Shown here one piece after another: positions 1 through 47,235 of a stretch of DNA of 47,235 bases. The position numbers and the translations under genes are program-made. Position 1 is the first letter of the stretch. Each line of letters begins with the position of its first letter. The stretch spans positions 1 through 47,235 of the forward strand of contig JAABRM010000054.1 in NCBI GenBank assembly GCA_011390955.1. Reading direction: 5' to 3'. Source of the DNA: Oscillatoriales cyanobacterium (GTDB lineage Bacteria; Cyanobacteriota; Cyanobacteriia; Cyanobacteriales; Laspinemataceae). The notes beneath the pieces were generated by a model that worked only from the letters and a program-made list of their open reading frames with translations, was not told where the DNA came from and did not search any database.

Positions 1-254
1 GGCGGGAATCCATCAGCATTTTAGGGAGCGATCGATGTCATTCCCGCTTCGGGCGGGAATCCATCAGCATTTTAGGGAGCGATCGATGTCATTCCCGCGA
101 TCGATGTCATTCCCGCTTCGGGCGGCAATCCATCGATGTCATTCCCGCGATCGATGTCATTCCCGCTTCGGGCGGCAATCCATCGATGTCATTCCCGCGA
201 TCGATGTCATTCCCGCGAAGGCGGGAATCCATCAGCATTTTAGGGGGCGATCGC
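1..254. repeat. Tandem array of extragenic palindromic repeats
   Basis: Five imperfect units of about 50-69 bp start near 1, 52, 121, 171 and 221. Each has a stem made from ATTCCCGC and GCGGGAAT and contains GATCGATGTCATTCCCGC. Three units also carry CATCAGCATTTTAGGG. Some have the stem arm changed to GGCGGCAAT. The array begins at the window edge, so it may be longer. The same stem family reappears inside coding sequence at about 42032 and at 46928-47235. The array can be read as an open frame only because the unit lacks stops; I do not call a gene here. Confidence 0.9.
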
Positions 255-321
255 AAATAATCTATTGATTAGGGGAGTTGGTATCACTGCTTCCCTGTAT
301 TTAATCACATATTAGCAATTA

Positions 322-380
322 TTAACCAGTCTTAGGAACCATTGTGATTTTCTCTAGATGTTGTGCCTAAGACTGGTTAA
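322..380. repeat. Perfect 15-bp inverted repeat
   Basis: The arms TTAACCAGTCTTAGG (322-336) and CCTAAGACTGGTTAA (366-380) are exact reverse complements separated by 29 nt. The right arm runs into AAAAATTATTTTATT on the plus strand. It could be a terminator-like structure for transcription reading in from either side, or the ends of a small non-autonomous element. The sequence does not decide between these. Confidence 0.6.
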
Positions 381-443
381 AAAATTATTTTATTGCCTTT
401 TTGATAATTTTTGCCTTTTTTTGTCAGTAATTAGCTGCATTTT

Positions 444-674
444 TTATCCGCGATCGTAAAATTTTTCAGTATAAACAAGTTGGCCATGATCTAATTCTAG
501 GGTGACTTCCTGGATAATTTCTGTATGGCGATCGAACAAGTTAATGGTAATATAATTAGACCCTGGATAGGTGACAATTGAAGCGGTAAATGGTTGTTGG
601 TTAGTAATATCATACAACCGGATAATCCGAGGTGAACTACCTAATTCAAAGTCTCGATCGTTAAATTTACTCAT
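444..674 (-). CDS. Small hypothetical protein (76 aa)
   Basis: I do not recognise this family. The 76-residue protein starts with ATG and reads as a soluble beta-rich domain with alternating hydrophobic residues (for example IVTYPGSNYITINLF). It has no signal peptide, membrane segment or cysteines. It stands alone between a repeat array and a gene-poor stretch. Codon use (HIP1-type GATCGAAC and AT-rich third positions) fits the surrounding genome. It is called because the frame is complete, has a reasonable start and its composition looks like a real protein, not a repeat. Confidence 0.6.
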   Translation of the reverse strand: MSKFNDRDFELGSSPRIIRLYDITNQQPFTASIVTYPGSNYITINLFDRHTEIIQEVTLELDHGQLVYTEKFYDRG

Positions 675-1146
675 GTTTTATGCTCAAATTTAGAAGTATT
701 CTTCTATTTTATCTTAAATGTCATACATTATGACTCCCGTTAGCGTCGATCCGGTGGAGCGGTGAAATGAATGGTGTGGTCGTTCTTTAAGGGCGTTGTA
801 TTCGGGTAACAATATTTACTGTCAAAACCGAGAATTTACTGCCCTAATGCTGTCGCCCCTAAAGTTGTTGGGAAGATCCTTATACCATTTACAAAAATTC
901 ATCCCACAGACCCTAACATTCTTAGGGTGGGCAAAAATATTCACCCCACCTTACTATATATGATGGTGGATATTTGCCCACCCTACAATATAAATACTGC
1001 CCGTAGGCGAAGCCTTCTCGAACCGAAGGTCGGCGGAGCCCAGAGTATGCTGTCGCCCCTACAGTTGTAGCGGTATATTATGAAAAAACTGGTTTTTTAG
1101 CCAGAGGTAATATATAAATCATCAAATCAAGAAATTATCGCCAAAA
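675..1146. other. Gene-free stretch with inverted repeats
   Basis: No supportable gene is seen in 472 bp. It contains an inverted repeat with arms AGGGTGGGCAAA (924-935) and TTTGCCCACCCT (973-984). It also has two similar strings, CTGTCGCCCCTAAAGTTGT near 850 and CTGTCGCCCCTACAGTTGT near 1050, and a GC-rich small repeat around 1000-1045 (CGTAGGCGAAGCCTTCTCG). These are typical cyanobacterial dispersed repeats. The promoter of the radical-SAM gene probably lies at the right end. Confidence 0.6.
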
Positions 1147-1785
1147 ATGACTTTATTAAATATCGCCGAAATTTGTCCAGCCACCCGCACCTTGGGGCCG
1201 GGACAACGCTTTGTTATTTGGGTGCAAGGTTGTTGTTTTAACTGTGGTGGTTGTATTTCTCCCGAATGGATTCCCCAGCAAGTTGCTAACTTAGTGGAAC
1301 CGACTATTTTAGCCCAGACTATTTTATCGGTTTCTGGCACGGATGGGGTGACAATTTCCGGTGGAGAACCGATGTTACAGGCGGCGGCTTTAGGTGAATT
1401 ATTAACTAAATTGCGGCAACAAACGAGTTTATCTATTATTTGTTTTACTGGATTTTCTTTGGCGCAATTAGTGGCTAAATCAGACTCGAATATTAATCTA
1501 CTTTTGTCCCTGATTGATGTGTTGATTGATGGTCAATATATAGCTGAATTGAATGATAATAAAGGGTGGCGCGGTTCGGCTAATCAAGTGGTGCATTTTC
1601 TCACAGACAGACATTTGCCCGAAGCGGATTTATTTCGCGATCGCCCCCGTAATGTAGAAATTCATTTGCGCCATGATGCGGCATTAATGGTAGGAATTCC
1701 CCCGCATAATTTTTCCCAGGATTTTCGGCAAGCGGTGGATTTGGCTGCCGCAAAGCCAGAGAATCTAACGAGGGATTTTGTCTAA
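1147..1785 (+). CDS. Radical SAM 4Fe-4S protein, NrdG/activase-like
   Basis: A 212-residue single-domain radical SAM protein of the anaerobic ribonucleotide-reductase-activase (NrdG/PflA-like) type. Cys29, Cys33 and Cys36 form the CX3CX2C site for the 4Fe-4S cluster that cleaves S-adenosylmethionine. The SAM-contacting SGGEP motif follows at about residues 75-79. Family members use the 5'-deoxyadenosyl radical to activate partner enzymes or modify peptides. No glycyl-radical reductase lies beside it, so a role in anaerobic dNTP synthesis is not supported by context and the substrate is unknown. The C-terminus is highly charged. A small frame overlaps its stop codon. The family assignment is firm; the specific activity is not. 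Confidence 0.88.
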   Translation: MTLLNIAEICPATRTLGPGQRFVIWVQGCCFNCGGCISPEWIPQQVANLVEPTILAQTILSVSGTDGVTISGGEPMLQAAALGELLTKLRQQTSLSIICFTGFSLAQLVAKSDSNINLLLSLIDVLIDGQYIAELNDNKGWRGSANQVVHFLTDRHLPEADLFRDRPRNVEIHLRHDAALMVGIPPHNFSQDFRQAVDLAAAKPENLTRDFV

Positions 1786-1978
1786 TCGACCCGCCAATCA
1801 AAAAGTAAAAGTGAAGAAGTATTTTATGTCCGGGTTCCGCGAGATTTCTGGAGGAATTTTTGACCAATCAGGATTAATGATTAGGAAATTGGATGACGAT
1901 TTAGTAATTTTTTTGGGTAAAAAATTAGCCAATAGGAGCCGGTTTCCGCATCCTGATTTTACTAAAAGTCAAACATGA
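1778..1978 (+). CDS. Possible small ORF overlapping the radical SAM gene
   Basis: The frame opens with a TTG that overlaps the end of the upstream gene by 8 bp. An ATG at 1826 would give a 50-residue product. The predicted peptide is basic and resembles nothing I recognise. If real it would be translationally coupled to the radical SAM gene. It could instead be the remnant of a longer downstream partner or non-coding. I see no strong ribosome binding site for the ATG. Confidence 0.3.
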   Translation: MSNRPANQKVKVKKYFMSGFREISGGIFDQSGLMIRKLDDDLVIFLGKKLANRSRFPHPDFTKSQT

Positions 1979-2033
1979 TTCAGAAATTCACCGATGACAT
2001 ATCGATACTTCTTCACCTTTAAGTTAGGTGAGA

Positions 2034-2246
2034 TTATGCTTCGTCGTAGGCCTCTAGATCCAGAAGGTAAATGTAAGGTTCTACCAGTTCAGGACGATGG
2101 AATGCGATCGCCCGGAGTAGATGCCAGTCATTTAAGCCATCAAAAGCATTGTCATACTCATCTAGATCGAGACGTGCAGCGAGATTTTTTACCTGATCTT
2201 CCGTCACTGCCGCAAAATCCTCTGTGGAAATTGTTGAATCTACCAT
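2034..2246 (-). CDS. Small acidic hypothetical protein (70 aa)
   Basis: A complete 70-residue frame with an ATG start and strongly acidic composition (many Asp and Glu, few Lys). No signal peptide or membrane segment is seen. The helical text DQVKNLAARLDLDEYDNA suggests a soluble helical domain, possibly a small regulator or subunit, but I do not recognise the family. It is co-oriented with the alpha/beta hydrolase 82 bp upstream and could share its transcript. Confidence 0.6.
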   Translation of the reverse strand: MVDSTISTEDFAAVTEDQVKNLAARLDLDEYDNAFDGLNDWHLLRAIAFHRPELVEPYIYLLDLEAYDEA

Positions 2247-2328
2247 AGTTCGCCCCTCTCGTGAATAGCACCTGCCTACCGATGCAACTTTGATTGTATC
2301 GCAACCTGCTAGGTGACAAGCTAAAAGT

Positions 2329-2979
2329 TCAAGGTTTGTTCAAAGTTCGATCGATCGCGCTGCTGGTGGACATGACGCGATAAATAAAATCACGCATCAG
2401 GGTAATCTCTTGTGGGCAAATTTCATGGGCCATCTCAAATTCATGGTATTTGACGGATGCCCCTAACATTTGATACATATCTCTGGCTTGATGGGCTGCC
2501 CGCAATGGCACCACGGGGTCTTGGGTGCCGTGCATGATTAAGATCGGTGGCAGGCGATCGCCCACTGGTTCCGGGGCCGCGTGCAAATAACCACTCATGG
2601 AGACTAAAGCAGCCACGGGAATTCGCACTCCCACGTCCAGAATCATTGCCCCACCTTGGGAAAATCCGCTTAAAATCGTCTGAGAAAGTGGTACACCCGT
2701 TTGCATTTCCAGGGATTTCAGCCAGTCTGCCAGCAGTTGCCGACTTTCGGCTAAACCAAAATAATTTTCACTTTCTAAGTCGTACCACATTTGACCGCCG
2801 GGGACATCGTGATGCGGGAATGGGGCATCAGGAAAAATAAATTGGTACTCCGGTAAGTTTAATGCGCGAGATAATGGGGCTAAATCGTTTAAATTAGCGC
2901 CCCAACCGTGCAATAAAACTATTGACCCTTGGGGTTTTTGACCGTTTGCCGGAGGGATGATGTTCGCTTGTAATGACAC
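2329..2979 (-). CDS. Alpha/beta hydrolase, phospholipase/carboxylesterase family
   Basis: A serine hydrolase of the phospholipase/carboxylesterase (acyl-protein-thioesterase-like) family. It shows the oxyanion-hole text LLHGWGAN, the nucleophile elbow GFSQGG, the acid in HGTQDPVVP and the catalytic His in MAHEICPQE. Such enzymes hydrolyse short acyl or aryl esters in the cytosol; the natural substrate is unknown. The frame stays open upstream to a TTG at 3090, but I prefer the GTG at 2979. It is preceded by GGAG eight bases upstream and gives the usual length of about 216 residues, with the protein starting directly at the first beta strand. The alternative 253-residue form would have an extra basic N-terminus. 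Confidence 0.85.
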   Translation of the reverse strand: MSLQANIIPPANGQKPQGSIVLLHGWGANLNDLAPLSRALNLPEYQFIFPDAPFPHHDVPGGQMWYDLESENYFGLAESRQLLADWLKSLEMQTGVPLSQTILSGFSQGGAMILDVGVRIPVAALVSMSGYLHAAPEPVGDRLPPILIMHGTQDPVVPLRAAHQARDMYQMLGASVKYHEFEMAHEICPQEITLMRDFIYRVMSTSSAIDRTLNKP

Positions 2980-3126
2980 CAGGTCTACTCCATAAAATCC
3001 AAATTGCTGCTTAGATTGTAATCTTTTGTTTAGGGTTGAACGGTGAACTGACAAAAATGGATCCGCTTTTGCCGCGATCGCACTCAGCAAATGCCAAAAT
3101 TGCCCTCTATATCTGATCTTCTATAT

Positions 3127-3160
3127 CTGGTAAAGGCAATTGATGAATTGCCCTTACCAG
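3127..3160. terminator. Hairpin downstream of sipA
   Basis: Arms CTGGTAAAGGCAATT (3127-3141) and AATTGCCCTTACCAG (3146-3160) pair with one mismatch around a GATG loop. It lies downstream of sipA on the minus strand and just upstream of the hydrolase. No clear U-run follows, so it may be an mRNA-stabilising hairpin or a dispersed palindrome instead of a true terminator. Confidence 0.4.
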
Positions 3161-3235
3161 GAGGACAGCCCAATTATTTCGGTCAGTCTTGTTGGAGAAA
3201 CCGGGTTGCTTTCAGGGGGCTTCAGGGGGGCTGGG

Positions 3236-3454
3236 CTAGTCCACGGATTCAATATATTGACTATCAATTAAAAATGCGGCTTTTTCAAAGCGTACCGCCC
3301 AAGAGTTGCCCGGTTTTTGCGAAATCACTACCCCTTCTTCTCCTAAGCGGATTAAATTAGCAGGGCGCAGCATGGGCATGGGTTCCGCTGTTTTGATATA
3401 TGGAGGTAATACCACCACTTTGACTTTTTTGCCAACGGCAATTTCTGTAGACAT
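3236..3454 (-). CDS. sipA: SipA, NblS/Hik33-interacting regulator (DUF3148)
   Basis: This 72-residue protein matches the cyanobacterial SipA family over its whole length. It has the conserved KVVVLPPYIKTAEPMPMLRP block and the C-terminal GNSWAVRFEKAAFLIDSQYIE block. SipA is a small SH3-like beta-barrel protein. In Synechococcus and Synechocystis it binds the membrane histidine kinase NblS (Hik33) and modulates stress and high-light signalling. Nothing in the neighbourhood suggests an operon partner; the next gene upstream is 230 bp away. Length is normal and the ATG start is unambiguous. The assignment rests on recognising family-specific sequence. Confidence 0.92.
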   Translation of the reverse strand: MSTEIAVGKKVKVVVLPPYIKTAEPMPMLRPANLIRLGEEGVVISQKPGNSWAVRFEKAAFLIDSQYIESVD

Positions 3455-3684
3455 TTATTTTTTTCCTATCTGCGAGATTTTGGCTTTTTATTGTACAGTT
3501 TTTTCATCCAATTTTGACCTCTTGATTGATCGGGTTTAGAGAAAGTTAAATTCAGTCAGTTTAACTCCCATTATTATAATTTAAATATATCGCTTCCTTT
3601 CCCCCAACCTTTGCCGAATTTTTAGCCCAAGGCGATCGCCTGATTTAATCAGTTTAATCTGTTTAATCCTGGGTTTAACCTAGG

Positions 3685-4422
3685 TTAATCCTTCCATTCA
3701 TTTTCCATTTTTGCATACCAATAGTCTTTTTCTTGACGCAATTTGTCTATTTTATCCTTTAAATTCAACCGCTGACATCGCCAGATTTCATGCTGTAGCC
3801 AAGCATATTTAATTCTAATATAAAATCGATCGTAAATATCTTGAAATCCAAATGAATGGTGCCATTGTCTGCTCACCTCATTACCAATATGGTAAGCGCT
3901 ATAAACTTCCCTGACTCCCCGTTCATATAATTTATTTACGGCTAATGAAACCATTTGCGTTGCTATGCGCTTTCTGTGATAAAACGGCTTAACAAATAAT
4001 AAGTCTAAATTAATCTTTCCTGCCTTATTCGTAAATAAAGCCAGTCCAGCGTTTTTATAACTATTCGGTTCTAAGACCATCACGGAAACTGGCAGTGGTT
4101 CACCTCTGACCCCGGCAAAATAATTATTAATATTTCTTTCCGCGTGTTTTTGAATTTCCAGTTCTGGCCAATTACAAAATTCTACGGAATCCTGAAATGC
4201 TTCATAAAATGCCGCAATCATTTGCGGCTTAAGCATGGGATTAGCGGCCATGAAATTATCCGTCACTTCCAGCGATCGCGGGGTGAGACAAAGTTTAGTT
4301 CTGACGTGCTGTTCTCTGGGGGTTAAGACAGCTTTTCCATCCCAATACTCGGCTTTCCACCCAAAGGGGTGTTCCATTAATTCAAACTCTTCAATTGACA
4401 TCGGGATTTCTTTTATTTTCAT
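3685..4422 (-). CDS. GNAT-family N-acetyltransferase with N-terminal extension
   Basis: A 245-residue protein with a C-terminal GNAT fold. The acetyl-CoA-binding region reads LDLLFVKPFYHRKRIATQMV (about residues 138-157), where the H-R-K-R-I-A stretch stands in for the canonical Q/RxxGxG/A loop. The glycines are therefore not conserved, and acetyl-CoA binding could be altered. The first 60 residues (EFELMEHPFGWKAEYWDGKA) resemble the N-terminal part of related cyanobacterial acetyltransferases. The C-terminal 40 residues are helical and highly charged. The substrate is unknown. It stands alone. Confidence 0.75.
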   Translation of the reverse strand: MKIKEIPMSIEEFELMEHPFGWKAEYWDGKAVLTPREQHVRTKLCLTPRSLEVTDNFMAANPMLKPQMIAAFYEAFQDSVEFCNWPELEIQKHAERNINNYFAGVRGEPLPVSVMVLEPNSYKNAGLALFTNKAGKINLDLLFVKPFYHRKRIATQMVSLAVNKLYERGVREVYSAYHIGNEVSRQWHHSFGFQDIYDRFYIRIKYAWLQHEIWRCQRLNLKDKIDKLRQEKDYWYAKMENEWKD

Positions 4423-4539
4423 GGCTTTGTATTTGGTTTTATCATGGTTATAGCGCTAACAAGAAAAATCCTCTATTGATATTAAAGTCATATTCTTGAG
4501 CTTTAGTGGATCTAAAGTTTATCTAGAATTTTCCGCCGA

Positions 4540-5772
4540 TTAGCTAACAATTGCTTCAACTCCCGCCACCAGTTGTTCGATTTCTGACTCTAAAGTAAAA
4601 TAGTGAACGCAAGCGCGAAAACAATGGGGCTGGGGAATCGTCCGAATGATAATTTTCTGCCTTTCTAAACTTTTGCTAATTGATTCCTCGGTAATTTTCG
4701 AGGTTAATCGACTTGACTCAATTTGAAATGAAACTAAGCCACTTTCGGGTGCTGTATGCCGTAAGCAAATAATTCCGGGAATTTCGGTTAATTTTTGCCA
4801 AAGATATCCGCTTAATTTGAGAATTTGCTGATACCGTTCTTGGGCATTGCCCCATTGATGATGAATCGCGATCGCCTCTCGCAAACCTGTATATAAAGGA
4901 TAAGCAGAAGTCGCCAATTCAAACTTACGGGCATCGGGTTTCCAACCCACGGGATTTTCCGCTGGATCGAATAATAATCCCCGCCAACCAATAAATGTGG
5001 GATGGAGGTAATTTTGGGTATCGGGATGAATATAAAGCCCGCCGACTCCCCCTGGGCCGCCCCACCATTTATGGCCGGTAAAACTATAAAAGTCAACGCC
5101 AATGTCTGCGAGATTTAATGGCAAAACTCCCACCGATTGAGCGGCATCCACTAAGACTTTAATTTTATTTTTAAAGCCCCGATGTTCTGGCTGTTGATTC
5201 ACATTATGGCATAATTGCATTATCCGGTCAAGAGGTACAAGTTGCCCGGTATTCCACAGGATATGACTGATGACTAATAACCGCGTATTCGGTTGTAAAT
5301 ATTGCAAAATCAACTCCACTACATCCCCTTGATTTAAGGTGGGAATTAAGGGACAAATAGAGACTTCTATTTTAAATCGGCGTTGGATTTCTGCTACCGC
5401 AGCAATTACCCCAGGGTGTTCGCTGTCTGTCATTAGTAAATGATCTCCCGGTTGCCAGTCCAAACCCCATAAGGCAATGTTACAACCGCCCGTGGTATTT
5501 TCAGTAAAAGCAATGGTTTCTGGGGCAACTCCTAATTCAGCGGCGATCGCTTTTCGGGTGCGATAGCATTCTCCCGCTACCCAATGATTTCGGCTTTCAG
5601 AATAGGGGCCAATTTCTTGCAGATCGGCATGAGAGGTGGCGATCGCATTTAAAGCTTGTTGGGGCATCACCCCTTGTCCTCCATAGTTAAAATAGGCTTT
5701 ATTTTTTAACCCAGGAAATTGCGATCGGTAGACTTCTAGCTTGGGTTTTTGCTCGTCATTCATGGTCATCAT
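4540..5772 (-). CDS. Cystine/cysteine lyase (C-DES-like), class V aminotransferase
   Basis: A PLP-dependent fold-type I enzyme of the NifS/class V group. Lys235 in TGHKWWGGPGG is the expected PLP Schiff-base lysine, and Asp209 in VLVDAAQS pairs with the pyridine nitrogen. Conserved text such as YFNYGGQGVMP near the start, HPGVIAAV and ILWNTGQLVPL closely follows Synechocystis C-DES, a lyase that splits cystine or cysteine into pyruvate, ammonia and a persulfide usable for iron-sulfur assembly. The 410-residue length fits. It lies 10 bp downstream of chorismate lyase, so the two are probably cotranscribed. The start could be either of two nearby ATGs (5772 or 5763). A cysteine desulfurase function is the alternative. 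Confidence 0.88.
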   Translation of the reverse strand: MMTMNDEQKPKLEVYRSQFPGLKNKAYFNYGGQGVMPQQALNAIATSHADLQEIGPYSESRNHWVAGECYRTRKAIAAELGVAPETIAFTENTTGGCNIALWGLDWQPGDHLLMTDSEHPGVIAAVAEIQRRFKIEVSICPLIPTLNQGDVVELILQYLQPNTRLLVISHILWNTGQLVPLDRIMQLCHNVNQQPEHRGFKNKIKVLVDAAQSVGVLPLNLADIGVDFYSFTGHKWWGGPGGVGGLYIHPDTQNYLHPTFIGWRGLLFDPAENPVGWKPDARKFELATSAYPLYTGLREAIAIHHQWGNAQERYQQILKLSGYLWQKLTEIPGIICLRHTAPESGLVSFQIESSRLTSKITEESISKSLERQKIIIRTIPQPHCFRACVHYFTLESEIEQLVAGVEAIVS

Positions 5773-5782
5773 TTCACCAAAC

Positions 5783-6334
5783 CTATATTTCTTTATTAAA
5801 ATACATTTTCGGAAATTTTTCCGTAATCATCATCGTCGGTTGCCGGTTGGAACGGACACAGTAAGTCCGAAAAAGCACGGGTTCATCCTCAGAAATATTA
5901 AAATAAGTAGATAACCCATTGGCGGGTTGTTTGCCCGTATCCAGAATTTCTTTAAAAGTTTCGACTTTTTGTTCTAGCCAAATTTTGCCAATGGGGGTTT
6001 TGGTTTCTAATAATTCTGCTCTAAATTCTGGTGGCAGCCGATCTAAGACCAAAATTGACTCGGCATAAATATAATTGCGCCGACTAATCTTGCCCTGCAA
6101 TAAAATCTTTCGCTCGATGACATCCGCCCCTTGACTTAAATCCATTTCTGGGATATCATGGTCTAGTTTAATGGCTTGTTCTGAAAGTTTGACTAATTGG
6201 ATCTGTTCAAAAAAATATGCCTCTAGCATATCGGTGACAGTGCCATCGGTGGTCAGCAAGATGCGCTCAAAGATACTCAGCTTAGAAGGATCGATATGGC
6301 TGCGATGTAAAGATTGATCTAGGTCGTTTCTCAT
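5783..6334 (-). CDS. Chorismate lyase (cyanobacterial, DUF98)
   Basis: A 183-residue protein of the DUF98/chorismate pyruvate-lyase family, which in cyanobacteria makes 4-hydroxybenzoate from chorismate for plastoquinone synthesis. Typical features are FERILLTTDGTVTDMLEAYF near the start, the central ERKILLQG stretch and YCVRSNRQPTMMITEKFP near the end. An in-frame GTG at 6373 would add 13 residues. I prefer the ATG at 6334 because the extra segment looks non-conserved. Neither start has a strong ribosome binding site. It is followed 10 bp later by the C-DES-like gene. Confidence 0.87.
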   Translation of the reverse strand: MRNDLDQSLHRSHIDPSKLSIFERILLTTDGTVTDMLEAYFFEQIQLVKLSEQAIKLDHDIPEMDLSQGADVIERKILLQGKISRRNYIYAESILVLDRLPPEFRAELLETKTPIGKIWLEQKVETFKEILDTGKQPANGLSTYFNISEDEPVLFRTYCVRSNRQPTMMITEKFPKMYFNKEI

Positions 6335-6537
6335 CGGAAATTTGGTAAAATTTTGGCGGATTATCAAAATCACTATAGCATTTTTATTCCCCCAGTTTCC
6401 GCAATTTCTCGTTAATTTCTCGTTTCATGGCTCGCTAAATTTTTCGTTTGAGGTAAATTAAGCAGACTCTCCGGCTGAGAAGTTGCTACCCTAGAAGAGG
6501 CGATCGATAAATTCAAGGAATACTTGCCTAGGAAACT

Positions 6538-7977
6538 ATGCCGGAATTAGGGGCGATATTGCAAGAACGCTATCAACTCAAGCAGCAGTTGAGCGATAAC
6601 CCAGTTAGAGAAACTTGGTTGGCGGTGGATCTGACCACCGAGGAACTTGTCGTGGTCAAGTTATTGCTGTTTGGGGGTCAAAACCCGTGGCAAAATTTGA
6701 AACTGTTTGAACGGGAAGCAAAGGTGCTGCAAAATTTACAGCATCCGGCTATTCCCCGTTATCGCGATTATTTTGCGATCGACGACCAGAAATTATGGTC
6801 GGGGTTGGTTCAGGATTATATTCCGGGGTCTTCGTTGCTGGAGTTGCTCGATCGCGGTCGCAAGTTTACCGAGGAAGAGGTGCGATCGCTGGCCCTATCC
6901 CTATTAAATATTCTCACTTATTTGCATGAGTTAAATCCCCCGGTACTCCACCGAGATATTAAACCCAGCAATATTATTTTTGGGGAAAATGAGCAGGTTT
7001 ATTTAGTGGATTTTGGCGCTGTTCAAGACCGCAGTTTTTCCGACAACAAAAGTTTTACCGTGGTCGGGACTTATGGTTATACGCCTTTAGAACAATTTGC
7101 CGGTCAAACTGTCCCCGCATCGGATTTATATGCCTTGGGCGCTACTTTAATTCATTTGCTCACCGGCACCCCACCGGCAGAGTTATTAAAGCAAAATTTA
7201 CGCTTAGAATTTCGCGATCGCCTGAATGCTAATTTAAGTGCTTATTTTGTCCAGTGGTTAGAACTTTTGGTAGAACCCCAGTTAGACCAAAGGTTTACCA
7301 GTGCGAGACAGGCGATCGCTGCTTTAGAAAAAAAATATGCCTTGCCGGAAGACACCAACACAATTTTACCCCCAGATAACAGTCAAATTAGAGTTAATTC
7401 TACGGCGAAAAAACTAGAAATTTGTCTGCCGGAACCGGGGATTAAAATCTTAGAATTCGGTAAACAACTGATTGAAAAATGCATTCAAGCCGCTGAAGGG
7501 GCAATTAGCGCCATTCAAAATAGTACCCACGGTTCTGACCTCAGTTCTCGCATCTTTGTTTATGCCATTGTGGGCATTGGGACGGTGACTTTTCTGTCCC
7601 TGACTTTAAATTTGGCGATCGGGATTTTGCCCTTTTTAGTCCCGGTGGTGATTGGGGCAAGTTTGACCGACTATTTTGAGCGGACTTATCTTTATTTCGA
7701 TCGCACCACGGACACTTTTACCATTGCCCAGAAACGGCTAGGGTTTACTTACCGAAATGCGATCGGGATGATTTCCGAAATTCAAGAAATCACCTTATTT
7801 TATGACCATCGCAAATTACTGATTGGGGTAATGATTACCGCTGGCCCAAAACCGGGGGAATATCAGCAATATTCTTTTGGCAATTTAGGCCGTAAACTGA
7901 CCGAAGCAGAATCCTTTTGGTTAGTTCAGCAAATCAAAGATTGGTTAGCAATAGAAGCAGAAAATAAGGTGATTTAA
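6538..7977 (+). CDS. Ser/Thr protein kinase with C-terminal membrane region
   Basis: A 479-residue Hanks-type kinase. The catalytic lysine is Lys41 (VVVKLLL), paired Glu is near 60, and the catalytic loop HRDIKPSN contains Asp140 and Asn145. The metal-binding DFG Asp is 158 and the subdomain VIII-like text GTYGYTPLEQ follows. The glycine-rich loop is degenerate (LSDNPVRETW), as in several cyanobacterial kinases. After the kinase domain (to about residue 275) there is a linker and then a hydrophobic segment at about 338-378 that probably forms two membrane helices. About 100 cytosolic residues end the protein. It probably phosphorylates cytosolic targets in response to an unknown input. It is monocistronic. 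Confidence 0.9.
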   Translation: MPELGAILQERYQLKQQLSDNPVRETWLAVDLTTEELVVVKLLLFGGQNPWQNLKLFEREAKVLQNLQHPAIPRYRDYFAIDDQKLWSGLVQDYIPGSSLLELLDRGRKFTEEEVRSLALSLLNILTYLHELNPPVLHRDIKPSNIIFGENEQVYLVDFGAVQDRSFSDNKSFTVVGTYGYTPLEQFAGQTVPASDLYALGATLIHLLTGTPPAELLKQNLRLEFRDRLNANLSAYFVQWLELLVEPQLDQRFTSARQAIAALEKKYALPEDTNTILPPDNSQIRVNSTAKKLEICLPEPGIKILEFGKQLIEKCIQAAEGAISAIQNSTHGSDLSSRIFVYAIVGIGTVTFLSLTLNLAIGILPFLVPVVIGASLTDYFERTYLYFDRTTDTFTIAQKRLGFTYRNAIGMISEIQEITLFYDHRKLLIGVMITAGPKPGEYQQYSFGNLGRKLTEAESFWLVQQIKDWLAIEAENKVI

Positions 7978-7995
7978 GTAATTAGAAACAAAATA

Positions 7996-8058
7996 AACCG
8001 GGTTTATGTTTTTGCCGGGAGAAGGCATCCCGAAAAGAAACCCGGTTTCTGTTCTCAA
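7996..8058. repeat. GAAACCCGGTTTC-family palindrome
   Basis: AAACCGGGTTTATG ... GGCATCCCGAAAAGAAACCCGGTTTCTG is a diverged copy of the palindromic element also seen at about 10681, 33053, 33164, 35284 and 41218. It lies between the kinase gene and the methyltransferase gene, and half of the structure could act as a hairpin downstream of the kinase. Confidence 0.6.
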
Positions 8059-8179
8059 TTCACCACCCGCGATCTGATGGGGCAGATACTGGAAACGGAT
8101 TTTTGCCAAAAATTTTCGGGGAGATGCTTTACATGATAAAAAAGTTATAGAGCAAGTAATTAGATCGGAGGAAAGGATA

Positions 8180-9535
8180 ATGAGCGATTGCCAATATATC
8201 TCAATTGATTTGTTTGCGGGCGCTGGAGGCATGACAGAAGGATTTAAACAGAAAGGATTTCACCCTATTTTTGCTAACGATCGCGAAAAATCAGCTTTGG
8301 CAACTTTTCAGAAAAACCACCCATCAGCGATCGCTTCAGATCAACCTTTAGAAACCCGAAATCCTTCAGATATTAGAAAATCTCTGAATCTATCTAGAGG
8401 CGAGTTAGATTTGCTCGTGGGCGGGCCACCATGCCAGGGCTTTTCTACATTAGGACAGCGCAATCCTCAAGACCATCGCAATCGATTATATCAGTATTTT
8501 TTGAAATTTATCGAAGAATTTAGACCCAAAGCTTTTGTCATGGAAAATGTGGTCGGTATGCTCTCCCTACAACAGGGTTATGTGGTTGAGGAAATTATTC
8601 ATAAAACCGAGAAATTAGGCTACGGAGTTTCGGTAATCACGCTCGACGCCGTAGAGTTTGGTGTGCCTCAATTCCGTAAACGAGTTTTCATTTTGGCCGG
8701 GTGCGATCGACAAACCATCCAGGCACCTAAACCGACACATACTTCCAGAAAGCGAAAAAAAAATCACCAAACAGACAATAATTATCAGATATCTCTTTTT
8801 GCCGATGAAAATTATTGCACTCACCAGCCAGCTATCACTGTTTATGAGGCAATTTCAGATTTGCCTGAAGCCGTATTTCCTCCTAAATTAACCCACCAAT
8901 CTATCCCCTATCCTAAGTTAAATGGTTTGAGTGAATATCAGCAAGAAATCCGCCAAAGTTCAAGGGAAATTATCCATCATTCCGCTAAACAAATGCTGGG
9001 AATTCGTCGGCTTCGTCTGGCACTGATGCGCCCCGGAGATTATGGCACAAAAATTGCTGCCCGACTCAAAGAAGGTGGGTTGCCCAATGAGATTATTGAG
9101 CAGTTATTGGGTGGTGATGGCTTGAGAAATTTACATGAATGTAGACGAGAAGACCGAGAAAAAGAAGCAGCAATTAGAAAAATTTTACAGCAGGGTCACG
9201 TTGACATTGAGGAAGTGATGAAATCCCTAGACTCTGGAGGATTCGCTAACAAGTACCGGCGCTTAGATTGGCAGAATCCGGCTCATACTTTAGTCGCTCA
9301 CATGGCAAGAGATTGTTCTGATTTTATTCATCCAGAATATGACCGATTTTTGTCAGTTCGGGAAGCCGCAAGATTGCAATCTTTCCCGGATGATTATTAC
9401 TTTTGTGGTTCTCAATTTCAGCAATTTAAACAAATTGGTAATGCGGTGCCACCGAAATTAGCCAGCGCGATCGCCTCTGAGGTGGCTAAATTTTTAGGCT
9501 CTCGATCTTACTCCGTGGCTGAGGCTAAAAACTGA
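8180..9535 (+). CDS. DNA (cytosine-5) methyltransferase
   Basis: A C5-cytosine DNA methyltransferase of 451 residues. Motif I is DLFAGAGGMTEGF (about 10-22). Motif IV is GGPPCQGFST with nucleophile Cys85, followed by the ENV motif near 130. The target-recognition region lies between about 180 and 390, and motif X QIGNAVPPKLA is near the C-terminus. It transfers a methyl group from SAM to C5 of cytosine. An excellent Shine-Dalgarno (GGAGGAAAGG) stands just before the ATG. The gene is convergent with, and overlaps by 28 bp, a candidate restriction endonuclease, so it is most likely the protective half of a type II restriction-modification pair. The recognition site cannot be read from sequence. 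Confidence 0.95.
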   Translation: MSDCQYISIDLFAGAGGMTEGFKQKGFHPIFANDREKSALATFQKNHPSAIASDQPLETRNPSDIRKSLNLSRGELDLLVGGPPCQGFSTLGQRNPQDHRNRLYQYFLKFIEEFRPKAFVMENVVGMLSLQQGYVVEEIIHKTEKLGYGVSVITLDAVEFGVPQFRKRVFILAGCDRQTIQAPKPTHTSRKRKKNHQTDNNYQISLFADENYCTHQPAITVYEAISDLPEAVFPPKLTHQSIPYPKLNGLSEYQQEIRQSSREIIHHSAKQMLGIRRLRLALMRPGDYGTKIAARLKEGGLPNEIIEQLLGGDGLRNLHECRREDREKEAAIRKILQQGHVDIEEVMKSLDSGGFANKYRRLDWQNPAHTLVAHMARDCSDFIHPEYDRFLSVREAARLQSFPDDYYFCGSQFQQFKQIGNAVPPKLASAIASEVAKFLGSRSYSVAEAKN

Positions 9536-10602
9536 ATGAAAACATCAGGATCGCTGTTGAGGTCAACTACATAAATTTTTTTGCCACTGGGAGTATTTAG
9601 TCCCGATGGAACTGTGCGATTATTGCAACTAAAACAAGCATCAAAATCACCATGTTCTTCTACATAGCGGCGCTTATCTGAAGGATTACTTGGTGAACCA
9701 AGTTCACCTCTATTGATCCCATCTCCGTGAGGCGGAGGAAATAATTTTACATCCAGAGTAAACAAAATACTCAGAAAACCGGCTGCCATCATTATGCGAC
9801 TAGCAGGAATATCATCGGATACTCTCTCAGCTAGGCTGACTTTAGCATGGATGCCGCCAATGATATTGTAGTCATTTGATGATATTCCTTGCTCTTGTTT
9901 TTCTAAGATAATATCAATTTTACTAGAGCTAATTTTCTCGGCCAAATCCATGCGATTCAAGCTATCTTGCTTTTGCTTTTTTGACAATAATGGTGTCAGG
10001 ATCATCCCCAGATTTTTCAGTCGAGGATTATAAATTCTCTTCAGGGCGAGTTCAAAGGCTTCTCCAGAAGTTCTTGCCCAACTTTGTTCAGGATTTGTGC
10101 CTTGTTTTTCCCTTAGATAAATCCGGTATAAAATATGGTGCCATAAATCAGATGGATTCTGATTGGGACACCTTTGCAGGGCAAACAAGAAAGCATCGGC
10201 GATCGCTTCTCTTCCTTTCACTTGAGGATTGTGAATTAACGACTTGAAGTATGCCGAAATCGCCGCATAATCTGGATCGCTTGTCTGGTCAAAATTGACA
10301 GGATCTATTTCCCGATCGCTGGTCAAATTAATCGGTAATTTTACAGGTTTTTCTGACTGATTCGCCCGGTCTAATGCTTGCCCAAACTCTGTCCAACTCA
10401 CCTCTAAAGCGGCCAGAATTTTTGCCAGACTTTGAAAAGAGGGATTACGCTCACCCCGTTCCACACCACCAATGTACGTCCGGTGCAGTTCGGAATGTTC
10501 CGCAAGAGTTTCCTGGGAAAGTCCTTGGGTTAAGCGAAAGCTGCGGAGAACTTCTCCGAGTAACTTGAGATCGGACAAATTGGCATTCATACAAATTGGC
10601 AT
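9508..10602 (-). CDS. HTH-XRE domain fused to candidate type II restriction endonuclease
   Basis: The first 70 residues form an XRE-type helix-turn-helix (LGEVLRSFRLTQGLSQETLA ... HRTYIGGVERGERNPSFQSL), like a restriction controller (C) protein. The remaining 290 residues look like a PD-(D/E)XK nuclease. They contain SGEAFELALKRIYNP, KIDIILEK with a candidate catalytic Asp, and HAKVSLAERVSDDIPASR. The last resembles the K...S...R/ER active-site strand of CCGG-cutting enzymes such as the Cfr10I/BsaWI group. Two CxxC-like cysteines (CFSC) follow. It sits tail to tail with the cytosine methyltransferase, whose stop codon lies inside this gene. Starts at 10602 and 10590 are both possible because of a 16-bp duplication. 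The nuclease assignment is inference; the HTH is clear. Confidence 0.75.
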   Translation of the reverse strand: MPICMNANLSDLKLLGEVLRSFRLTQGLSQETLAEHSELHRTYIGGVERGERNPSFQSLAKILAALEVSWTEFGQALDRANQSEKPVKLPINLTSDREIDPVNFDQTSDPDYAAISAYFKSLIHNPQVKGREAIADAFLFALQRCPNQNPSDLWHHILYRIYLREKQGTNPEQSWARTSGEAFELALKRIYNPRLKNLGMILTPLLSKKQKQDSLNRMDLAEKISSSKIDIILEKQEQGISSNDYNIIGGIHAKVSLAERVSDDIPASRIMMAAGFLSILFTLDVKLFPPPHGDGINRGELGSPSNPSDKRRYVEEHGDFDACFSCNNRTVPSGLNTPSGKKIYVVDLNSDPDVFIQFLASATE

Positions 10603-10606
10603 TCAT
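10575..10606. repeat. 16-bp tandem duplication at the REase start codon
   Basis: ACAAATTGGCATTCAT occurs twice back to back (10575-10590 and 10591-10606). On the minus strand each copy carries ATGAATGCCAATTTGT, so the start region of the HTH-REase gene is duplicated and provides alternative starts in two frames. It may tune expression or be a recent slippage event. Confidence 0.9.
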
Positions 10607-10760
10607 ATCTACCAAAATGTCTCAATGATGACCATAAGTCTACAGACTATAAGTAGCAATCATTTTCTGCGATCGCTTTGGCATCCCGAAAAGAAACCGG
10701 GCTTCTCTTTTTAAAAGGGCTAATTACCTGCACAAAAAGCACCCCTAAACCCCAGGCGAT

Positions 10761-10787
10761 TCCGCGAAGCGGATCCCTTACGGGAAT
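10761..10787. repeat. 27-nt small repeat inserted in a HIP1 site
   Basis: GCGAT (10756-10760) and CGC (10788-10790) flank 27 nt containing CCGCGAAGCGG and GGATCCCTTACGGGAAT. Removing it restores GCGATCGC. It carries the stop codon of the Mut7-C gene, whose last residues are therefore repeat-derived (…RFP instead of a predicted …RSPGV). Confidence 0.85.
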
Positions 10788-11521
10788 CGCACTGCCCGAA
10801 CCTCAGCAATAAACTGTACCATTTTTTCATAGTGAGAACCTTTCCAGTAAATTTTGCCACAGTCGAGACATTGGCGAAATTCATCATGGTTTTCTCTAGT
10901 TTTTAGGGAAAGTTGTGCGGCAATTGTCTCTTTATCCACTGCCTTGACAGCCCCATTACAGTGAATACACCGAGAAAAGGGTTGAATTGCCTCAAATAGA
11001 TTAAATCTTTGCAGGACTTCTCGTAATTGTTGCTGGGGATTTTTATCCCGCACCCAGTAACCATGAGTGACAATTCCCCGCTTAAGTAAGCCAATATCTC
11101 GCGTGAGTAAAATGCGGTTTTCTTGACTAGAAATTTCCGCTAATTCTGCATCGGGATAATCATTCCGATACAGGGTATCAAATCCGAGACGGCGTAAATA
11201 TGCCGCTAGTTTTCCTAAGTGTAAATCCAGGACAAATCGGGGTTCTGGTTGCGGACGCAAGGGCAATATTTCGGCAATATCTCCCAATGCGGAAATGGGA
11301 TAAATATGGCATTGGTCATTATTTTGAACTAGGTAGGAAAAATCCACCGATTCCCCATTGACCATTATCCCATGAACTTCGGGATGGGGCACGCCGAAAG
11401 ATTCTATCATGTCTTTAATTGATGGGTGGTCTTTAAACTGGTGGGTAAATTGCCGATTTTTCCGCTCATCAGATAAGAAAATATTCAGGTCTGTATGAAA
11501 GTAAAATGTAGCTTGGTTCAT
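10778..11521 (-). CDS. Mut7-C RNase-like protein with N-terminal ubiquitin-like domain
   Basis: A 247-residue protein with two domains. The first 80 residues look like the ubiquitin-like beta-grasp Mut7-C domain (ATFYFHTDLNIFLS ... VHGIMVNGESVDF). The second is a Mut7-C PIN-fold nuclease with FVLDLHLGKLAAYLRRLGFD, RILLTRDIGLL and a C-terminal zinc ribbon (CIHC ... CLDC). Proteins of this type are predicted RNases, related to the Mut-7 C-terminal domain, acting in the cytosol. I chose the ATG at 11521 because the 39-residue upstream extension is basic and not domain-like. The C-terminus is set by a 27-nt repeat inserted at a HIP1 site. Confidence 0.88.
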   Translation of the reverse strand: MNQATFYFHTDLNIFLSDERKNRQFTHQFKDHPSIKDMIESFGVPHPEVHGIMVNGESVDFSYLVQNNDQCHIYPISALGDIAEILPLRPQPEPRFVLDLHLGKLAAYLRRLGFDTLYRNDYPDAELAEISSQENRILLTRDIGLLKRGIVTHGYWVRDKNPQQQLREVLQRFNLFEAIQPFSRCIHCNGAVKAVDKETIAAQLSLKTRENHDEFRQCLDCGKIYWKGSHYEKMVQFIAEVRAVRFP

Positions 11522-11788
11522 AATTTTTGGCGGATGGAAACAAGTTTTTTCATGGTAGCGGTTTTTTCTCAGTCTAACAATAGGAAGCCGATCGCTCCTA
11601 AAGACCAATTTTTGCCCTGGATCCCACCCTTGGGGCAAAAATCGGTCTTGAAAGGCGATCGCGCCGAAGATATCCCCAGACCCCCCATCGGCGATTTTGT
11701 ATTAGGTGTTAATAAAAGATACCAGTCAGCATCAAGAAATTTCCTTTTGCCTCTAGTATAATTAAGGTAATCGATCTTCAGAGAATAA

Positions 11789-12193
11789 ATGGCTATGACC
11801 CAGAATGATAAAGTGATTATCACCGCGTTTATTCATGCTTTAACCCGCTTGGATAAGAAACTCCCCACCACCGTACTGAATCAGTTGGGGATGATCCTGG
11901 ATGTGGCCGATCATGCCAGAAGATTAGAGATGGTGGCGTCAAGTTATACGGATTTAGCCAGACTATATGCGGAAGAGTGCGATCGCCTTTGGGCTGACCC
12001 CAGGGATCCGCAGAAAGGCTATCTGCCCAATTTTGACACCAATGAATACGATCGAGAATTGAAAAACCTGGCGGAACAAATTTGCCATTCTCCTAACCCC
12101 GTTCAAGCCGCCAAAGATGCTATTAATTCGAGCCAAAATAGCCGCATTCAAGCATTTTTCCATCAAATCTTTAACTCATCCCAGCCTAACTAA
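11789..12193 (+). CDS. Cyanobacterial hypothetical protein, paralogue of 42767-43156
   Basis: A 134-residue soluble helical protein. It aligns end to end with the 129-residue product at 42767-43156, sharing the patterns AF..(A/S)L.R...KLP, DLA(R/K)LY.EECDRL, (K)KG(Y/F)(L/F)P and L.(N)L(A/V)EQIC. No catalytic motif is visible and the function is unknown. It stands alone here, whereas its paralogue is directly followed by a coiled-coil membrane protein. The start could be ATG 11789 or the second ATG two codons later. A likely -10 element (TATAAT in AGTATAATTAAGG) lies about 30 bp upstream. Confidence 0.85.
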   Translation: MAMTQNDKVIITAFIHALTRLDKKLPTTVLNQLGMILDVADHARRLEMVASSYTDLARLYAEECDRLWADPRDPQKGYLPNFDTNEYDRELKNLAEQICHSPNPVQAAKDAINSSQNSRIQAFFHQIFNSSQPN

Positions 12194-12273
12194 CCGGGGT
12201 GCATTTATCTTGGCATTCCAGTAACCTGGCGACAGGTCGGTCAGCAGCAAAGTCAGGGATAACCAGGGGAAAG

Positions 12274-12311
12274 CCAATCTATTTTTGCTTAGTTGCACAA
12301 AAATAGATTGG
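12274..12311. terminator. 14-bp perfect inverted repeat
   Basis: CCAATCTATTTTTG (12274-12287) and CAAAAATAGATTGG (12298-12311) pair perfectly around a 10-nt loop in the gap after the hypothetical protein gene. It probably ends or stabilises that transcript. There is no U-run, so a factor-independent terminator is not certain. Confidence 0.5.
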
Positions 12312-12436
12312 GGATGAGAAAACATCGCTTGTGATCTGAAACACTGTCAAGACTGGAAAAATCGGTTATTTAATAGCTTAGAATCAGTCAGGTGTCATCT
12401 AAATCTTATCAAGGGGGTCTAACCCCTTCATCCCCT

Positions 12437-13135
12437 ATGTTAATTAAAAATAATATCAGCGGAATAGAACTTAAAGCCCAGTGGCAAATTTTATTTGATA
12501 ATTCTGCGGGCGATCGCCGAGAAGAAAGGAAAGTTTTGCGCGACTTAATCGATGCTTATTCCGAAGCTCATCGGTTTTATCACGGTTTGACTCATATTAA
12601 ACATATTTTAGGGGTAATTGCTACCTTCCAAGGCCAAGCAAAAAATTACCAGGCGATTCAATTTGCCGCTTGGTTTCACGATGTAGTTTACCATCCCAAC
12701 GCTAAGGATAATGAAGAAAAAAGCGCCGCTTATGCCGCCAAGGTGTTAACTAAATTGAACATCTGTTCCGCCACTATTGATGCGGTGACTCAGATGATCT
12801 TAAATACGAAATACCATCAAGCAGCCCCAGAGGATATTGATAGTCAAATTCTCCTGGATGCGGATTTGGCGATTTTAGGGGCAGATGAAGCCAGCTATCA
12901 GTTTTATGCCAGAGGAATTCGTCGAGAATATGCCCGGTTATCTTCGGCAGAATATCGCTTAGGGCGCATCCAAGTTTTGCAACAGTTTTTACAGCGATCG
13001 CGCATCTATTATACCCAGCCCATGTTTGGCCAATATGAAACTAAAGCCCGTCATAATATCCTATTAGAAATTGAAGCCCTTTGTTCGGCAGATAGCTATT
13101 TAGAATTAACCGGGCAAAAATCCTCGGCGGCTTAA
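12437..13135 (+). CDS. HD-domain metal-dependent phosphohydrolase
   Basis: A predicted HD-superfamily hydrolase of about 232 residues. Metal ligands are visible: a first His in the RFYHGLTHIKHIL segment, the paired FAAWFHDVVYHP (HD), and a distal Asp in LLDADLAILG. This is the arrangement of the N-methyl-D-aspartate-receptor-NMDAR2C-subunit-like/predicted HD hydrolase group. Substrates are probably phosphorylated nucleotides or similar compounds, but none can be named. The frame could begin at GTG 12392; I prefer the ATG at 12437, where the upstream 15 residues look like untranslated sequence. It precedes psbQ by about 110 bp. Confidence 0.83.
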   Translation: MLIKNNISGIELKAQWQILFDNSAGDRREERKVLRDLIDAYSEAHRFYHGLTHIKHILGVIATFQGQAKNYQAIQFAAWFHDVVYHPNAKDNEEKSAAYAAKVLTKLNICSATIDAVTQMILNTKYHQAAPEDIDSQILLDADLAILGADEASYQFYARGIRREYARLSSAEYRLGRIQVLQQFLQRSRIYYTQPMFGQYETKARHNILLEIEALCSADSYLELTGQKSSAA

Positions 13136-13248
13136 TAAGGCTGAATTTTGGCAGTCCCAACCGAAAAACCCCAGGCAGGGGTATGGAAAAGGGGCACAGA
13201 TTGTCGCATAATCTTACTTGGTAATAACTGTAGAAAATCATCAAGGCA

Positions 13249-13695
13249 ATGAAACGCTATAAATCGATTTTAGCCAGCATTCTGGCAGTGGTCATGGTGT
13301 TTTTGGTTAGCTGCGGCAGCCCCACCCCGACCAAACCCCCTGCTTATACTCCAGAAACCCTGGAGCAAATTAGCTCTTATGAGTCCAAACTGCTGGCATT
13401 TCGCGATCGCATGACCGAGTTAGAAGGATTTATCGCCGCTAAAGATGGGGTCAATGTTCGCAGCTTGATCCACGGCCCCCTGGGTTCTCTGCGTCAAGAC
13501 ATGAGCTATGTGAGCCGTCTGCTGTTGCTGCCTGCGGAACAAAAAACCGCCTTGGCAGAAGCCCGAGACATTTTCCGGCATTTGGAAGCGATCGATCGAG
13601 CCGCTGAAGCCCAAAACTATGTCCTGGCAAGGGATAATTACGCCGAAGCCCTGAGTGATTTCGATCGGTTCTTTACTTTACTGCCCAACAGCTAG
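13249..13695 (+). CDS. psbQ: Photosystem II protein PsbQ (CyanoQ lipoprotein)
   Basis: A 148-residue lipoprotein of the cyanobacterial PsbQ family, a lumenal extrinsic subunit that stabilises photosystem II. The N-terminus has a basic start (MKRYK), a hydrophobic stretch and a lipobox LVSC with Cys22 as the likely lipidation site, followed by a Pro/Thr linker. The mature part is a four-helix bundle with family text such as RDRMTELEGFIAAKDG, FIHGPLG-like LIHGPLGSLRQDMSYV and DFDRFFTLLP at the end. AAGG precedes the ATG. A strong hairpin terminator follows immediately. Confidence 0.95.
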   Translation: MKRYKSILASILAVVMVFLVSCGSPTPTKPPAYTPETLEQISSYESKLLAFRDRMTELEGFIAAKDGVNVRSLIHGPLGSLRQDMSYVSRLLLLPAEQKTALAEARDIFRHLEAIDRAAEAQNYVLARDNYAEALSDFDRFFTLLPNS

Positions 13696-13703
13696 GTTTC
13701 TAG

Positions 13704-13739
13704 ATAAAGTGAGAAGTTGTGATACACTTCTCACTTTAT
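13704..13739 (+). terminator. Hairpin terminator after psbQ
   Basis: ATAAAGTGAGAAGT (13704-13717) pairs perfectly with ACTTCTCACTTTAT (13726-13739) around TGTGATAC, nine bases after the psbQ stop, followed by TGTTTAT. The arms are symmetric, so it may work on both strands. Confidence 0.8.
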
Positions 13740-13760
13740 TGTTTATAGGGAATATGTCAG

Positions 13761-14894
13761 ATGAGCCATGTGATTGTGATTGGCTGTGGGGTTGTCGGGG
13801 CAGCGATCGCATTTGAACTCAGCCTACTGCCCCGCTTACAAGTCACGGCGATCGATCGCCAGCATCCGGGACAGAATGCCACCAGTGCCGCCCTAGGGGT
13901 TTTGATGGGAGCCATTAGCAAAAAGGTGAAAGGGAGAGCGTGGCAACTTCGACAGCAGAGTATGCAGCGCTATGAAACCCTGATTCCTGAGTTAGAAGCT
14001 TTGACTCAAACCAAAATTCCCTATAATCGCCAAGGGATTCTCAAGCTTTGTTTAGGGGATGAAAAGATGTCCAAGTGGGAAGAATTGGCGCAGTTACGGG
14101 AAAGCCAAGGTCTGCCCTTAACAATTCTCAATCCCTTTCAGGTACGTTCTCAATATCCGCAACTGGGAAATATCGATACATTGATCGGGGCGGTTTACTC
14201 CCCAAGCGATCGCCAAGTTCATCCGGTTTCCTTAACTCAAGCTTTGGTCGGGGCAGCCCAACGCCATGAGGTGAAATTTCACTTTGATGTCACCGTTGAG
14301 GGCTTTAAAACTGTTGCCGGGGAAAATTCAACCAAGTCCGTGACTGTGGTTCGGACCAACCGGGGAGATTTGACCGCCGATTGGGTGGTGGTGGCGGCTG
14401 GTTTGGGTTCCACTCCTCTGACTGCTGAGTTGCAAAAACCTGTTTCCGTTACCCCGGTTCTGGGACAAGCCCTGCAATTACACCTGAGTCATCCGTTGGG
14501 CAATCCAGACTGGCAGCCGGTGATTACTGGGGATGACGTGCATATTGTCCCTTGTAAAGATTTTGGGTCAATGGGATCGATGGACTATTGGGTCGGGGCA
14601 ACGGTGGAATTTCCCACGGGTAAGTCTGCCATAGTCCCCGATGAAACCCGGTTAAATGATGTCTTACAACGAGCGATCGCCTTTTGTCCCGATTTGGCCC
14701 AAGCCACCGTGGTCAGAAAATGGTCTGGTTTGCGACCCCGACCGGATGAACAATCAGCCCCCGTCCTCGGTCCACTGCCGGGATACAATAACGTGCTATT
14801 GGCGACGGGTCATTATCGCAATGGTGTGTTATTAGCCCCAGCCACAGCGATCGCAATTCGTGATGCGATCGTCGAAAAAATTTCCGGGAATTAA
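13761..14894 (+). CDS. FAD-dependent oxidoreductase, glycine oxidase/ThiO-like (DAO family)
   Basis: A 377-residue flavoprotein of the D-amino-acid-oxidase/glycine-oxidase family. The ADP-binding GCGVVGAAIAFE motif is at residues 8-19, and the second FAD contact is at DRQHPG. The central substrate domain ends with RKWSGLRPRPDEQSAPVLGP and ATGHYRNGVLLAP, typical of ThiO/DadA-like enzymes. It probably oxidises an amine or amino acid with oxygen as acceptor. A role in thiamine synthesis would be expected of ThiO, but no thiamine gene is adjacent, so I keep the name general. It is monocistronic, placed after the psbQ terminator. Confidence 0.87.
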   Translation: MSHVIVIGCGVVGAAIAFELSLLPRLQVTAIDRQHPGQNATSAALGVLMGAISKKVKGRAWQLRQQSMQRYETLIPELEALTQTKIPYNRQGILKLCLGDEKMSKWEELAQLRESQGLPLTILNPFQVRSQYPQLGNIDTLIGAVYSPSDRQVHPVSLTQALVGAAQRHEVKFHFDVTVEGFKTVAGENSTKSVTVVRTNRGDLTADWVVVAAGLGSTPLTAELQKPVSVTPVLGQALQLHLSHPLGNPDWQPVITGDDVHIVPCKDFGSMGSMDYWVGATVEFPTGKSAIVPDETRLNDVLQRAIAFCPDLAQATVVRKWSGLRPRPDEQSAPVLGPLPGYNNVLLATGHYRNGVLLAPATAIAIRDAIVEKISGN

Positions 14895-15004
14895 CACAGC
14901 AGCCGCTTATGAATAGCAATTTATCCCATTTCTAATTTGCCAAAGATGCAACAGTAAGGGCTAAAAAAATCCGAATAATTGTTAATTAATCAGAACATAA
15001 GACC

Positions 15005-15541
15005 ATGAACTATTCTCTGTTTAAACCCGATCGATCTGGCGAGATTCAGCAGATGTTTACTAACACTTTCTCCGATTCTGAGGGAGAGTCAGAAGGTGCT
15101 TTGATTGGTAATCTCGTTCAGGAATTGATCGAAACAACACCAAGCCAGGATCTATATGTGTTTGTTGCATTAGATGGGGATAAAATTGTCGGTGGCATTC
15201 TGTTTACCCGTCTGACATTTGATACCGACATCAGAGTATTTTTGCTCGCACCTGTCGCAGTTGCTACTGACTATCAGGGTAAAGGGATTGGTCAAGGACT
15301 GATTAGTTTTGGGTTGCAAACGCTCAAAGCTGAAGGCGTTCGGTTAGTCTTTACTTACGGCGATCCTAAGTTTTACTCCAAAGTCGGTTTCCAGCAGGTC
15401 AGCGAGCAGCAGTTTAAAGCGCCGTTAGCGTTAACCTATCCCCATGGTTGGATGGCGAAATCGTTAACCGATGAAGCGCTGAAACCGATTGCGGGCGAGT
15501 CATCCTGCGTTGCTGGATTCAACAAGCCCGAATTGTGGTAG
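15005..15541 (+). CDS. GNAT N-acetyltransferase (YhbS-like)
   Basis: A 178-residue single-domain GNAT. Strand beta4 and the acetyl-CoA loop read LAPVAVATDYQGKGIGQGLI (about residues 90-109), with the canonical QGKGIG loop. The later part, VFTYGDPKFYSKVGFQ, is typical of YhbS-like acetyltransferases. The acceptor substrate is unknown. The ATG at 15005 gives the usual family length. It is a single-gene unit, separated from the next gene by a 280-bp stretch with heptamer repeats. Confidence 0.87.
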   Translation: MNYSLFKPDRSGEIQQMFTNTFSDSEGESEGALIGNLVQELIETTPSQDLYVFVALDGDKIVGGILFTRLTFDTDIRVFLLAPVAVATDYQGKGIGQGLISFGLQTLKAEGVRLVFTYGDPKFYSKVGFQQVSEQQFKAPLALTYPHGWMAKSLTDEALKPIAGESSCVAGFNKPELW

Positions 15542-15774
15542 TCGAGCAGAGGGCAGGCATATAGCAATCCTAATTTAGTCCTGATTTAGTCCTGTCCAAA
15601 AGTTGATTGCTTTTAGGCAACAGACATTCTTGCTTATTGCCAGAGTAGCGGAATAGGAAAGATTGTTAATTGTTAATTGATATTAGCGTTGAACTATTGG
15701 TTTGATTCAAAATTAAGATGCCCTTTCTACAATTATTACTCGCTCAACTTCAATTATCCCCAAAACAGCGCTCG

Positions 15775-15813
15775 ACCATCAACCATCAACTATCAACTAT
15801 CAACTATCAACTA
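15775..15813. repeat. Heptanucleotide tandem repeat (STRR)
   Basis: Five consecutive heptamers, ACCATCA twice then ACTATCA three times, plus a partial copy, end nine bases before the start of the phosphodiester glycosidase gene. Heptameric short tandem repeats are characteristic of filamentous cyanobacteria. Copy number could vary between strains and shift promoter spacing. The rest of the gap from 15542 shows nothing else. Confidence 0.9.
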
Positions 15814-15821
15814 TTCAGACA

Positions 15822-16778
15822 ATGTTATCGGACTTATCGATCGCCAAATTCGCCAATATTGCTAAGATTGTCCTGCCAAGAATTCTCTTCAGCAGCGCGA
15901 TCGCAATTATCTTATTTCCCTTAGTAATTTATAGTGGTTTGCTATTGCGTCGTCCCCCGCGAACCGCCCAACAAAAACAGTTATTTCCCGGCATTACCTA
16001 TCAACGGATGGCGGATTTAAATCCCCGTCCGGTGATGATGCATATTGTCACTATTGACCTGACTGCCCCAGGAATCAAACTGCGAGTCACACCGGGAGAA
16101 CCGGGAGATGATGGCAAAGATATCCCCGCCCAAACCACCTCAGAGTTTCTGCAAAAGCATCAGCTACAACTCGCGATCAATGGCAGCTTTTTTTATCCTT
16201 GTTATTTTAATCACTTTTGGGATTTTGTCCCGCAACGAGGCGATCGCGTTAATGTAATTGGTCAGTTAATGGCCGATGGCATTTTATACAAAGAAGGTAA
16301 ACCGGGTTGGGGAGTATTATGTGTTTCTGAATCCGCCGGGGTTTCTATTGCCCCTGTCGATTGTCCCCCGAACACCCGTGAAGCGATCGCCGGTCGAGAA
16401 ATCATCATCCAAAATGGTCAACCTGTGGCGATCGCTAAACCGGAAAAAAATAGCGATCGCCACAAACCATTTCCGCGAACCGTCGTGGCAACCGATCGCC
16501 TAGGGGAGAAATTATGGTTCATCTTAGTAGATGGTCGTCAACCGCATTATAGTCAAGGTCTAACCCTTCCTGAAGTAACCGAAATTCTCGTAAAAATGGG
16601 AGTTGATACAGCCCTCAACTTAGATGGGGGTGGGTCTACTACCCTGGCGATCGCTGAGGGCAAAAAGACTCGGTTATTAAACTCCCCCATTGATGCCCGA
16701 ATTCCCATGCGAGAACGGGCGATCGGCAACCATATTGGCATTTATACCTCACCCCAATCATCCCATCAACAACCCTAG
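15822..16778 (+). CDS. Phosphodiester glycosidase family protein (NAGPA-like)
   Basis: A 318-residue membrane-anchored or exported protein. A hydrophobic segment at about residues 18-40 (ILFSSAIAIILFPLVIYSGL) serves as an uncleaved signal anchor, and the remainder is extracytoplasmic. It contains LAINGSFFYP, LWFILVDGRQPHYSQGLTL and LNLDGGGSTTLAI, the signature of the phosphodiester-glycosidase (NAGPA/DUF2233) domain. Related enzymes remove phosphate-linked sugars or act in cell-wall and exopolysaccharide metabolism. It is convergent with the cpc operon and shares the intergenic terminator region. Confidence 0.87.
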   Translation: MLSDLSIAKFANIAKIVLPRILFSSAIAIILFPLVIYSGLLLRRPPRTAQQKQLFPGITYQRMADLNPRPVMMHIVTIDLTAPGIKLRVTPGEPGDDGKDIPAQTTSEFLQKHQLQLAINGSFFYPCYFNHFWDFVPQRGDRVNVIGQLMADGILYKEGKPGWGVLCVSESAGVSIAPVDCPPNTREAIAGREIIIQNGQPVAIAKPEKNSDRHKPFPRTVVATDRLGEKLWFILVDGRQPHYSQGLTLPEVTEILVKMGVDTALNLDGGGSTTLAIAEGKKTRLLNSPIDARIPMRERAIGNHIGIYTSPQSSHQQP

Positions 16779-16813
16779 ACTAAAAATCAGCAAATTAAAA
16801 AATCAAAAAAATC

Positions 16814-16852
16814 AAAAAAATTAGAGGGATTAACAAATGTTAACCCCTCTAA
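16814..16852 (-). terminator. Rho-independent terminator of the cpc operon
   Basis: On the minus strand TTAGAGGGGTTAA (from 16852) pairs with TTAATCCCTCTAA (to 16821) around a short loop with one bulge, followed by a run of seven U (AAAAAAA at 16814-16820 on the plus strand). It lies about 25 bp past the cpcD stop codon and is a textbook terminator for cpcBACD. Confidence 0.9.
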
Positions 16853-16876
16853 TTCAACACATTAAAACAATGTGAT

Positions 16877-17131
16877 TTAATTTTCGTTCGCAGACTCAGG
16901 ACTTGTCACCGGCTGAATATTCACAATTGTGCCACCCAAACGGGTAATCCGGCGCATTTCATCATTCATCCGAGAATAGGGAACAGTGATGAAAACACTC
17001 GATCCTTGACGAATCTCGTGATTTTGCAGATCCGTTTGGTCATTTTGACGCAACCCGGTTACTTCATAGCGAAATAAACGATTAGCCCCAATGACATTAG
17101 CTTGATTGCCACCAGCAACTTGTCCCAGCAT
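16877..17131 (-). CDS. cpcD: Phycobilisome 8.9-kDa rod-capping linker CpcD
   Basis: An 84-residue CpcD-domain protein. The block RLFRYEVTGLRQNDQTD followed by SSVFITVPYSRMNDEMRRI and TRLGGTIVNI is the full CpcD signature. It caps the distal end of phycocyanin rods and limits rod length. It is the last gene of the cpcBACD operon, 209 bp after cpcC, and a strong terminator follows it. The C-terminal 10 residues are variable. The lyase genes cpcE and cpcF, which often follow cpcD, are absent here. Confidence 0.96.
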   Translation of the reverse strand: MLGQVAGGNQANVIGANRLFRYEVTGLRQNDQTDLQNHEIRQGSSVFITVPYSRMNDEMRRITRLGGTIVNIQPVTSPESANEN

Positions 17132-17340
17132 AAAAATTTTCCAATCCTAAGTTTTCTCTAGTGAAACAGGTACGATAATGCTGACTTTTTCCTGGATAAT
17201 TCTGCATCAATGATTGCCGGTAATTATGGCGATCAATCATGCCATCAATGCCATAAATTTCCCGGCCAATTATCCATTCAAACATTCAAACATCCATTCA
17301 AAGTCAGATAATCAGATCATCCGATCCTCAGATAATCTAA

Positions 17341-18213
17341 TTAAATTGCCGTAACACTGGCAATTTTACCACCTTGCTTCAGAATAGTCTGAATTTGATT
17401 AGAAAGCTGGTTGTAAGGCACCACATAAACTTTGCTGCTGCGGCGAATCTTGGGATAGCCTGCTTTCACAAAGCCAGTGGCTTCAATGCGGTAAACTTGA
17501 CCTTCTTGACCAAACCCCACAAATGCACCGCCCACAAAGCTACTCGGTGCGGAATTTTGGCTGACACGGTATGCCCAAGCATCATTGCTGCTGCCAGAAG
17601 GAGCGACAATCGTCGTGGTGCTATTTTGACCCAGTTCGCGAGATAAACGGGGGCTGTTGCCTTCTAACTGAGCGCGATCGCTGTTGGCATAACCACGATA
17701 CAACCGGAACATCCGATTAAAGCCCACGGTTTTTTGACCTAATTGAGTCGAAAACCCGCGATAGTAGGGAACGATACTATCGCCAAAATTGTCTTCATAT
17801 TCAGGAGAATCAATATAGGAGTCGATCTCCGCATCAAACCCTTGATTTTGATAAAGATCGAGATGATAAATAATCTCCGACTCATCATAGGGACTGCGAC
17901 CCAACAAATGCTTATAGTTGAGTTCAGTCACGCGAGTTTGGAAATTGTTGTACAAAAACTTTTCTTTATAAAGATCGGACTTCGCCACACAGCGCACAAA
18001 ATCCCGCACCGTAATACTGCCATTTTTCAGCAGAGATTCGGCACTAACTAAACGTTCAGATGCCATCACATAGTCATTACCTAAGACCTGACGATATACA
18101 GCCCGAATGACTGCTTCAACATCTTCGGGGCTCCAATTGGGACGAAGCTCAACAACTGGTGCGTCACTGTAGGGAGAAGTTCCCAAGCGAGATGCGGCTA
18201 CTGTTACTGCCAT
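17341..18213 (-). CDS. cpcC: Phycobilisome 32-kDa phycocyanin-associated rod linker CpcC
   Basis: A 290-residue rod linker. An N-terminal PBS-linker domain (about residues 20-150) includes [33 protein letters not shown] and [14 protein letters not shown] variable linker of about 60 residues rich in Ser and Asn follows. A C-terminal CpcD-like domain (about 235-290) contains [20 protein letters not shown] and [16 protein letters not shown]. It joins phycocyanin hexamers into rods. Only one cpcC copy is present, where some species have two. A gap of 362 bp with a large hairpin separates it from cpcA. Confidence 0.97.
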
Positions 18214-18485
18214 ATTATTAATTTCCTCATCAAAACAATTATCCAGTGGATGACCTTTGATTGGCTATTTTAGGAATGCCATATTTATCATCAAAGGTGA
18301 GAATTTATTAACCCAAATTCCAATTGGGGGTGACGATGCCATAAGAATTGAGCCTGACATCTAAATTCAGTTAAATTCAGTTAAATTAAGTCTTTTGCTT
18401 ATCCTTGAATTTTCGATGAATTTTCGATGTTTTCTGATGGAATTAGGCCAAATCTTGATTGTTTGATAGCATCCAAATACTGAGT

Positions 18486-18550
18486 ATGTCCGGACGGATG
18501 TGTAACTGCTACTAGGTTTACCAGCAGTAGCTTCATATCTTTCCGGACAT
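18486..18550 (-). promoter_or_regulatory. Nested hairpin between cpcA and cpcC
   Basis: An outer stem ATGTCCGGA (18486-18494) with TCCGGACAT (18542-18550) encloses an inner stem ACTGCT (18505-18510) with AGCAGT (18523-18528). It starts 26 bp after the cpcA stop and has no U-run. In phycobilisome operons such structures commonly attenuate or set processing, so that cpcBA mRNA is more abundant than linker mRNA. That role is inferred here. The rest of the gap up to cpcC (18214-18485) shows only TTAAATTCAGTTAAATTCAG direct repeats. Confidence 0.6.
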
Positions 18551-18575
18551 CTCTTTAGAATAACGACAAAATCAA

Positions 18576-19064
18576 CTAGCTCAGAGCGTTGATAGCATAG
18601 TCAAGATAAGCATTGGCTTCCACGGCAGCTTGACCGCTCAGACCATGATTGCCTTTGATGTACTTGAGAGCTTCAATGTACCAGCTAGGAGACAGTTCAA
18701 AGGTGGTGTTGATTTCATCAATACCAGCCAACAAGTAGTCATCCATTGGGCCGGTGCCACCGCAAATCAAGCAGTAAGTCACCATCCGCAGGTAGTAACC
18801 GATGTCACGAGCGCACTTGGACTTGCCGGTTTCGGTGGAAGCGTAGTTAGCCCCTTGCATGGAGGTGGTGTAGGGGAACTTGTTGTAAACCGCTTGAGCG
18901 GCGCCATTGATCAGGTTTTGAGCGTTGCTGGTCAGACCACGAGCAGCTTCCATGCTGGCAGCGGCACGCTTGAAGCGACCGTCAACGGCTTGCAGTTCAG
19001 TGTTGCTCAGAAAACGGCCTTGAGAATCTGCGGCAGAAATTGCTTCGGTGATTGGGGTCTTCAT
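18576..19064 (-). CDS. cpcA: C-phycocyanin alpha subunit
   Basis: The 162-residue phycocyanin alpha chain. Cys84 in [19 protein letters not shown] is the phycocyanobilin attachment site. The N-terminus [19 protein letters not shown] and the C-terminus [10 protein letters not shown] are family-typical. With CpcB it forms the light-harvesting hexamers of phycobilisome rods. It follows cpcB by 140 bp. The codon use is highly biased, as expected for one of the most abundant proteins in the cell. Confidence 0.98.
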
Positions 19065-19204
19065 TGTGTGAACTATCTCCTTTATGATTGTGATTTGCTG
19101 AGTTTTGACTAGCCTTGAATTAAATCAATCGGCTAATAATTGTGTGAAATCTTTAGTGATTTCTGGCACGTTGCTAAAGCAGGATTTCAGTGAAATCCGG
19201 TCGA

Positions 19205-19723
19205 TTAAGCAACCGCAGCAGCAGCGCGATCGAAGTAGGTAGCTACTTCAGACATCAGGGCGCTGCAATCGCCAGGAGTGATACCAGCAGGATCGTTAGC
19301 GATCTTGATGGCGGCATCTTTCATTTTGCTGACCCCGTTAGCCACAGAAGCTCCGGGTACACCTAAAGCTTGGTAGGTTTCACGCAGACCGTTCAAGCAG
19401 CGGTCGTCGAGCACACTGGCGTCACCAGCAATGGTGGCGTAGGTGACGTAACGCAAGATAATTTCCATATCGCGCAAGCAAGCAGCCATACGACGGCTGG
19501 TGTAGGCGTTTCCACCGGGAGCGATCAGTTGGGGTTGCTCGGCGAACAGAGTGCGAGCAGCGGCTGCGACGATGGTGGAAGCATTGCTGGTGATGCGGTT
19601 GACGGTATCCAGACGCTTGTTAGCGCCAGAAACCATCGCGGACAGAGCATCTAATTGAGCGGTGCTCAGGAATTCACCGCGAGCATCAGCTTGGGAAACC
19701 ACTCTTGCGAATGCGTCTAGCAT
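19205..19723 (-). CDS. cpcB: C-phycocyanin beta subunit
   Basis: The 172-residue phycocyanin beta chain. The bilin-linking residues Cys82 ([16 protein letters not shown]) and Cys153 (GDCSALMSE) are present, and Asn72 (GGNAYTS) is the usual site of gamma-N-methylation. It is the first gene of the cpcBACD operon and is preceded by a long AT-rich leader. Length and sequence are fully canonical. Confidence 0.98.
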
Positions 19724-20701
19724 TTACTAAATCTCCTATGTTAATTGGATTGGTATCGAGTTAAAGTTTTTTTCACAACAGGTTCAGACTTATGTAACAC
19801 AGAGGTCTGGACAGAGATCGTGTTTCCGATTGACTGTCTTCTGTTGTCGTTATCCAGTTGACCTTTGGTTTCTGGAACAGAAACCAGGAAATTAAAACTG
19901 GCTTCAGAGAATTATGAGAATTTTTTCCTCTTTTATGAGATGGAAAATTTTCCCTCAATTCAGGTCTGGGTAATGATTTACCTTTTTTTCTGACCTATTA
20001 GGTAATGACTATACAACGTATCTTCCGATTTTTATATTAAGTTTTATTACAAAAATTTGTTTTGCGCGGCGTAAGTAAAAATGCTCTCCTCCACGGGTTC
20101 TCACTCTGGATTTTCCGTTACATATATATAGTTGCCCAAGACGATCCGTAAGTATGATTACTTACTGGACGCCCAAGATAAGCGATTCCCTCGCCTGAGC
20201 TTCGCTTCACGCGCTTAGGAGTGATTTTCTCCCCTCGGATCATCATGTTGAGATATCAATGACCCCTTATTCCAGTATTTTGGCAGTGGGAGGAAGGCAA
20301 AACTTTCTCCCCCTAATGTGGTAGAATTACTTCAATTACAATTCTATAGTAGTGATAAATAAACAACAGTTTTAAGCTTTAACCAATTAAGCCGATGTCA
20401 TCTCAGTTACGGAATATAGTATCCCCGGTAATATTCACAATTATCCCATGTTTTAACAGGCCGATATTACGCGAAATTTATCTTTTTATTTGGTTGGGAT
20501 AAAAAAATATAAAGACTTTTTAGGTATAAAATTATTGGATGTTTTTTAGCCAGTCAAAAAACATCTTATAAAATTATTGACTCACTAGCGGTGCATCTAT
20601 GATATATTCATATAGATTATTGATATATTAATCGTTGGAAAAACCAGTAGCTAAAATATACATAAACCTTGATAAATTGATATTAGAGTAAAGGAGTCAC
20701 C
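19724..20701. promoter_or_regulatory. Divergent intergenic region: cpc promoter/leader and start of the GNAT-TGT operon
   Basis: A 978-bp region without a supportable gene separates cpcB from the plus-strand operon. Long leaders are usual for cpc operons, so several cpc promoters probably lie here; I cannot place them exactly. Visible structure: a perfect hairpin GTAAGTA/TACTTAC (20148-20165), a direct repeat GACGCCCAAGA/CGCCCAAG, and a 23-nt small repeat (20187-20209) that splits a GCGATCGC octamer. A very AT-rich tract at 20440-20700 leads to AAAGGAG, the ribosome binding site of the TTG-starting GNAT-TGT gene at 20702. Confidence 0.7.
20187..20209. repeat. 23-nt small repeat inserted in a HIP1 site
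   Basis: GCGAT (20182-20186) and CGC (20210-20212) flank 23 nt containing GAGCTTCGCTTCA, which resembles the 25-nt repeat at 25708 and 28241. Removing it restores GCGATCGC. Confidence 0.75.
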
Positions 20702-22084
20702 TTGCATACTATTTTAGGTTCCCAAGTGAAAGTTGCTGTTATAGAGGATTTACAGCAAATTAAAGCTCTTGCCGATGCTCACCGGCACGAGTTAGGGTTT
20801 GTTAACAAAAGTATTCTCGATGCGGCGATTAAGGCTCAGGAAATCTTATACGTTCGCGATCGCGGTTTTCTCCACTTTCATCATCGACAGGATAAAATTT
20901 CCACCCTTTATCATTTCTGTGTAAAATTCGATTGGCAACGTCAGGGAATTGGTCGTCAGCTAATTAATGCCTGGGAAGAACATAGTAAAAAATATGGGAT
21001 CAATTGTTTACGCCTCAAATGTCCCATAGATTTGCCAGCTAACGGTTTTTATTCGCGCTTGGGGTTTCAGCGAATCAATATCGATCCCGGAAAACATCGT
21101 CCGTTAGTTGTGTGGGAAAAAAAACTACTGCCCAACACCGATAATTCTCAGCGTCCTCAGTTTATCGCTTCTATCAGTACGGGAGGTTCTGAACTTAACC
21201 GTCTTTTTCAACTGTGGAAATCCGGGGGCGATTCACGTCAGCCTTTTGCTCACGTCTTGTATTCACCAATTTCTTGTCCTGCATCTACCACTAAATACTT
21301 AAGAAATAAAAAAGAGGCAGGAGAAATTAAAAATGTGTGGCTAGATTGCGGGGCTTATCAAGTACAGCAAGGTAAACGAACTTATGACGATCTGCTTTCA
21401 TTTTTAGGGCAGTTTTATCAAGATAATCTATGGGTAGATGGCTATGTATTACCAGATTTAGTGCCTTTGACGGGGGATGACGACAAAATAGTTGAATATA
21501 AAATTCGCGATACTCTTTATTATTGCGAAAAACTGTTTGGGCAAATGCCCCAATATGTACAGGAACGGGCGATCGCACCCGTACAGGGACGGACGATCGA
21601 GCAAGTCAAACGTTGTATTGAAACTTACAAAAACATTGGTATTACTAAAATTGGCTTTGGTTCTTGGGGGACATCAGGACCCAACGGCAGCGTGAATATG
21701 CTCTCTCAAGAAAGCTTGACATTATTTAAAACCGTATGCGATATTGCCAGAGAAAATAGAATGCTGGTTCACTGTTTTGGCATTGGCGGACCAAGCAGCT
21801 ATAATCGACTTCGCAGCCATAACCTCATCCCTGATACACTGGATAGTACAACTTGGTGGAAAGCGGGAGGTTTCGGCAACATTTTTTTCCCCAATCAAGC
21901 GCAAATTCAAATTACAGTTAGACGCAGTTTAGCAACCACTAAATCTGGATTTGAAAAGCTCAAGCAAGAAACTAATCATTCCTGTTATTTCTGTCAAAGC
22001 ATTGAGCAATTAAGAACTAGCAGAAATCATCGAATCATGCACAACCTAGTCGCTTGGCTAGATACCTTGGATAGCGATATATGA
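20702..22084 (+). CDS. GNAT domain fused to a TGT/DpdA-like guanine transglycosylase
   Basis: A 460-residue two-domain protein. Residues 1-142 are a GNAT acetyltransferase with the acetyl-CoA loop FDWQRQGIGRQLI (76-88) and FYSRLGFQ (116-123). Residues 152-460 match the tRNA-guanine transglycosylase superfamily. DCGAYQ (Asp215) stands where TGT has DSGGFQ, APVQGR recalls the IVQGG motif, and HCFGIGGPSSYNRL aligns with the MGVGTP motif. LDSTTWW (Asp381) aligns with the catalytic FDSVLPTR region. Cys428, Cys431 and His447 could be part of the zinc site. Members such as DpdA insert 7-deazaguanines into DNA. The TTG start is chosen for AAAGGAG five bases upstream. It overlaps the next gene by 4 bp. 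The fold assignment is strong; substrate and activity are inferred. Confidence 0.82.
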   Translation: MHTILGSQVKVAVIEDLQQIKALADAHRHELGFVNKSILDAAIKAQEILYVRDRGFLHFHHRQDKISTLYHFCVKFDWQRQGIGRQLINAWEEHSKKYGINCLRLKCPIDLPANGFYSRLGFQRINIDPGKHRPLVVWEKKLLPNTDNSQRPQFIASISTGGSELNRLFQLWKSGGDSRQPFAHVLYSPISCPASTTKYLRNKKEAGEIKNVWLDCGAYQVQQGKRTYDDLLSFLGQFYQDNLWVDGYVLPDLVPLTGDDDKIVEYKIRDTLYYCEKLFGQMPQYVQERAIAPVQGRTIEQVKRCIETYKNIGITKIGFGSWGTSGPNGSVNMLSQESLTLFKTVCDIARENRMLVHCFGIGGPSSYNRLRSHNLIPDTLDSTTWWKAGGFGNIFFPNQAQIQITVRRSLATTKSGFEKLKQETNHSCYFCQSIEQLRTSRNHRIMHNLVAWLDTLDSDI

Positions 22085-22914
22085 CCAAAAAATTGACTTT
22101 TCACCTGCAACAAAACACCACATTGTCAAGAGTAGCCGTGATTCTGGAAAAATTTTCTGCTCGACAAACAGATATTGAAGAGTTAGCGGTTCTTTGTAAC
22201 CTGGGTGCTACGGTTTTACAAAAAAATGTTTTTCCTTTTCTGCGGAATCTTTCTATTCTTGACAAGCAGACTCAAGGTGGCTTAACGACATTAGGGCAAG
22301 CAGCGGCAGCACTGCACCAATCAAACCCAGAACTCCTGGGGGATTTTTTTCACTTAGTAATTTATCAGCTACATTGTTTTGATTCTAGTAAAAGGTTTTC
22401 TTATGCTTATGCAACTGTATGCCAACAACTCTGGCAGCGAAAAGAAGTGGTTTTAGCCCCAGGGGAAAAAAAGGCGATCGTGGGAGAAGTGATTTCCCAA
22501 GCGGCGGTAAAATTTGACCTAGCTACTAATGAAATTGCCTTCAGTGATAGCAGTATTGCCGGGGTGTTAAACTGGTTGCGATCGCTGTCTCCTGGAGTGA
22601 TTAAATCAGAAGGCAAATCAGAATATTTCAGCCGTCGTTATTTCTGCGCTGCTCCTATTTTTATCAAGGCAGTAGACACGATATACAGACAACGGCAACA
22701 AATATTAGGGACGAAGATTTTATTACGCGAAGATATAAAAAATGATATCTGTCAAATGCTTTTGCTCGATCCGAGTGGTTTAGATGGCGCCTTAGATAAT
22801 GCCAAATGTACTTATGACTATGACCAAGGAGGGTTATTTGACTGGGGATATGAAGGAGGTTATGGACAATGGCTACTCTTAACTAAATCCCCGGATTGGC
22901 ATGAGTTAATTTAA
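22081..22914 (+). CDS. Winged-helix-like protein of the GNAT-TGT operon (DpdG-like?)
   Basis: A 277-residue soluble protein I do not firmly recognise. The N-terminus (LSRVAVILEKFSARQTDIEELAV) and the section around residue 170-200 look like winged-helix units. The middle is helical. The C-terminus ends with an acidic aromatic motif (CTYDYDQGGLFDWGYEGGYGQW). No catalytic motif is visible. Its start overlaps the GNAT-TGT stop (ATGA), so the two are translationally coupled, and an ATPase gene follows 50 bp later. Size and neighbours recall DpdG, an accessory protein of the 7-deazaguanine DNA-modification clusters, but this is a comparison from context and not a sequence match. Confidence 0.7.
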   Translation: MTKKLTFHLQQNTTLSRVAVILEKFSARQTDIEELAVLCNLGATVLQKNVFPFLRNLSILDKQTQGGLTTLGQAAAALHQSNPELLGDFFHLVIYQLHCFDSSKRFSYAYATVCQQLWQRKEVVLAPGEKKAIVGEVISQAAVKFDLATNEIAFSDSSIAGVLNWLRSLSPGVIKSEGKSEYFSRRYFCAAPIFIKAVDTIYRQRQQILGTKILLREDIKNDICQMLLLDPSGLDGALDNAKCTYDYDQGGLFDWGYEGGYGQWLLLTKSPDWHELI

Positions 22915-22964
22915 GGATTTATGTAATAATTAAGGTTATGGTAAAACCCAGAAAACGGTAATTT

Positions 22965-23975
22965 ATGGACAAAATCTTAGAGCAACTAGAATCAATTCAA
23001 GCAATTGTCGATACGGTTAATCCGTCCCAGATAGAAAGCGAGCCTGAAAAAGTAGCCCATTATTATGAAGTCTATGCCCGGGGCTATAAACCGATCGATC
23101 CAGTTAAATTACTTCGGGAGCGTTTGATTGATAGAATTAATCAGGGAAAGCCGGTAAATGGCTATCTAAGTGCTGATTATGGCTATGGAAAAACAGCTAC
23201 GCTGATTTATTTTTGGTCTGAATGTAGACAGAATCAAATTGTAGCCGTGCCACCGTTCAAGTTTAAAGAGTTGGGCGATTTAATGGTGGCAACTTATGGC
23301 TGGATTAAAGCAACTTTACAGCAATCATATCCTGCCTTAGTTCCTGAGATTGACGCTATTTATGCCCAGTACGGGTTAAAGTCTCAACAAGAACAAGCGA
23401 AAGAAATTGCCCAGAAGTACAAAGTATCTGAAGCTAAAGCCTTGAAAATTGTTCAAGACTTAAAAACTGATACAATTAATCCGGATAACCTACTCAATTT
23501 TTGGCAAGAAAGTGTGGCGATTCTGCGTCAAGCTGGGTTTAAGGGTTTAGCAATTTTTGCTGATGAATGCCAAGAATTTTTGCGGACTGAAGCAGGCGCT
23601 AACGTTAGAATTCAGATTTTAAGCGATTTAGTCAAAGGAATGCGGGCTTTAGGTTCTACTCCGATCGCCCTAATTCTAGGAATGCCTACCACACCTACGG
23701 AGTCGGCGATCGCCGAACAAGCCGGTGATATTATCCACCGAATGCAGGAACAGAAAGTATCCCTGCGATTAACTGATGCTTATAAATCCGAGTTTCCCAG
23801 TCAGCTTTGGGATTTTTTCTGTGAAAAATTTTTACCAGAAGATAAATCCCAAGCCAATCAATTAGTTGATCTGAAAACCCTGGAAAGCTTGGGACAATTT
23901 TGCGAGCGTAAAGATATTGGCAACGGCCCTCGCACCGCGATCGAAGTATTTAAACGTAAAAAGTGTAGACGTTAA
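22965..23975 (+). CDS. P-loop ATPase, BrxC/DpdH-like N-terminal part, probably truncated
   Basis: A 336-residue protein with Walker A ADYGYGKT (residues 70-77) and Walker B LAIFADECQEF with Asp200-Glu201. It resembles the N-terminal ATPase domain of large defence ATPases such as those of BREX or the Dpd cluster. The order is EVYARGYKPIDP before Walker A, DECQEFL after it, and the end at GPRTAIEVFKRKKCRR. Proteins of this type usually continue for several hundred residues, so the abrupt basic end, with a stop where I would expect more protein, suggests a 3' truncation. ATP-driven remodelling of DNA or complexes is the likely role. It is in the operon between the winged-helix gene and the 342-residue gene. 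Confidence 0.75.
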   Translation: MDKILEQLESIQAIVDTVNPSQIESEPEKVAHYYEVYARGYKPIDPVKLLRERLIDRINQGKPVNGYLSADYGYGKTATLIYFWSECRQNQIVAVPPFKFKELGDLMVATYGWIKATLQQSYPALVPEIDAIYAQYGLKSQQEQAKEIAQKYKVSEAKALKIVQDLKTDTINPDNLLNFWQESVAILRQAGFKGLAIFADECQEFLRTEAGANVRIQILSDLVKGMRALGSTPIALILGMPTTPTESAIAEQAGDIIHRMQEQKVSLRLTDAYKSEFPSQLWDFFCEKFLPEDKSQANQLVDLKTLESLGQFCERKDIGNGPRTAIEVFKRKKCRR

Positions 23976-24037
23976 CTCTTAGATTACGATTTTTTCTCTC
24001 TCAAAAATAGTGTTTAGTGGTTTGACGGAGATAAAAA

Positions 24038-25066
24038 ATGACGGAAGATAATACCAAGGCACTTAAATTAAAAATGAGTCAGGTTCTGCTCCGATCTGCT
24101 TCTATATTATTTCCTCTAGAGGCAGAGAAAATAGGAAAGTTACTCAAGCCTCATAATTGGCGAGATCGCAACTATGTTGGGGAAGCAGAAGGAAAAGTGT
24201 GTGTATGGTCGGGATTTAGTATTAATCTTGCTTATTTAGATTCTCGCTATCGAGGGTTATTTGGCGACTATGTGCAAAACAAACTATCGAGATTAGAACG
24301 TCAGCGATTATTTGGAAGAGAGTTTGCCGCTGCAATTGAAAACTATTCTAGTTTTGTCGCTATTTTTAACTTAGATATTCCTCTAGATGCTATAGATATT
24401 ATAATGAGTTTAGGCTTTGTCCCTCGAAGAATGAAACGTAATTGTCATATTTGTTTAGTTTACTCTCCTGAAGAGTTTTTAGATACTTCATTAGATTTAA
24501 TTAGTCTCAAAATAGCAGAAATGGTAATTTTGCAGCGAAATATAGCCATTCACCGTAAACCTCTAGATTCACTAGAGCTACCCTTTCAACATTTTTTATA
24601 CCAGTCCAATTATTTACACGGTCTTGTGGTCAAAGAAGGACTATGGCTAAAAAATATTTCTGAACCGCGAAAATCAGGACAACTTGGACACGATTTGGAA
24701 ATTCAAGCCATCTCACCAGAGAATCAGCAAGACATTACTATTGGAGTGGAAATTTTTATGAAAGGGTGGGGATATCACACTAACTCAATACCCACATACA
24801 TTGAAAATTTTAGATTAAATGGATTGATCGTTATTTCTAAAGATATACCAAACGGTGTTTTAACAGAGATTCAATCTGTTCTAACTTTAGATGTAGTTCT
24901 AATTTCTCAAATCAGAGAGTTTACACATTACTCATCTGGATTCCCAATTTATCATCTAAATTTAGGAAATTTAGTTAATGATTTATTTAAACTGGAGGAA
25001 CAGTTAGCAATTTTGTTGAGTAAAAGCCGCCAATATGACCTAGACAAAAGACTCAAATCACTATAA
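24038..25066 (+). CDS. Hypothetical protein, last gene of the GNAT-TGT operon
   Basis: A 342-residue protein not recognised. GGAG six to nine bases before the ATG supports the start. The N-terminal half is mixed alpha/beta. A segment around residues 225-252 (GHDLEIQAISPE ... ITIGVEIFMKGWG) resembles the D-(x)n-E-x-K arrangement of PD-(D/E)XK nucleases, with a possible Glu/Lys pair in VEIFMK, but a nuclease role is speculative. The remainder has a strand-helix pattern ending in an acidic helix. It lies 62 bp after the ATPase gene, without a terminator between, and would be a natural effector of the system. Confidence 0.65.
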   Translation: MTEDNTKALKLKMSQVLLRSASILFPLEAEKIGKLLKPHNWRDRNYVGEAEGKVCVWSGFSINLAYLDSRYRGLFGDYVQNKLSRLERQRLFGREFAAAIENYSSFVAIFNLDIPLDAIDIIMSLGFVPRRMKRNCHICLVYSPEEFLDTSLDLISLKIAEMVILQRNIAIHRKPLDSLELPFQHFLYQSNYLHGLVVKEGLWLKNISEPRKSGQLGHDLEIQAISPENQQDITIGVEIFMKGWGYHTNSIPTYIENFRLNGLIVISKDIPNGVLTEIQSVLTLDVVLISQIREFTHYSSGFPIYHLNLGNLVNDLFKLEEQLAILLSKSRQYDLDKRLKSL

Positions 25067-25466
25067 TCACAAGAGTATAGTTTGGCGGCATTATGCTTGG
25101 CTAGAGTTAAATGCTTCCCCGGAAAACAGTAATATTTTACATAAATCTATATATTTCTTTTTATAGGCGATCGCCTCTAGTCCATCTGGTGCGATAGCGC
25201 ATCCGCGCCGCTTCGTGATCGCCATCAGTCAACAGCGATCGTCTACACCAGAGAATTTGGATATTTGGGAGCAATTAAAAACTTTATATCAGAAAGGTCA
25301 TATAGAGATTACCATCTCGGTGAGAGAGTCACTCAAATAACCGGGTTATTCGGCGTTGGGTTGTGGTGAGGTGGATTCGTCTTCTAATTGATTTATCAAT
25401 CCCCTCCCACATTTGGGACAGAGGAATCAGTAGTTTCAATTGCTTTCATTTTGGCTAATGATATTA
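25067..25466. pseudogene. Gene-poor gap with small repeat and coding remnant
   Basis: The 400-bp gap holds a 24-nt small repeat (25196-25219) inside a HIP1 site: GCGAT at 25191-25195 and CGC at 25220-25222 rejoin as GCGATCGC. On the plus strand, from about 25215 to the stop at 25340, a short open piece ends in DIWEQLKTLYQKGHIEIT and SVRESLK. It reads like the C-terminal end of a lost protein. It could be the displaced tail of the truncated ATPase or another gene. No start or ribosome binding site is seen. Confidence 0.45.
25196..25219. repeat. 24-nt small repeat inserted in a HIP1 site
   Basis: The insert contains AGCGCATCCGCGCCGCTTCG and is nearly identical (reverse orientation) to the one at 36955-36978. 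Flanks GCGAT and CGC rejoin to a perfect HIP1 octamer. Confidence 0.85.
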
Positions 25467-26004
25467 TTAATTGTCATATTTACTTAAATCTGCTTGCCAG
25501 CTAGTTAAAACTTTAGGGGCAATGTGTTTGCCGCGTTTTCCTATCAATTCATCAGCCATCACCATGACTTCAGCGGCGGTTTTATGTCCAGTTTGTACCA
25601 TCTCGCTTAAGAGCCGCAGTGTCCTAGTATAAGCGATATCATATTCCTGGCAAATCTTGATTACCAAACCATCATCACTGGCACAAAGTAAAAACTGAGT
25701 ACGGGCGTGAAGCGAAGCTATCGCGTCAGCGAATTGCCAGGGTAGAACGATCGCCGATACTCAGCAACGGTTCTCTCAGGCAAAACTCGATAAAACTAGC
25801 AAACATTTCCTCTGTTTCTAGACTCAGAGGTGTCAGGTATTGGTACGCAGTTTGACGAGTATCTATTTCCCAGTTATCCGAGTCGAGCAGTTCTTGGGAA
25901 ATATACAGATGACTATAGTGTTTTTCTAGCCATTCCCACTCGTTAAGCCAGCGAAAATCAATTAAAGCCGTTGCATCTAAAATCGTTCCTCTATGCGACA
26001 ACAT
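25467..26004 (-). pseudogene. PIN-type toxin gene broken by a 25-nt repeat
   Basis: Two frames make up one gene. The N-terminal piece (from ATG 26004) reads LSHRGTILDATALIDF with a PIN-like first Asp, continues to GDRSTLAIR and stops. The C-terminal piece continues in another frame as TQFLLCASDDGLVIKICQEY ... LTSWQADLSKYDN. Between them 25 nt (25708-25732) interrupt a near-HIP1 octamer (GCAAT^CGC). Removing them gives STLAIARTQFLLCASDD in one frame. The intact protein would be about 170 residues. It probably was the toxin-like third gene of the XRE-ImmA module upstream, and overlaps the 47-residue frame by 14 bp. The break should abolish the product unless a short N-terminal PIN fragment is functional. 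Confidence 0.85.
25708..25732. repeat. 25-nt small repeat inserted in a HIP1-like site (PIN gene)
   Basis: Plus-strand sequence TGAAGCGAAGCTATCGCGTC followed by AGCGA, flanked by GCG and ATTGC. The identical 25-mer is at 28241-28265. It introduces a TGA stop and a frameshift in the toxin-like gene. Confidence 0.92.
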
Positions 26005-26134
26005 AAACTTCGTTTTCCCGACGATGCCCCCGCAATTCTTCAACAGTCAGATTCAGTATTTCTGCTGCTTTCAGTTCACAAATTTTGTCCAAATTCAGCG
26101 CTTGCCAAATCAGATATATATACCTACCGTTCAT
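25991..26134 (-). CDS. Small coupled ORF (47 aa) between ImmA-type and PIN genes
   Basis: A 47-residue frame from ATG 26134 that overlaps the end of the XRE-ImmA gene by 11 bp and the start of the PIN gene by 14 bp. The peptide starts MNGRYIYLIWQALNLDKI and contains a helical, amphipathic segment (ELKAAEILNLTVEELRG). No family is recognised. The two overlaps form a tight translational relay, which is good evidence that it is translated. It could be a linker subunit or antitoxin for the PIN protein. Confidence 0.65.
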   Translation of the reverse strand: MNGRYIYLIWQALNLDKICELKAAEILNLTVEELRGHRRENEVYVVA

Positions 26135-27095
26135 TCTCAGGAAAGTCTTCTGTCTCTAAAGTAGGTGGTAACTCTACAGATTTTTTAAGAGAAGCACCAT
26201 ATTTACTTTTGTAAATTTTGCATATTTTAGCTTTTTCTTGGCCAAAGTCAATTTCTCCCATTTCGGCTAAACGGCTGAGAATCGCTAGATACCTGACCCG
26301 AAAATGGCGCTTGAGTTTCACAATATCTTTGGTCAGCTTGTACATCCGCTCAAACTCATCTTGAGGAATAAGTAAATAACCAGCAAAGTAATCTGCTACC
26401 TTTTCCCGCGCTTTTTCTTCTTCTTTGGTTCCCTCAGCTACTAAAGTGTCTTGGTATTCGCCTCGATGAAATATCAGGTGTCCAATCTCGTGAGCTAAAG
26501 TAAACAATTGGCGTTCAATTGTGATATTGTGAGTATTAATCAGGACAAAAGCCCCGTGGTCAATACTGCAAGCACTCATCCCAAAAAATTTGTCAATGGC
26601 AATGGGTTGGCGAATGACTTTTAAGCCAATTTCCTCTACGGCGGCAAATAAGTTCAATATGGGTGCATCCCCTAATCCCAGACGGTGGCGAAATTGGGTA
26701 GCAATGGTTTGGATTCGTTTTTGATTACCTTCTAGTTGATGACAAGGGGTATTCTCTGGAGAATAGGGAGGCAAACCAACAGCTTGCTCTAGGGCGGTGT
26801 AATCTTCTAATAACCGCAGCACTTGGGCAGCAAACTGGGGTTTGCAGTCAAACCCTGCATGGGTCCGGAAGCGAAAATTGAGCAGCCATTCGCTGGGTTG
26901 TCGTAACAAGTCATCGATCGTCACGCCCAAAGCACGAGCCAACGCCGACAGGCTTTTACTGTCGGGTAGAGTTTTGGCGTTTTCATAGTTATTTATACTC
27001 TGGCGGCTGATGCCTACCATTTCGGCTAACTGCTCTTGGGAGAGCCGCAAGCCTTTGCGATAGCGGGTTAGGTTCCCAGCAACAATCTCTTTCAT
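26124..27095 (-). CDS. XRE-ImmA/IrrE regulator-protease
   Basis: A 323-residue two-domain protein. Residues 1-65 form an XRE helix-turn-helix (LSQEQLAEMVGISRQSINNYENAK). Residues about 150-290 form an ImmA/IrrE (COG2856) metallopeptidase-like domain with the zinc motif LAHEIGHLIFHRGE (HEXXH) and a downstream EEKAREKVADYFAGYLLIP stretch. Such proteins cut repressors or act as antitoxins and regulators in toxin-antitoxin and mobile-element modules. It is the first gene of a three-gene overlapping unit whose last gene is a disrupted PIN protein. Confidence 0.9.
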   Translation of the reverse strand: MKEIVAGNLTRYRKGLRLSQEQLAEMVGISRQSINNYENAKTLPDSKSLSALARALGVTIDDLLRQPSEWLLNFRFRTHAGFDCKPQFAAQVLRLLEDYTALEQAVGLPPYSPENTPCHQLEGNQKRIQTIATQFRHRLGLGDAPILNLFAAVEEIGLKVIRQPIAIDKFFGMSACSIDHGAFVLINTHNITIERQLFTLAHEIGHLIFHRGEYQDTLVAEGTKEEEKAREKVADYFAGYLLIPQDEFERMYKLTKDIVKLKRHFRVRYLAILSRLAEMGEIDFGQEKAKICKIYKSKYGASLKKSVELPPTLETEDFPENER

Positions 27096-27214
27096 GGTTC
27101 TCTGGATCCCTGGATAGGCTGAATGTCAAAGTTGTGGATTTATTTTTGGCCAAATCTACTACAAAATGTCAAATTTTACATCCAACTAGCGGCAACCTAA
27201 CCACGTTTCGCCCC

Positions 27215-27420
27215 TTACACGCAATCTCCCGATCGCCGCCGTACCATAAACGGATTGACAGACTCCACCAGATACCTAGGGCTGCTGACGATTTCGGTGA
27301 GGGTGGTCAGTGAAAGGCTCCTAGTTAGTCATCTCCCAATCTTCTATCTTTAATCCTGTCACCCGTCCAAACTCTGCGGTATTGTGGGTGACTAGCGTCA
27401 TATCGTTTGCCAGAGCGATT
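27215..27420. repeat. Duplicated segment, copy A (helicase tail plus vapC end)
   Basis: The first ~55 bp reproduce the 3' end of the giant helicase gene (complement of …NPFMV..R.GDCV stop), and the remainder contains a spacer and the 3' end of the VapC-like gene. It is about 95% identical to copy B at 28038-28240. The true helicase end is at 28930-28985. Confidence 0.85.
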
Positions 27421-27728
27421 GCAGCAATTTGTAAGTCATAGGGGCCAATTGGTGTGCCTAATGCTGCTAATTGCGATCGAATTTCTCCTGCTAATTGAGC
27501 AGCTTGTGGAGCGAACGGCAAAATCCTGAATTGACCAAAAAAACGTTCTAACAAAGCTACATTTTCCTCGGTCTTAGCACTGCGATATGCTCCATAGTAA
27601 AGCTCCATCTGTACAACTGTACATAAATAAATATCCTCTGCTTGTTGCTTCGCTAATCGACTCGCTACTGCCGGACTGGTATTATTTAACAGCCGAATGC
27701 AAACATTTGTATCTAGCAAATAACTCAA
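27321..27728 (-). CDS. VapC-like PIN-domain toxin
   Basis: A 135-residue PIN-domain RNase of the VapC type. It has the first acidic site LLDTNVCIRLL, the middle VQMELYYGA (Glu) and the last acidic cluster IGPYDLQIAAIAL with [16 protein letters not shown]. VapC toxins cleave RNA, often tRNA. Its start overlaps the antitoxin stop by 4 bp (ATGA), the classic coupling. It is intact, in contrast to its neighbour at 28144. Confidence 0.9.
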   Translation of the reverse strand: MSYLLDTNVCIRLLNNTSPAVASRLAKQQAEDIYLCTVVQMELYYGAYRSAKTEENVALLERFFGQFRILPFAPQAAQLAGEIRSQLAALGTPIGPYDLQIAAIALANDMTLVTHNTAEFGRVTGLKIEDWEMTN

Positions 27729-27979
27729 AATAAGTTCTCCCGTACTTCGTAGTCTCCCTGATTCTCTCTAACTAGGGGTTCTCCTACCCACCCTCCGATA
27801 ACTTCCTCAAAAAATCCCGGTTGCCATCCTGAAGCTTCTGGAGTTTTGAGTGACTCTCGTTTTGACCAGGGCTGAAAGATAACTATTGCCTCCAAGTCCA
27901 TATCTTTATATGCGGATGGCATCTGTACTTGTAATACGCCATCTAACCCTACACGGGCTTTGAATTTAATGCTCTGCAT
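27725..27979 (-). CDS. Putative antitoxin of the VapC-like toxin
   Basis: An 84-residue protein with an N-terminal beta-rich region (QSIKFKARVGLDGVLQVQMP), as in AbrB-like or DUF-type antitoxins of cyanobacteria. A C-terminal acidic/aromatic tail (GFFEEVIGGWVGEPLV) could block the PIN active site. It is translationally coupled to the toxin gene (4-bp overlap). Assignment is mainly by context. Confidence 0.78.
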   Translation of the reverse strand: MQSIKFKARVGLDGVLQVQMPSAYKDMDLEAIVIFQPWSKRESLKTPEASGWQPGFFEEVIGGWVGEPLVRENQGDYEVRENLF

Positions 27980-28037
27980 AACTTTTTCCTCCTCAGAATG
28001 GAGTTGGGTTTTTTCTTTTAGAGATAACTACTCCAAT

Positions 28038-28240
28038 TTACACACAATCTCCCGATCGCCGCCGTACCATAAACGGATTGACAGACTCCATCAGATACCT
28101 AGGGCTGCTAACGATTTCGGTGAGGGTGGTCAGTTAAAGGCTCCTAGTTAGTCATCTCCCAATCTTCTATCTTTAATCCTGCTACCCGTCCAAACTCTGC
28201 GGTATTGTGGGTGACTAGGGTCAGATCGTTTGCCAGAGCG
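28038..28240. repeat. Duplicated segment, copy B
   Basis: Same composition as copy A: helicase-tail fragment (28038-28092), spacer, and vapC 3' end up to the 25-nt repeat insertion. It is nearly identical to copy A over more than 200 bp. Confidence 0.88.
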
Positions 28241-28576
28241 TGAAGCGAAGCTATCGCGTCAGCGAATCGCGGCAATTTGTAAATCTTTGATCCCAATCAT
28301 CTCACCAGATAATTCTAGTTGAGCCTTTAGTCTGCCAAAAATTAAAGCAGAAACATCATCGAAAGGAAGCGAAACAAACAGAGTGATAAAATCATTCTGC
28401 TTGCGGTAGGTTAGATCGGGATTAAGACTTTTAAAAGCACCGTAAGCCAATTCAGACTTAACAATTGAACAAATAAAAACTTGAGTTAAATCAACGTCTC
28501 TAAATTTCTGCCGAATTGCAGGCGATCGCCCATTTAAATATCTAGCCCAAACATTGGTATCCAGTAAATAACTCAT
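28144..28576 (-). pseudogene. VapC-like toxin gene broken by a 25-nt repeat
   Basis: The gene starts at ATG 28576 (MSYLLDTNVWARYLNGRSP, PIN first Asp) and reads to DLQIAAIR then TGA. The TGA belongs to a 25-nt repeat at 28241-28265. Deleting the repeat rejoins GCGAT to CGC and restores [20 protein letters not shown] and an end nearly identical to that of the 27321 toxin. The final acidic residues of the active site are lost in the disrupted form, so the toxin is probably inactive. Its antitoxin gene (28573-28797) is intact. The N-terminal two thirds are clearly different from the 27321 toxin, while the last 35 codons are almost identical, which indicates recombination. Confidence 0.88.
28241..28265. 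repeat. 25-nt small repeat inserted in a HIP1 site (vapC)
   Basis: Identical to the insert at 25708-25732. Flanks GCG (28238-28240) and ATCGC (28266-28270) rejoin to GCGATCGC. The equivalent site in the intact VapC-like gene reads GCGATTGC with no insert. Confidence 0.93.
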
Positions 28577-28797
28577 GCTACTTTTTGTTGATGGTTTTCT
28601 TCTATTAAAATAGGATCGTCTGCCAAGCAACCATAAAAACTATCGACAATTTCATGTAAATCATTGATATTTTCTGAATTGGCTAGAGTGTAAACTATCG
28701 CTACATCTAATTCTTGATTCGCTAAATTTTGAGGCAATTGTAAAGTTATTTTACCTTCAGCATCAACGCGAGTTTTACACTGAATTAATTGCATCAT
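28573..28797 (-). CDS. Putative antitoxin paired with the broken VapC
   Basis: A 74-residue protein with the beta-rich start MMQLIQCKTRVDAEGKITLQ and a C-terminal acidic tail (DLHEIVDSFYGCLADDPILI). It is analogous in position, start and end to the 27725 antitoxin and overlaps the toxin gene by 4 bp. It may remain as a solitary antitoxin now that its toxin gene is broken. Confidence 0.75.
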   Translation of the reverse strand: MMQLIQCKTRVDAEGKITLQLPQNLANQELDVAIVYTLANSENINDLHEIVDSFYGCLADDPILIEENHQQKVA

Positions 28798-28929
28798 ATA
28801 TTCCTCATTTTGGTGGTAAAAATTACACTTAACATTAAGATTATAATCGTTTTTTCTAATTTCCGCAATTCTCGCCCAAAGAGAGAAGAGAGAAGATACT
28901 CTCTCCTGCGAAAGTTCTCTCCTCTTTCT

Positions 28930-28985
28930 TTACACACAATCTCCCGGTCGCCGCAGTACCATAAACGGATTGACAGAATCCACCT
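28930..28985. repeat. Genuine helicase 3' end, source of copies A and B
   Basis: This is the last ~55 bp of the helicase coding sequence, including its TAA stop. Related copies are at 27215 and 28038, both outside the gene. Confidence 0.85.
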
Positions 28986-31900
28986 GATAATTAGGATACT
29001 GGGTTTGCGCCGCTGTCACCCCTGCGATCCATTCGGGATGCTCATCGTTCCATAGGGGATGGCGCAAAATTCGGATGGTTTTCCGTCCGGAATTAACGTA
29101 GCCGAATAACGTCCCAAATTGTACTGACTGACGATAGCCTAACTGCTGAAGGGTGGCGGGAATTGAACCTTGGACGAGGTTGAGCCAAGGATTCGGGAAA
29201 TTGCCCCAAGGGGAGTTGATATCCACCACGGATGCAGCATCCAATACTAGCCGCGCCATATCTAACGCCAGTCGCCAGTCTAGCAATCCATGATAAGCCA
29301 AGTTTTGATAGTCCCGCAAACAGAGATTGCAGGAAGTGTCGCATTGGTTGCTATGTGTGTCAGGGTTGAGCCAACGATCAGCGATACTGTTGGTCGTTTG
29401 TGGGCTCCGGTTGGTCGCTGCTTGCGCCATGAGTTGCTCAAACTCCTGGGGTTGAGCCAGGAAGCGACAATATCCCGCCCCATTCTCCAGTTGGTCGCTT
29501 AAGAAAGCCTGACCAATGACCCGTCCATTCTGCTCTAGAGAACGGAAACCTGCCTGCAACTCCTGTGCATCTACATCCAGGTGGGAGGCTGCGGCTATCC
29601 GCAACCAAAAGGCGAAAGAATACCAGGCGGATCGACCGACAACTGTTCTGGGGTCAGCAAATACGCCGTGGGGCCATTGCTGAATATTAATTAATAGGAT
29701 ATCGGTGTTGCGGCGAGAGAGTAGGGCGACTCGATAGGCAGGGCCGGTGGTTCCCACTTGGCTACTGGAGTCAGGAGATACGGCATAGGCTCCCGGTCGA
29801 GAAGTACCAAAAACTGTGGCCTGTTGAAAGTCAAATCCGCCTTCGCCTCCCTTGTCGTTAACAGAGATTATATTGTCGTTGAAGGCGCAAACAGAAGCAT
29901 TAAGAATAGATGCAGGTGAAGCAACGTTAGCATCAATACTCAGAGAGGGTCGCGTAGAACGGGGTTGCCATTCAAATTGACCGTCATAGTCTTCTGGCTG
30001 CAAGTTGGTAAAGAATCCTTTGGGTTCTCTGGCATCTACGGTACGCAGTTCGTTAGCCCCGCAAACTGGACATTGAATCGTTGGCGGTCTCTGCCCTCCC
30101 GGTAAGGGTTGATTTAAGACGGTGTGGGGGTAAACGACGGCTTGACAGTTGGCACAGAGTCCGAGAGATTGGTTGCCTTCGGTGAGTGCGGGGACTAATC
30201 CTGGGGATGAGGCAATGGTGTTGCCTTGGGGAAATAATTCAACGACACCACAGGCGGTGTGAACGGCTTTATCTTTGACGGTTTCTGAACCGGGGGCAAA
30301 TTGAGAAATTGCTACATCTAAGTCGCGATCGACCACCCCGGTTTCGGGGGGCCATGTACCGGGTGACGGCCAACGGGTATGAAGCAGGCGCACCCGCGTG
30401 GGGAAACCAAACATGGGCAGTAAGCCTGCGTTGGCTAGACGTTCGCTTAAGGCATTTTGGGTGTAAGTGGGGTCATTGACAATTTCTTGAATGCGAGGGA
30501 TTAAGTCATTACGGAGAAAGTCCAATGTTTGGGTATTGCTGGCATTAAATGAGGTTTGGACGCGCAAGGTATCTAATACCGATAAAATGGCGGGTTCGTT
30601 AGCTCGGTCATTGAGCCAAGCCGCGATTTCCGGTGCGTAATGAGTCCAATCCTGAACCGAGCCAAATTCACCATGTACGTTATCAGTGCCATTAGATGTT
30701 AAGGCAACCCCAGACGCTTGTAAACTCAACCGGGCAATGGGGAAGGCTTGGCGCAAGACTTCTTTAATGAGGACGCGCTGGAAGATTTCTTGACTTCTCA
30801 TGTCAACATAAGGCGCTGGCGGTGGGTCGCCAGTGATGCTTTCAGCCCGTTGGAAGTAGAAGTCATCGTGACTTCTGCCGCGACAGAAGGTGACGGCGAG
30901 GGAGACGCCAGCAGAACGTCTGCCTGCACGTCCGACTCGTTGTTGATAGTTGAAGCGGCGAGGGGGCATATTTGCCATCATTACGGCAAGTAAGGCTCCG
31001 ATATCAACCCCTGCTTCCATTGTGGTGGTGACGCTGAGGAGGTCAATGCCTTGAACGCGGCCAATTTCATTGTTGATGAAGATGTCTTGGAACCACCGTT
31101 GCCGTTTGGCGCGATCGCCCTTATCGGTTTGTCCGGTTAATTCGGCGGCATTCATGCGGAAAGGACCGCCCGCTTGTTCGGAAAGATAGGTGTAGTAGTC
31201 AAAATCCGTGGTAGTTTGTCCCGGTTGGAGATAAATGGTAGGCGTGTTGGATTTGTCAAAGCGGCGATCGCTGTTACATTCGGGACAAACTCCCCCTGCT
31301 GGTTGCAGAAAGAAGGCATTACATTGGGGACAGCGATATCCCGGACGGGAACCATCGGGATTTTGAGGTGGTGGCAGAACGAGATATAGGCGATCGGGAT
31401 TGAGTGCCAGTCCTCTCGCACTGGATATACCAACCTGGGATTGGATTAACTGCTGCTGTACATCGGCAGGAGACAAGCCGGTTCTCTTAACATAGCGTTG
31501 GGCTAAATTTGATAAGTTTGAGTCATCACCAAGGTAGAAATACTCGAAATAGCGATGCCATTTCCGAATTCCTAATTGTCGGATCACTGCTTCTGTTGCT
31601 TCTATCAACCTTGCTGATGGATTTCCTTGAGGCTGATAGCTCGCCCACCCTATTCCCAAGCCTTCCATAGTTCTAGCAATGTGTTGGAATAGAGCATACA
31701 TCAATTCCTCAACCAGCCTTGCTTCGAGTTTATCTGCATGATTTGATTGTTCTGAAGAGGCAGGAATCACCCGTGCTACCGGATTGGCATTCCAGTTGTA
31801 ACAATCAAACCAAGGTCGCCATTCTTTGCCGCTTTCCTGTCCTACTGGATAATTCAGGGAACGGAATCTTGAACCCCCTGGACAAATACCAGATGCGAGT

Positions 31901-34755
31901 AAGCCATCTCGAACTTTATCACGCAAATTTAATAAGGGAATCCTTTCTGGGTAACGCTGGAGTAAACCAAGCCACTCATCACGAGCTTGTGGGTTACTCG
32001 AAGGTAAATCCATCACCCAGGAAAACGCTTCGGCAACTAACTGGGCGTTGGCATTACTAAATCGGTTGTATCCGCTTGTATCTTCAGGGGATGCAACCAC
32101 CGCCGCATAAAGACTGGGATTTAGAGCTTGCAACCTAGGTAGAGCTATCTGATTATTTCTACAAGTAATGCCGAGAAAGGCTACTAGGTCATTCCAGTAA
32201 TCTTGGAATGACTGAATCAGCAGCATCCGCGCCATGTCACGGTAATGATCGCGCTCCATTCCCGCTGCCAACTTTGCCGCATCTTGGCGACTATCGGAGA
32301 AAATAACCAGCTTGCGCGATGACCGACTGGTGGGAGTTGGAGGTGCGGGCATTTCCCGGAGCAGTCCACTGGCAATCACTTGGCAGGCTTTCTGAAATCC
32401 CGTGCGGTGGAAGCGTAGAGGGGTGGGGAATTTGTCCCGTTTCCCGTAGTCCGCATCGCAGCGAGGACATTTACTCGGTAATGCGCGTTGCTCGTCTGCT
32501 CGATTGCCCATCACTTGATATAGCCATCCGGGGATTTCACCAGGGTTTGGCGGCTTATCCTGTGTGAGTACGCCTGTCACTCGATTGAGTTTGGCGCGAA
32601 CCCATCGGCGCTTTATCTTGTCCAGAGTCCATTCTGGGTCTTGAGGTTCGGTATTCCAAGGTGGTGTCTCGTGGGGTAACGGCCAAAATACTCGGTAGTT
32701 GCCATAGCTTTGGTTACTCGAGATTAAATCGGGAATTCCTTCTAAATTGGGTTGGTCGGGGGTTAATATTTCTATATTTTTGTTGCCTATCTTGCGGGTT
32801 GCTTTGTAGCCGCCCAAAAAGACATCGCCGCAAACTTCGCATACGAGTAGATCCAGAACCCGCGAACCACAGGAACAGGTTAGGCTGTGGGTAGCATGAA
32901 TGGCACCGACGGTGGGGCGAATCGCTTCTTGTTGTCGCCTTTGAGTATTTACCGCAGGGTCGGTACAGTCTGGGTTACAGCAAGCCCACAGGTTTTGCAG
33001 GTTGTGGAAGAATATGTGACCGCGCACGGGTTGGGGCGATCGCCCGCGAGCAAGAAACCGGGTTTCTGGGATAATTTCTGGATTTGAACCATAACTTTGA
33101 TTAAGAAACCCGGTTTCTGACATTCCCAGCGCCAGTAGCAGTCCTCGCATACTATCGGAACAAAGAAACCGGGTTTCTGGGATAGTTTCTGGATTTGAGC
33201 CACAATTTTGATTAAGAAACCCGGTTTCTGACAACGCAGAGAAAAGTTGGCGGTCTAAATGTTGTACATTGGTAGCACGAACGCTCCCATTAACTGCCTG
33301 ACAAGCATCCCGCAGGGCATCGGATGCACCGATAATATCTAATGCTTGACCCAGTTGTCTTTCTTCAGCCAATCCCGATGCGGAGGTTCCCAACTGCATC
33401 GCCAGATCGGACATGGGCGATCGCGACGAATTAAGATCCGGCGGCTGCATAGGGTTCAAGGGGTCAGGTTGCACAGCCTGAGCAAATTGAGCAAACGCAT
33501 TTTGATATCCAGAAAGATTAAATCTTGCTCCCTGTGTAGGTGGTGTTTGCTCTCCAGAAATAAAGGCAAAATTATCCCGGCCAAAAAACTGGCGCAAAAA
33601 GTCTCGACCCTGAGTATTTTCTTCTAAACTAGCGGTTGTAGTTAAAATTCGCAGTTGGGGTGATTCGGCGGTTAATCCCAAGCGGTCATAAAGCAAGCGC
33701 AAGATATAAGCGACTTCGGTTCCGGGGGTGCCGCGATAGGCGTGTAGTTCGTCAATAATCAGGAAAAATTGATTTTCGGGATTTTCTGCTAACCAGTCGC
33801 GAGTTTGGTCAAATATACTATCCTCAATGCTCCGCATCATCATAATGTTGAGCATGGAATAGTTGGTAATGAGGATATCTGGCGGACAGTCTTGCATATC
33901 CCAGCGCGATCGCATCTCTCCCCCATCCAGTCGCGGGAAGAAATAGGGCAAGTCCGGCACATCATCAAGTAGAGAAGGATTGTTTTGAATTTCCGTATCG
34001 ATTTGTTGCCGTTGCTGTTCCAGTTCCGTTAATTCGTTTCTCAGTCTTCTGATGCTATCGGGTTTTTCGATTCCTGACACTGGAGTTTGTCCGGTGTAGC
34101 GGCCAAAAGTAATCCGGTTGCCCCCTCTGGCTGTATTTAACCACTGATGTACATTCGGTGCTTCCAATGCTTTTCGCAACCGTCGCAACTGGTCTTCAAC
34201 TAAGGCATTTAATGGATATAAAATCAAAGCCCGTAAAGCTTTGGGACGTGGGGCGTGTTCCCATTGGGATATCCTATCCCCATTGGGATTAACAGAATTA
34301 TCCCACCATCGGCTATTGTGGGGAGTTGCTGGACAAGCCTGCCAACTGCTTGATTCTCGTGCCAACTGTGCCAAGAGTGGCAAAAGGAAACATTCGGTTT
34401 TACCGGAACCCGTCCCCGTAGTGACAACTAAATCCCTTTGGTTAACCAGCACTTGTTGCAAGCTTTCCCACTGGTGTCGATAAAGGGAGATAGTTGGTTC
34501 AAAAATTTCTTGTCCGAGTAGTGCTAAATCTCTGTATTGTGGGGGCAATTGATTGGCAGCAGCGGCTAAAGTCATCCCCGAAGATGGATAAATGGGGACT
34601 GGTTCGACCAAAGGCGGTTGGCTCAAGATGCCCGGTTGCTGTAGCAAGCTGTCTCGTTCTTCTGCTAAAGCTCGGTAACGCAGGGGAAAGGCACTCTTGA
34701 TGTAGAGATGATAGATGCGATCGAGTCTTTGATACGCCCCAACTAGGTCATACAC
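28930..34755 (-). CDS. Giant DEAD/DEAH helicase with C-terminal DUF1998 domain
   Basis: An approximately 1,941-residue superfamily 2 helicase. Motif I GTGSGKTE is at about 114-121, and motif II IIDELHAYRG (DELH box) is near 333-342. TTTAS follows as motif III, and motif VI RVGRAGR is near 1275. Cys clusters (CPRC, CPQC...CPEC, CANC...CPVC) look like zinc ribbons. The C-terminus CDTSCNLCLRDYQNLAYHGLLD is the DUF1998 signature. Large DUF1998 helicases are core parts of Druantia (DruE), DISARM and Dpd defence systems. Start: GTG 34755, with AGGAGG eight bases upstream. Two 68-bp palindromic elements are carried in frame near residues 508-567. It is 12 bp after the 480-residue gene. Which defence system is undecided. 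Confidence 0.9.
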   Translation of the reverse strand: MYDLVGAYQRLDRIYHLYIKSAFPLRYRALAEERDSLLQQPGILSQPPLVEPVPIYPSSGMTLAAAANQLPPQYRDLALLGQEIFEPTISLYRHQWESLQQVLVNQRDLVVTTGTGSGKTECFLLPLLAQLARESSSWQACPATPHNSRWWDNSVNPNGDRISQWEHAPRPKALRALILYPLNALVEDQLRRLRKALEAPNVHQWLNTARGGNRITFGRYTGQTPVSGIEKPDSIRRLRNELTELEQQRQQIDTEIQNNPSLLDDVPDLPYFFPRLDGGEMRSRWDMQDCPPDILITNYSMLNIMMMRSIEDSIFDQTRDWLAENPENQFFLIIDELHAYRGTPGTEVAYILRLLYDRLGLTAESPQLRILTTTASLEENTQGRDFLRQFFGRDNFAFISGEQTPPTQGARFNLSGYQNAFAQFAQAVQPDPLNPMQPPDLNSSRSPMSDLAMQLGTSASGLAEERQLGQALDIIGASDALRDACQAVNGSVRATNVQHLDRQLFSALSETGFLNQNCGSNPETIPETRFLCSDSMRGLLLALGMSETGFLNQSYGSNPEIIPETRFLARGRSPQPVRGHIFFHNLQNLWACCNPDCTDPAVNTQRRQQEAIRPTVGAIHATHSLTCSCGSRVLDLLVCEVCGDVFLGGYKATRKIGNKNIEILTPDQPNLEGIPDLISSNQSYGNYRVFWPLPHETPPWNTEPQDPEWTLDKIKRRWVRAKLNRVTGVLTQDKPPNPGEIPGWLYQVMGNRADEQRALPSKCPRCDADYGKRDKFPTPLRFHRTGFQKACQVIASGLLREMPAPPTPTSRSSRKLVIFSDSRQDAAKLAAGMERDHYRDMARMLLIQSFQDYWNDLVAFLGITCRNNQIALPRLQALNPSLYAAVVASPEDTSGYNRFSNANAQLVAEAFSWVMDLPSSNPQARDEWLGLLQRYPERIPLLNLRDKVRDGLLASGICPGGSRFRSLNYPVGQESGKEWRPWFDCYNWNANPVARVIPASSEQSNHADKLEARLVEELMYALFQHIARTMEGLGIGWASYQPQGNPSARLIEATEAVIRQLGIRKWHRYFEYFYLGDDSNLSNLAQRYVKRTGLSPADVQQQLIQSQVGISSARGLALNPDRLYLVLPPPQNPDGSRPGYRCPQCNAFFLQPAGGVCPECNSDRRFDKSNTPTIYLQPGQTTTDFDYYTYLSEQAGGPFRMNAAELTGQTDKGDRAKRQRWFQDIFINNEIGRVQGIDLLSVTTTMEAGVDIGALLAVMMANMPPRRFNYQQRVGRAGRRSAGVSLAVTFCRGRSHDDFYFQRAESITGDPPPAPYVDMRSQEIFQRVLIKEVLRQAFPIARLSLQASGVALTSNGTDNVHGEFGSVQDWTHYAPEIAAWLNDRANEPAILSVLDTLRVQTSFNASNTQTLDFLRNDLIPRIQEIVNDPTYTQNALSERLANAGLLPMFGFPTRVRLLHTRWPSPGTWPPETGVVDRDLDVAISQFAPGSETVKDKAVHTACGVVELFPQGNTIASSPGLVPALTEGNQSLGLCANCQAVVYPHTVLNQPLPGGQRPPTIQCPVCGANELRTVDAREPKGFFTNLQPEDYDGQFEWQPRSTRPSLSIDANVASPASILNASVCAFNDNIISVNDKGGEGGFDFQQATVFGTSRPGAYAVSPDSSSQVGTTGPAYRVALLSRRNTDILLINIQQWPHGVFADPRTVVGRSAWYSFAFWLRIAAASHLDVDAQELQAGFRSLEQNGRVIGQAFLSDQLENGAGYCRFLAQPQEFEQLMAQAATNRSPQTTNSIADRWLNPDTHSNQCDTSCNLCLRDYQNLAYHGLLDWRLALDMARLVLDAASVVDINSPWGNFPNPWLNLVQGSIPATLQQLGYRQSVQFGTLFGYVNSGRKTIRILRHPLWNDEHPEWIAGVTAAQTQYPNYQVDSVNPFMVLRRPGDCV
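33053..33120. repeat. 68-bp palindromic element in the helicase gene (copy 1)
   Basis: Ends AGAAACCGGGTTTCT and AGAAACCCGGTTTCT are inverted repeats of each other and each nearly self-complementary. The element is read in frame as SETGFLNQNCGSNPETIPET. It is 87% or more identical to copy 2, 43 bp away. Confidence 0.93.
33164..33231. repeat. 68-bp palindromic element in the helicase gene (copy 2)
   Basis: Same element as 33053-33120, same orientation, read as SETGFLNQSYGSNPEIIPET. The two copies and the 43-bp spacer keep the reading frame. Confidence 0.93.
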
Positions 34756-34767
34756 GGTTGACACCTC

Positions 34768-36210
34768 CTAGCACGTTACATCGAGTTTATCACTAAGCAA
34801 CACCACCTGTTCCACGCCCGCGTTTTCATAACACAACCAGGATTTTTGATAAGTGGGGAGTAGTCCCGACCCTAGGACTAATGCTCGTTCGTAAATTTCT
34901 GGCCACCGTTGATGATACGGAATCGCTAATCTGTTGGTGTCCCCGTCGTAACGAGCTAGGCATTTTTGACCTGAATGTTGCCAAGAGAGAAAGCGCAAGC
35001 CGTACCAGTCCCCTTGTAGCCAAACGTCTCTTTCTCGGTGATAAAAAAGAGTAAGGCGATAGTTTTGGTTTTCTCGGCGTAATTCATACAGACCAGTCTC
35101 TGTAGGATGATTCCATTCTTCAAAGTTATTTGTCTGGCAATTAAACTTTTGCCACTGGTAGAGACTGGGTACAATTCCTGATAAATTGGTTAACTGTTCC
35201 TGCCAAATTTTGATATCGGGCAATAGTTCGGCAAGTTGAAGGGATGCGTTTCCGGCGTTGGCAACGATAAAATCGCTGCGATCAAAAACCGGGTTTCTTG
35301 CAGAAGTTAATAATTTTAACTCAGAGTTAAGGCAGAAACCCGGTTTCTTGGGGTCGTGAATTTTCAGCCGAATGCAATGGGGACCGGCACCTTCCGGTTG
35401 CGGGATATATGTTAATTGAGCATATTGTTTCAGACAATCTAATAACTTTATGCTACGTTGACCGCATAAAATATATTCTGAATTTTCTGAATTTTCTGAA
35501 TCCGATTCAACTTTTACCAAAGCAGTCGGGGCTATAGACCATCTTTTGCCATTAACAGAAGATTCAATGTGTCCCAGCAGTCTTAGCCGTCGTAATATGC
35601 GTTCTGGTTTCTCAATTTGTAGAGTATCGCAAGCTTTTTTGAAGGCTTCCCAACTACCGCTGCCCATTGCCGAGAGCCAATAGAGGAGGCGATCGCATTT
35701 TATCGATTTTTTTTCTATATCCGCAGGGTTTTCTATGTGATATACGGAGGTTTGTGGGTTGAATGCAAATGGCGATCTCTGCTCTTTAATTTTGGCTGCG
35801 GGTTGATAAGGAATGCTATGACGCATAAACTCGTAAACTTCCAATTGAGAGCCAACCCAGGCTATGACATCATTGTAAGAAAATGCTTGTTTAATTGGTT
35901 CTTTAATCAACTTACGCTTTTTTAATAATGGATTGATAACATCCTCTTGAATATTTGGGGGAATATCCTGCATTTTTAGGCTTTTAATTGGGAGAAAAAA
36001 ACATTTTTCTCTGTTAGACTCAATGCCGGGATATATGAGAATATGGTCTACATCATCATAAAGAGATTTTCGGCGGACTAAATTTTCTATAAAATCAATA
36101 ATTTTTTGGTAATCGCCTTGATATGAAAATCCTTTATACCAAACCAAAAACCTCCGATATCCTGAGCGATTTTTTATTTCTAAGATATTGGTGTGTGGCA
36201 CGATCGTCAT
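34768..36210 (-). CDS. Helicase-cassette protein (480 aa), unknown
   Basis: A 480-residue protein between the 580-residue gene and the giant helicase, all on one strand. A winged-helix-like unit is visible at about 185-235 (SWEAFKKACDTLQIEKPERILRR ... IESSVNGKRWSIAP). The C-terminal part is rich in aromatic residues with beta-strand pattern. No catalytic motif is seen. AGGA lies right before the ATG. The palindromic element at 35284-35350 is carried in frame (about residues 287-309). It is most likely a DNA-binding or adaptor subunit for the helicase. Confidence 0.75.
   Translation of the reverse strand: MTIVPHTNILEIKNRSGYRRFLVWYKGFSYQGDYQKIIDFIENLVRRKSLYDDVDHILIYPGIESNREKCFFLPIKSLKMQDIPPNIQEDVINPLLKKRKLIKEPIKQAFSYNDVIAWVGSQLEVYEFMRHSIPYQPAAKIKEQRSPFAFNPQTSVYHIENPADIEKKSIKCDRLLYWLSAMGSGSWEAFKKACDTLQIEKPERILRRLRLLGHIESSVNGKRWSIAPTALVKVESDSENSENSEYILCGQRSIKLLDCLKQYAQLTYIPQPEGAGPHCIRLKIHDPKKPGFCLNSELKLLTSARNPVFDRSDFIVANAGNASLQLAELLPDIKIWQEQLTNLSGIVPSLYQWQKFNCQTNNFEEWNHPTETGLYELRRENQNYRLTLFYHRERDVWLQGDWYGLRFLSWQHSGQKCLARYDGDTNRLAIPYHQRWPEIYERALVLGSGLLPTYQKSWLCYENAGVEQVVLLSDKLDVTC
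35284..35350. repeat. Palindromic element in the 480-aa gene
   Basis: Ends AAAACCGGGTTTCTTG and CAGAAACCCGGTTTCTTG belong to the same palindrome family as the helicase elements, with a different core (AGTTAATAATTTTAACT, itself an inverted repeat). It is translated in frame (KKPGFCLNSELKLLTSARN). Confidence 0.88.
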
Positions 36211-36252
36211 TCCTGAAATACAAAATTGGCCGAGATCGAGATTATTATTATC

Positions 36253-37995
36253 TCATGTAATGATGCTACCGCAAATACGATACCCAGAACCTAGATCCAA
36301 TTGTTCGTGCTGTTTGGATGGTGCGTTAGCGAAGCTATCGCGTCGGCGAATCGCCAACTCACTCCAAGGCAAAATTCTGACAAATCGTTCATTTGTAGAC
36401 GTTCCAGCAGTTGCCTCTAGCAGATAGTCTCCTGTACCGGGAAACACAATTGGTGGAATTTTTTGATTGGTTTCGACTGTTGCCGAATATATTTCATGAT
36501 TATCGGATATGCGAGTTACTTTTAACTCAGCCGAAGGAGAAAACCCAAACACGGTAATTTCTGGCGGATATTCTTCTAACCAAGCATTGTGTTGAGGCAC
36601 TCGCAACCCACCGGATAAGCTAATGGATAATCGCACAATAGGTTGCAACGCATCTTTCAGTTCTGAATTATCAATAAACACGGCATCCCAATCTTGAGAA
36701 ATGACCATACACTGGTCTAGTTCTACCCAGTTTAAATTATCAATTGAATTCTCAAAAGATGGCATGGGTTCGCCACTCCATTCGATTAACTTTTCGTCTC
36801 GTAAACGCTGCAAGTCAGATAGTAATTCCTGCTTACATAATAATATAAAAGCTGTGCCCAATGGTGGGGTTCCCCAAGAAGCATAAACCCCCGCATCTGG
36901 ATTATCGGGGTCAGGAATCAGAATCCAGAAATCCCGCTGGGGTAAAATGAGGCGTTCGCGAAGCGGCGCGGATGCGCTATCGAGATTGGCATTTCCTATA
37001 ATTTCATATCTCGCACCGCGATCCAATTCACTGGCATTCAGGGGATACTCCAGGGGAAAATACCATCCGGGACGTTCTTCTCGCAAAGGCTTACACTTAT
37101 CCCCTTGCTGAATAGAAATCGATGCCAATTGCGGCCCTCTTTGTTGTTTGGGATAAAGATAATAATCAATTTTACCGAAAAATGGATCTTCTGTGCGGTA
37201 CAGTCCAGCAAAAAGATAGCGACTGCGCGTGCTGATTTCTCGGTTTTGAGTTGTGGCAGATATTTCTGGATACTCTAACCATTGCTGGTAAACTTCGTGA
37301 ATGGCTTCGGCAATGGCTTCATAACGTTGTCTATCTTCAAGCAACTGTTTCAGATGTTGAGAAAGTCTGGATGCTTCTCGACGAACATTAGCTAATAGGG
37401 TCATCTCATCCCAATCTTTTTTCCACTGTTTCTCGTCAAATAAACGGCACAATCGGTCTTTGTCTGCGCGGCGCAGGAGAGATTGAGAAATGGGATAGTT
37501 AATATATTTATATCTTCTGCCACTTCCCGGTTTTGCGGAAGGCAGAAATCCTTGTCGCATCAACCATCGATTCCACTCTTGCCACAAAGGTTTTTCACTG
37601 CCAGTTTTCAGCCCCGGTGGACGACAGCTTTCTGTAGTTATCCTAAAAATTTGTTTTAATCGTTGGAAGTAATTGGTGTCGTTGATTTCTTCATCATCAG
37701 CCATACGATAAGCGGCTAAAACCGTTGTGGCTAAAAATGCAACACCTAGGGGATAATCTTTGGCATCACATTCGCCCAGACCAGACAAATCTATCCGTTC
37801 CCCAAAGAAAACTTTATTTCTAACCGCTGATAGAAAATCATCGATCCAAGTGTTTGCACTTAAGTCTAAGCCATATTCTTCACCAATGCGATCGCATATG
37901 TCATCGTAAACACTTAGGTGTACTCTTGTCCCTCGTGGGATACCACTGGTAAAGTAGGATGCTATTGCCTGATTCCACTGTTGGTAATTTGCCAT
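36253..37995 (-). CDS. Helicase-cassette protein (about 580 aa), unknown
   Basis: A large protein, first gene of the helicase cassette. I prefer the ATG at 37995 (MANYQQWNQAIASYF). Upstream ATGs would add 51 residues that look like repeat/HIP1 sequence. The frame stays open to 38148. Motifs such as GIPRGTRVHLSVYDDICDRIG and WIDDFLSAVRNKVFFG suggest an alpha/beta N-terminal domain followed by a helical coiled region (REASRLSQHLKQLLEDRQRY) and beta-rich domains. The family is not recognised. Two 24-nt HIP1-associated repeats are carried in frame (SASAPLRE and RRRDSFAN segments). It is followed by a 42-bp gap to the 480-residue gene. Confidence 0.75.
   Translation of the reverse strand: MANYQQWNQAIASYFTSGIPRGTRVHLSVYDDICDRIGEEYGLDLSANTWIDDFLSAVRNKVFFGERIDLSGLGECDAKDYPLGVAFLATTVLAAYRMADDEEINDTNYFQRLKQIFRITTESCRPPGLKTGSEKPLWQEWNRWLMRQGFLPSAKPGSGRRYKYINYPISQSLLRRADKDRLCRLFDEKQWKKDWDEMTLLANVRREASRLSQHLKQLLEDRQRYEAIAEAIHEVYQQWLEYPEISATTQNREISTRSRYLFAGLYRTEDPFFGKIDYYLYPKQQRGPQLASISIQQGDKCKPLREERPGWYFPLEYPLNASELDRGARYEIIGNANLDSASAPLRERLILPQRDFWILIPDPDNPDAGVYASWGTPPLGTAFILLCKQELLSDLQRLRDEKLIEWSGEPMPSFENSIDNLNWVELDQCMVISQDWDAVFIDNSELKDALQPIVRLSISLSGGLRVPQHNAWLEEYPPEITVFGFSPSAELKVTRISDNHEIYSATVETNQKIPPIVFPGTGDYLLEATAGTSTNERFVRILPWSELAIRRRDSFANAPSKQHEQLDLGSGYRICGSIIT
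36326..36349. repeat. 24-nt in-frame small repeat at a HIP1 site
   Basis: The insert is a 24-nt version of the 25-nt repeat at 25708, with the TGA changed to CGA. It adds eight residues (RRRDSFAN) with no stop. Flanks GCG and ATCGC rejoin to GCGATCGC. Confidence 0.9.
36955..36978. repeat. 24-nt in-frame small repeat at a HIP1-like site
   Basis: Second repeat type, reverse complement matching the insert at 25196. It adds eight residues (SASAPLRE). Flanks GCG and ATCGA rejoin to GCGATCGA, one base from HIP1. Confidence 0.85.
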
Positions 37996-38155
37996 TGCTG
38001 TTATGGGCGATCGCATCAATGCTTTATGTTTCTTTGGCTGAATCTGCGATCGATCGCTTAAAATTATCTCATAAAATAAATCCCGCGATCGCCCATGTTG
38101 ACTCAGACCAATCTTTTTCTCCGACAGATTTCTGTTCTGAAAATCCACTTACGGC

Positions 38156-38662
38156 TTATTCCAGCATTTTGGCGATCGAGGCGATCGGGATAAATAGAGA
38201 AAGTGGATCGTTTTCTAACGGAATAAACCCGTATTTTAAATAAAATGTCTTGGCTGACTCATTTTTGGCGTCCACTTTCACCGCAAAAATTCCCACCTCA
38301 GAGGACAAGCGGAGGGATTTGCGTAATGACTCAAGTAACAGTTCCTCTCCTATTCCTCTTCCCTGCATGGTTTTGTCCACGGCTAATTTGACAACGAGCA
38401 TCGCTGGAACGGGATAGCGTGGTAATCCTCGGCGATAATTTTCCGGTAAAAACTCTCGTTTAATTTCGCCGACAGCGATCGAATAATAACCAACAACCTC
38501 TCCATTTCCTGTTTCAGGAATGGCGACAACGGTTTTAGCGATACCTTTTTTGTGGTTTTGACGGGCGTATTTCTGCAAATACTCATTTAACTCCCCTACA
38601 CCACAGTCAAAATTTTCCCGCTTCACTCGCTGGTCATCTATGGGGCAAAAAATCAATTCCAT
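38156..38662 (-). CDS. GNAT toxin of a DUF1778/GNAT (TacAT-like) pair
   Basis: A 168-residue GNAT acetyltransferase of the TacT/AtaT toxin group. FDCGVGELNEYLQKYARQ opens the domain, VVKLAVDKTMQGRGIGEELL contains the QGRGIG acetyl-CoA loop, and AKTFYLKYGFIPL follows. In this group the toxin acetylates aminoacyl-tRNA and stops translation. It follows the antitoxin gene by 3 bp. The start is MELIFCPIDDQRV. It lies just upstream of the helicase cassette on the same strand and may be cotranscribed with it. Confidence 0.9.
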   Translation of the reverse strand: MELIFCPIDDQRVKRENFDCGVGELNEYLQKYARQNHKKGIAKTVVAIPETGNGEVVGYYSIAVGEIKREFLPENYRRGLPRYPVPAMLVVKLAVDKTMQGRGIGEELLLESLRKSLRLSSEVGIFAVKVDAKNESAKTFYLKYGFIPLENDPLSLFIPIASIAKMLE

Positions 38663-38665
38663 TGT

Positions 38666-38953
38666 TTACCACTTTCCGTATTTTTCCTGATGTTTTTTAA
38701 AAGCTGCTTTTAGGGCTTCATTGGGTTCGGGGGGATTTTCTAGGGCAGAAATAAAGATTTCCCAATCCCGTTCCGATAAAACAATTTGCTCTGGGGGTGG
38801 CAGGGGTTCTTCTGCTACTTGAAGTCCGACTTCTAGTAAGTATTCATTTAAGCTCAAAACCTTAGCGCGTGCGGCTTTTTTCAGGGTTTCGAGTTGTGCT
38901 TCCGTGAGAGTTAGTTCAATGGTGATAGTTTTGGTTTTGGTCGCGGTTGACAT
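38666..38953 (-). CDS. DUF1778 (TacA-like) antitoxin
   Basis: A 95-residue ribbon-helix-helix-type antitoxin. The N-terminus (TITIELTLTEAQLETLKKAARAK) is followed by NEYLLEVGL and the C-terminal toxin-binding motif LSERDWEIFISALENPPEPN, which is the DUF1778 hallmark. It neutralises the GNAT toxin encoded immediately after it and probably represses the pair. Confidence 0.92.
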   Translation of the reverse strand: MSTATKTKTITIELTLTEAQLETLKKAARAKVLSLNEYLLEVGLQVAEEPLPPPEQIVLSERDWEIFISALENPPEPNEALKAAFKKHQEKYGKW

Positions 38954-39451
38954 AATTGCTGTTTTCTGGGTTGAGACTAATTATATTATAGGCAATATTA
39001 TAGGCGATCGCCCCAAGTAAATGAGTCACCAATCAAACCGGCAAATCACGGTTTTTTCTGTCTGAAGTGGTGAATTTTCCAATTTTAGGGGAAAAAGCCC
39101 GATCGCTTTTTCCGGTTGCGGCGCGATCGCTTCACTGACATATCCCCAAAAATTGTCAGCATTATGGCAAGTTTTGTGTTATTATAGATTATCGTTCTCC
39201 AAGCCCCTTAAATTTTTCAATGAGTGACATTTTCCTGACTCAAATGCCTCAATTTAGCCCTAGGGCGATCGGTCATCCTCCATCGTAACCGGACTCATCC
39301 CTATTTGGCTCGATATTTTTCTCATGGTTTCACCCCAATGGTCATCAAAATTACTAAAAAATGACCCAGGGGATTAAAAAAGAAACCAAGCGACAAAATG
39401 CCAATATTTTGCGATAACTTTTGCGATAACTTTGCTACAATAAGGATAAAA
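38954..39451. other. Intergenic region, divergent promoters
   Basis: About 500 bp between the TacA-like gene (minus) and the ABC-F gene (plus). Two HIP1 octamers are at about 39004 and 39123. A possible promoter TTGTGT ... TATAGATTAT is at about 39174. No supportable gene. A 22-codon frame at 39220 is noted but not called. Confidence 0.55.
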
Positions 39452-41149
39452 ATGCTGCGACTAGAACATATTAGTAAAATTTACCCCACAGGGCAAGTCC
39501 TCAAAGATGTCAACTGGGAAATTAAACCCGGCGATCGCATTGGTTTGGTGGGGGTTAATGGTGCCGGAAAATCCACCCAACTGAAAATTATTGCGGGGCA
39601 AATTGAACCGACATCTGGGGAAATTATTCGGCCAGCCAGTCTGCGGATTGCCTATTTATCCCAAGAGTTCGATCTGGATTTTCAGCGCACCGTTAGAGAA
39701 GAATTTTGGACAGTTTTTGCGGAAGCAAACGACATTCAACATCAACTACACCATCTGCAACATGAGATGGAAAACGCCGCCCCGGAAGACTTAGATCCTT
39801 TAATTCATAAACTCGATCGCCTTCATCGTCAATTTGATGCTTTGGATGGCTATGGATTAGAGTCACAAATTGAGAAAATATTACCGGAAATGGGATTTAC
39901 TTCCGAAGACGGCGATCGCTTGGTTAGTGCCTTTAGTGGGGGCTGGCAAATGCGGATGAATTTGGGCAAAATTTTACTCCAAGACCCGGATATTTTGCTC
40001 TTAGACGAACCGACTAACCATTTAGACCTGGAAACGATTGAATGGTTAGAAACCTATCTCAAGCAGCTAAATACCCCGATTGTGATTGTCTCCCATGACC
40101 GGGAATTTTTGGATCGTCTTTGTACCCAAATCGTCGAAACCGAACGCGGGGTTTCTACTACTTACCTGGGAAATTATAGTTCATATTTAGAACAAAAAGC
40201 TCTCAGCCGAGAAATGCAGCAAACTACCTTTGAACGGCAACAGAAAGAGATTGACAAACAACAACAATTCATTGAGCGGTTCCGGGCCAGTGCGACTCGC
40301 AGTACCCAGGCAAAAAGCCGGGAGAAACAACTAGAAAAAATCGAGTTAGTCGATGCCCCCATTGGTGACTTAAGAACCTTACACTTTCACTTTAAACCTG
40401 CTCCTCGCAGTGGTCTAGAAGTGGTGACGGTTAAAGATTTAACCCATGCTTATGATGAGAAGATTTTATTCTTAGAGGCAAGTTTAGAAATTAAAAGAGG
40501 CGATCGCATTGCCTTTTTGGGAGCAAATGGCACGGGAAAATCGACTCTATTACGCCTAATGATGGGCATGGAAAAACCCACTGAAGGCAGCGTTGCTTTA
40601 GGGAAACATAATGTAATTCCGGCATATTTTGAACAAAACCAAGCGGAAGCCCTCGACTTAGAAAAAACTGTCATGGATACCCTCCATGATGAAGTTCCCG
40701 ACTGGAAAAATGAAGACGTGCGGACTTTATTAGGTCGATTTCTCTTTAGTGGGGAAACCGTGTTTAAAAAAGTGCAGTCTTTAAGCGGTGGGGAAAAAGC
40801 CCGCCTTGCCTTAGCGAAAATGCTGCTACAACCGGCTAATTTACTCATTCTCGATGAACCGACCAACCATTTAGATATTCCCGCCAAAGAAATGCTAGAA
40901 GACGCATTACAAAGTTATGAGGGAACGGTCTTAATTGTCTCCCACGATCGCTATTTTATTTCCCAAGTCGCGAATAAAATTGTCGAAATTCGGGATGGAG
41001 AATTCCAAGTCTATGCCGGGGATTATCACTATTATTTGGATAAAGTAGAAGAAGAACGATTAAAAGCCGAACAGGAAAAAATTGCCGCCGCCCAAGCAGC
41101 CAAAACAGCAGCTAAACGGGCAAAAAAACAGGAGAAAAAGAAAAAATAG
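39452..41149 (+). CDS. ABC-F family ATP-binding protein
   Basis: A 565-residue protein with two ABC ATPase domains and no membrane segment, the ABC-F architecture of ribosome-associated translation factors (EttA/Uup/YheS-like). The first domain has GVNGAGKST, FSGGWQMR and LLLDEPTNHLD; the second has GANGTGKST, LSGGEKARL and LLILDEPTNHLD. A helical linker (EMQQTTFERQQKEIDKQQQF) connects them, and a Lys-rich coiled tail ends the protein. AAGGA just before the ATG at 39452 fixes the start; an upstream ATG at 39398 would add 18 residues. Antibiotic-resistance or stalled-ribosome rescue roles are possible. Confidence 0.92.
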   Translation: MLRLEHISKIYPTGQVLKDVNWEIKPGDRIGLVGVNGAGKSTQLKIIAGQIEPTSGEIIRPASLRIAYLSQEFDLDFQRTVREEFWTVFAEANDIQHQLHHLQHEMENAAPEDLDPLIHKLDRLHRQFDALDGYGLESQIEKILPEMGFTSEDGDRLVSAFSGGWQMRMNLGKILLQDPDILLLDEPTNHLDLETIEWLETYLKQLNTPIVIVSHDREFLDRLCTQIVETERGVSTTYLGNYSSYLEQKALSREMQQTTFERQQKEIDKQQQFIERFRASATRSTQAKSREKQLEKIELVDAPIGDLRTLHFHFKPAPRSGLEVVTVKDLTHAYDEKILFLEASLEIKRGDRIAFLGANGTGKSTLLRLMMGMEKPTEGSVALGKHNVIPAYFEQNQAEALDLEKTVMDTLHDEVPDWKNEDVRTLLGRFLFSGETVFKKVQSLSGGEKARLALAKMLLQPANLLILDEPTNHLDIPAKEMLEDALQSYEGTVLIVSHDRYFISQVANKIVEIRDGEFQVYAGDYHYYLDKVEEERLKAEQEKIAAAQAAKTAAKRAKKQEKKKK

Positions 41150-41162
41150 ACCTGCTTTTTCA

Positions 41163-41256
41163 TTATAAAAAGCCCCCTTTTTAAGGGGGGTTGGGGGGAT
41201 CGATCCAGTATGCAAACAGAAACTTGGTTTCTCAGGGGAAACCGGGTTTCTTACAC
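41163..41256. repeat. Palindromic repeats between convergent genes
   Basis: AAAAAGCCCCCTTTTTAAGG with GGGGGGTTGGGGGG, followed by AGAAACTTGGTTTCTCAGG and AAACCGGGTTTCT, are two palindromic families. They could end the convergent ABC-F and membrane-protein transcripts. The first also appears in frame in the CHAT gene. Confidence 0.7.
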
Positions 41257-41259
41257 CTG

Positions 41260-42714
41260 TTATTTCCAATTTGACCGCCACCAAGTCACCCCACCAAAAA
41301 CCAATCCAATTAAGCAACTAATAATAAAAGCAAAACCTGCCGGAATTCCTGGGTAAATTTGAGGAATAGGGGGCGGTGTATTGGCTTCGGTTTCGGTGGC
41401 TGTAACTGTAGGTTTAAACCAGGGAATTTCTATGACTATCCTTTCCGCATAATTGGCAATGGAAGAGGCAGCAGCAGAAGCCGTCCCTACCCCAATACTC
41501 GCAGCCGCGATCGCGCGTTCAATGCGTTTTTCTCGTTTCGCTTGGTTAATTTCTACAATCCCAGAAATAGTCGTAATTAGATTTTCCAACAAAGTCATTC
41601 CTGGGCTTAAACTTTCATAGTCTGATTCGACTTGTCGCTGATATTTTTTGCTGGCAAAATTCGCAAACTCTACCAAAGAAGTTAACTGGCAATTGGGGTC
41701 AACTTCTTTAAGCTTTTTTAACCGTTCTTGATAGTTAGCTAAATTAATCGTAATAGTTCTTAATTGGGAATGCAGTTGACTTAAATCCGTGGCATAAGTT
41801 CCCAAAATTTCTAAAGTTTCTTCCAGGGCTGCTTGCAAAGATTCCGGGTTTTTATTCTTTTCTCGAATTGTTAATACTGAATTTTGAATAGTTTGATAAT
41901 TCTCTTTTAAACGGTGTTTCAGAATGCGACTTTGATTATAAGCAAAAATAATTTTATGGCGATAGCAAAATAGACGATGAAAATGGGTTTCAATGTCCCG
42001 GATTTTATCTTGCAGTTCTGTTAGGTCTGTATGGATTCCCGCATTCGCGGGAATGACACCGGACTTTATTTGGTGAGGCAATAGCCAGATTAAATAGTGA
42101 GACTTTCCTATAGGAACTCCCTGGGATATTTCAAATAAATAGCCGCCTAACAGTCGATTTTGTTGCTGGGCAATTGGTTCCCAATTTAACGATTTATCCT
42201 TATCTTCGGCAATGTTTAAATAACAATCTTTAGCAATTAGCTGCTTAATCTCATCATCTTTATATGACTGGTCTAATTGCCCCCACAACAGCCAAGTTTG
42301 CCCCAGGGTCGCTGGGGTATTGGTGATATATTTCGTGGTATATTGTTTTAGGGTAGTTAAGGCAGTTTTCTGGAAATTACTATCGTAAGCATCGATCGTT
42401 AAACTATAAGTATCCGCCAGTTGACACGCGATTAAAGTACATTCAATTCCCAGAACTGCCTCTTTTTCTTCTCGACTTTTGAAATAGACAAGATCCGCCT
42501 CAGAATTTTCTTTTTGGGCGTATTCTTTCAGTTTGTCTTGATGATTTGGGGTTAATTTATCATAAACTTTGGGAAAAAAGTCAGGATCAAATCGTCGCCA
42601 AAAATAATAGCGATTAAATGCGATCGCTTCGGGTTTTTGACCTAATCCTTCCTGCAAGTCATAGACAAATAATTGCAGGGTAATTTCTTTTACAGCTTCT
42701 TTTGACGGCGGCAT
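41260..42714 (-). CDS. Coiled-coil protein with C-terminal membrane segment
   Basis: A 484-residue protein. The N-terminal half is soluble with text such as NRYYFWRRFDPDFFPKVYDK. The middle (about 260-400) is a long coiled-coil (HRLKENYQTIQNSVLTIRE ... ANYQERLKKLKEVDPNC). A proline-rich stretch leads to a C-terminal transmembrane segment (about 460-478, IPAGFAFIISCLIGLVFGG), so it would be a tail-anchored membrane protein. At about residues 219-227 GVIPANAGIHTD is derived from an extragenic palindrome read in frame (42032-42057). It follows the 129-residue gene by 52 bp. Function unknown. Confidence 0.75.
   Translation of the reverse strand: MPPSKEAVKEITLQLFVYDLQEGLGQKPEAIAFNRYYFWRRFDPDFFPKVYDKLTPNHQDKLKEYAQKENSEADLVYFKSREEKEAVLGIECTLIACQLADTYSLTIDAYDSNFQKTALTTLKQYTTKYITNTPATLGQTWLLWGQLDQSYKDDEIKQLIAKDCYLNIAEDKDKSLNWEPIAQQQNRLLGGYLFEISQGVPIGKSHYLIWLLPHQIKSGVIPANAGIHTDLTELQDKIRDIETHFHRLFCYRHKIIFAYNQSRILKHRLKENYQTIQNSVLTIREKNKNPESLQAALEETLEILGTYATDLSQLHSQLRTITINLANYQERLKKLKEVDPNCQLTSLVEFANFASKKYQRQVESDYESLSPGMTLLENLITTISGIVEINQAKREKRIERAIAAASIGVGTASAAASSIANYAERIVIEIPWFKPTVTATETEANTPPPIPQIYPGIPAGFAFIISCLIGLVFGGVTWWRSNWK
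42032..42057. repeat. Extragenic palindrome inside the coiled-coil gene
   Basis: TGGATTCCCGCATTCGCGGG followed by AATGAC matches the repeat at 46928-47235 and the array at the left edge. It is translated in frame without a stop. Confidence 0.9.
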
Positions 42715-42766
42715 TTAGCTAGGTTAGTTATTGGTAAACAAGCGACTAGACAAATTAACGAGTAAA

Positions 42767-43156
42767 TTAACGAGTAAAAAGTTGCTTCAACCAGCCGATA
42801 ATTCCTGCCGTTGTCTCGGATTTTAACATTTCTTTGGCTTTTCCTGCTGAGTCAGGGGCATCACAAATTTGTTCCACCAAATTGCCCAACTCTGTATTAT
42901 ATAGGTCGGGTTCATGTTTTGGGAAAAAGCCTTTTTTACGATCGCTGGCTTCAGCCATGAGGCGATCGCATTCTTCCTGATATAACTTAGCTAAATCCGC
43001 ATTAGTCGAAATCAGCTTTTCCAACTCCAGGGCATTCTCCCGCACATTTGACAAGTTATTTAACTTACCTTGCAAATCATCGGGCAGTTTCCGATCTGGA
43101 AAGCGGTTTAAAGATTGGGTAAACGCGGCAAAAATAATTTGTTCATTGGGAGTCAT
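42767..43156 (-). CDS. Hypothetical protein, paralogue of 11789-12193
   Basis: A 129-residue helical protein aligning end to end with the 134-residue protein at 11789 (shared LAKLYQEECDRL, KKGFFP and LGNLVEQIC segments). It is directly upstream of the coiled-coil membrane protein, so this copy probably works with it. No motif is recognised. The start is the ATG at 43156. Confidence 0.83.
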   Translation of the reverse strand: MTPNEQIIFAAFTQSLNRFPDRKLPDDLQGKLNNLSNVRENALELEKLISTNADLAKLYQEECDRLMAEASDRKKGFFPKHEPDLYNTELGNLVEQICDAPDSAGKAKEMLKSETTAGIIGWLKQLFTR

Positions 43157-43218
43157 AGTCGCCTTTCTCCTGATTCAACGGGTATTTTAATTATAGATCA
43201 TCATTTTATACCCTTATC

Positions 43219-43475
43219 TCTCGTTCCTAGGCTCTGCCTGGGAACGGGGAAAACGAGGCTCTGCCTCGTGTCTTTATGTGTGTTCCTTACACGAGGCAGA
43301 GCCTCTAGAATGGCATTCCCAGGGAGACCCTGGGAACGAGAAACGGCATCCTCTCTCGTTCCTAGGCTCTGCCTGGGAACGGGGAAAACGAGGCTCTGCC
43401 TCGTGTCCTTATGTGTGTTCCTTACACGAGGCAGAGCCTCTATTCGGGCATTCCCAGGGAGACCCTGGGAACGAG
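43219..43475. repeat. Two tandem copies of a 125-bp palindromic repeat
   Basis: TCTCGTTCCTAGGCTCTGCC and ACGAGGCTCTGCCTCGTGTC open two copies (43219 onward and 43353 onward), each with ACACGAGGCAGAGCCTCTA and CATTCCCAGGGAGACCCTGG. The two copies differ at only a few positions. A partial copy is at 44647-44712. The interval 43476-43627 holds CCTGCCTCTCTGCCTCTCTG-type low-complexity sequence and no gene. Confidence 0.93.
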
Positions 43476-43627
43476 AAAAATGGCCATTCGCCCCTACATT
43501 TCATCTCCCCTGCAGATGGTGGGCACCCCTGCTCCCCTGCCTCTCTGCCTCTCTGTGTCTCTGTGGTAAAAAATCATCACCACCGTAGGGAAACGGCATT
43601 GCCGTGTCCCTACAGAGACAGAGAAAA

Positions 43628-44119
43628 TTAAACGCTTTCGTTTGATAAGTCAAGAACGCGATCGTACAGTTGGGGACTAATCCGAAATCCCGCTTGTTTT
43701 ATCAGATCATCCATGAGAGTTTGTACTCTAGGAATTAAGCCTCTTTGTTTAGCGATCGTCAAAATACCCAATATGCCAATTACAGATAGTCCCAGTTTCA
43801 AAGCTTCTCTGCGTCCGAGTCGTTCATCAATTAGCAAATCATCTGCAATTAATTCAATGGTTAAAGCAATCGCCCAAGCTTCTCCGGGATCGAGTCCACG
43901 TTCGATCTGAAGGTTTTGAGCAAAATCTGGATTAGTCAGCGATCGCGTTTCTATCCATTCTAACGTGCAGATATTTTGAATTTTAACATTACTAGCTGCC
44001 GCAAGTTCATCCGCTACAACGTCAGGAATTACAACCACACCGTAAATTTCTCTTAGCAACCAAAGATGATCGATCAACACTAAATTACATAAAGGTGATG
44101 TGTCGCTGACGACAATCAT
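43628..44119 (-). CDS. DUF3368 PIN-like toxin of a UPF0175/DUF3368 pair
   Basis: A 163-residue PIN-fold protein of the DUF3368 group. It has VSDTSPLCNLVLID at the start, RGLDPGEAWAIALTIE with the acidic residues in the middle, and the DUF3368-typical LGLSVIGILGILTIAKQRGL followed by DDLIKQAGFRIS. It probably acts as an RNase toxin. The ATG at 44119 overlaps the antitoxin stop by 4 bp (ATGA); an upstream TTG would add two residues. Confidence 0.9.
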   Translation of the reverse strand: MIVVSDTSPLCNLVLIDHLWLLREIYGVVVIPDVVADELAAASNVKIQNICTLEWIETRSLTNPDFAQNLQIERGLDPGEAWAIALTIELIADDLLIDERLGRREALKLGLSVIGILGILTIAKQRGLIPRVQTLMDDLIKQAGFRISPQLYDRVLDLSNESV

Positions 44120-44370
44120 AACCAACCTCGATCGCGCAAATGCTGAATATCTTCTTCAAATTCTGCCACATCATAATGAATACAAATGCCTCGACTCGCT
44201 AAAAGCTGCTGAAATTCAATGGGATGCATTCTGGCAATTTTGCTGCCTCGACCTAGGGTAATCAGTTCTTTTTGAAATAGCGCGATCGCAATTTCTCTCA
44301 ACCAGTCAGCATCACTTAATTGACTTGCTTGGGCGATCGTCTCATCAGAAATTTCTAGAGTGATTTGCAT
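44116..44370 (-). CDS. UPF0175 antitoxin
   Basis: An 84-residue UPF0175 family protein (LTLEIS-type start, REIAIALFQKELITLGRGSKIARM, then EFQQLLASRGICIHYDVAEFEEDI). It is the usual partner of DUF3368 toxins. The start MQITLEISDE at 44370 is preferred over the ATG four codons upstream. Coupled to the toxin by a 4-bp overlap. Confidence 0.9.
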   Translation of the reverse strand: MQITLEISDETIAQASQLSDADWLREIAIALFQKELITLGRGSKIARMHPIEFQQLLASRGICIHYDVAEFEEDIQHLRDRGWL

Positions 44371-44762
44371 TGCGTCCCTCATCTATTTTATATTGCTTAT
44401 TTTATATTGTTTATTTTATATTGCTTATTTCCTAGCCTATCGCCAATACCTTGTAGGCTGACACGGATTTCCATTATAACTTTATAAGATTATTTTGGCA
44501 TAATTCTGGGCAAATTGTCAATAGGGGCGAAGCATTCCGGTATATAAATTATTGGTGAAAACATTGTAGGGGCGAATGCGAGAACGCCCCTACATTTCAT
44601 CTCCCCTGCAGATGGTGGGCACCCCTGCACCTCTGCTCCCCTGCTTCTCTGTGTGTTCCTCACACGAGGCAGAGCCTCTAGAATGGCATTCCCAGGCAGA
44701 GCCTAGGAACGAGAAAAAAACCAACAACCCAAAAAAAAGAAGAAAAAGAGTAAATAACGATT
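44371..44762. other. Repeat-rich gap
   Basis: Three imperfect tandem 17-mers (TATTTTATATTGCTTAT) occur at 44383-44435. Near 44568-44632 a string (CGCCCCTACATTTCATCTCC and CTGCAGATGGTGGGCACCCC) repeats the one at 43490-43535. A partial copy of the 125-bp palindromic repeat follows at 44647-44712. No gene is supported until the HigA-like gene. Confidence 0.75.
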
Positions 44763-45077
44763 ATGGCATTAACAAGAGACTTCACAGAAACCGTTCAAGC
44801 ACGAATTCAGAAAGATGCTACATTTGCCGCCGCCTTACTTGATGAAGCGATCGCCCTTTTTCTCAATGGTGAACCAGAAACCGCTAGACTAATACTCAGA
44901 GAATTGGTAAATGCGACTTTAGGTTTTGAAGAACTAGCAATTAAAACTGCGATACCAAGTAAAAGTCTGCACCGGATGTTGTCTGCAAAAGGCAATCCGA
45001 CTATGGACAATTTGGCGAAGATGTTTAATGTCCTGCGTGAAACATTAAATGTGGATATTCACGTTTCAGCTTGCTAA
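44763..45077 (+). CDS. HigA-like helix-turn-helix antidote protein, apparently orphan
   Basis: A 104-residue protein of the putative addiction-module antidote/HigA-like type. AALLDEAIALFLNGEPETARLILREL precedes an XRE helix-turn-helix (FEELAIKTAIPSKSLHRML ... GNPTMDNLAKMFNVL). The usual partner, a RelE/HigB-like killer protein, would be expected just upstream on the same strand, but that interval holds only repeats. It therefore looks like a solitary antidote or regulator. Ribosome binding site: AAGAAAAAGAG, weak. Confidence 0.85.
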   Translation: MALTRDFTETVQARIQKDATFAAALLDEAIALFLNGEPETARLILRELVNATLGFEELAIKTAIPSKSLHRMLSAKGNPTMDNLAKMFNVLRETLNVDIHVSAC

Positions 45078-45079
45078 AA

Positions 45080-45238
45080 AGGGGAGCAGGGGAGCGGGGG
45101 TGCAGGGGAGCAGGGGAGCAGGGGAAAACAATTAACAATTAACAATTGATAATTGACAATTAAACATAATTATCAATTATCAATTATCAATTATCAATTA
45201 TTCACTCTCCTCTGCCCCTCTGCCCCCCTGCCGATGGC
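45080..45238. repeat. Low-complexity and heptamer repeat block
   Basis: GGGGAGCAGGGGAGC-type G-rich repeats, then ACAATTAACAATTAAC, then the heptamer ATTATCA repeated (TATCAATTATCAATTATCAA), then CTCTGCCCCTCTGCCCCCCT. It separates the HigA-like gene from the CHAT gene. It contains no ORF and could form hairpins between the GGGGAGC and CTCCCC parts. Confidence 0.85.
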
Positions 45239-45244
45239 GGGCTT

Positions 45245-47235
45245 TTAAAGTCCCGAAATCACCGTCCCAGCCCAAAAATAAGCAGACTGAAAAGGAATAT
45301 CTTGGGGACGATTTTTCTCACTTCTAGACTTAGCCTTATTTAAAATACTCGCCTCAGCTTCCGAAGCATTAGCTAAACAGTCCTGATAAACTTGGATAAT
45401 ATCTGCCCAAGTTGCTGACCGTAGCCAAACTTTGGCTTTTTCTAAAGCAGTCGCCGCTGGTTCACCCGTAAGATAGGCTTGATAAAACTTAATCGCCAAT
45501 AAGCCAGCCGCTTCATCATTTACTGGCCATAAATTAGAGACGACCTGACCAACTCCTGACCGCAAAAATGCACTGACTAACCCCACATATTCCGTTTCAA
45601 TAGTTGCTAACTTGGTGACGCCTGTTTCGCAGGCATTAATATAAGCCAGGGAATATAACCTTAAAGGCAAATTGGCGATTTCAGCGGCGGTTAACTCATC
45701 TTCACCAGCGAGGAATAATCTGGATAAGTTGGGGTTTTCTTGGTTATATTCGGCATGACCGCTAAAGTGAAATACTTGAGAAATTTGCCGATCTACCTCT
45801 TGACTAAAGGCATAATTTAGGTTATAATCAGTGGCAGCTTTATCGACTAAATTCTGAACTTTTTTGCCTGATTTTTCCCAGATTACCTTAATCACCGCTG
45901 CTTCGGTTTCAGAATATGGCAATCGTCCTAATTCTCGATTGTCGGGATAAGCTACCATCAGTAATTTAGCCGTAATATTCGGAGTAATACCGCTATTTCT
46001 CAAGCCAAAAGCAGCGCTGGGTAAGCGAGTTATGGCGATATTTTTTAGCTTTGATTCTAACTTTGATTCTTGCCAATATTTCAGAAACGCTGCTTCTAAG
46101 GGTAAGCGGTGTAAGTCCCGGTGAGGGATAAGAATTAATTGGCTAATTTGGCTAATTTGCCCTAGGGTTTGGGTAATTTGGGGAATTTGCAGGACATTGG
46201 CGATTTGCTGAGAATAAGCGGGTAATTCCTGCCAAGAATTATTATTTTCTGGGGTTTCTGGGGTTTTTGGGGTATCGCTTTCCCAAGTCCCCCTTTTTAA
46301 GGGGGATTTAGGGGGATTACCACTATTTTTCTGATAATATTGCTGCCAAATACCGATTAATTGTTCCAGTTGTTTTAGGGAACTTGCGGGTAAAGGCAAA
46401 GCAGTTAACTTATTTTCCGTGAGGATAAAGACCACAAAAGAATGACTGGAATAATACCAATAAACTAGGGCGGTACTGCGATCGACCAAAGTTTGAATTT
46501 GGGCAATGCTGGGGCTAATTTCTCCCAAGTCCGGGAGGTGGGACAATAGCCAAGTTAAAGGAATATTTTTATCTAATTCCGCAGCAACTAAGGCATTCGA
46601 CCAGTCTTGGTTTTCGGGGGCAGCTTGGGCAGCATCTTGGGCGGCAAAGTCAAAGGCAAAACGATAATATAAAATATGCTTCAATTGCAGGCGTTTCACT
46701 CTTAGCCCCCCCTTTTGAAGGGGGGGTTGGGGGGGATCTGTTTCACGGTAGTCAGATCCCCCTAAATCCCCCTTAAAAAGGGGGACTTTTTGCTGTGCCC
46801 AAACCTGATTGATTAAATCCCGCAAAACACCAAAACCTTGCTGGTGGTATTCTCGCGCTTCCTGGTTTTCTCCTAATTTTAATAACGCCGTAATTAAATC
46901 AGCGACAATTTCTAGATAGAGTTCTGTGGATTCCCGCATTCGCGGGAATGACAGATTAGTAGATTCAGATATTTGCTGAGATGATGGGTTAGTGGATTCC
47001 CGCATTCGCGGGAATGACAGGTCACTTGATTCTATATTTTCTGTGGATTCCCGCATTCGCGGGAATGACAGATTAGTAGATTCAGATATTTGCTGAGATG
47101 ATGGGTTAGTGGATTCCCGCATTCGCGGGAATGACAGATTAGTAGATTCAGATATTTGCTGAGATGATGGGTTAGTGGATTCCCGCATTCGCGGGAATGA
47201 CAGGTCACTTGATTCTATATTTTCTGTGGATTCCC
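45245..47235 (-). CDS. CHAT-domain protein (caspase-like), 5' end beyond the window
   Basis: A CHAT (caspase HetF-associated with TPR) protein cut by the window edge. The catalytic His is in VFHFSGHAEYN (about 45755) and the Cys in INACETG (about 45630); LILIPHRDLHRLPLEAAFL precedes them. CHAT domains are caspase-related peptidases, often combined with TPR repeats, in stress and defence signalling. The frame stays open to 47235, so the start is outside and the missing part may hold TPRs. Palindromic repeats are read in frame as ESTNPSSQQISESTNLSFPR-type units (46928-47235), and further repeats at 46288-46320 and 46700-46796 add KSPLKRG and VPLFKGDLGG/PPLQKGG segments. Confidence 0.9.
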   Translation of the reverse strand, partial: ESTENIESSDLSFPRMRESTNPSSQQISESTNLSFPRMRESTNPSSQQISESTNLSFPRMRESTENIESSDLSFPRMRESTNPSSQQISESTNLSFPRMRESTELYLEIVADLITALLKLGENQEAREYHQQGFGVLRDLINQVWAQQKVPLFKGDLGGSDYRETDPPQPPLQKGGLRVKRLQLKHILYYRFAFDFAAQDAAQAAPENQDWSNALVAAELDKNIPLTWLLSHLPDLGEISPSIAQIQTLVDRSTALVYWYYSSHSFVVFILTENKLTALPLPASSLKQLEQLIGIWQQYYQKNSGNPPKSPLKRGTWESDTPKTPETPENNNSWQELPAYSQQIANVLQIPQITQTLGQISQISQLILIPHRDLHRLPLEAAFLKYWQESKLESKLKNIAITRLPSAAFGLRNSGITPNITAKLLMVAYPDNRELGRLPYSETEAAVIKVIWEKSGKKVQNLVDKAATDYNLNYAFSQEVDRQISQVFHFSGHAEYNQENPNLSRLFLAGEDELTAAEIANLPLRLYSLAYINACETGVTKLATIETEYVGLVSAFLRSGVGQVVSNLWPVNDEAAGLLAIKFYQAYLTGEPAATALEKAKVWLRSATWADIIQVYQDCLANASEAEASILNKAKSRSEKNRPQDIPFQSAYFWAGTVISGL
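46700..46796. repeat. Palindromic repeat read in frame in the CHAT gene
   Basis: AGCCCCCCCTTTTGAAGGGG-type arm and GGGGATTTAAGGGGG/CCCCCTTAAAAAGGGGG-type arm frame a stem with GGTTGGGGGGGATC in the middle. The translated product is KVPLFKGDLGGSDYRETDPP followed by QPPLQKGG. A shorter copy is at 46288-46320. Confidence 0.85.
46928..47235. repeat. Six in-frame copies of the ATTCCCGCATTCGCGGGAAT palindrome
   Basis: GGATTCCCGCATTCGCGGGA starts at 46928, 46994, 47045, 47111, 47177 and 47228 (cut by the edge). Spacings are 66, 51, 66, 66 and 51 bp, all multiples of three. Each copy is translated as SFPRMRES inside a Ser/Thr/Gln-rich repeat. The array is likely to extend past the window. Confidence 0.95.

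Follow-up and report, generated by a model that had tools for sequence, protein, structure and literature searches.

The genome of this cyanobacterium holds some two hundred copies of elements of 24 to 27 nt, often inside genes. The copies are dispersed and near-identical, they were inserted precisely into what had been HIP1 or a close variant of it, and their stems covary. We regard them as probable ultra-small non-autonomous mobile elements of 24 to 27 nt that are targeted to HIP1 and move as a folded single strand. To our knowledge, HIP1 has no settled function, and no mechanism has been established for mobile elements of so small a size. With about 200 copies in the genus, empty sites in relatives, and a covarying plan, two questions become testable, namely what makes the cut in HIP1 and in which form the elements move; the elements also mean that proteins gain short peptides at a predictable motif, HIP1.

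Seven inserts of 24, 25, or 27 nt lie in the window, by which we mean the whole 47,235-nt stretch of DNA that was analyzed. All seven split HIP1 between bases 3 and 4, GCG^ATCGC when read along the element, which is the other-strand reading of GCGAT^CGC:

10759..10785, + strand: class C insert, 27 nt, between GCG (10756-10758) and ATCGC (10786-10790)
20187..20211, - strand: class D insert, 25 nt, between GCGAT (20182-20186) and CGC (20212-20214)
25196..25219, - strand: class A insert, 24 nt, between GCGAT (25191-25195) and CGC (25220-25222)
25708..25732, + strand: class B insert, 25 nt, between GCG (25705-25707) and ATTGC (25733-25737)
28241..28265, + strand: class B insert, 25 nt, between GCG (28238-28240) and ATCGC (28266-28270)
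36326..36349, + strand: class B insert, 24 nt, between GCG (36323-36325) and ATCGC (36350-36354)
36955..36978, + strand: class A insert, 24 nt, between GCG (36952-36954) and ATCGA (36979-36983)

The class C insert can alternatively be placed at 10761-10787, between GCGAT and CGC. When the flanks are joined, the inserts at 10761, 20187, 25196, 28241, and 36326 give GCGATCGC, while those at 25708 and 36955 give the one-base HIP1 variants GCGATTGC and GCGATCGA, respectively. A first-pass annotation of this DNA had described seven inserts between HIP1 halves whose removal restores HIP1 or a one-base variant. All seven are present and behave in this way (five exact restorations and two variants), and only the lengths given there, 23 to 27 nt, had to be corrected. 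In the window, R1 matched at 10756-10790 with 55.4 bits, over the class C insert, and R2 matched the two class A inserts, at 25191-25222 with 50.7 bits and at 36955..36978 with 53.2 bits. No Rfam family reached its gathering threshold within the window.

The window also contains dispersed repeats of other kinds. Palindromes of the AGAAACCGGGTTTCT type at 33052-33233, 35286-35359, and 41239-41262 are a different dispersed repeat, and AGAAACCGGGTTTC occurs 188 times in 1.2 Mb of the genome. Tandem repeats of CATTCCCGC palindromes fill positions 1-266 and 46926-47235, with CGATCGATGTCATTCCCGC units at one end. A GTAGGGGCGAAGCATTCCGG-like dispersed repeat, found at 44526 and in many sample stretches, also contains GCGAAGC and has no HIP1 halves in the contexts listed.

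To set the joins against the HIP1 background, we used a sample of 1,204,943 bases (60 stretches plus the window) of the 7.12-Mb genome, which is in 113 contigs, the window being contig 63. Intact HIP1 occurs 1483 times in these 1,204,943 bases, or once per 812 bases, and 0.06% of positions have a triplet and a quintet that, separated by 24 or 27 nt, match HIP1 with at most one base different. A search of the sample by insert similarity only returned 45 places. Thirty of them had at most 5 mismatches, and 13 were left after removal of 14 seed copies and 3 further sites of the first-pass annotation. The join lies within one base of HIP1 at 10 of these 13 non-seed places, among them L022:7092, in our judgment a coincidence that was excluded from the empty-site comparison, and at 6 of the 15 places with exactly 6 mismatches. 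In a separate count, 13 of 57 stretches of the form GCG-27 nt-ATCGC, a figure in which both strands are counted and most sites therefore appear twice, read as two tandem hairpins, whereas shuffling predicts 0.25. The raw spacing counts of GCG-N-ATCGC, with 51 against 39 in the control at 24 nt and 57 against 26 at 27 nt, are a weak test.

Empty sites were sought in relatives for 64 loci (17 + 21 + 6 + 20). At 25 of these, some relative lacks exactly the insert. Ten are shared without a length change (one of them is also among the 25), 12 differ by another length, and 18 have no two-sided orthologue. Scoring of the 25 loci used one relative each, the one whose flank identity was highest. At the 23 loci with a flank identity of at least 0.80, the empty site is exact HIP1 (GCGATCGC) in 12 cases, differs from it by one base in 6 and by two in 2, and bears no likeness to HIP1 in 3, which places 18 of 23 within one base of HIP1, compared with 0.24% of random positions. 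The three unlike HIP1 are L200, L296, and the window locus 10759, where relative G002 lacks the 27 nt and has no HIP1 octamer at the aligned position. Empty sites at the two loci below 0.80, L196 (compared with G007) and 25708, where relatives with a flank identity of 0.72 lack the 25 nt, are not HIP1-like, and at L004, L031, and L027 the junctions of several relatives at a greater distance are not HIP1-like either.

At 28241, all four of four relatives are shorter by exactly 25 nt and have GCGATCGC; at L055:9674, six of six relatives have GCGATCGC; and outgroups also lack the insert at both loci. Three relatives lack the 24 nt at 36326, two reading GCGATCGC and one GCGATCTC; three lack the 24 nt at 36955, two reading the same variant as at the join and one ACAATCGA. 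Variant joins are already present in insert-free relatives, ACGATCGC at L027 and GCGATCGA at 36955. The right-side alignment of relatives is poor for the insert at 20187, which is outside the scored set, and a search for relatives that align on both sides of the insert at 25196 found none. Because insert-free relatives carry HIP1 or a near variant, the events are insertions and not losses, and HIP1 is their target. The proposal of the first-pass annotation that a mobile small-repeat process aims at HIP1 is borne out by these empty sites and by near-identical inserts at unlinked places; the check it had asked for, whether relatives have HIP1 at the empty site, left the idea standing.

Where our genome has the class A loci L284 and L294, relative G002 (L317 and L304) has class A copies expanded to tandem arrays with a period near 24 nt. 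At two sites, L297 versus L309 and L191 versus L238, G000 and G002 have different inserts at one site, and at the L297 site the G002 sequence resembles a class A element in the opposite orientation; it is possible that one HIP1 was reused by different inserts. Across one 300-kb contig, synteny with G002 amounted to only 32 kb of long alignments, which is too little for an unbiased indel census.

Copies were counted in the three genomes of the genus, our own, G001, and G002, with covariance models that include the HIP1 halves. Class C (27 nt) has at least 101, 98, and 95 copies, respectively, and class A (24 nt) at least 108, 123, and 120. These counts are lower bounds, since 118 or 150 candidates were scored per genome; the models favor HIP1-flanked copies, and overlap between the two is included. 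Near-identical inserts sit at unlinked places with differing flanks. Outside the genus, at least 8 of 56 genomes have any match to class C, with no more than 14 matches in one genome, and the 24-nt class A model has matches in at least 63 of 194 genomes of the taxonomic class, with 37 candidates scored per genome. When the GTDB collection, which may omit our own or near records, was scanned with a class C pattern, nine stretches matched, all in Planktothricoides sp. SR001. One class A pattern had no exact match in viral contigs.

The two main classes, A and C, consist of two tandem mini-hairpins with compensated stem changes. Covariation is a stronger test of such a plan than single-sequence folding. 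In the class C alignment (A7), 20 of 34 sequences were chosen by flanks and likeness, after 11 forms in reverse orientation and 3 with a different loop register had been set aside; 91.7% of the cells are paired, with 11 two-sided changes. The class A alignment (A6), with 21 of 48 distinct sequences in forward orientation and with a GGAT loop, also chosen by flanks and likeness, has 91.8% paired cells and 18 two-sided changes. None of 500 shuffles reached the paired percentage or the covariation score of either class. The number of pairs with a two-sided change is less striking, with 16 and 33 of 500 shuffles reaching it for class C and class A, respectively; an initial count of covariation in 12 class C sequences picked by hand had given a weak signal. 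Folded as DNA, class C plus its flanks forms a three-stem junction with paired HIP1 halves (z of -2.72), and single class A and B sequences fold no better than shuffles (z of +0.62, -0.18, and -0.95). Classes B and D (25 to 26 nt) fit the hairpin plan more poorly.

The best class-wide matches to the class A model are 24-nt modules with the same plan and other stems. Seven of 10 such modules with exact flanks as read form two tandem hairpins, against 0.08 expected. A wider 24-nt alignment (A8) was built from 20 of 28 new loci plus 3 others, after dropping 2 duplicates and 6 that were off-register, weak, or short. In this set, which was found with the structure model and leans to that structure, 96.7% of the cells are paired, two-sided changes occur in seven of eight pairs (33 cells), and 0 of 500 shuffles do as well. 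The first-pass annotation had seen at least three unrelated insert sequences that share nothing but the target. The HIP1 target is indeed common to all, whereas the two main classes also share the tandem-hairpin plan with compensatory stem changes. CGAAGC is present in all seven window inserts and GCGAAGC in six of them, and together with the stem covariation this rules out that the inserts are unrelated sequences.

We examined how the elements sit in genes. Among elements of 24 or 27 nt, 45 of 58 (28 of 38 plus 17 of 20) lie in frames that run across the insert without a stop for 300 nt or more, a share near the 83% of 1345 intact HIP1 sites found in such frames; only one of nine elements of other lengths does so. 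As regards stop-free frames, five element consensuses do no better than shuffles, and we therefore make no claim of reading-frame selection. In the window, the inserts at 36326 and 36955 are both in frame within one DruF-like ORF. Three other ORFs on the - strand end inside inserts: 10778-11638, encoding a Mut7-C protein, in the class C insert 10759..10785; 25726-26043, of no family, in the class B insert 25708..25732; and 28259-28630, VapC-like PIN with matches under the NCBIfam cutoffs, in the 25-nt insert at 28241. The region 28930-38148 (- strand), which hosts both in-frame 24-nt HIP1 inserts, consists of Druantia-like defense genes:

within 28930-38148, - strand: DruE-like, 1944 aa, 1569.5 bits
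within 28930-38148, - strand: DruL/DruF-like, 480 aa
36253-38148, - strand: DruF-like, 631 aa

We infer a mobile form that would be a folded single strand, recognized by its shape. It would be joined at one strand of HIP1 by a putative HIP1-directed nicking or cutting activity acting in trans and then be copied into duplex. Fixed copies would drift or persist as in-frame peptides of 8 to 9 residues. A search for an enzyme or autonomous partner, which covered Y1 genes, found none. A HIP1-directed endonuclease is the other candidate enzyme besides a Y1 transposase; AsiSI-type enzymes cut at the same bond of the site.

A Y1 transposase is possible as the driver, and we looked for it without finding support. 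It would act as in REPINs, with a RAYT-like or IS200/IS605-like Y1 (HUH) transposase moving the double hairpin in trans and joining it next to a short target that is not duplicated, which we consider unlikely. The double hairpin and the class A copies without AT duplication would suit such an enzyme, and a Y1 gene is present in 11 of 11 genomes with class C matches, but also in 39 of the 48 other genomes. Nor do the numbers follow, with 3 in our own genome against 16 in G036 and 14 in G053, both without a class C match. At the 25 Y1 loci, class C is without a match and class A has a single weak one (16.1 bits, E value of 0.017), and alignments A6 to A8 show no GTAG/CGTC tag at the stem foot.

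The bases next to the join bear on a second, similarly improbable route, in which a HIP1 endonuclease cuts GCGAT^CGC to leave 2-nt ends, and the break captures a copied duplex. In class C, AT stands on both sides in 19 of 20 rows, as from a 2-nt duplication, and Elhai 2015 (PMC4390886) suggests, in its passage on the small dispersed repeat SDR5, that directed HIP1 cutting could be part of the explanation for SDR5 insertion. Of 31 HIP1-flanked class A contexts, however, 19 begin with TT, 11 with AT, and 1 with CG, and the TT start means that those 19 copies have no such AT duplication. Break capture also leaves the compensated stems unexplained. If one mismatch is tolerated, a 5/3 join fits 29 of these 31 contexts as well, and the strand polarity of class A is therefore unproven.

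Alternatively, the stems could be kept by a function of the sitting copies, as RNA stability or as a peptide, and not by mobility. Ten loci shared with G001 or G002 have 8 changes in 258 insert bases against 26.6 expected from flank divergence, a figure that is partly an effect of choice, since shared copies selected for likeness to the consensus lower the change count. Only 10 of 64 loci are shared without a length change, and copies sit in unrelated places; we think this explanation quite improbable. A reading in which the half-sites, GCG and ATCGC, belong to the element itself as its ends, or in which relatives lost the element, would account for the same flanks in most copies of a class, but it is refuted for the tested loci by the empty sites that are HIP1 or near it (18 of 23, outgroups included). 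Hairpins made in place when replication slips or switches template at the HIP1 palindrome would fit the tandem 24-nt growth that G002 shows at the L284 and L294 sites, but such an origin is practically untenable, as identical inserts at unlinked loci with different flanks need copying.

Returning to HIP1-targeted movement as a folded single strand, a wider picture is conceivable, though we put it forward tentatively: the elements may belong to a phylum-wide clan of 24- to 30-nt double hairpins, among the smallest mobile elements known, whose stems would evolve through changes that compensate each other, and which would move as folded single strands, use the host HIP1 machinery to enter one bond of a palindrome linked to methylation, and seed proteins with in-frame peptides of 8 to 9 residues. 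What may be new here is the combination of several sequence classes with one covarying plan, class-wide matches, the copy number in the genus, and in-frame insertions. The insertion of SDR5 into HIP1 reportedly goes back to Elhai et al. 2008. We make no claim that the hairpin plan is unpublished, as that source may show the fold.

Among known systems, REP and REPIN sequences with RAYT transposases are described, in the passages of PMC3116915 and PMC3733652 compared here, as tiny, palindromic, dispersed double-hairpin units that are extragenic and carry a GTAG/CGTC tag. The present elements are likewise tiny, palindromic, dispersed, and double-hairpin. They differ in lacking the tag at the stem foot (A6, A7, and A8), with GTAG occurring only in hairpin loops (CGTAGC) of some rows, in lying mostly inside ORFs (45 of 58), and in having a fixed 8-base target. 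No link to Y1 genes was found, a Y1 gene being present in 11 of 11 class C genomes and in 39 of 48 others. The Rickettsia palindromic elements, given in the relevant part of PMC10969869 as in-frame insertions of about 150 bp with a conserved peptide into unrelated genes, resemble ours in the in-frame insertion into unrelated genes, whereas ours measure 24 to 27 nt and have a fixed HIP1 target. MITEs, cyanobacterial ones included, appear in the same source as non-autonomous dispersed insertions. Ours are also non-autonomous and dispersed but far shorter, and the search, which covered Y1 genes, turned up no parent element; class A shows no AT duplication in 19 of 31 contexts, and class C is compatible with an AT target site duplication.

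The closest parallel is SDR5. Except for the sentence on SDR5 in PMC4390886, the passages of the literature compared, including ones from PMC6513891, PMC4919922, PMC4766695, and PMC2884548, give no description of double hairpins that split HIP1. That sentence describes a cyanobacterial small dispersed repeat with precise insertion between HIP1 nucleotides 3 and 4, which answers a question left by the first-pass annotation, whether HIP1 targeting had been described; the target rule is therefore known. Like SDR5 as described there, the present elements are small mobile repeats inserted between HIP1 bases 3 and 4 (seven of seven in the window), and they are dispersed and mobile (precise absence at 25 of 64 loci). 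In comparison with SDR5, for which the description served as the basis, several classes of 24 to 27 nt share the site here and reach about 200 copies in one genus.
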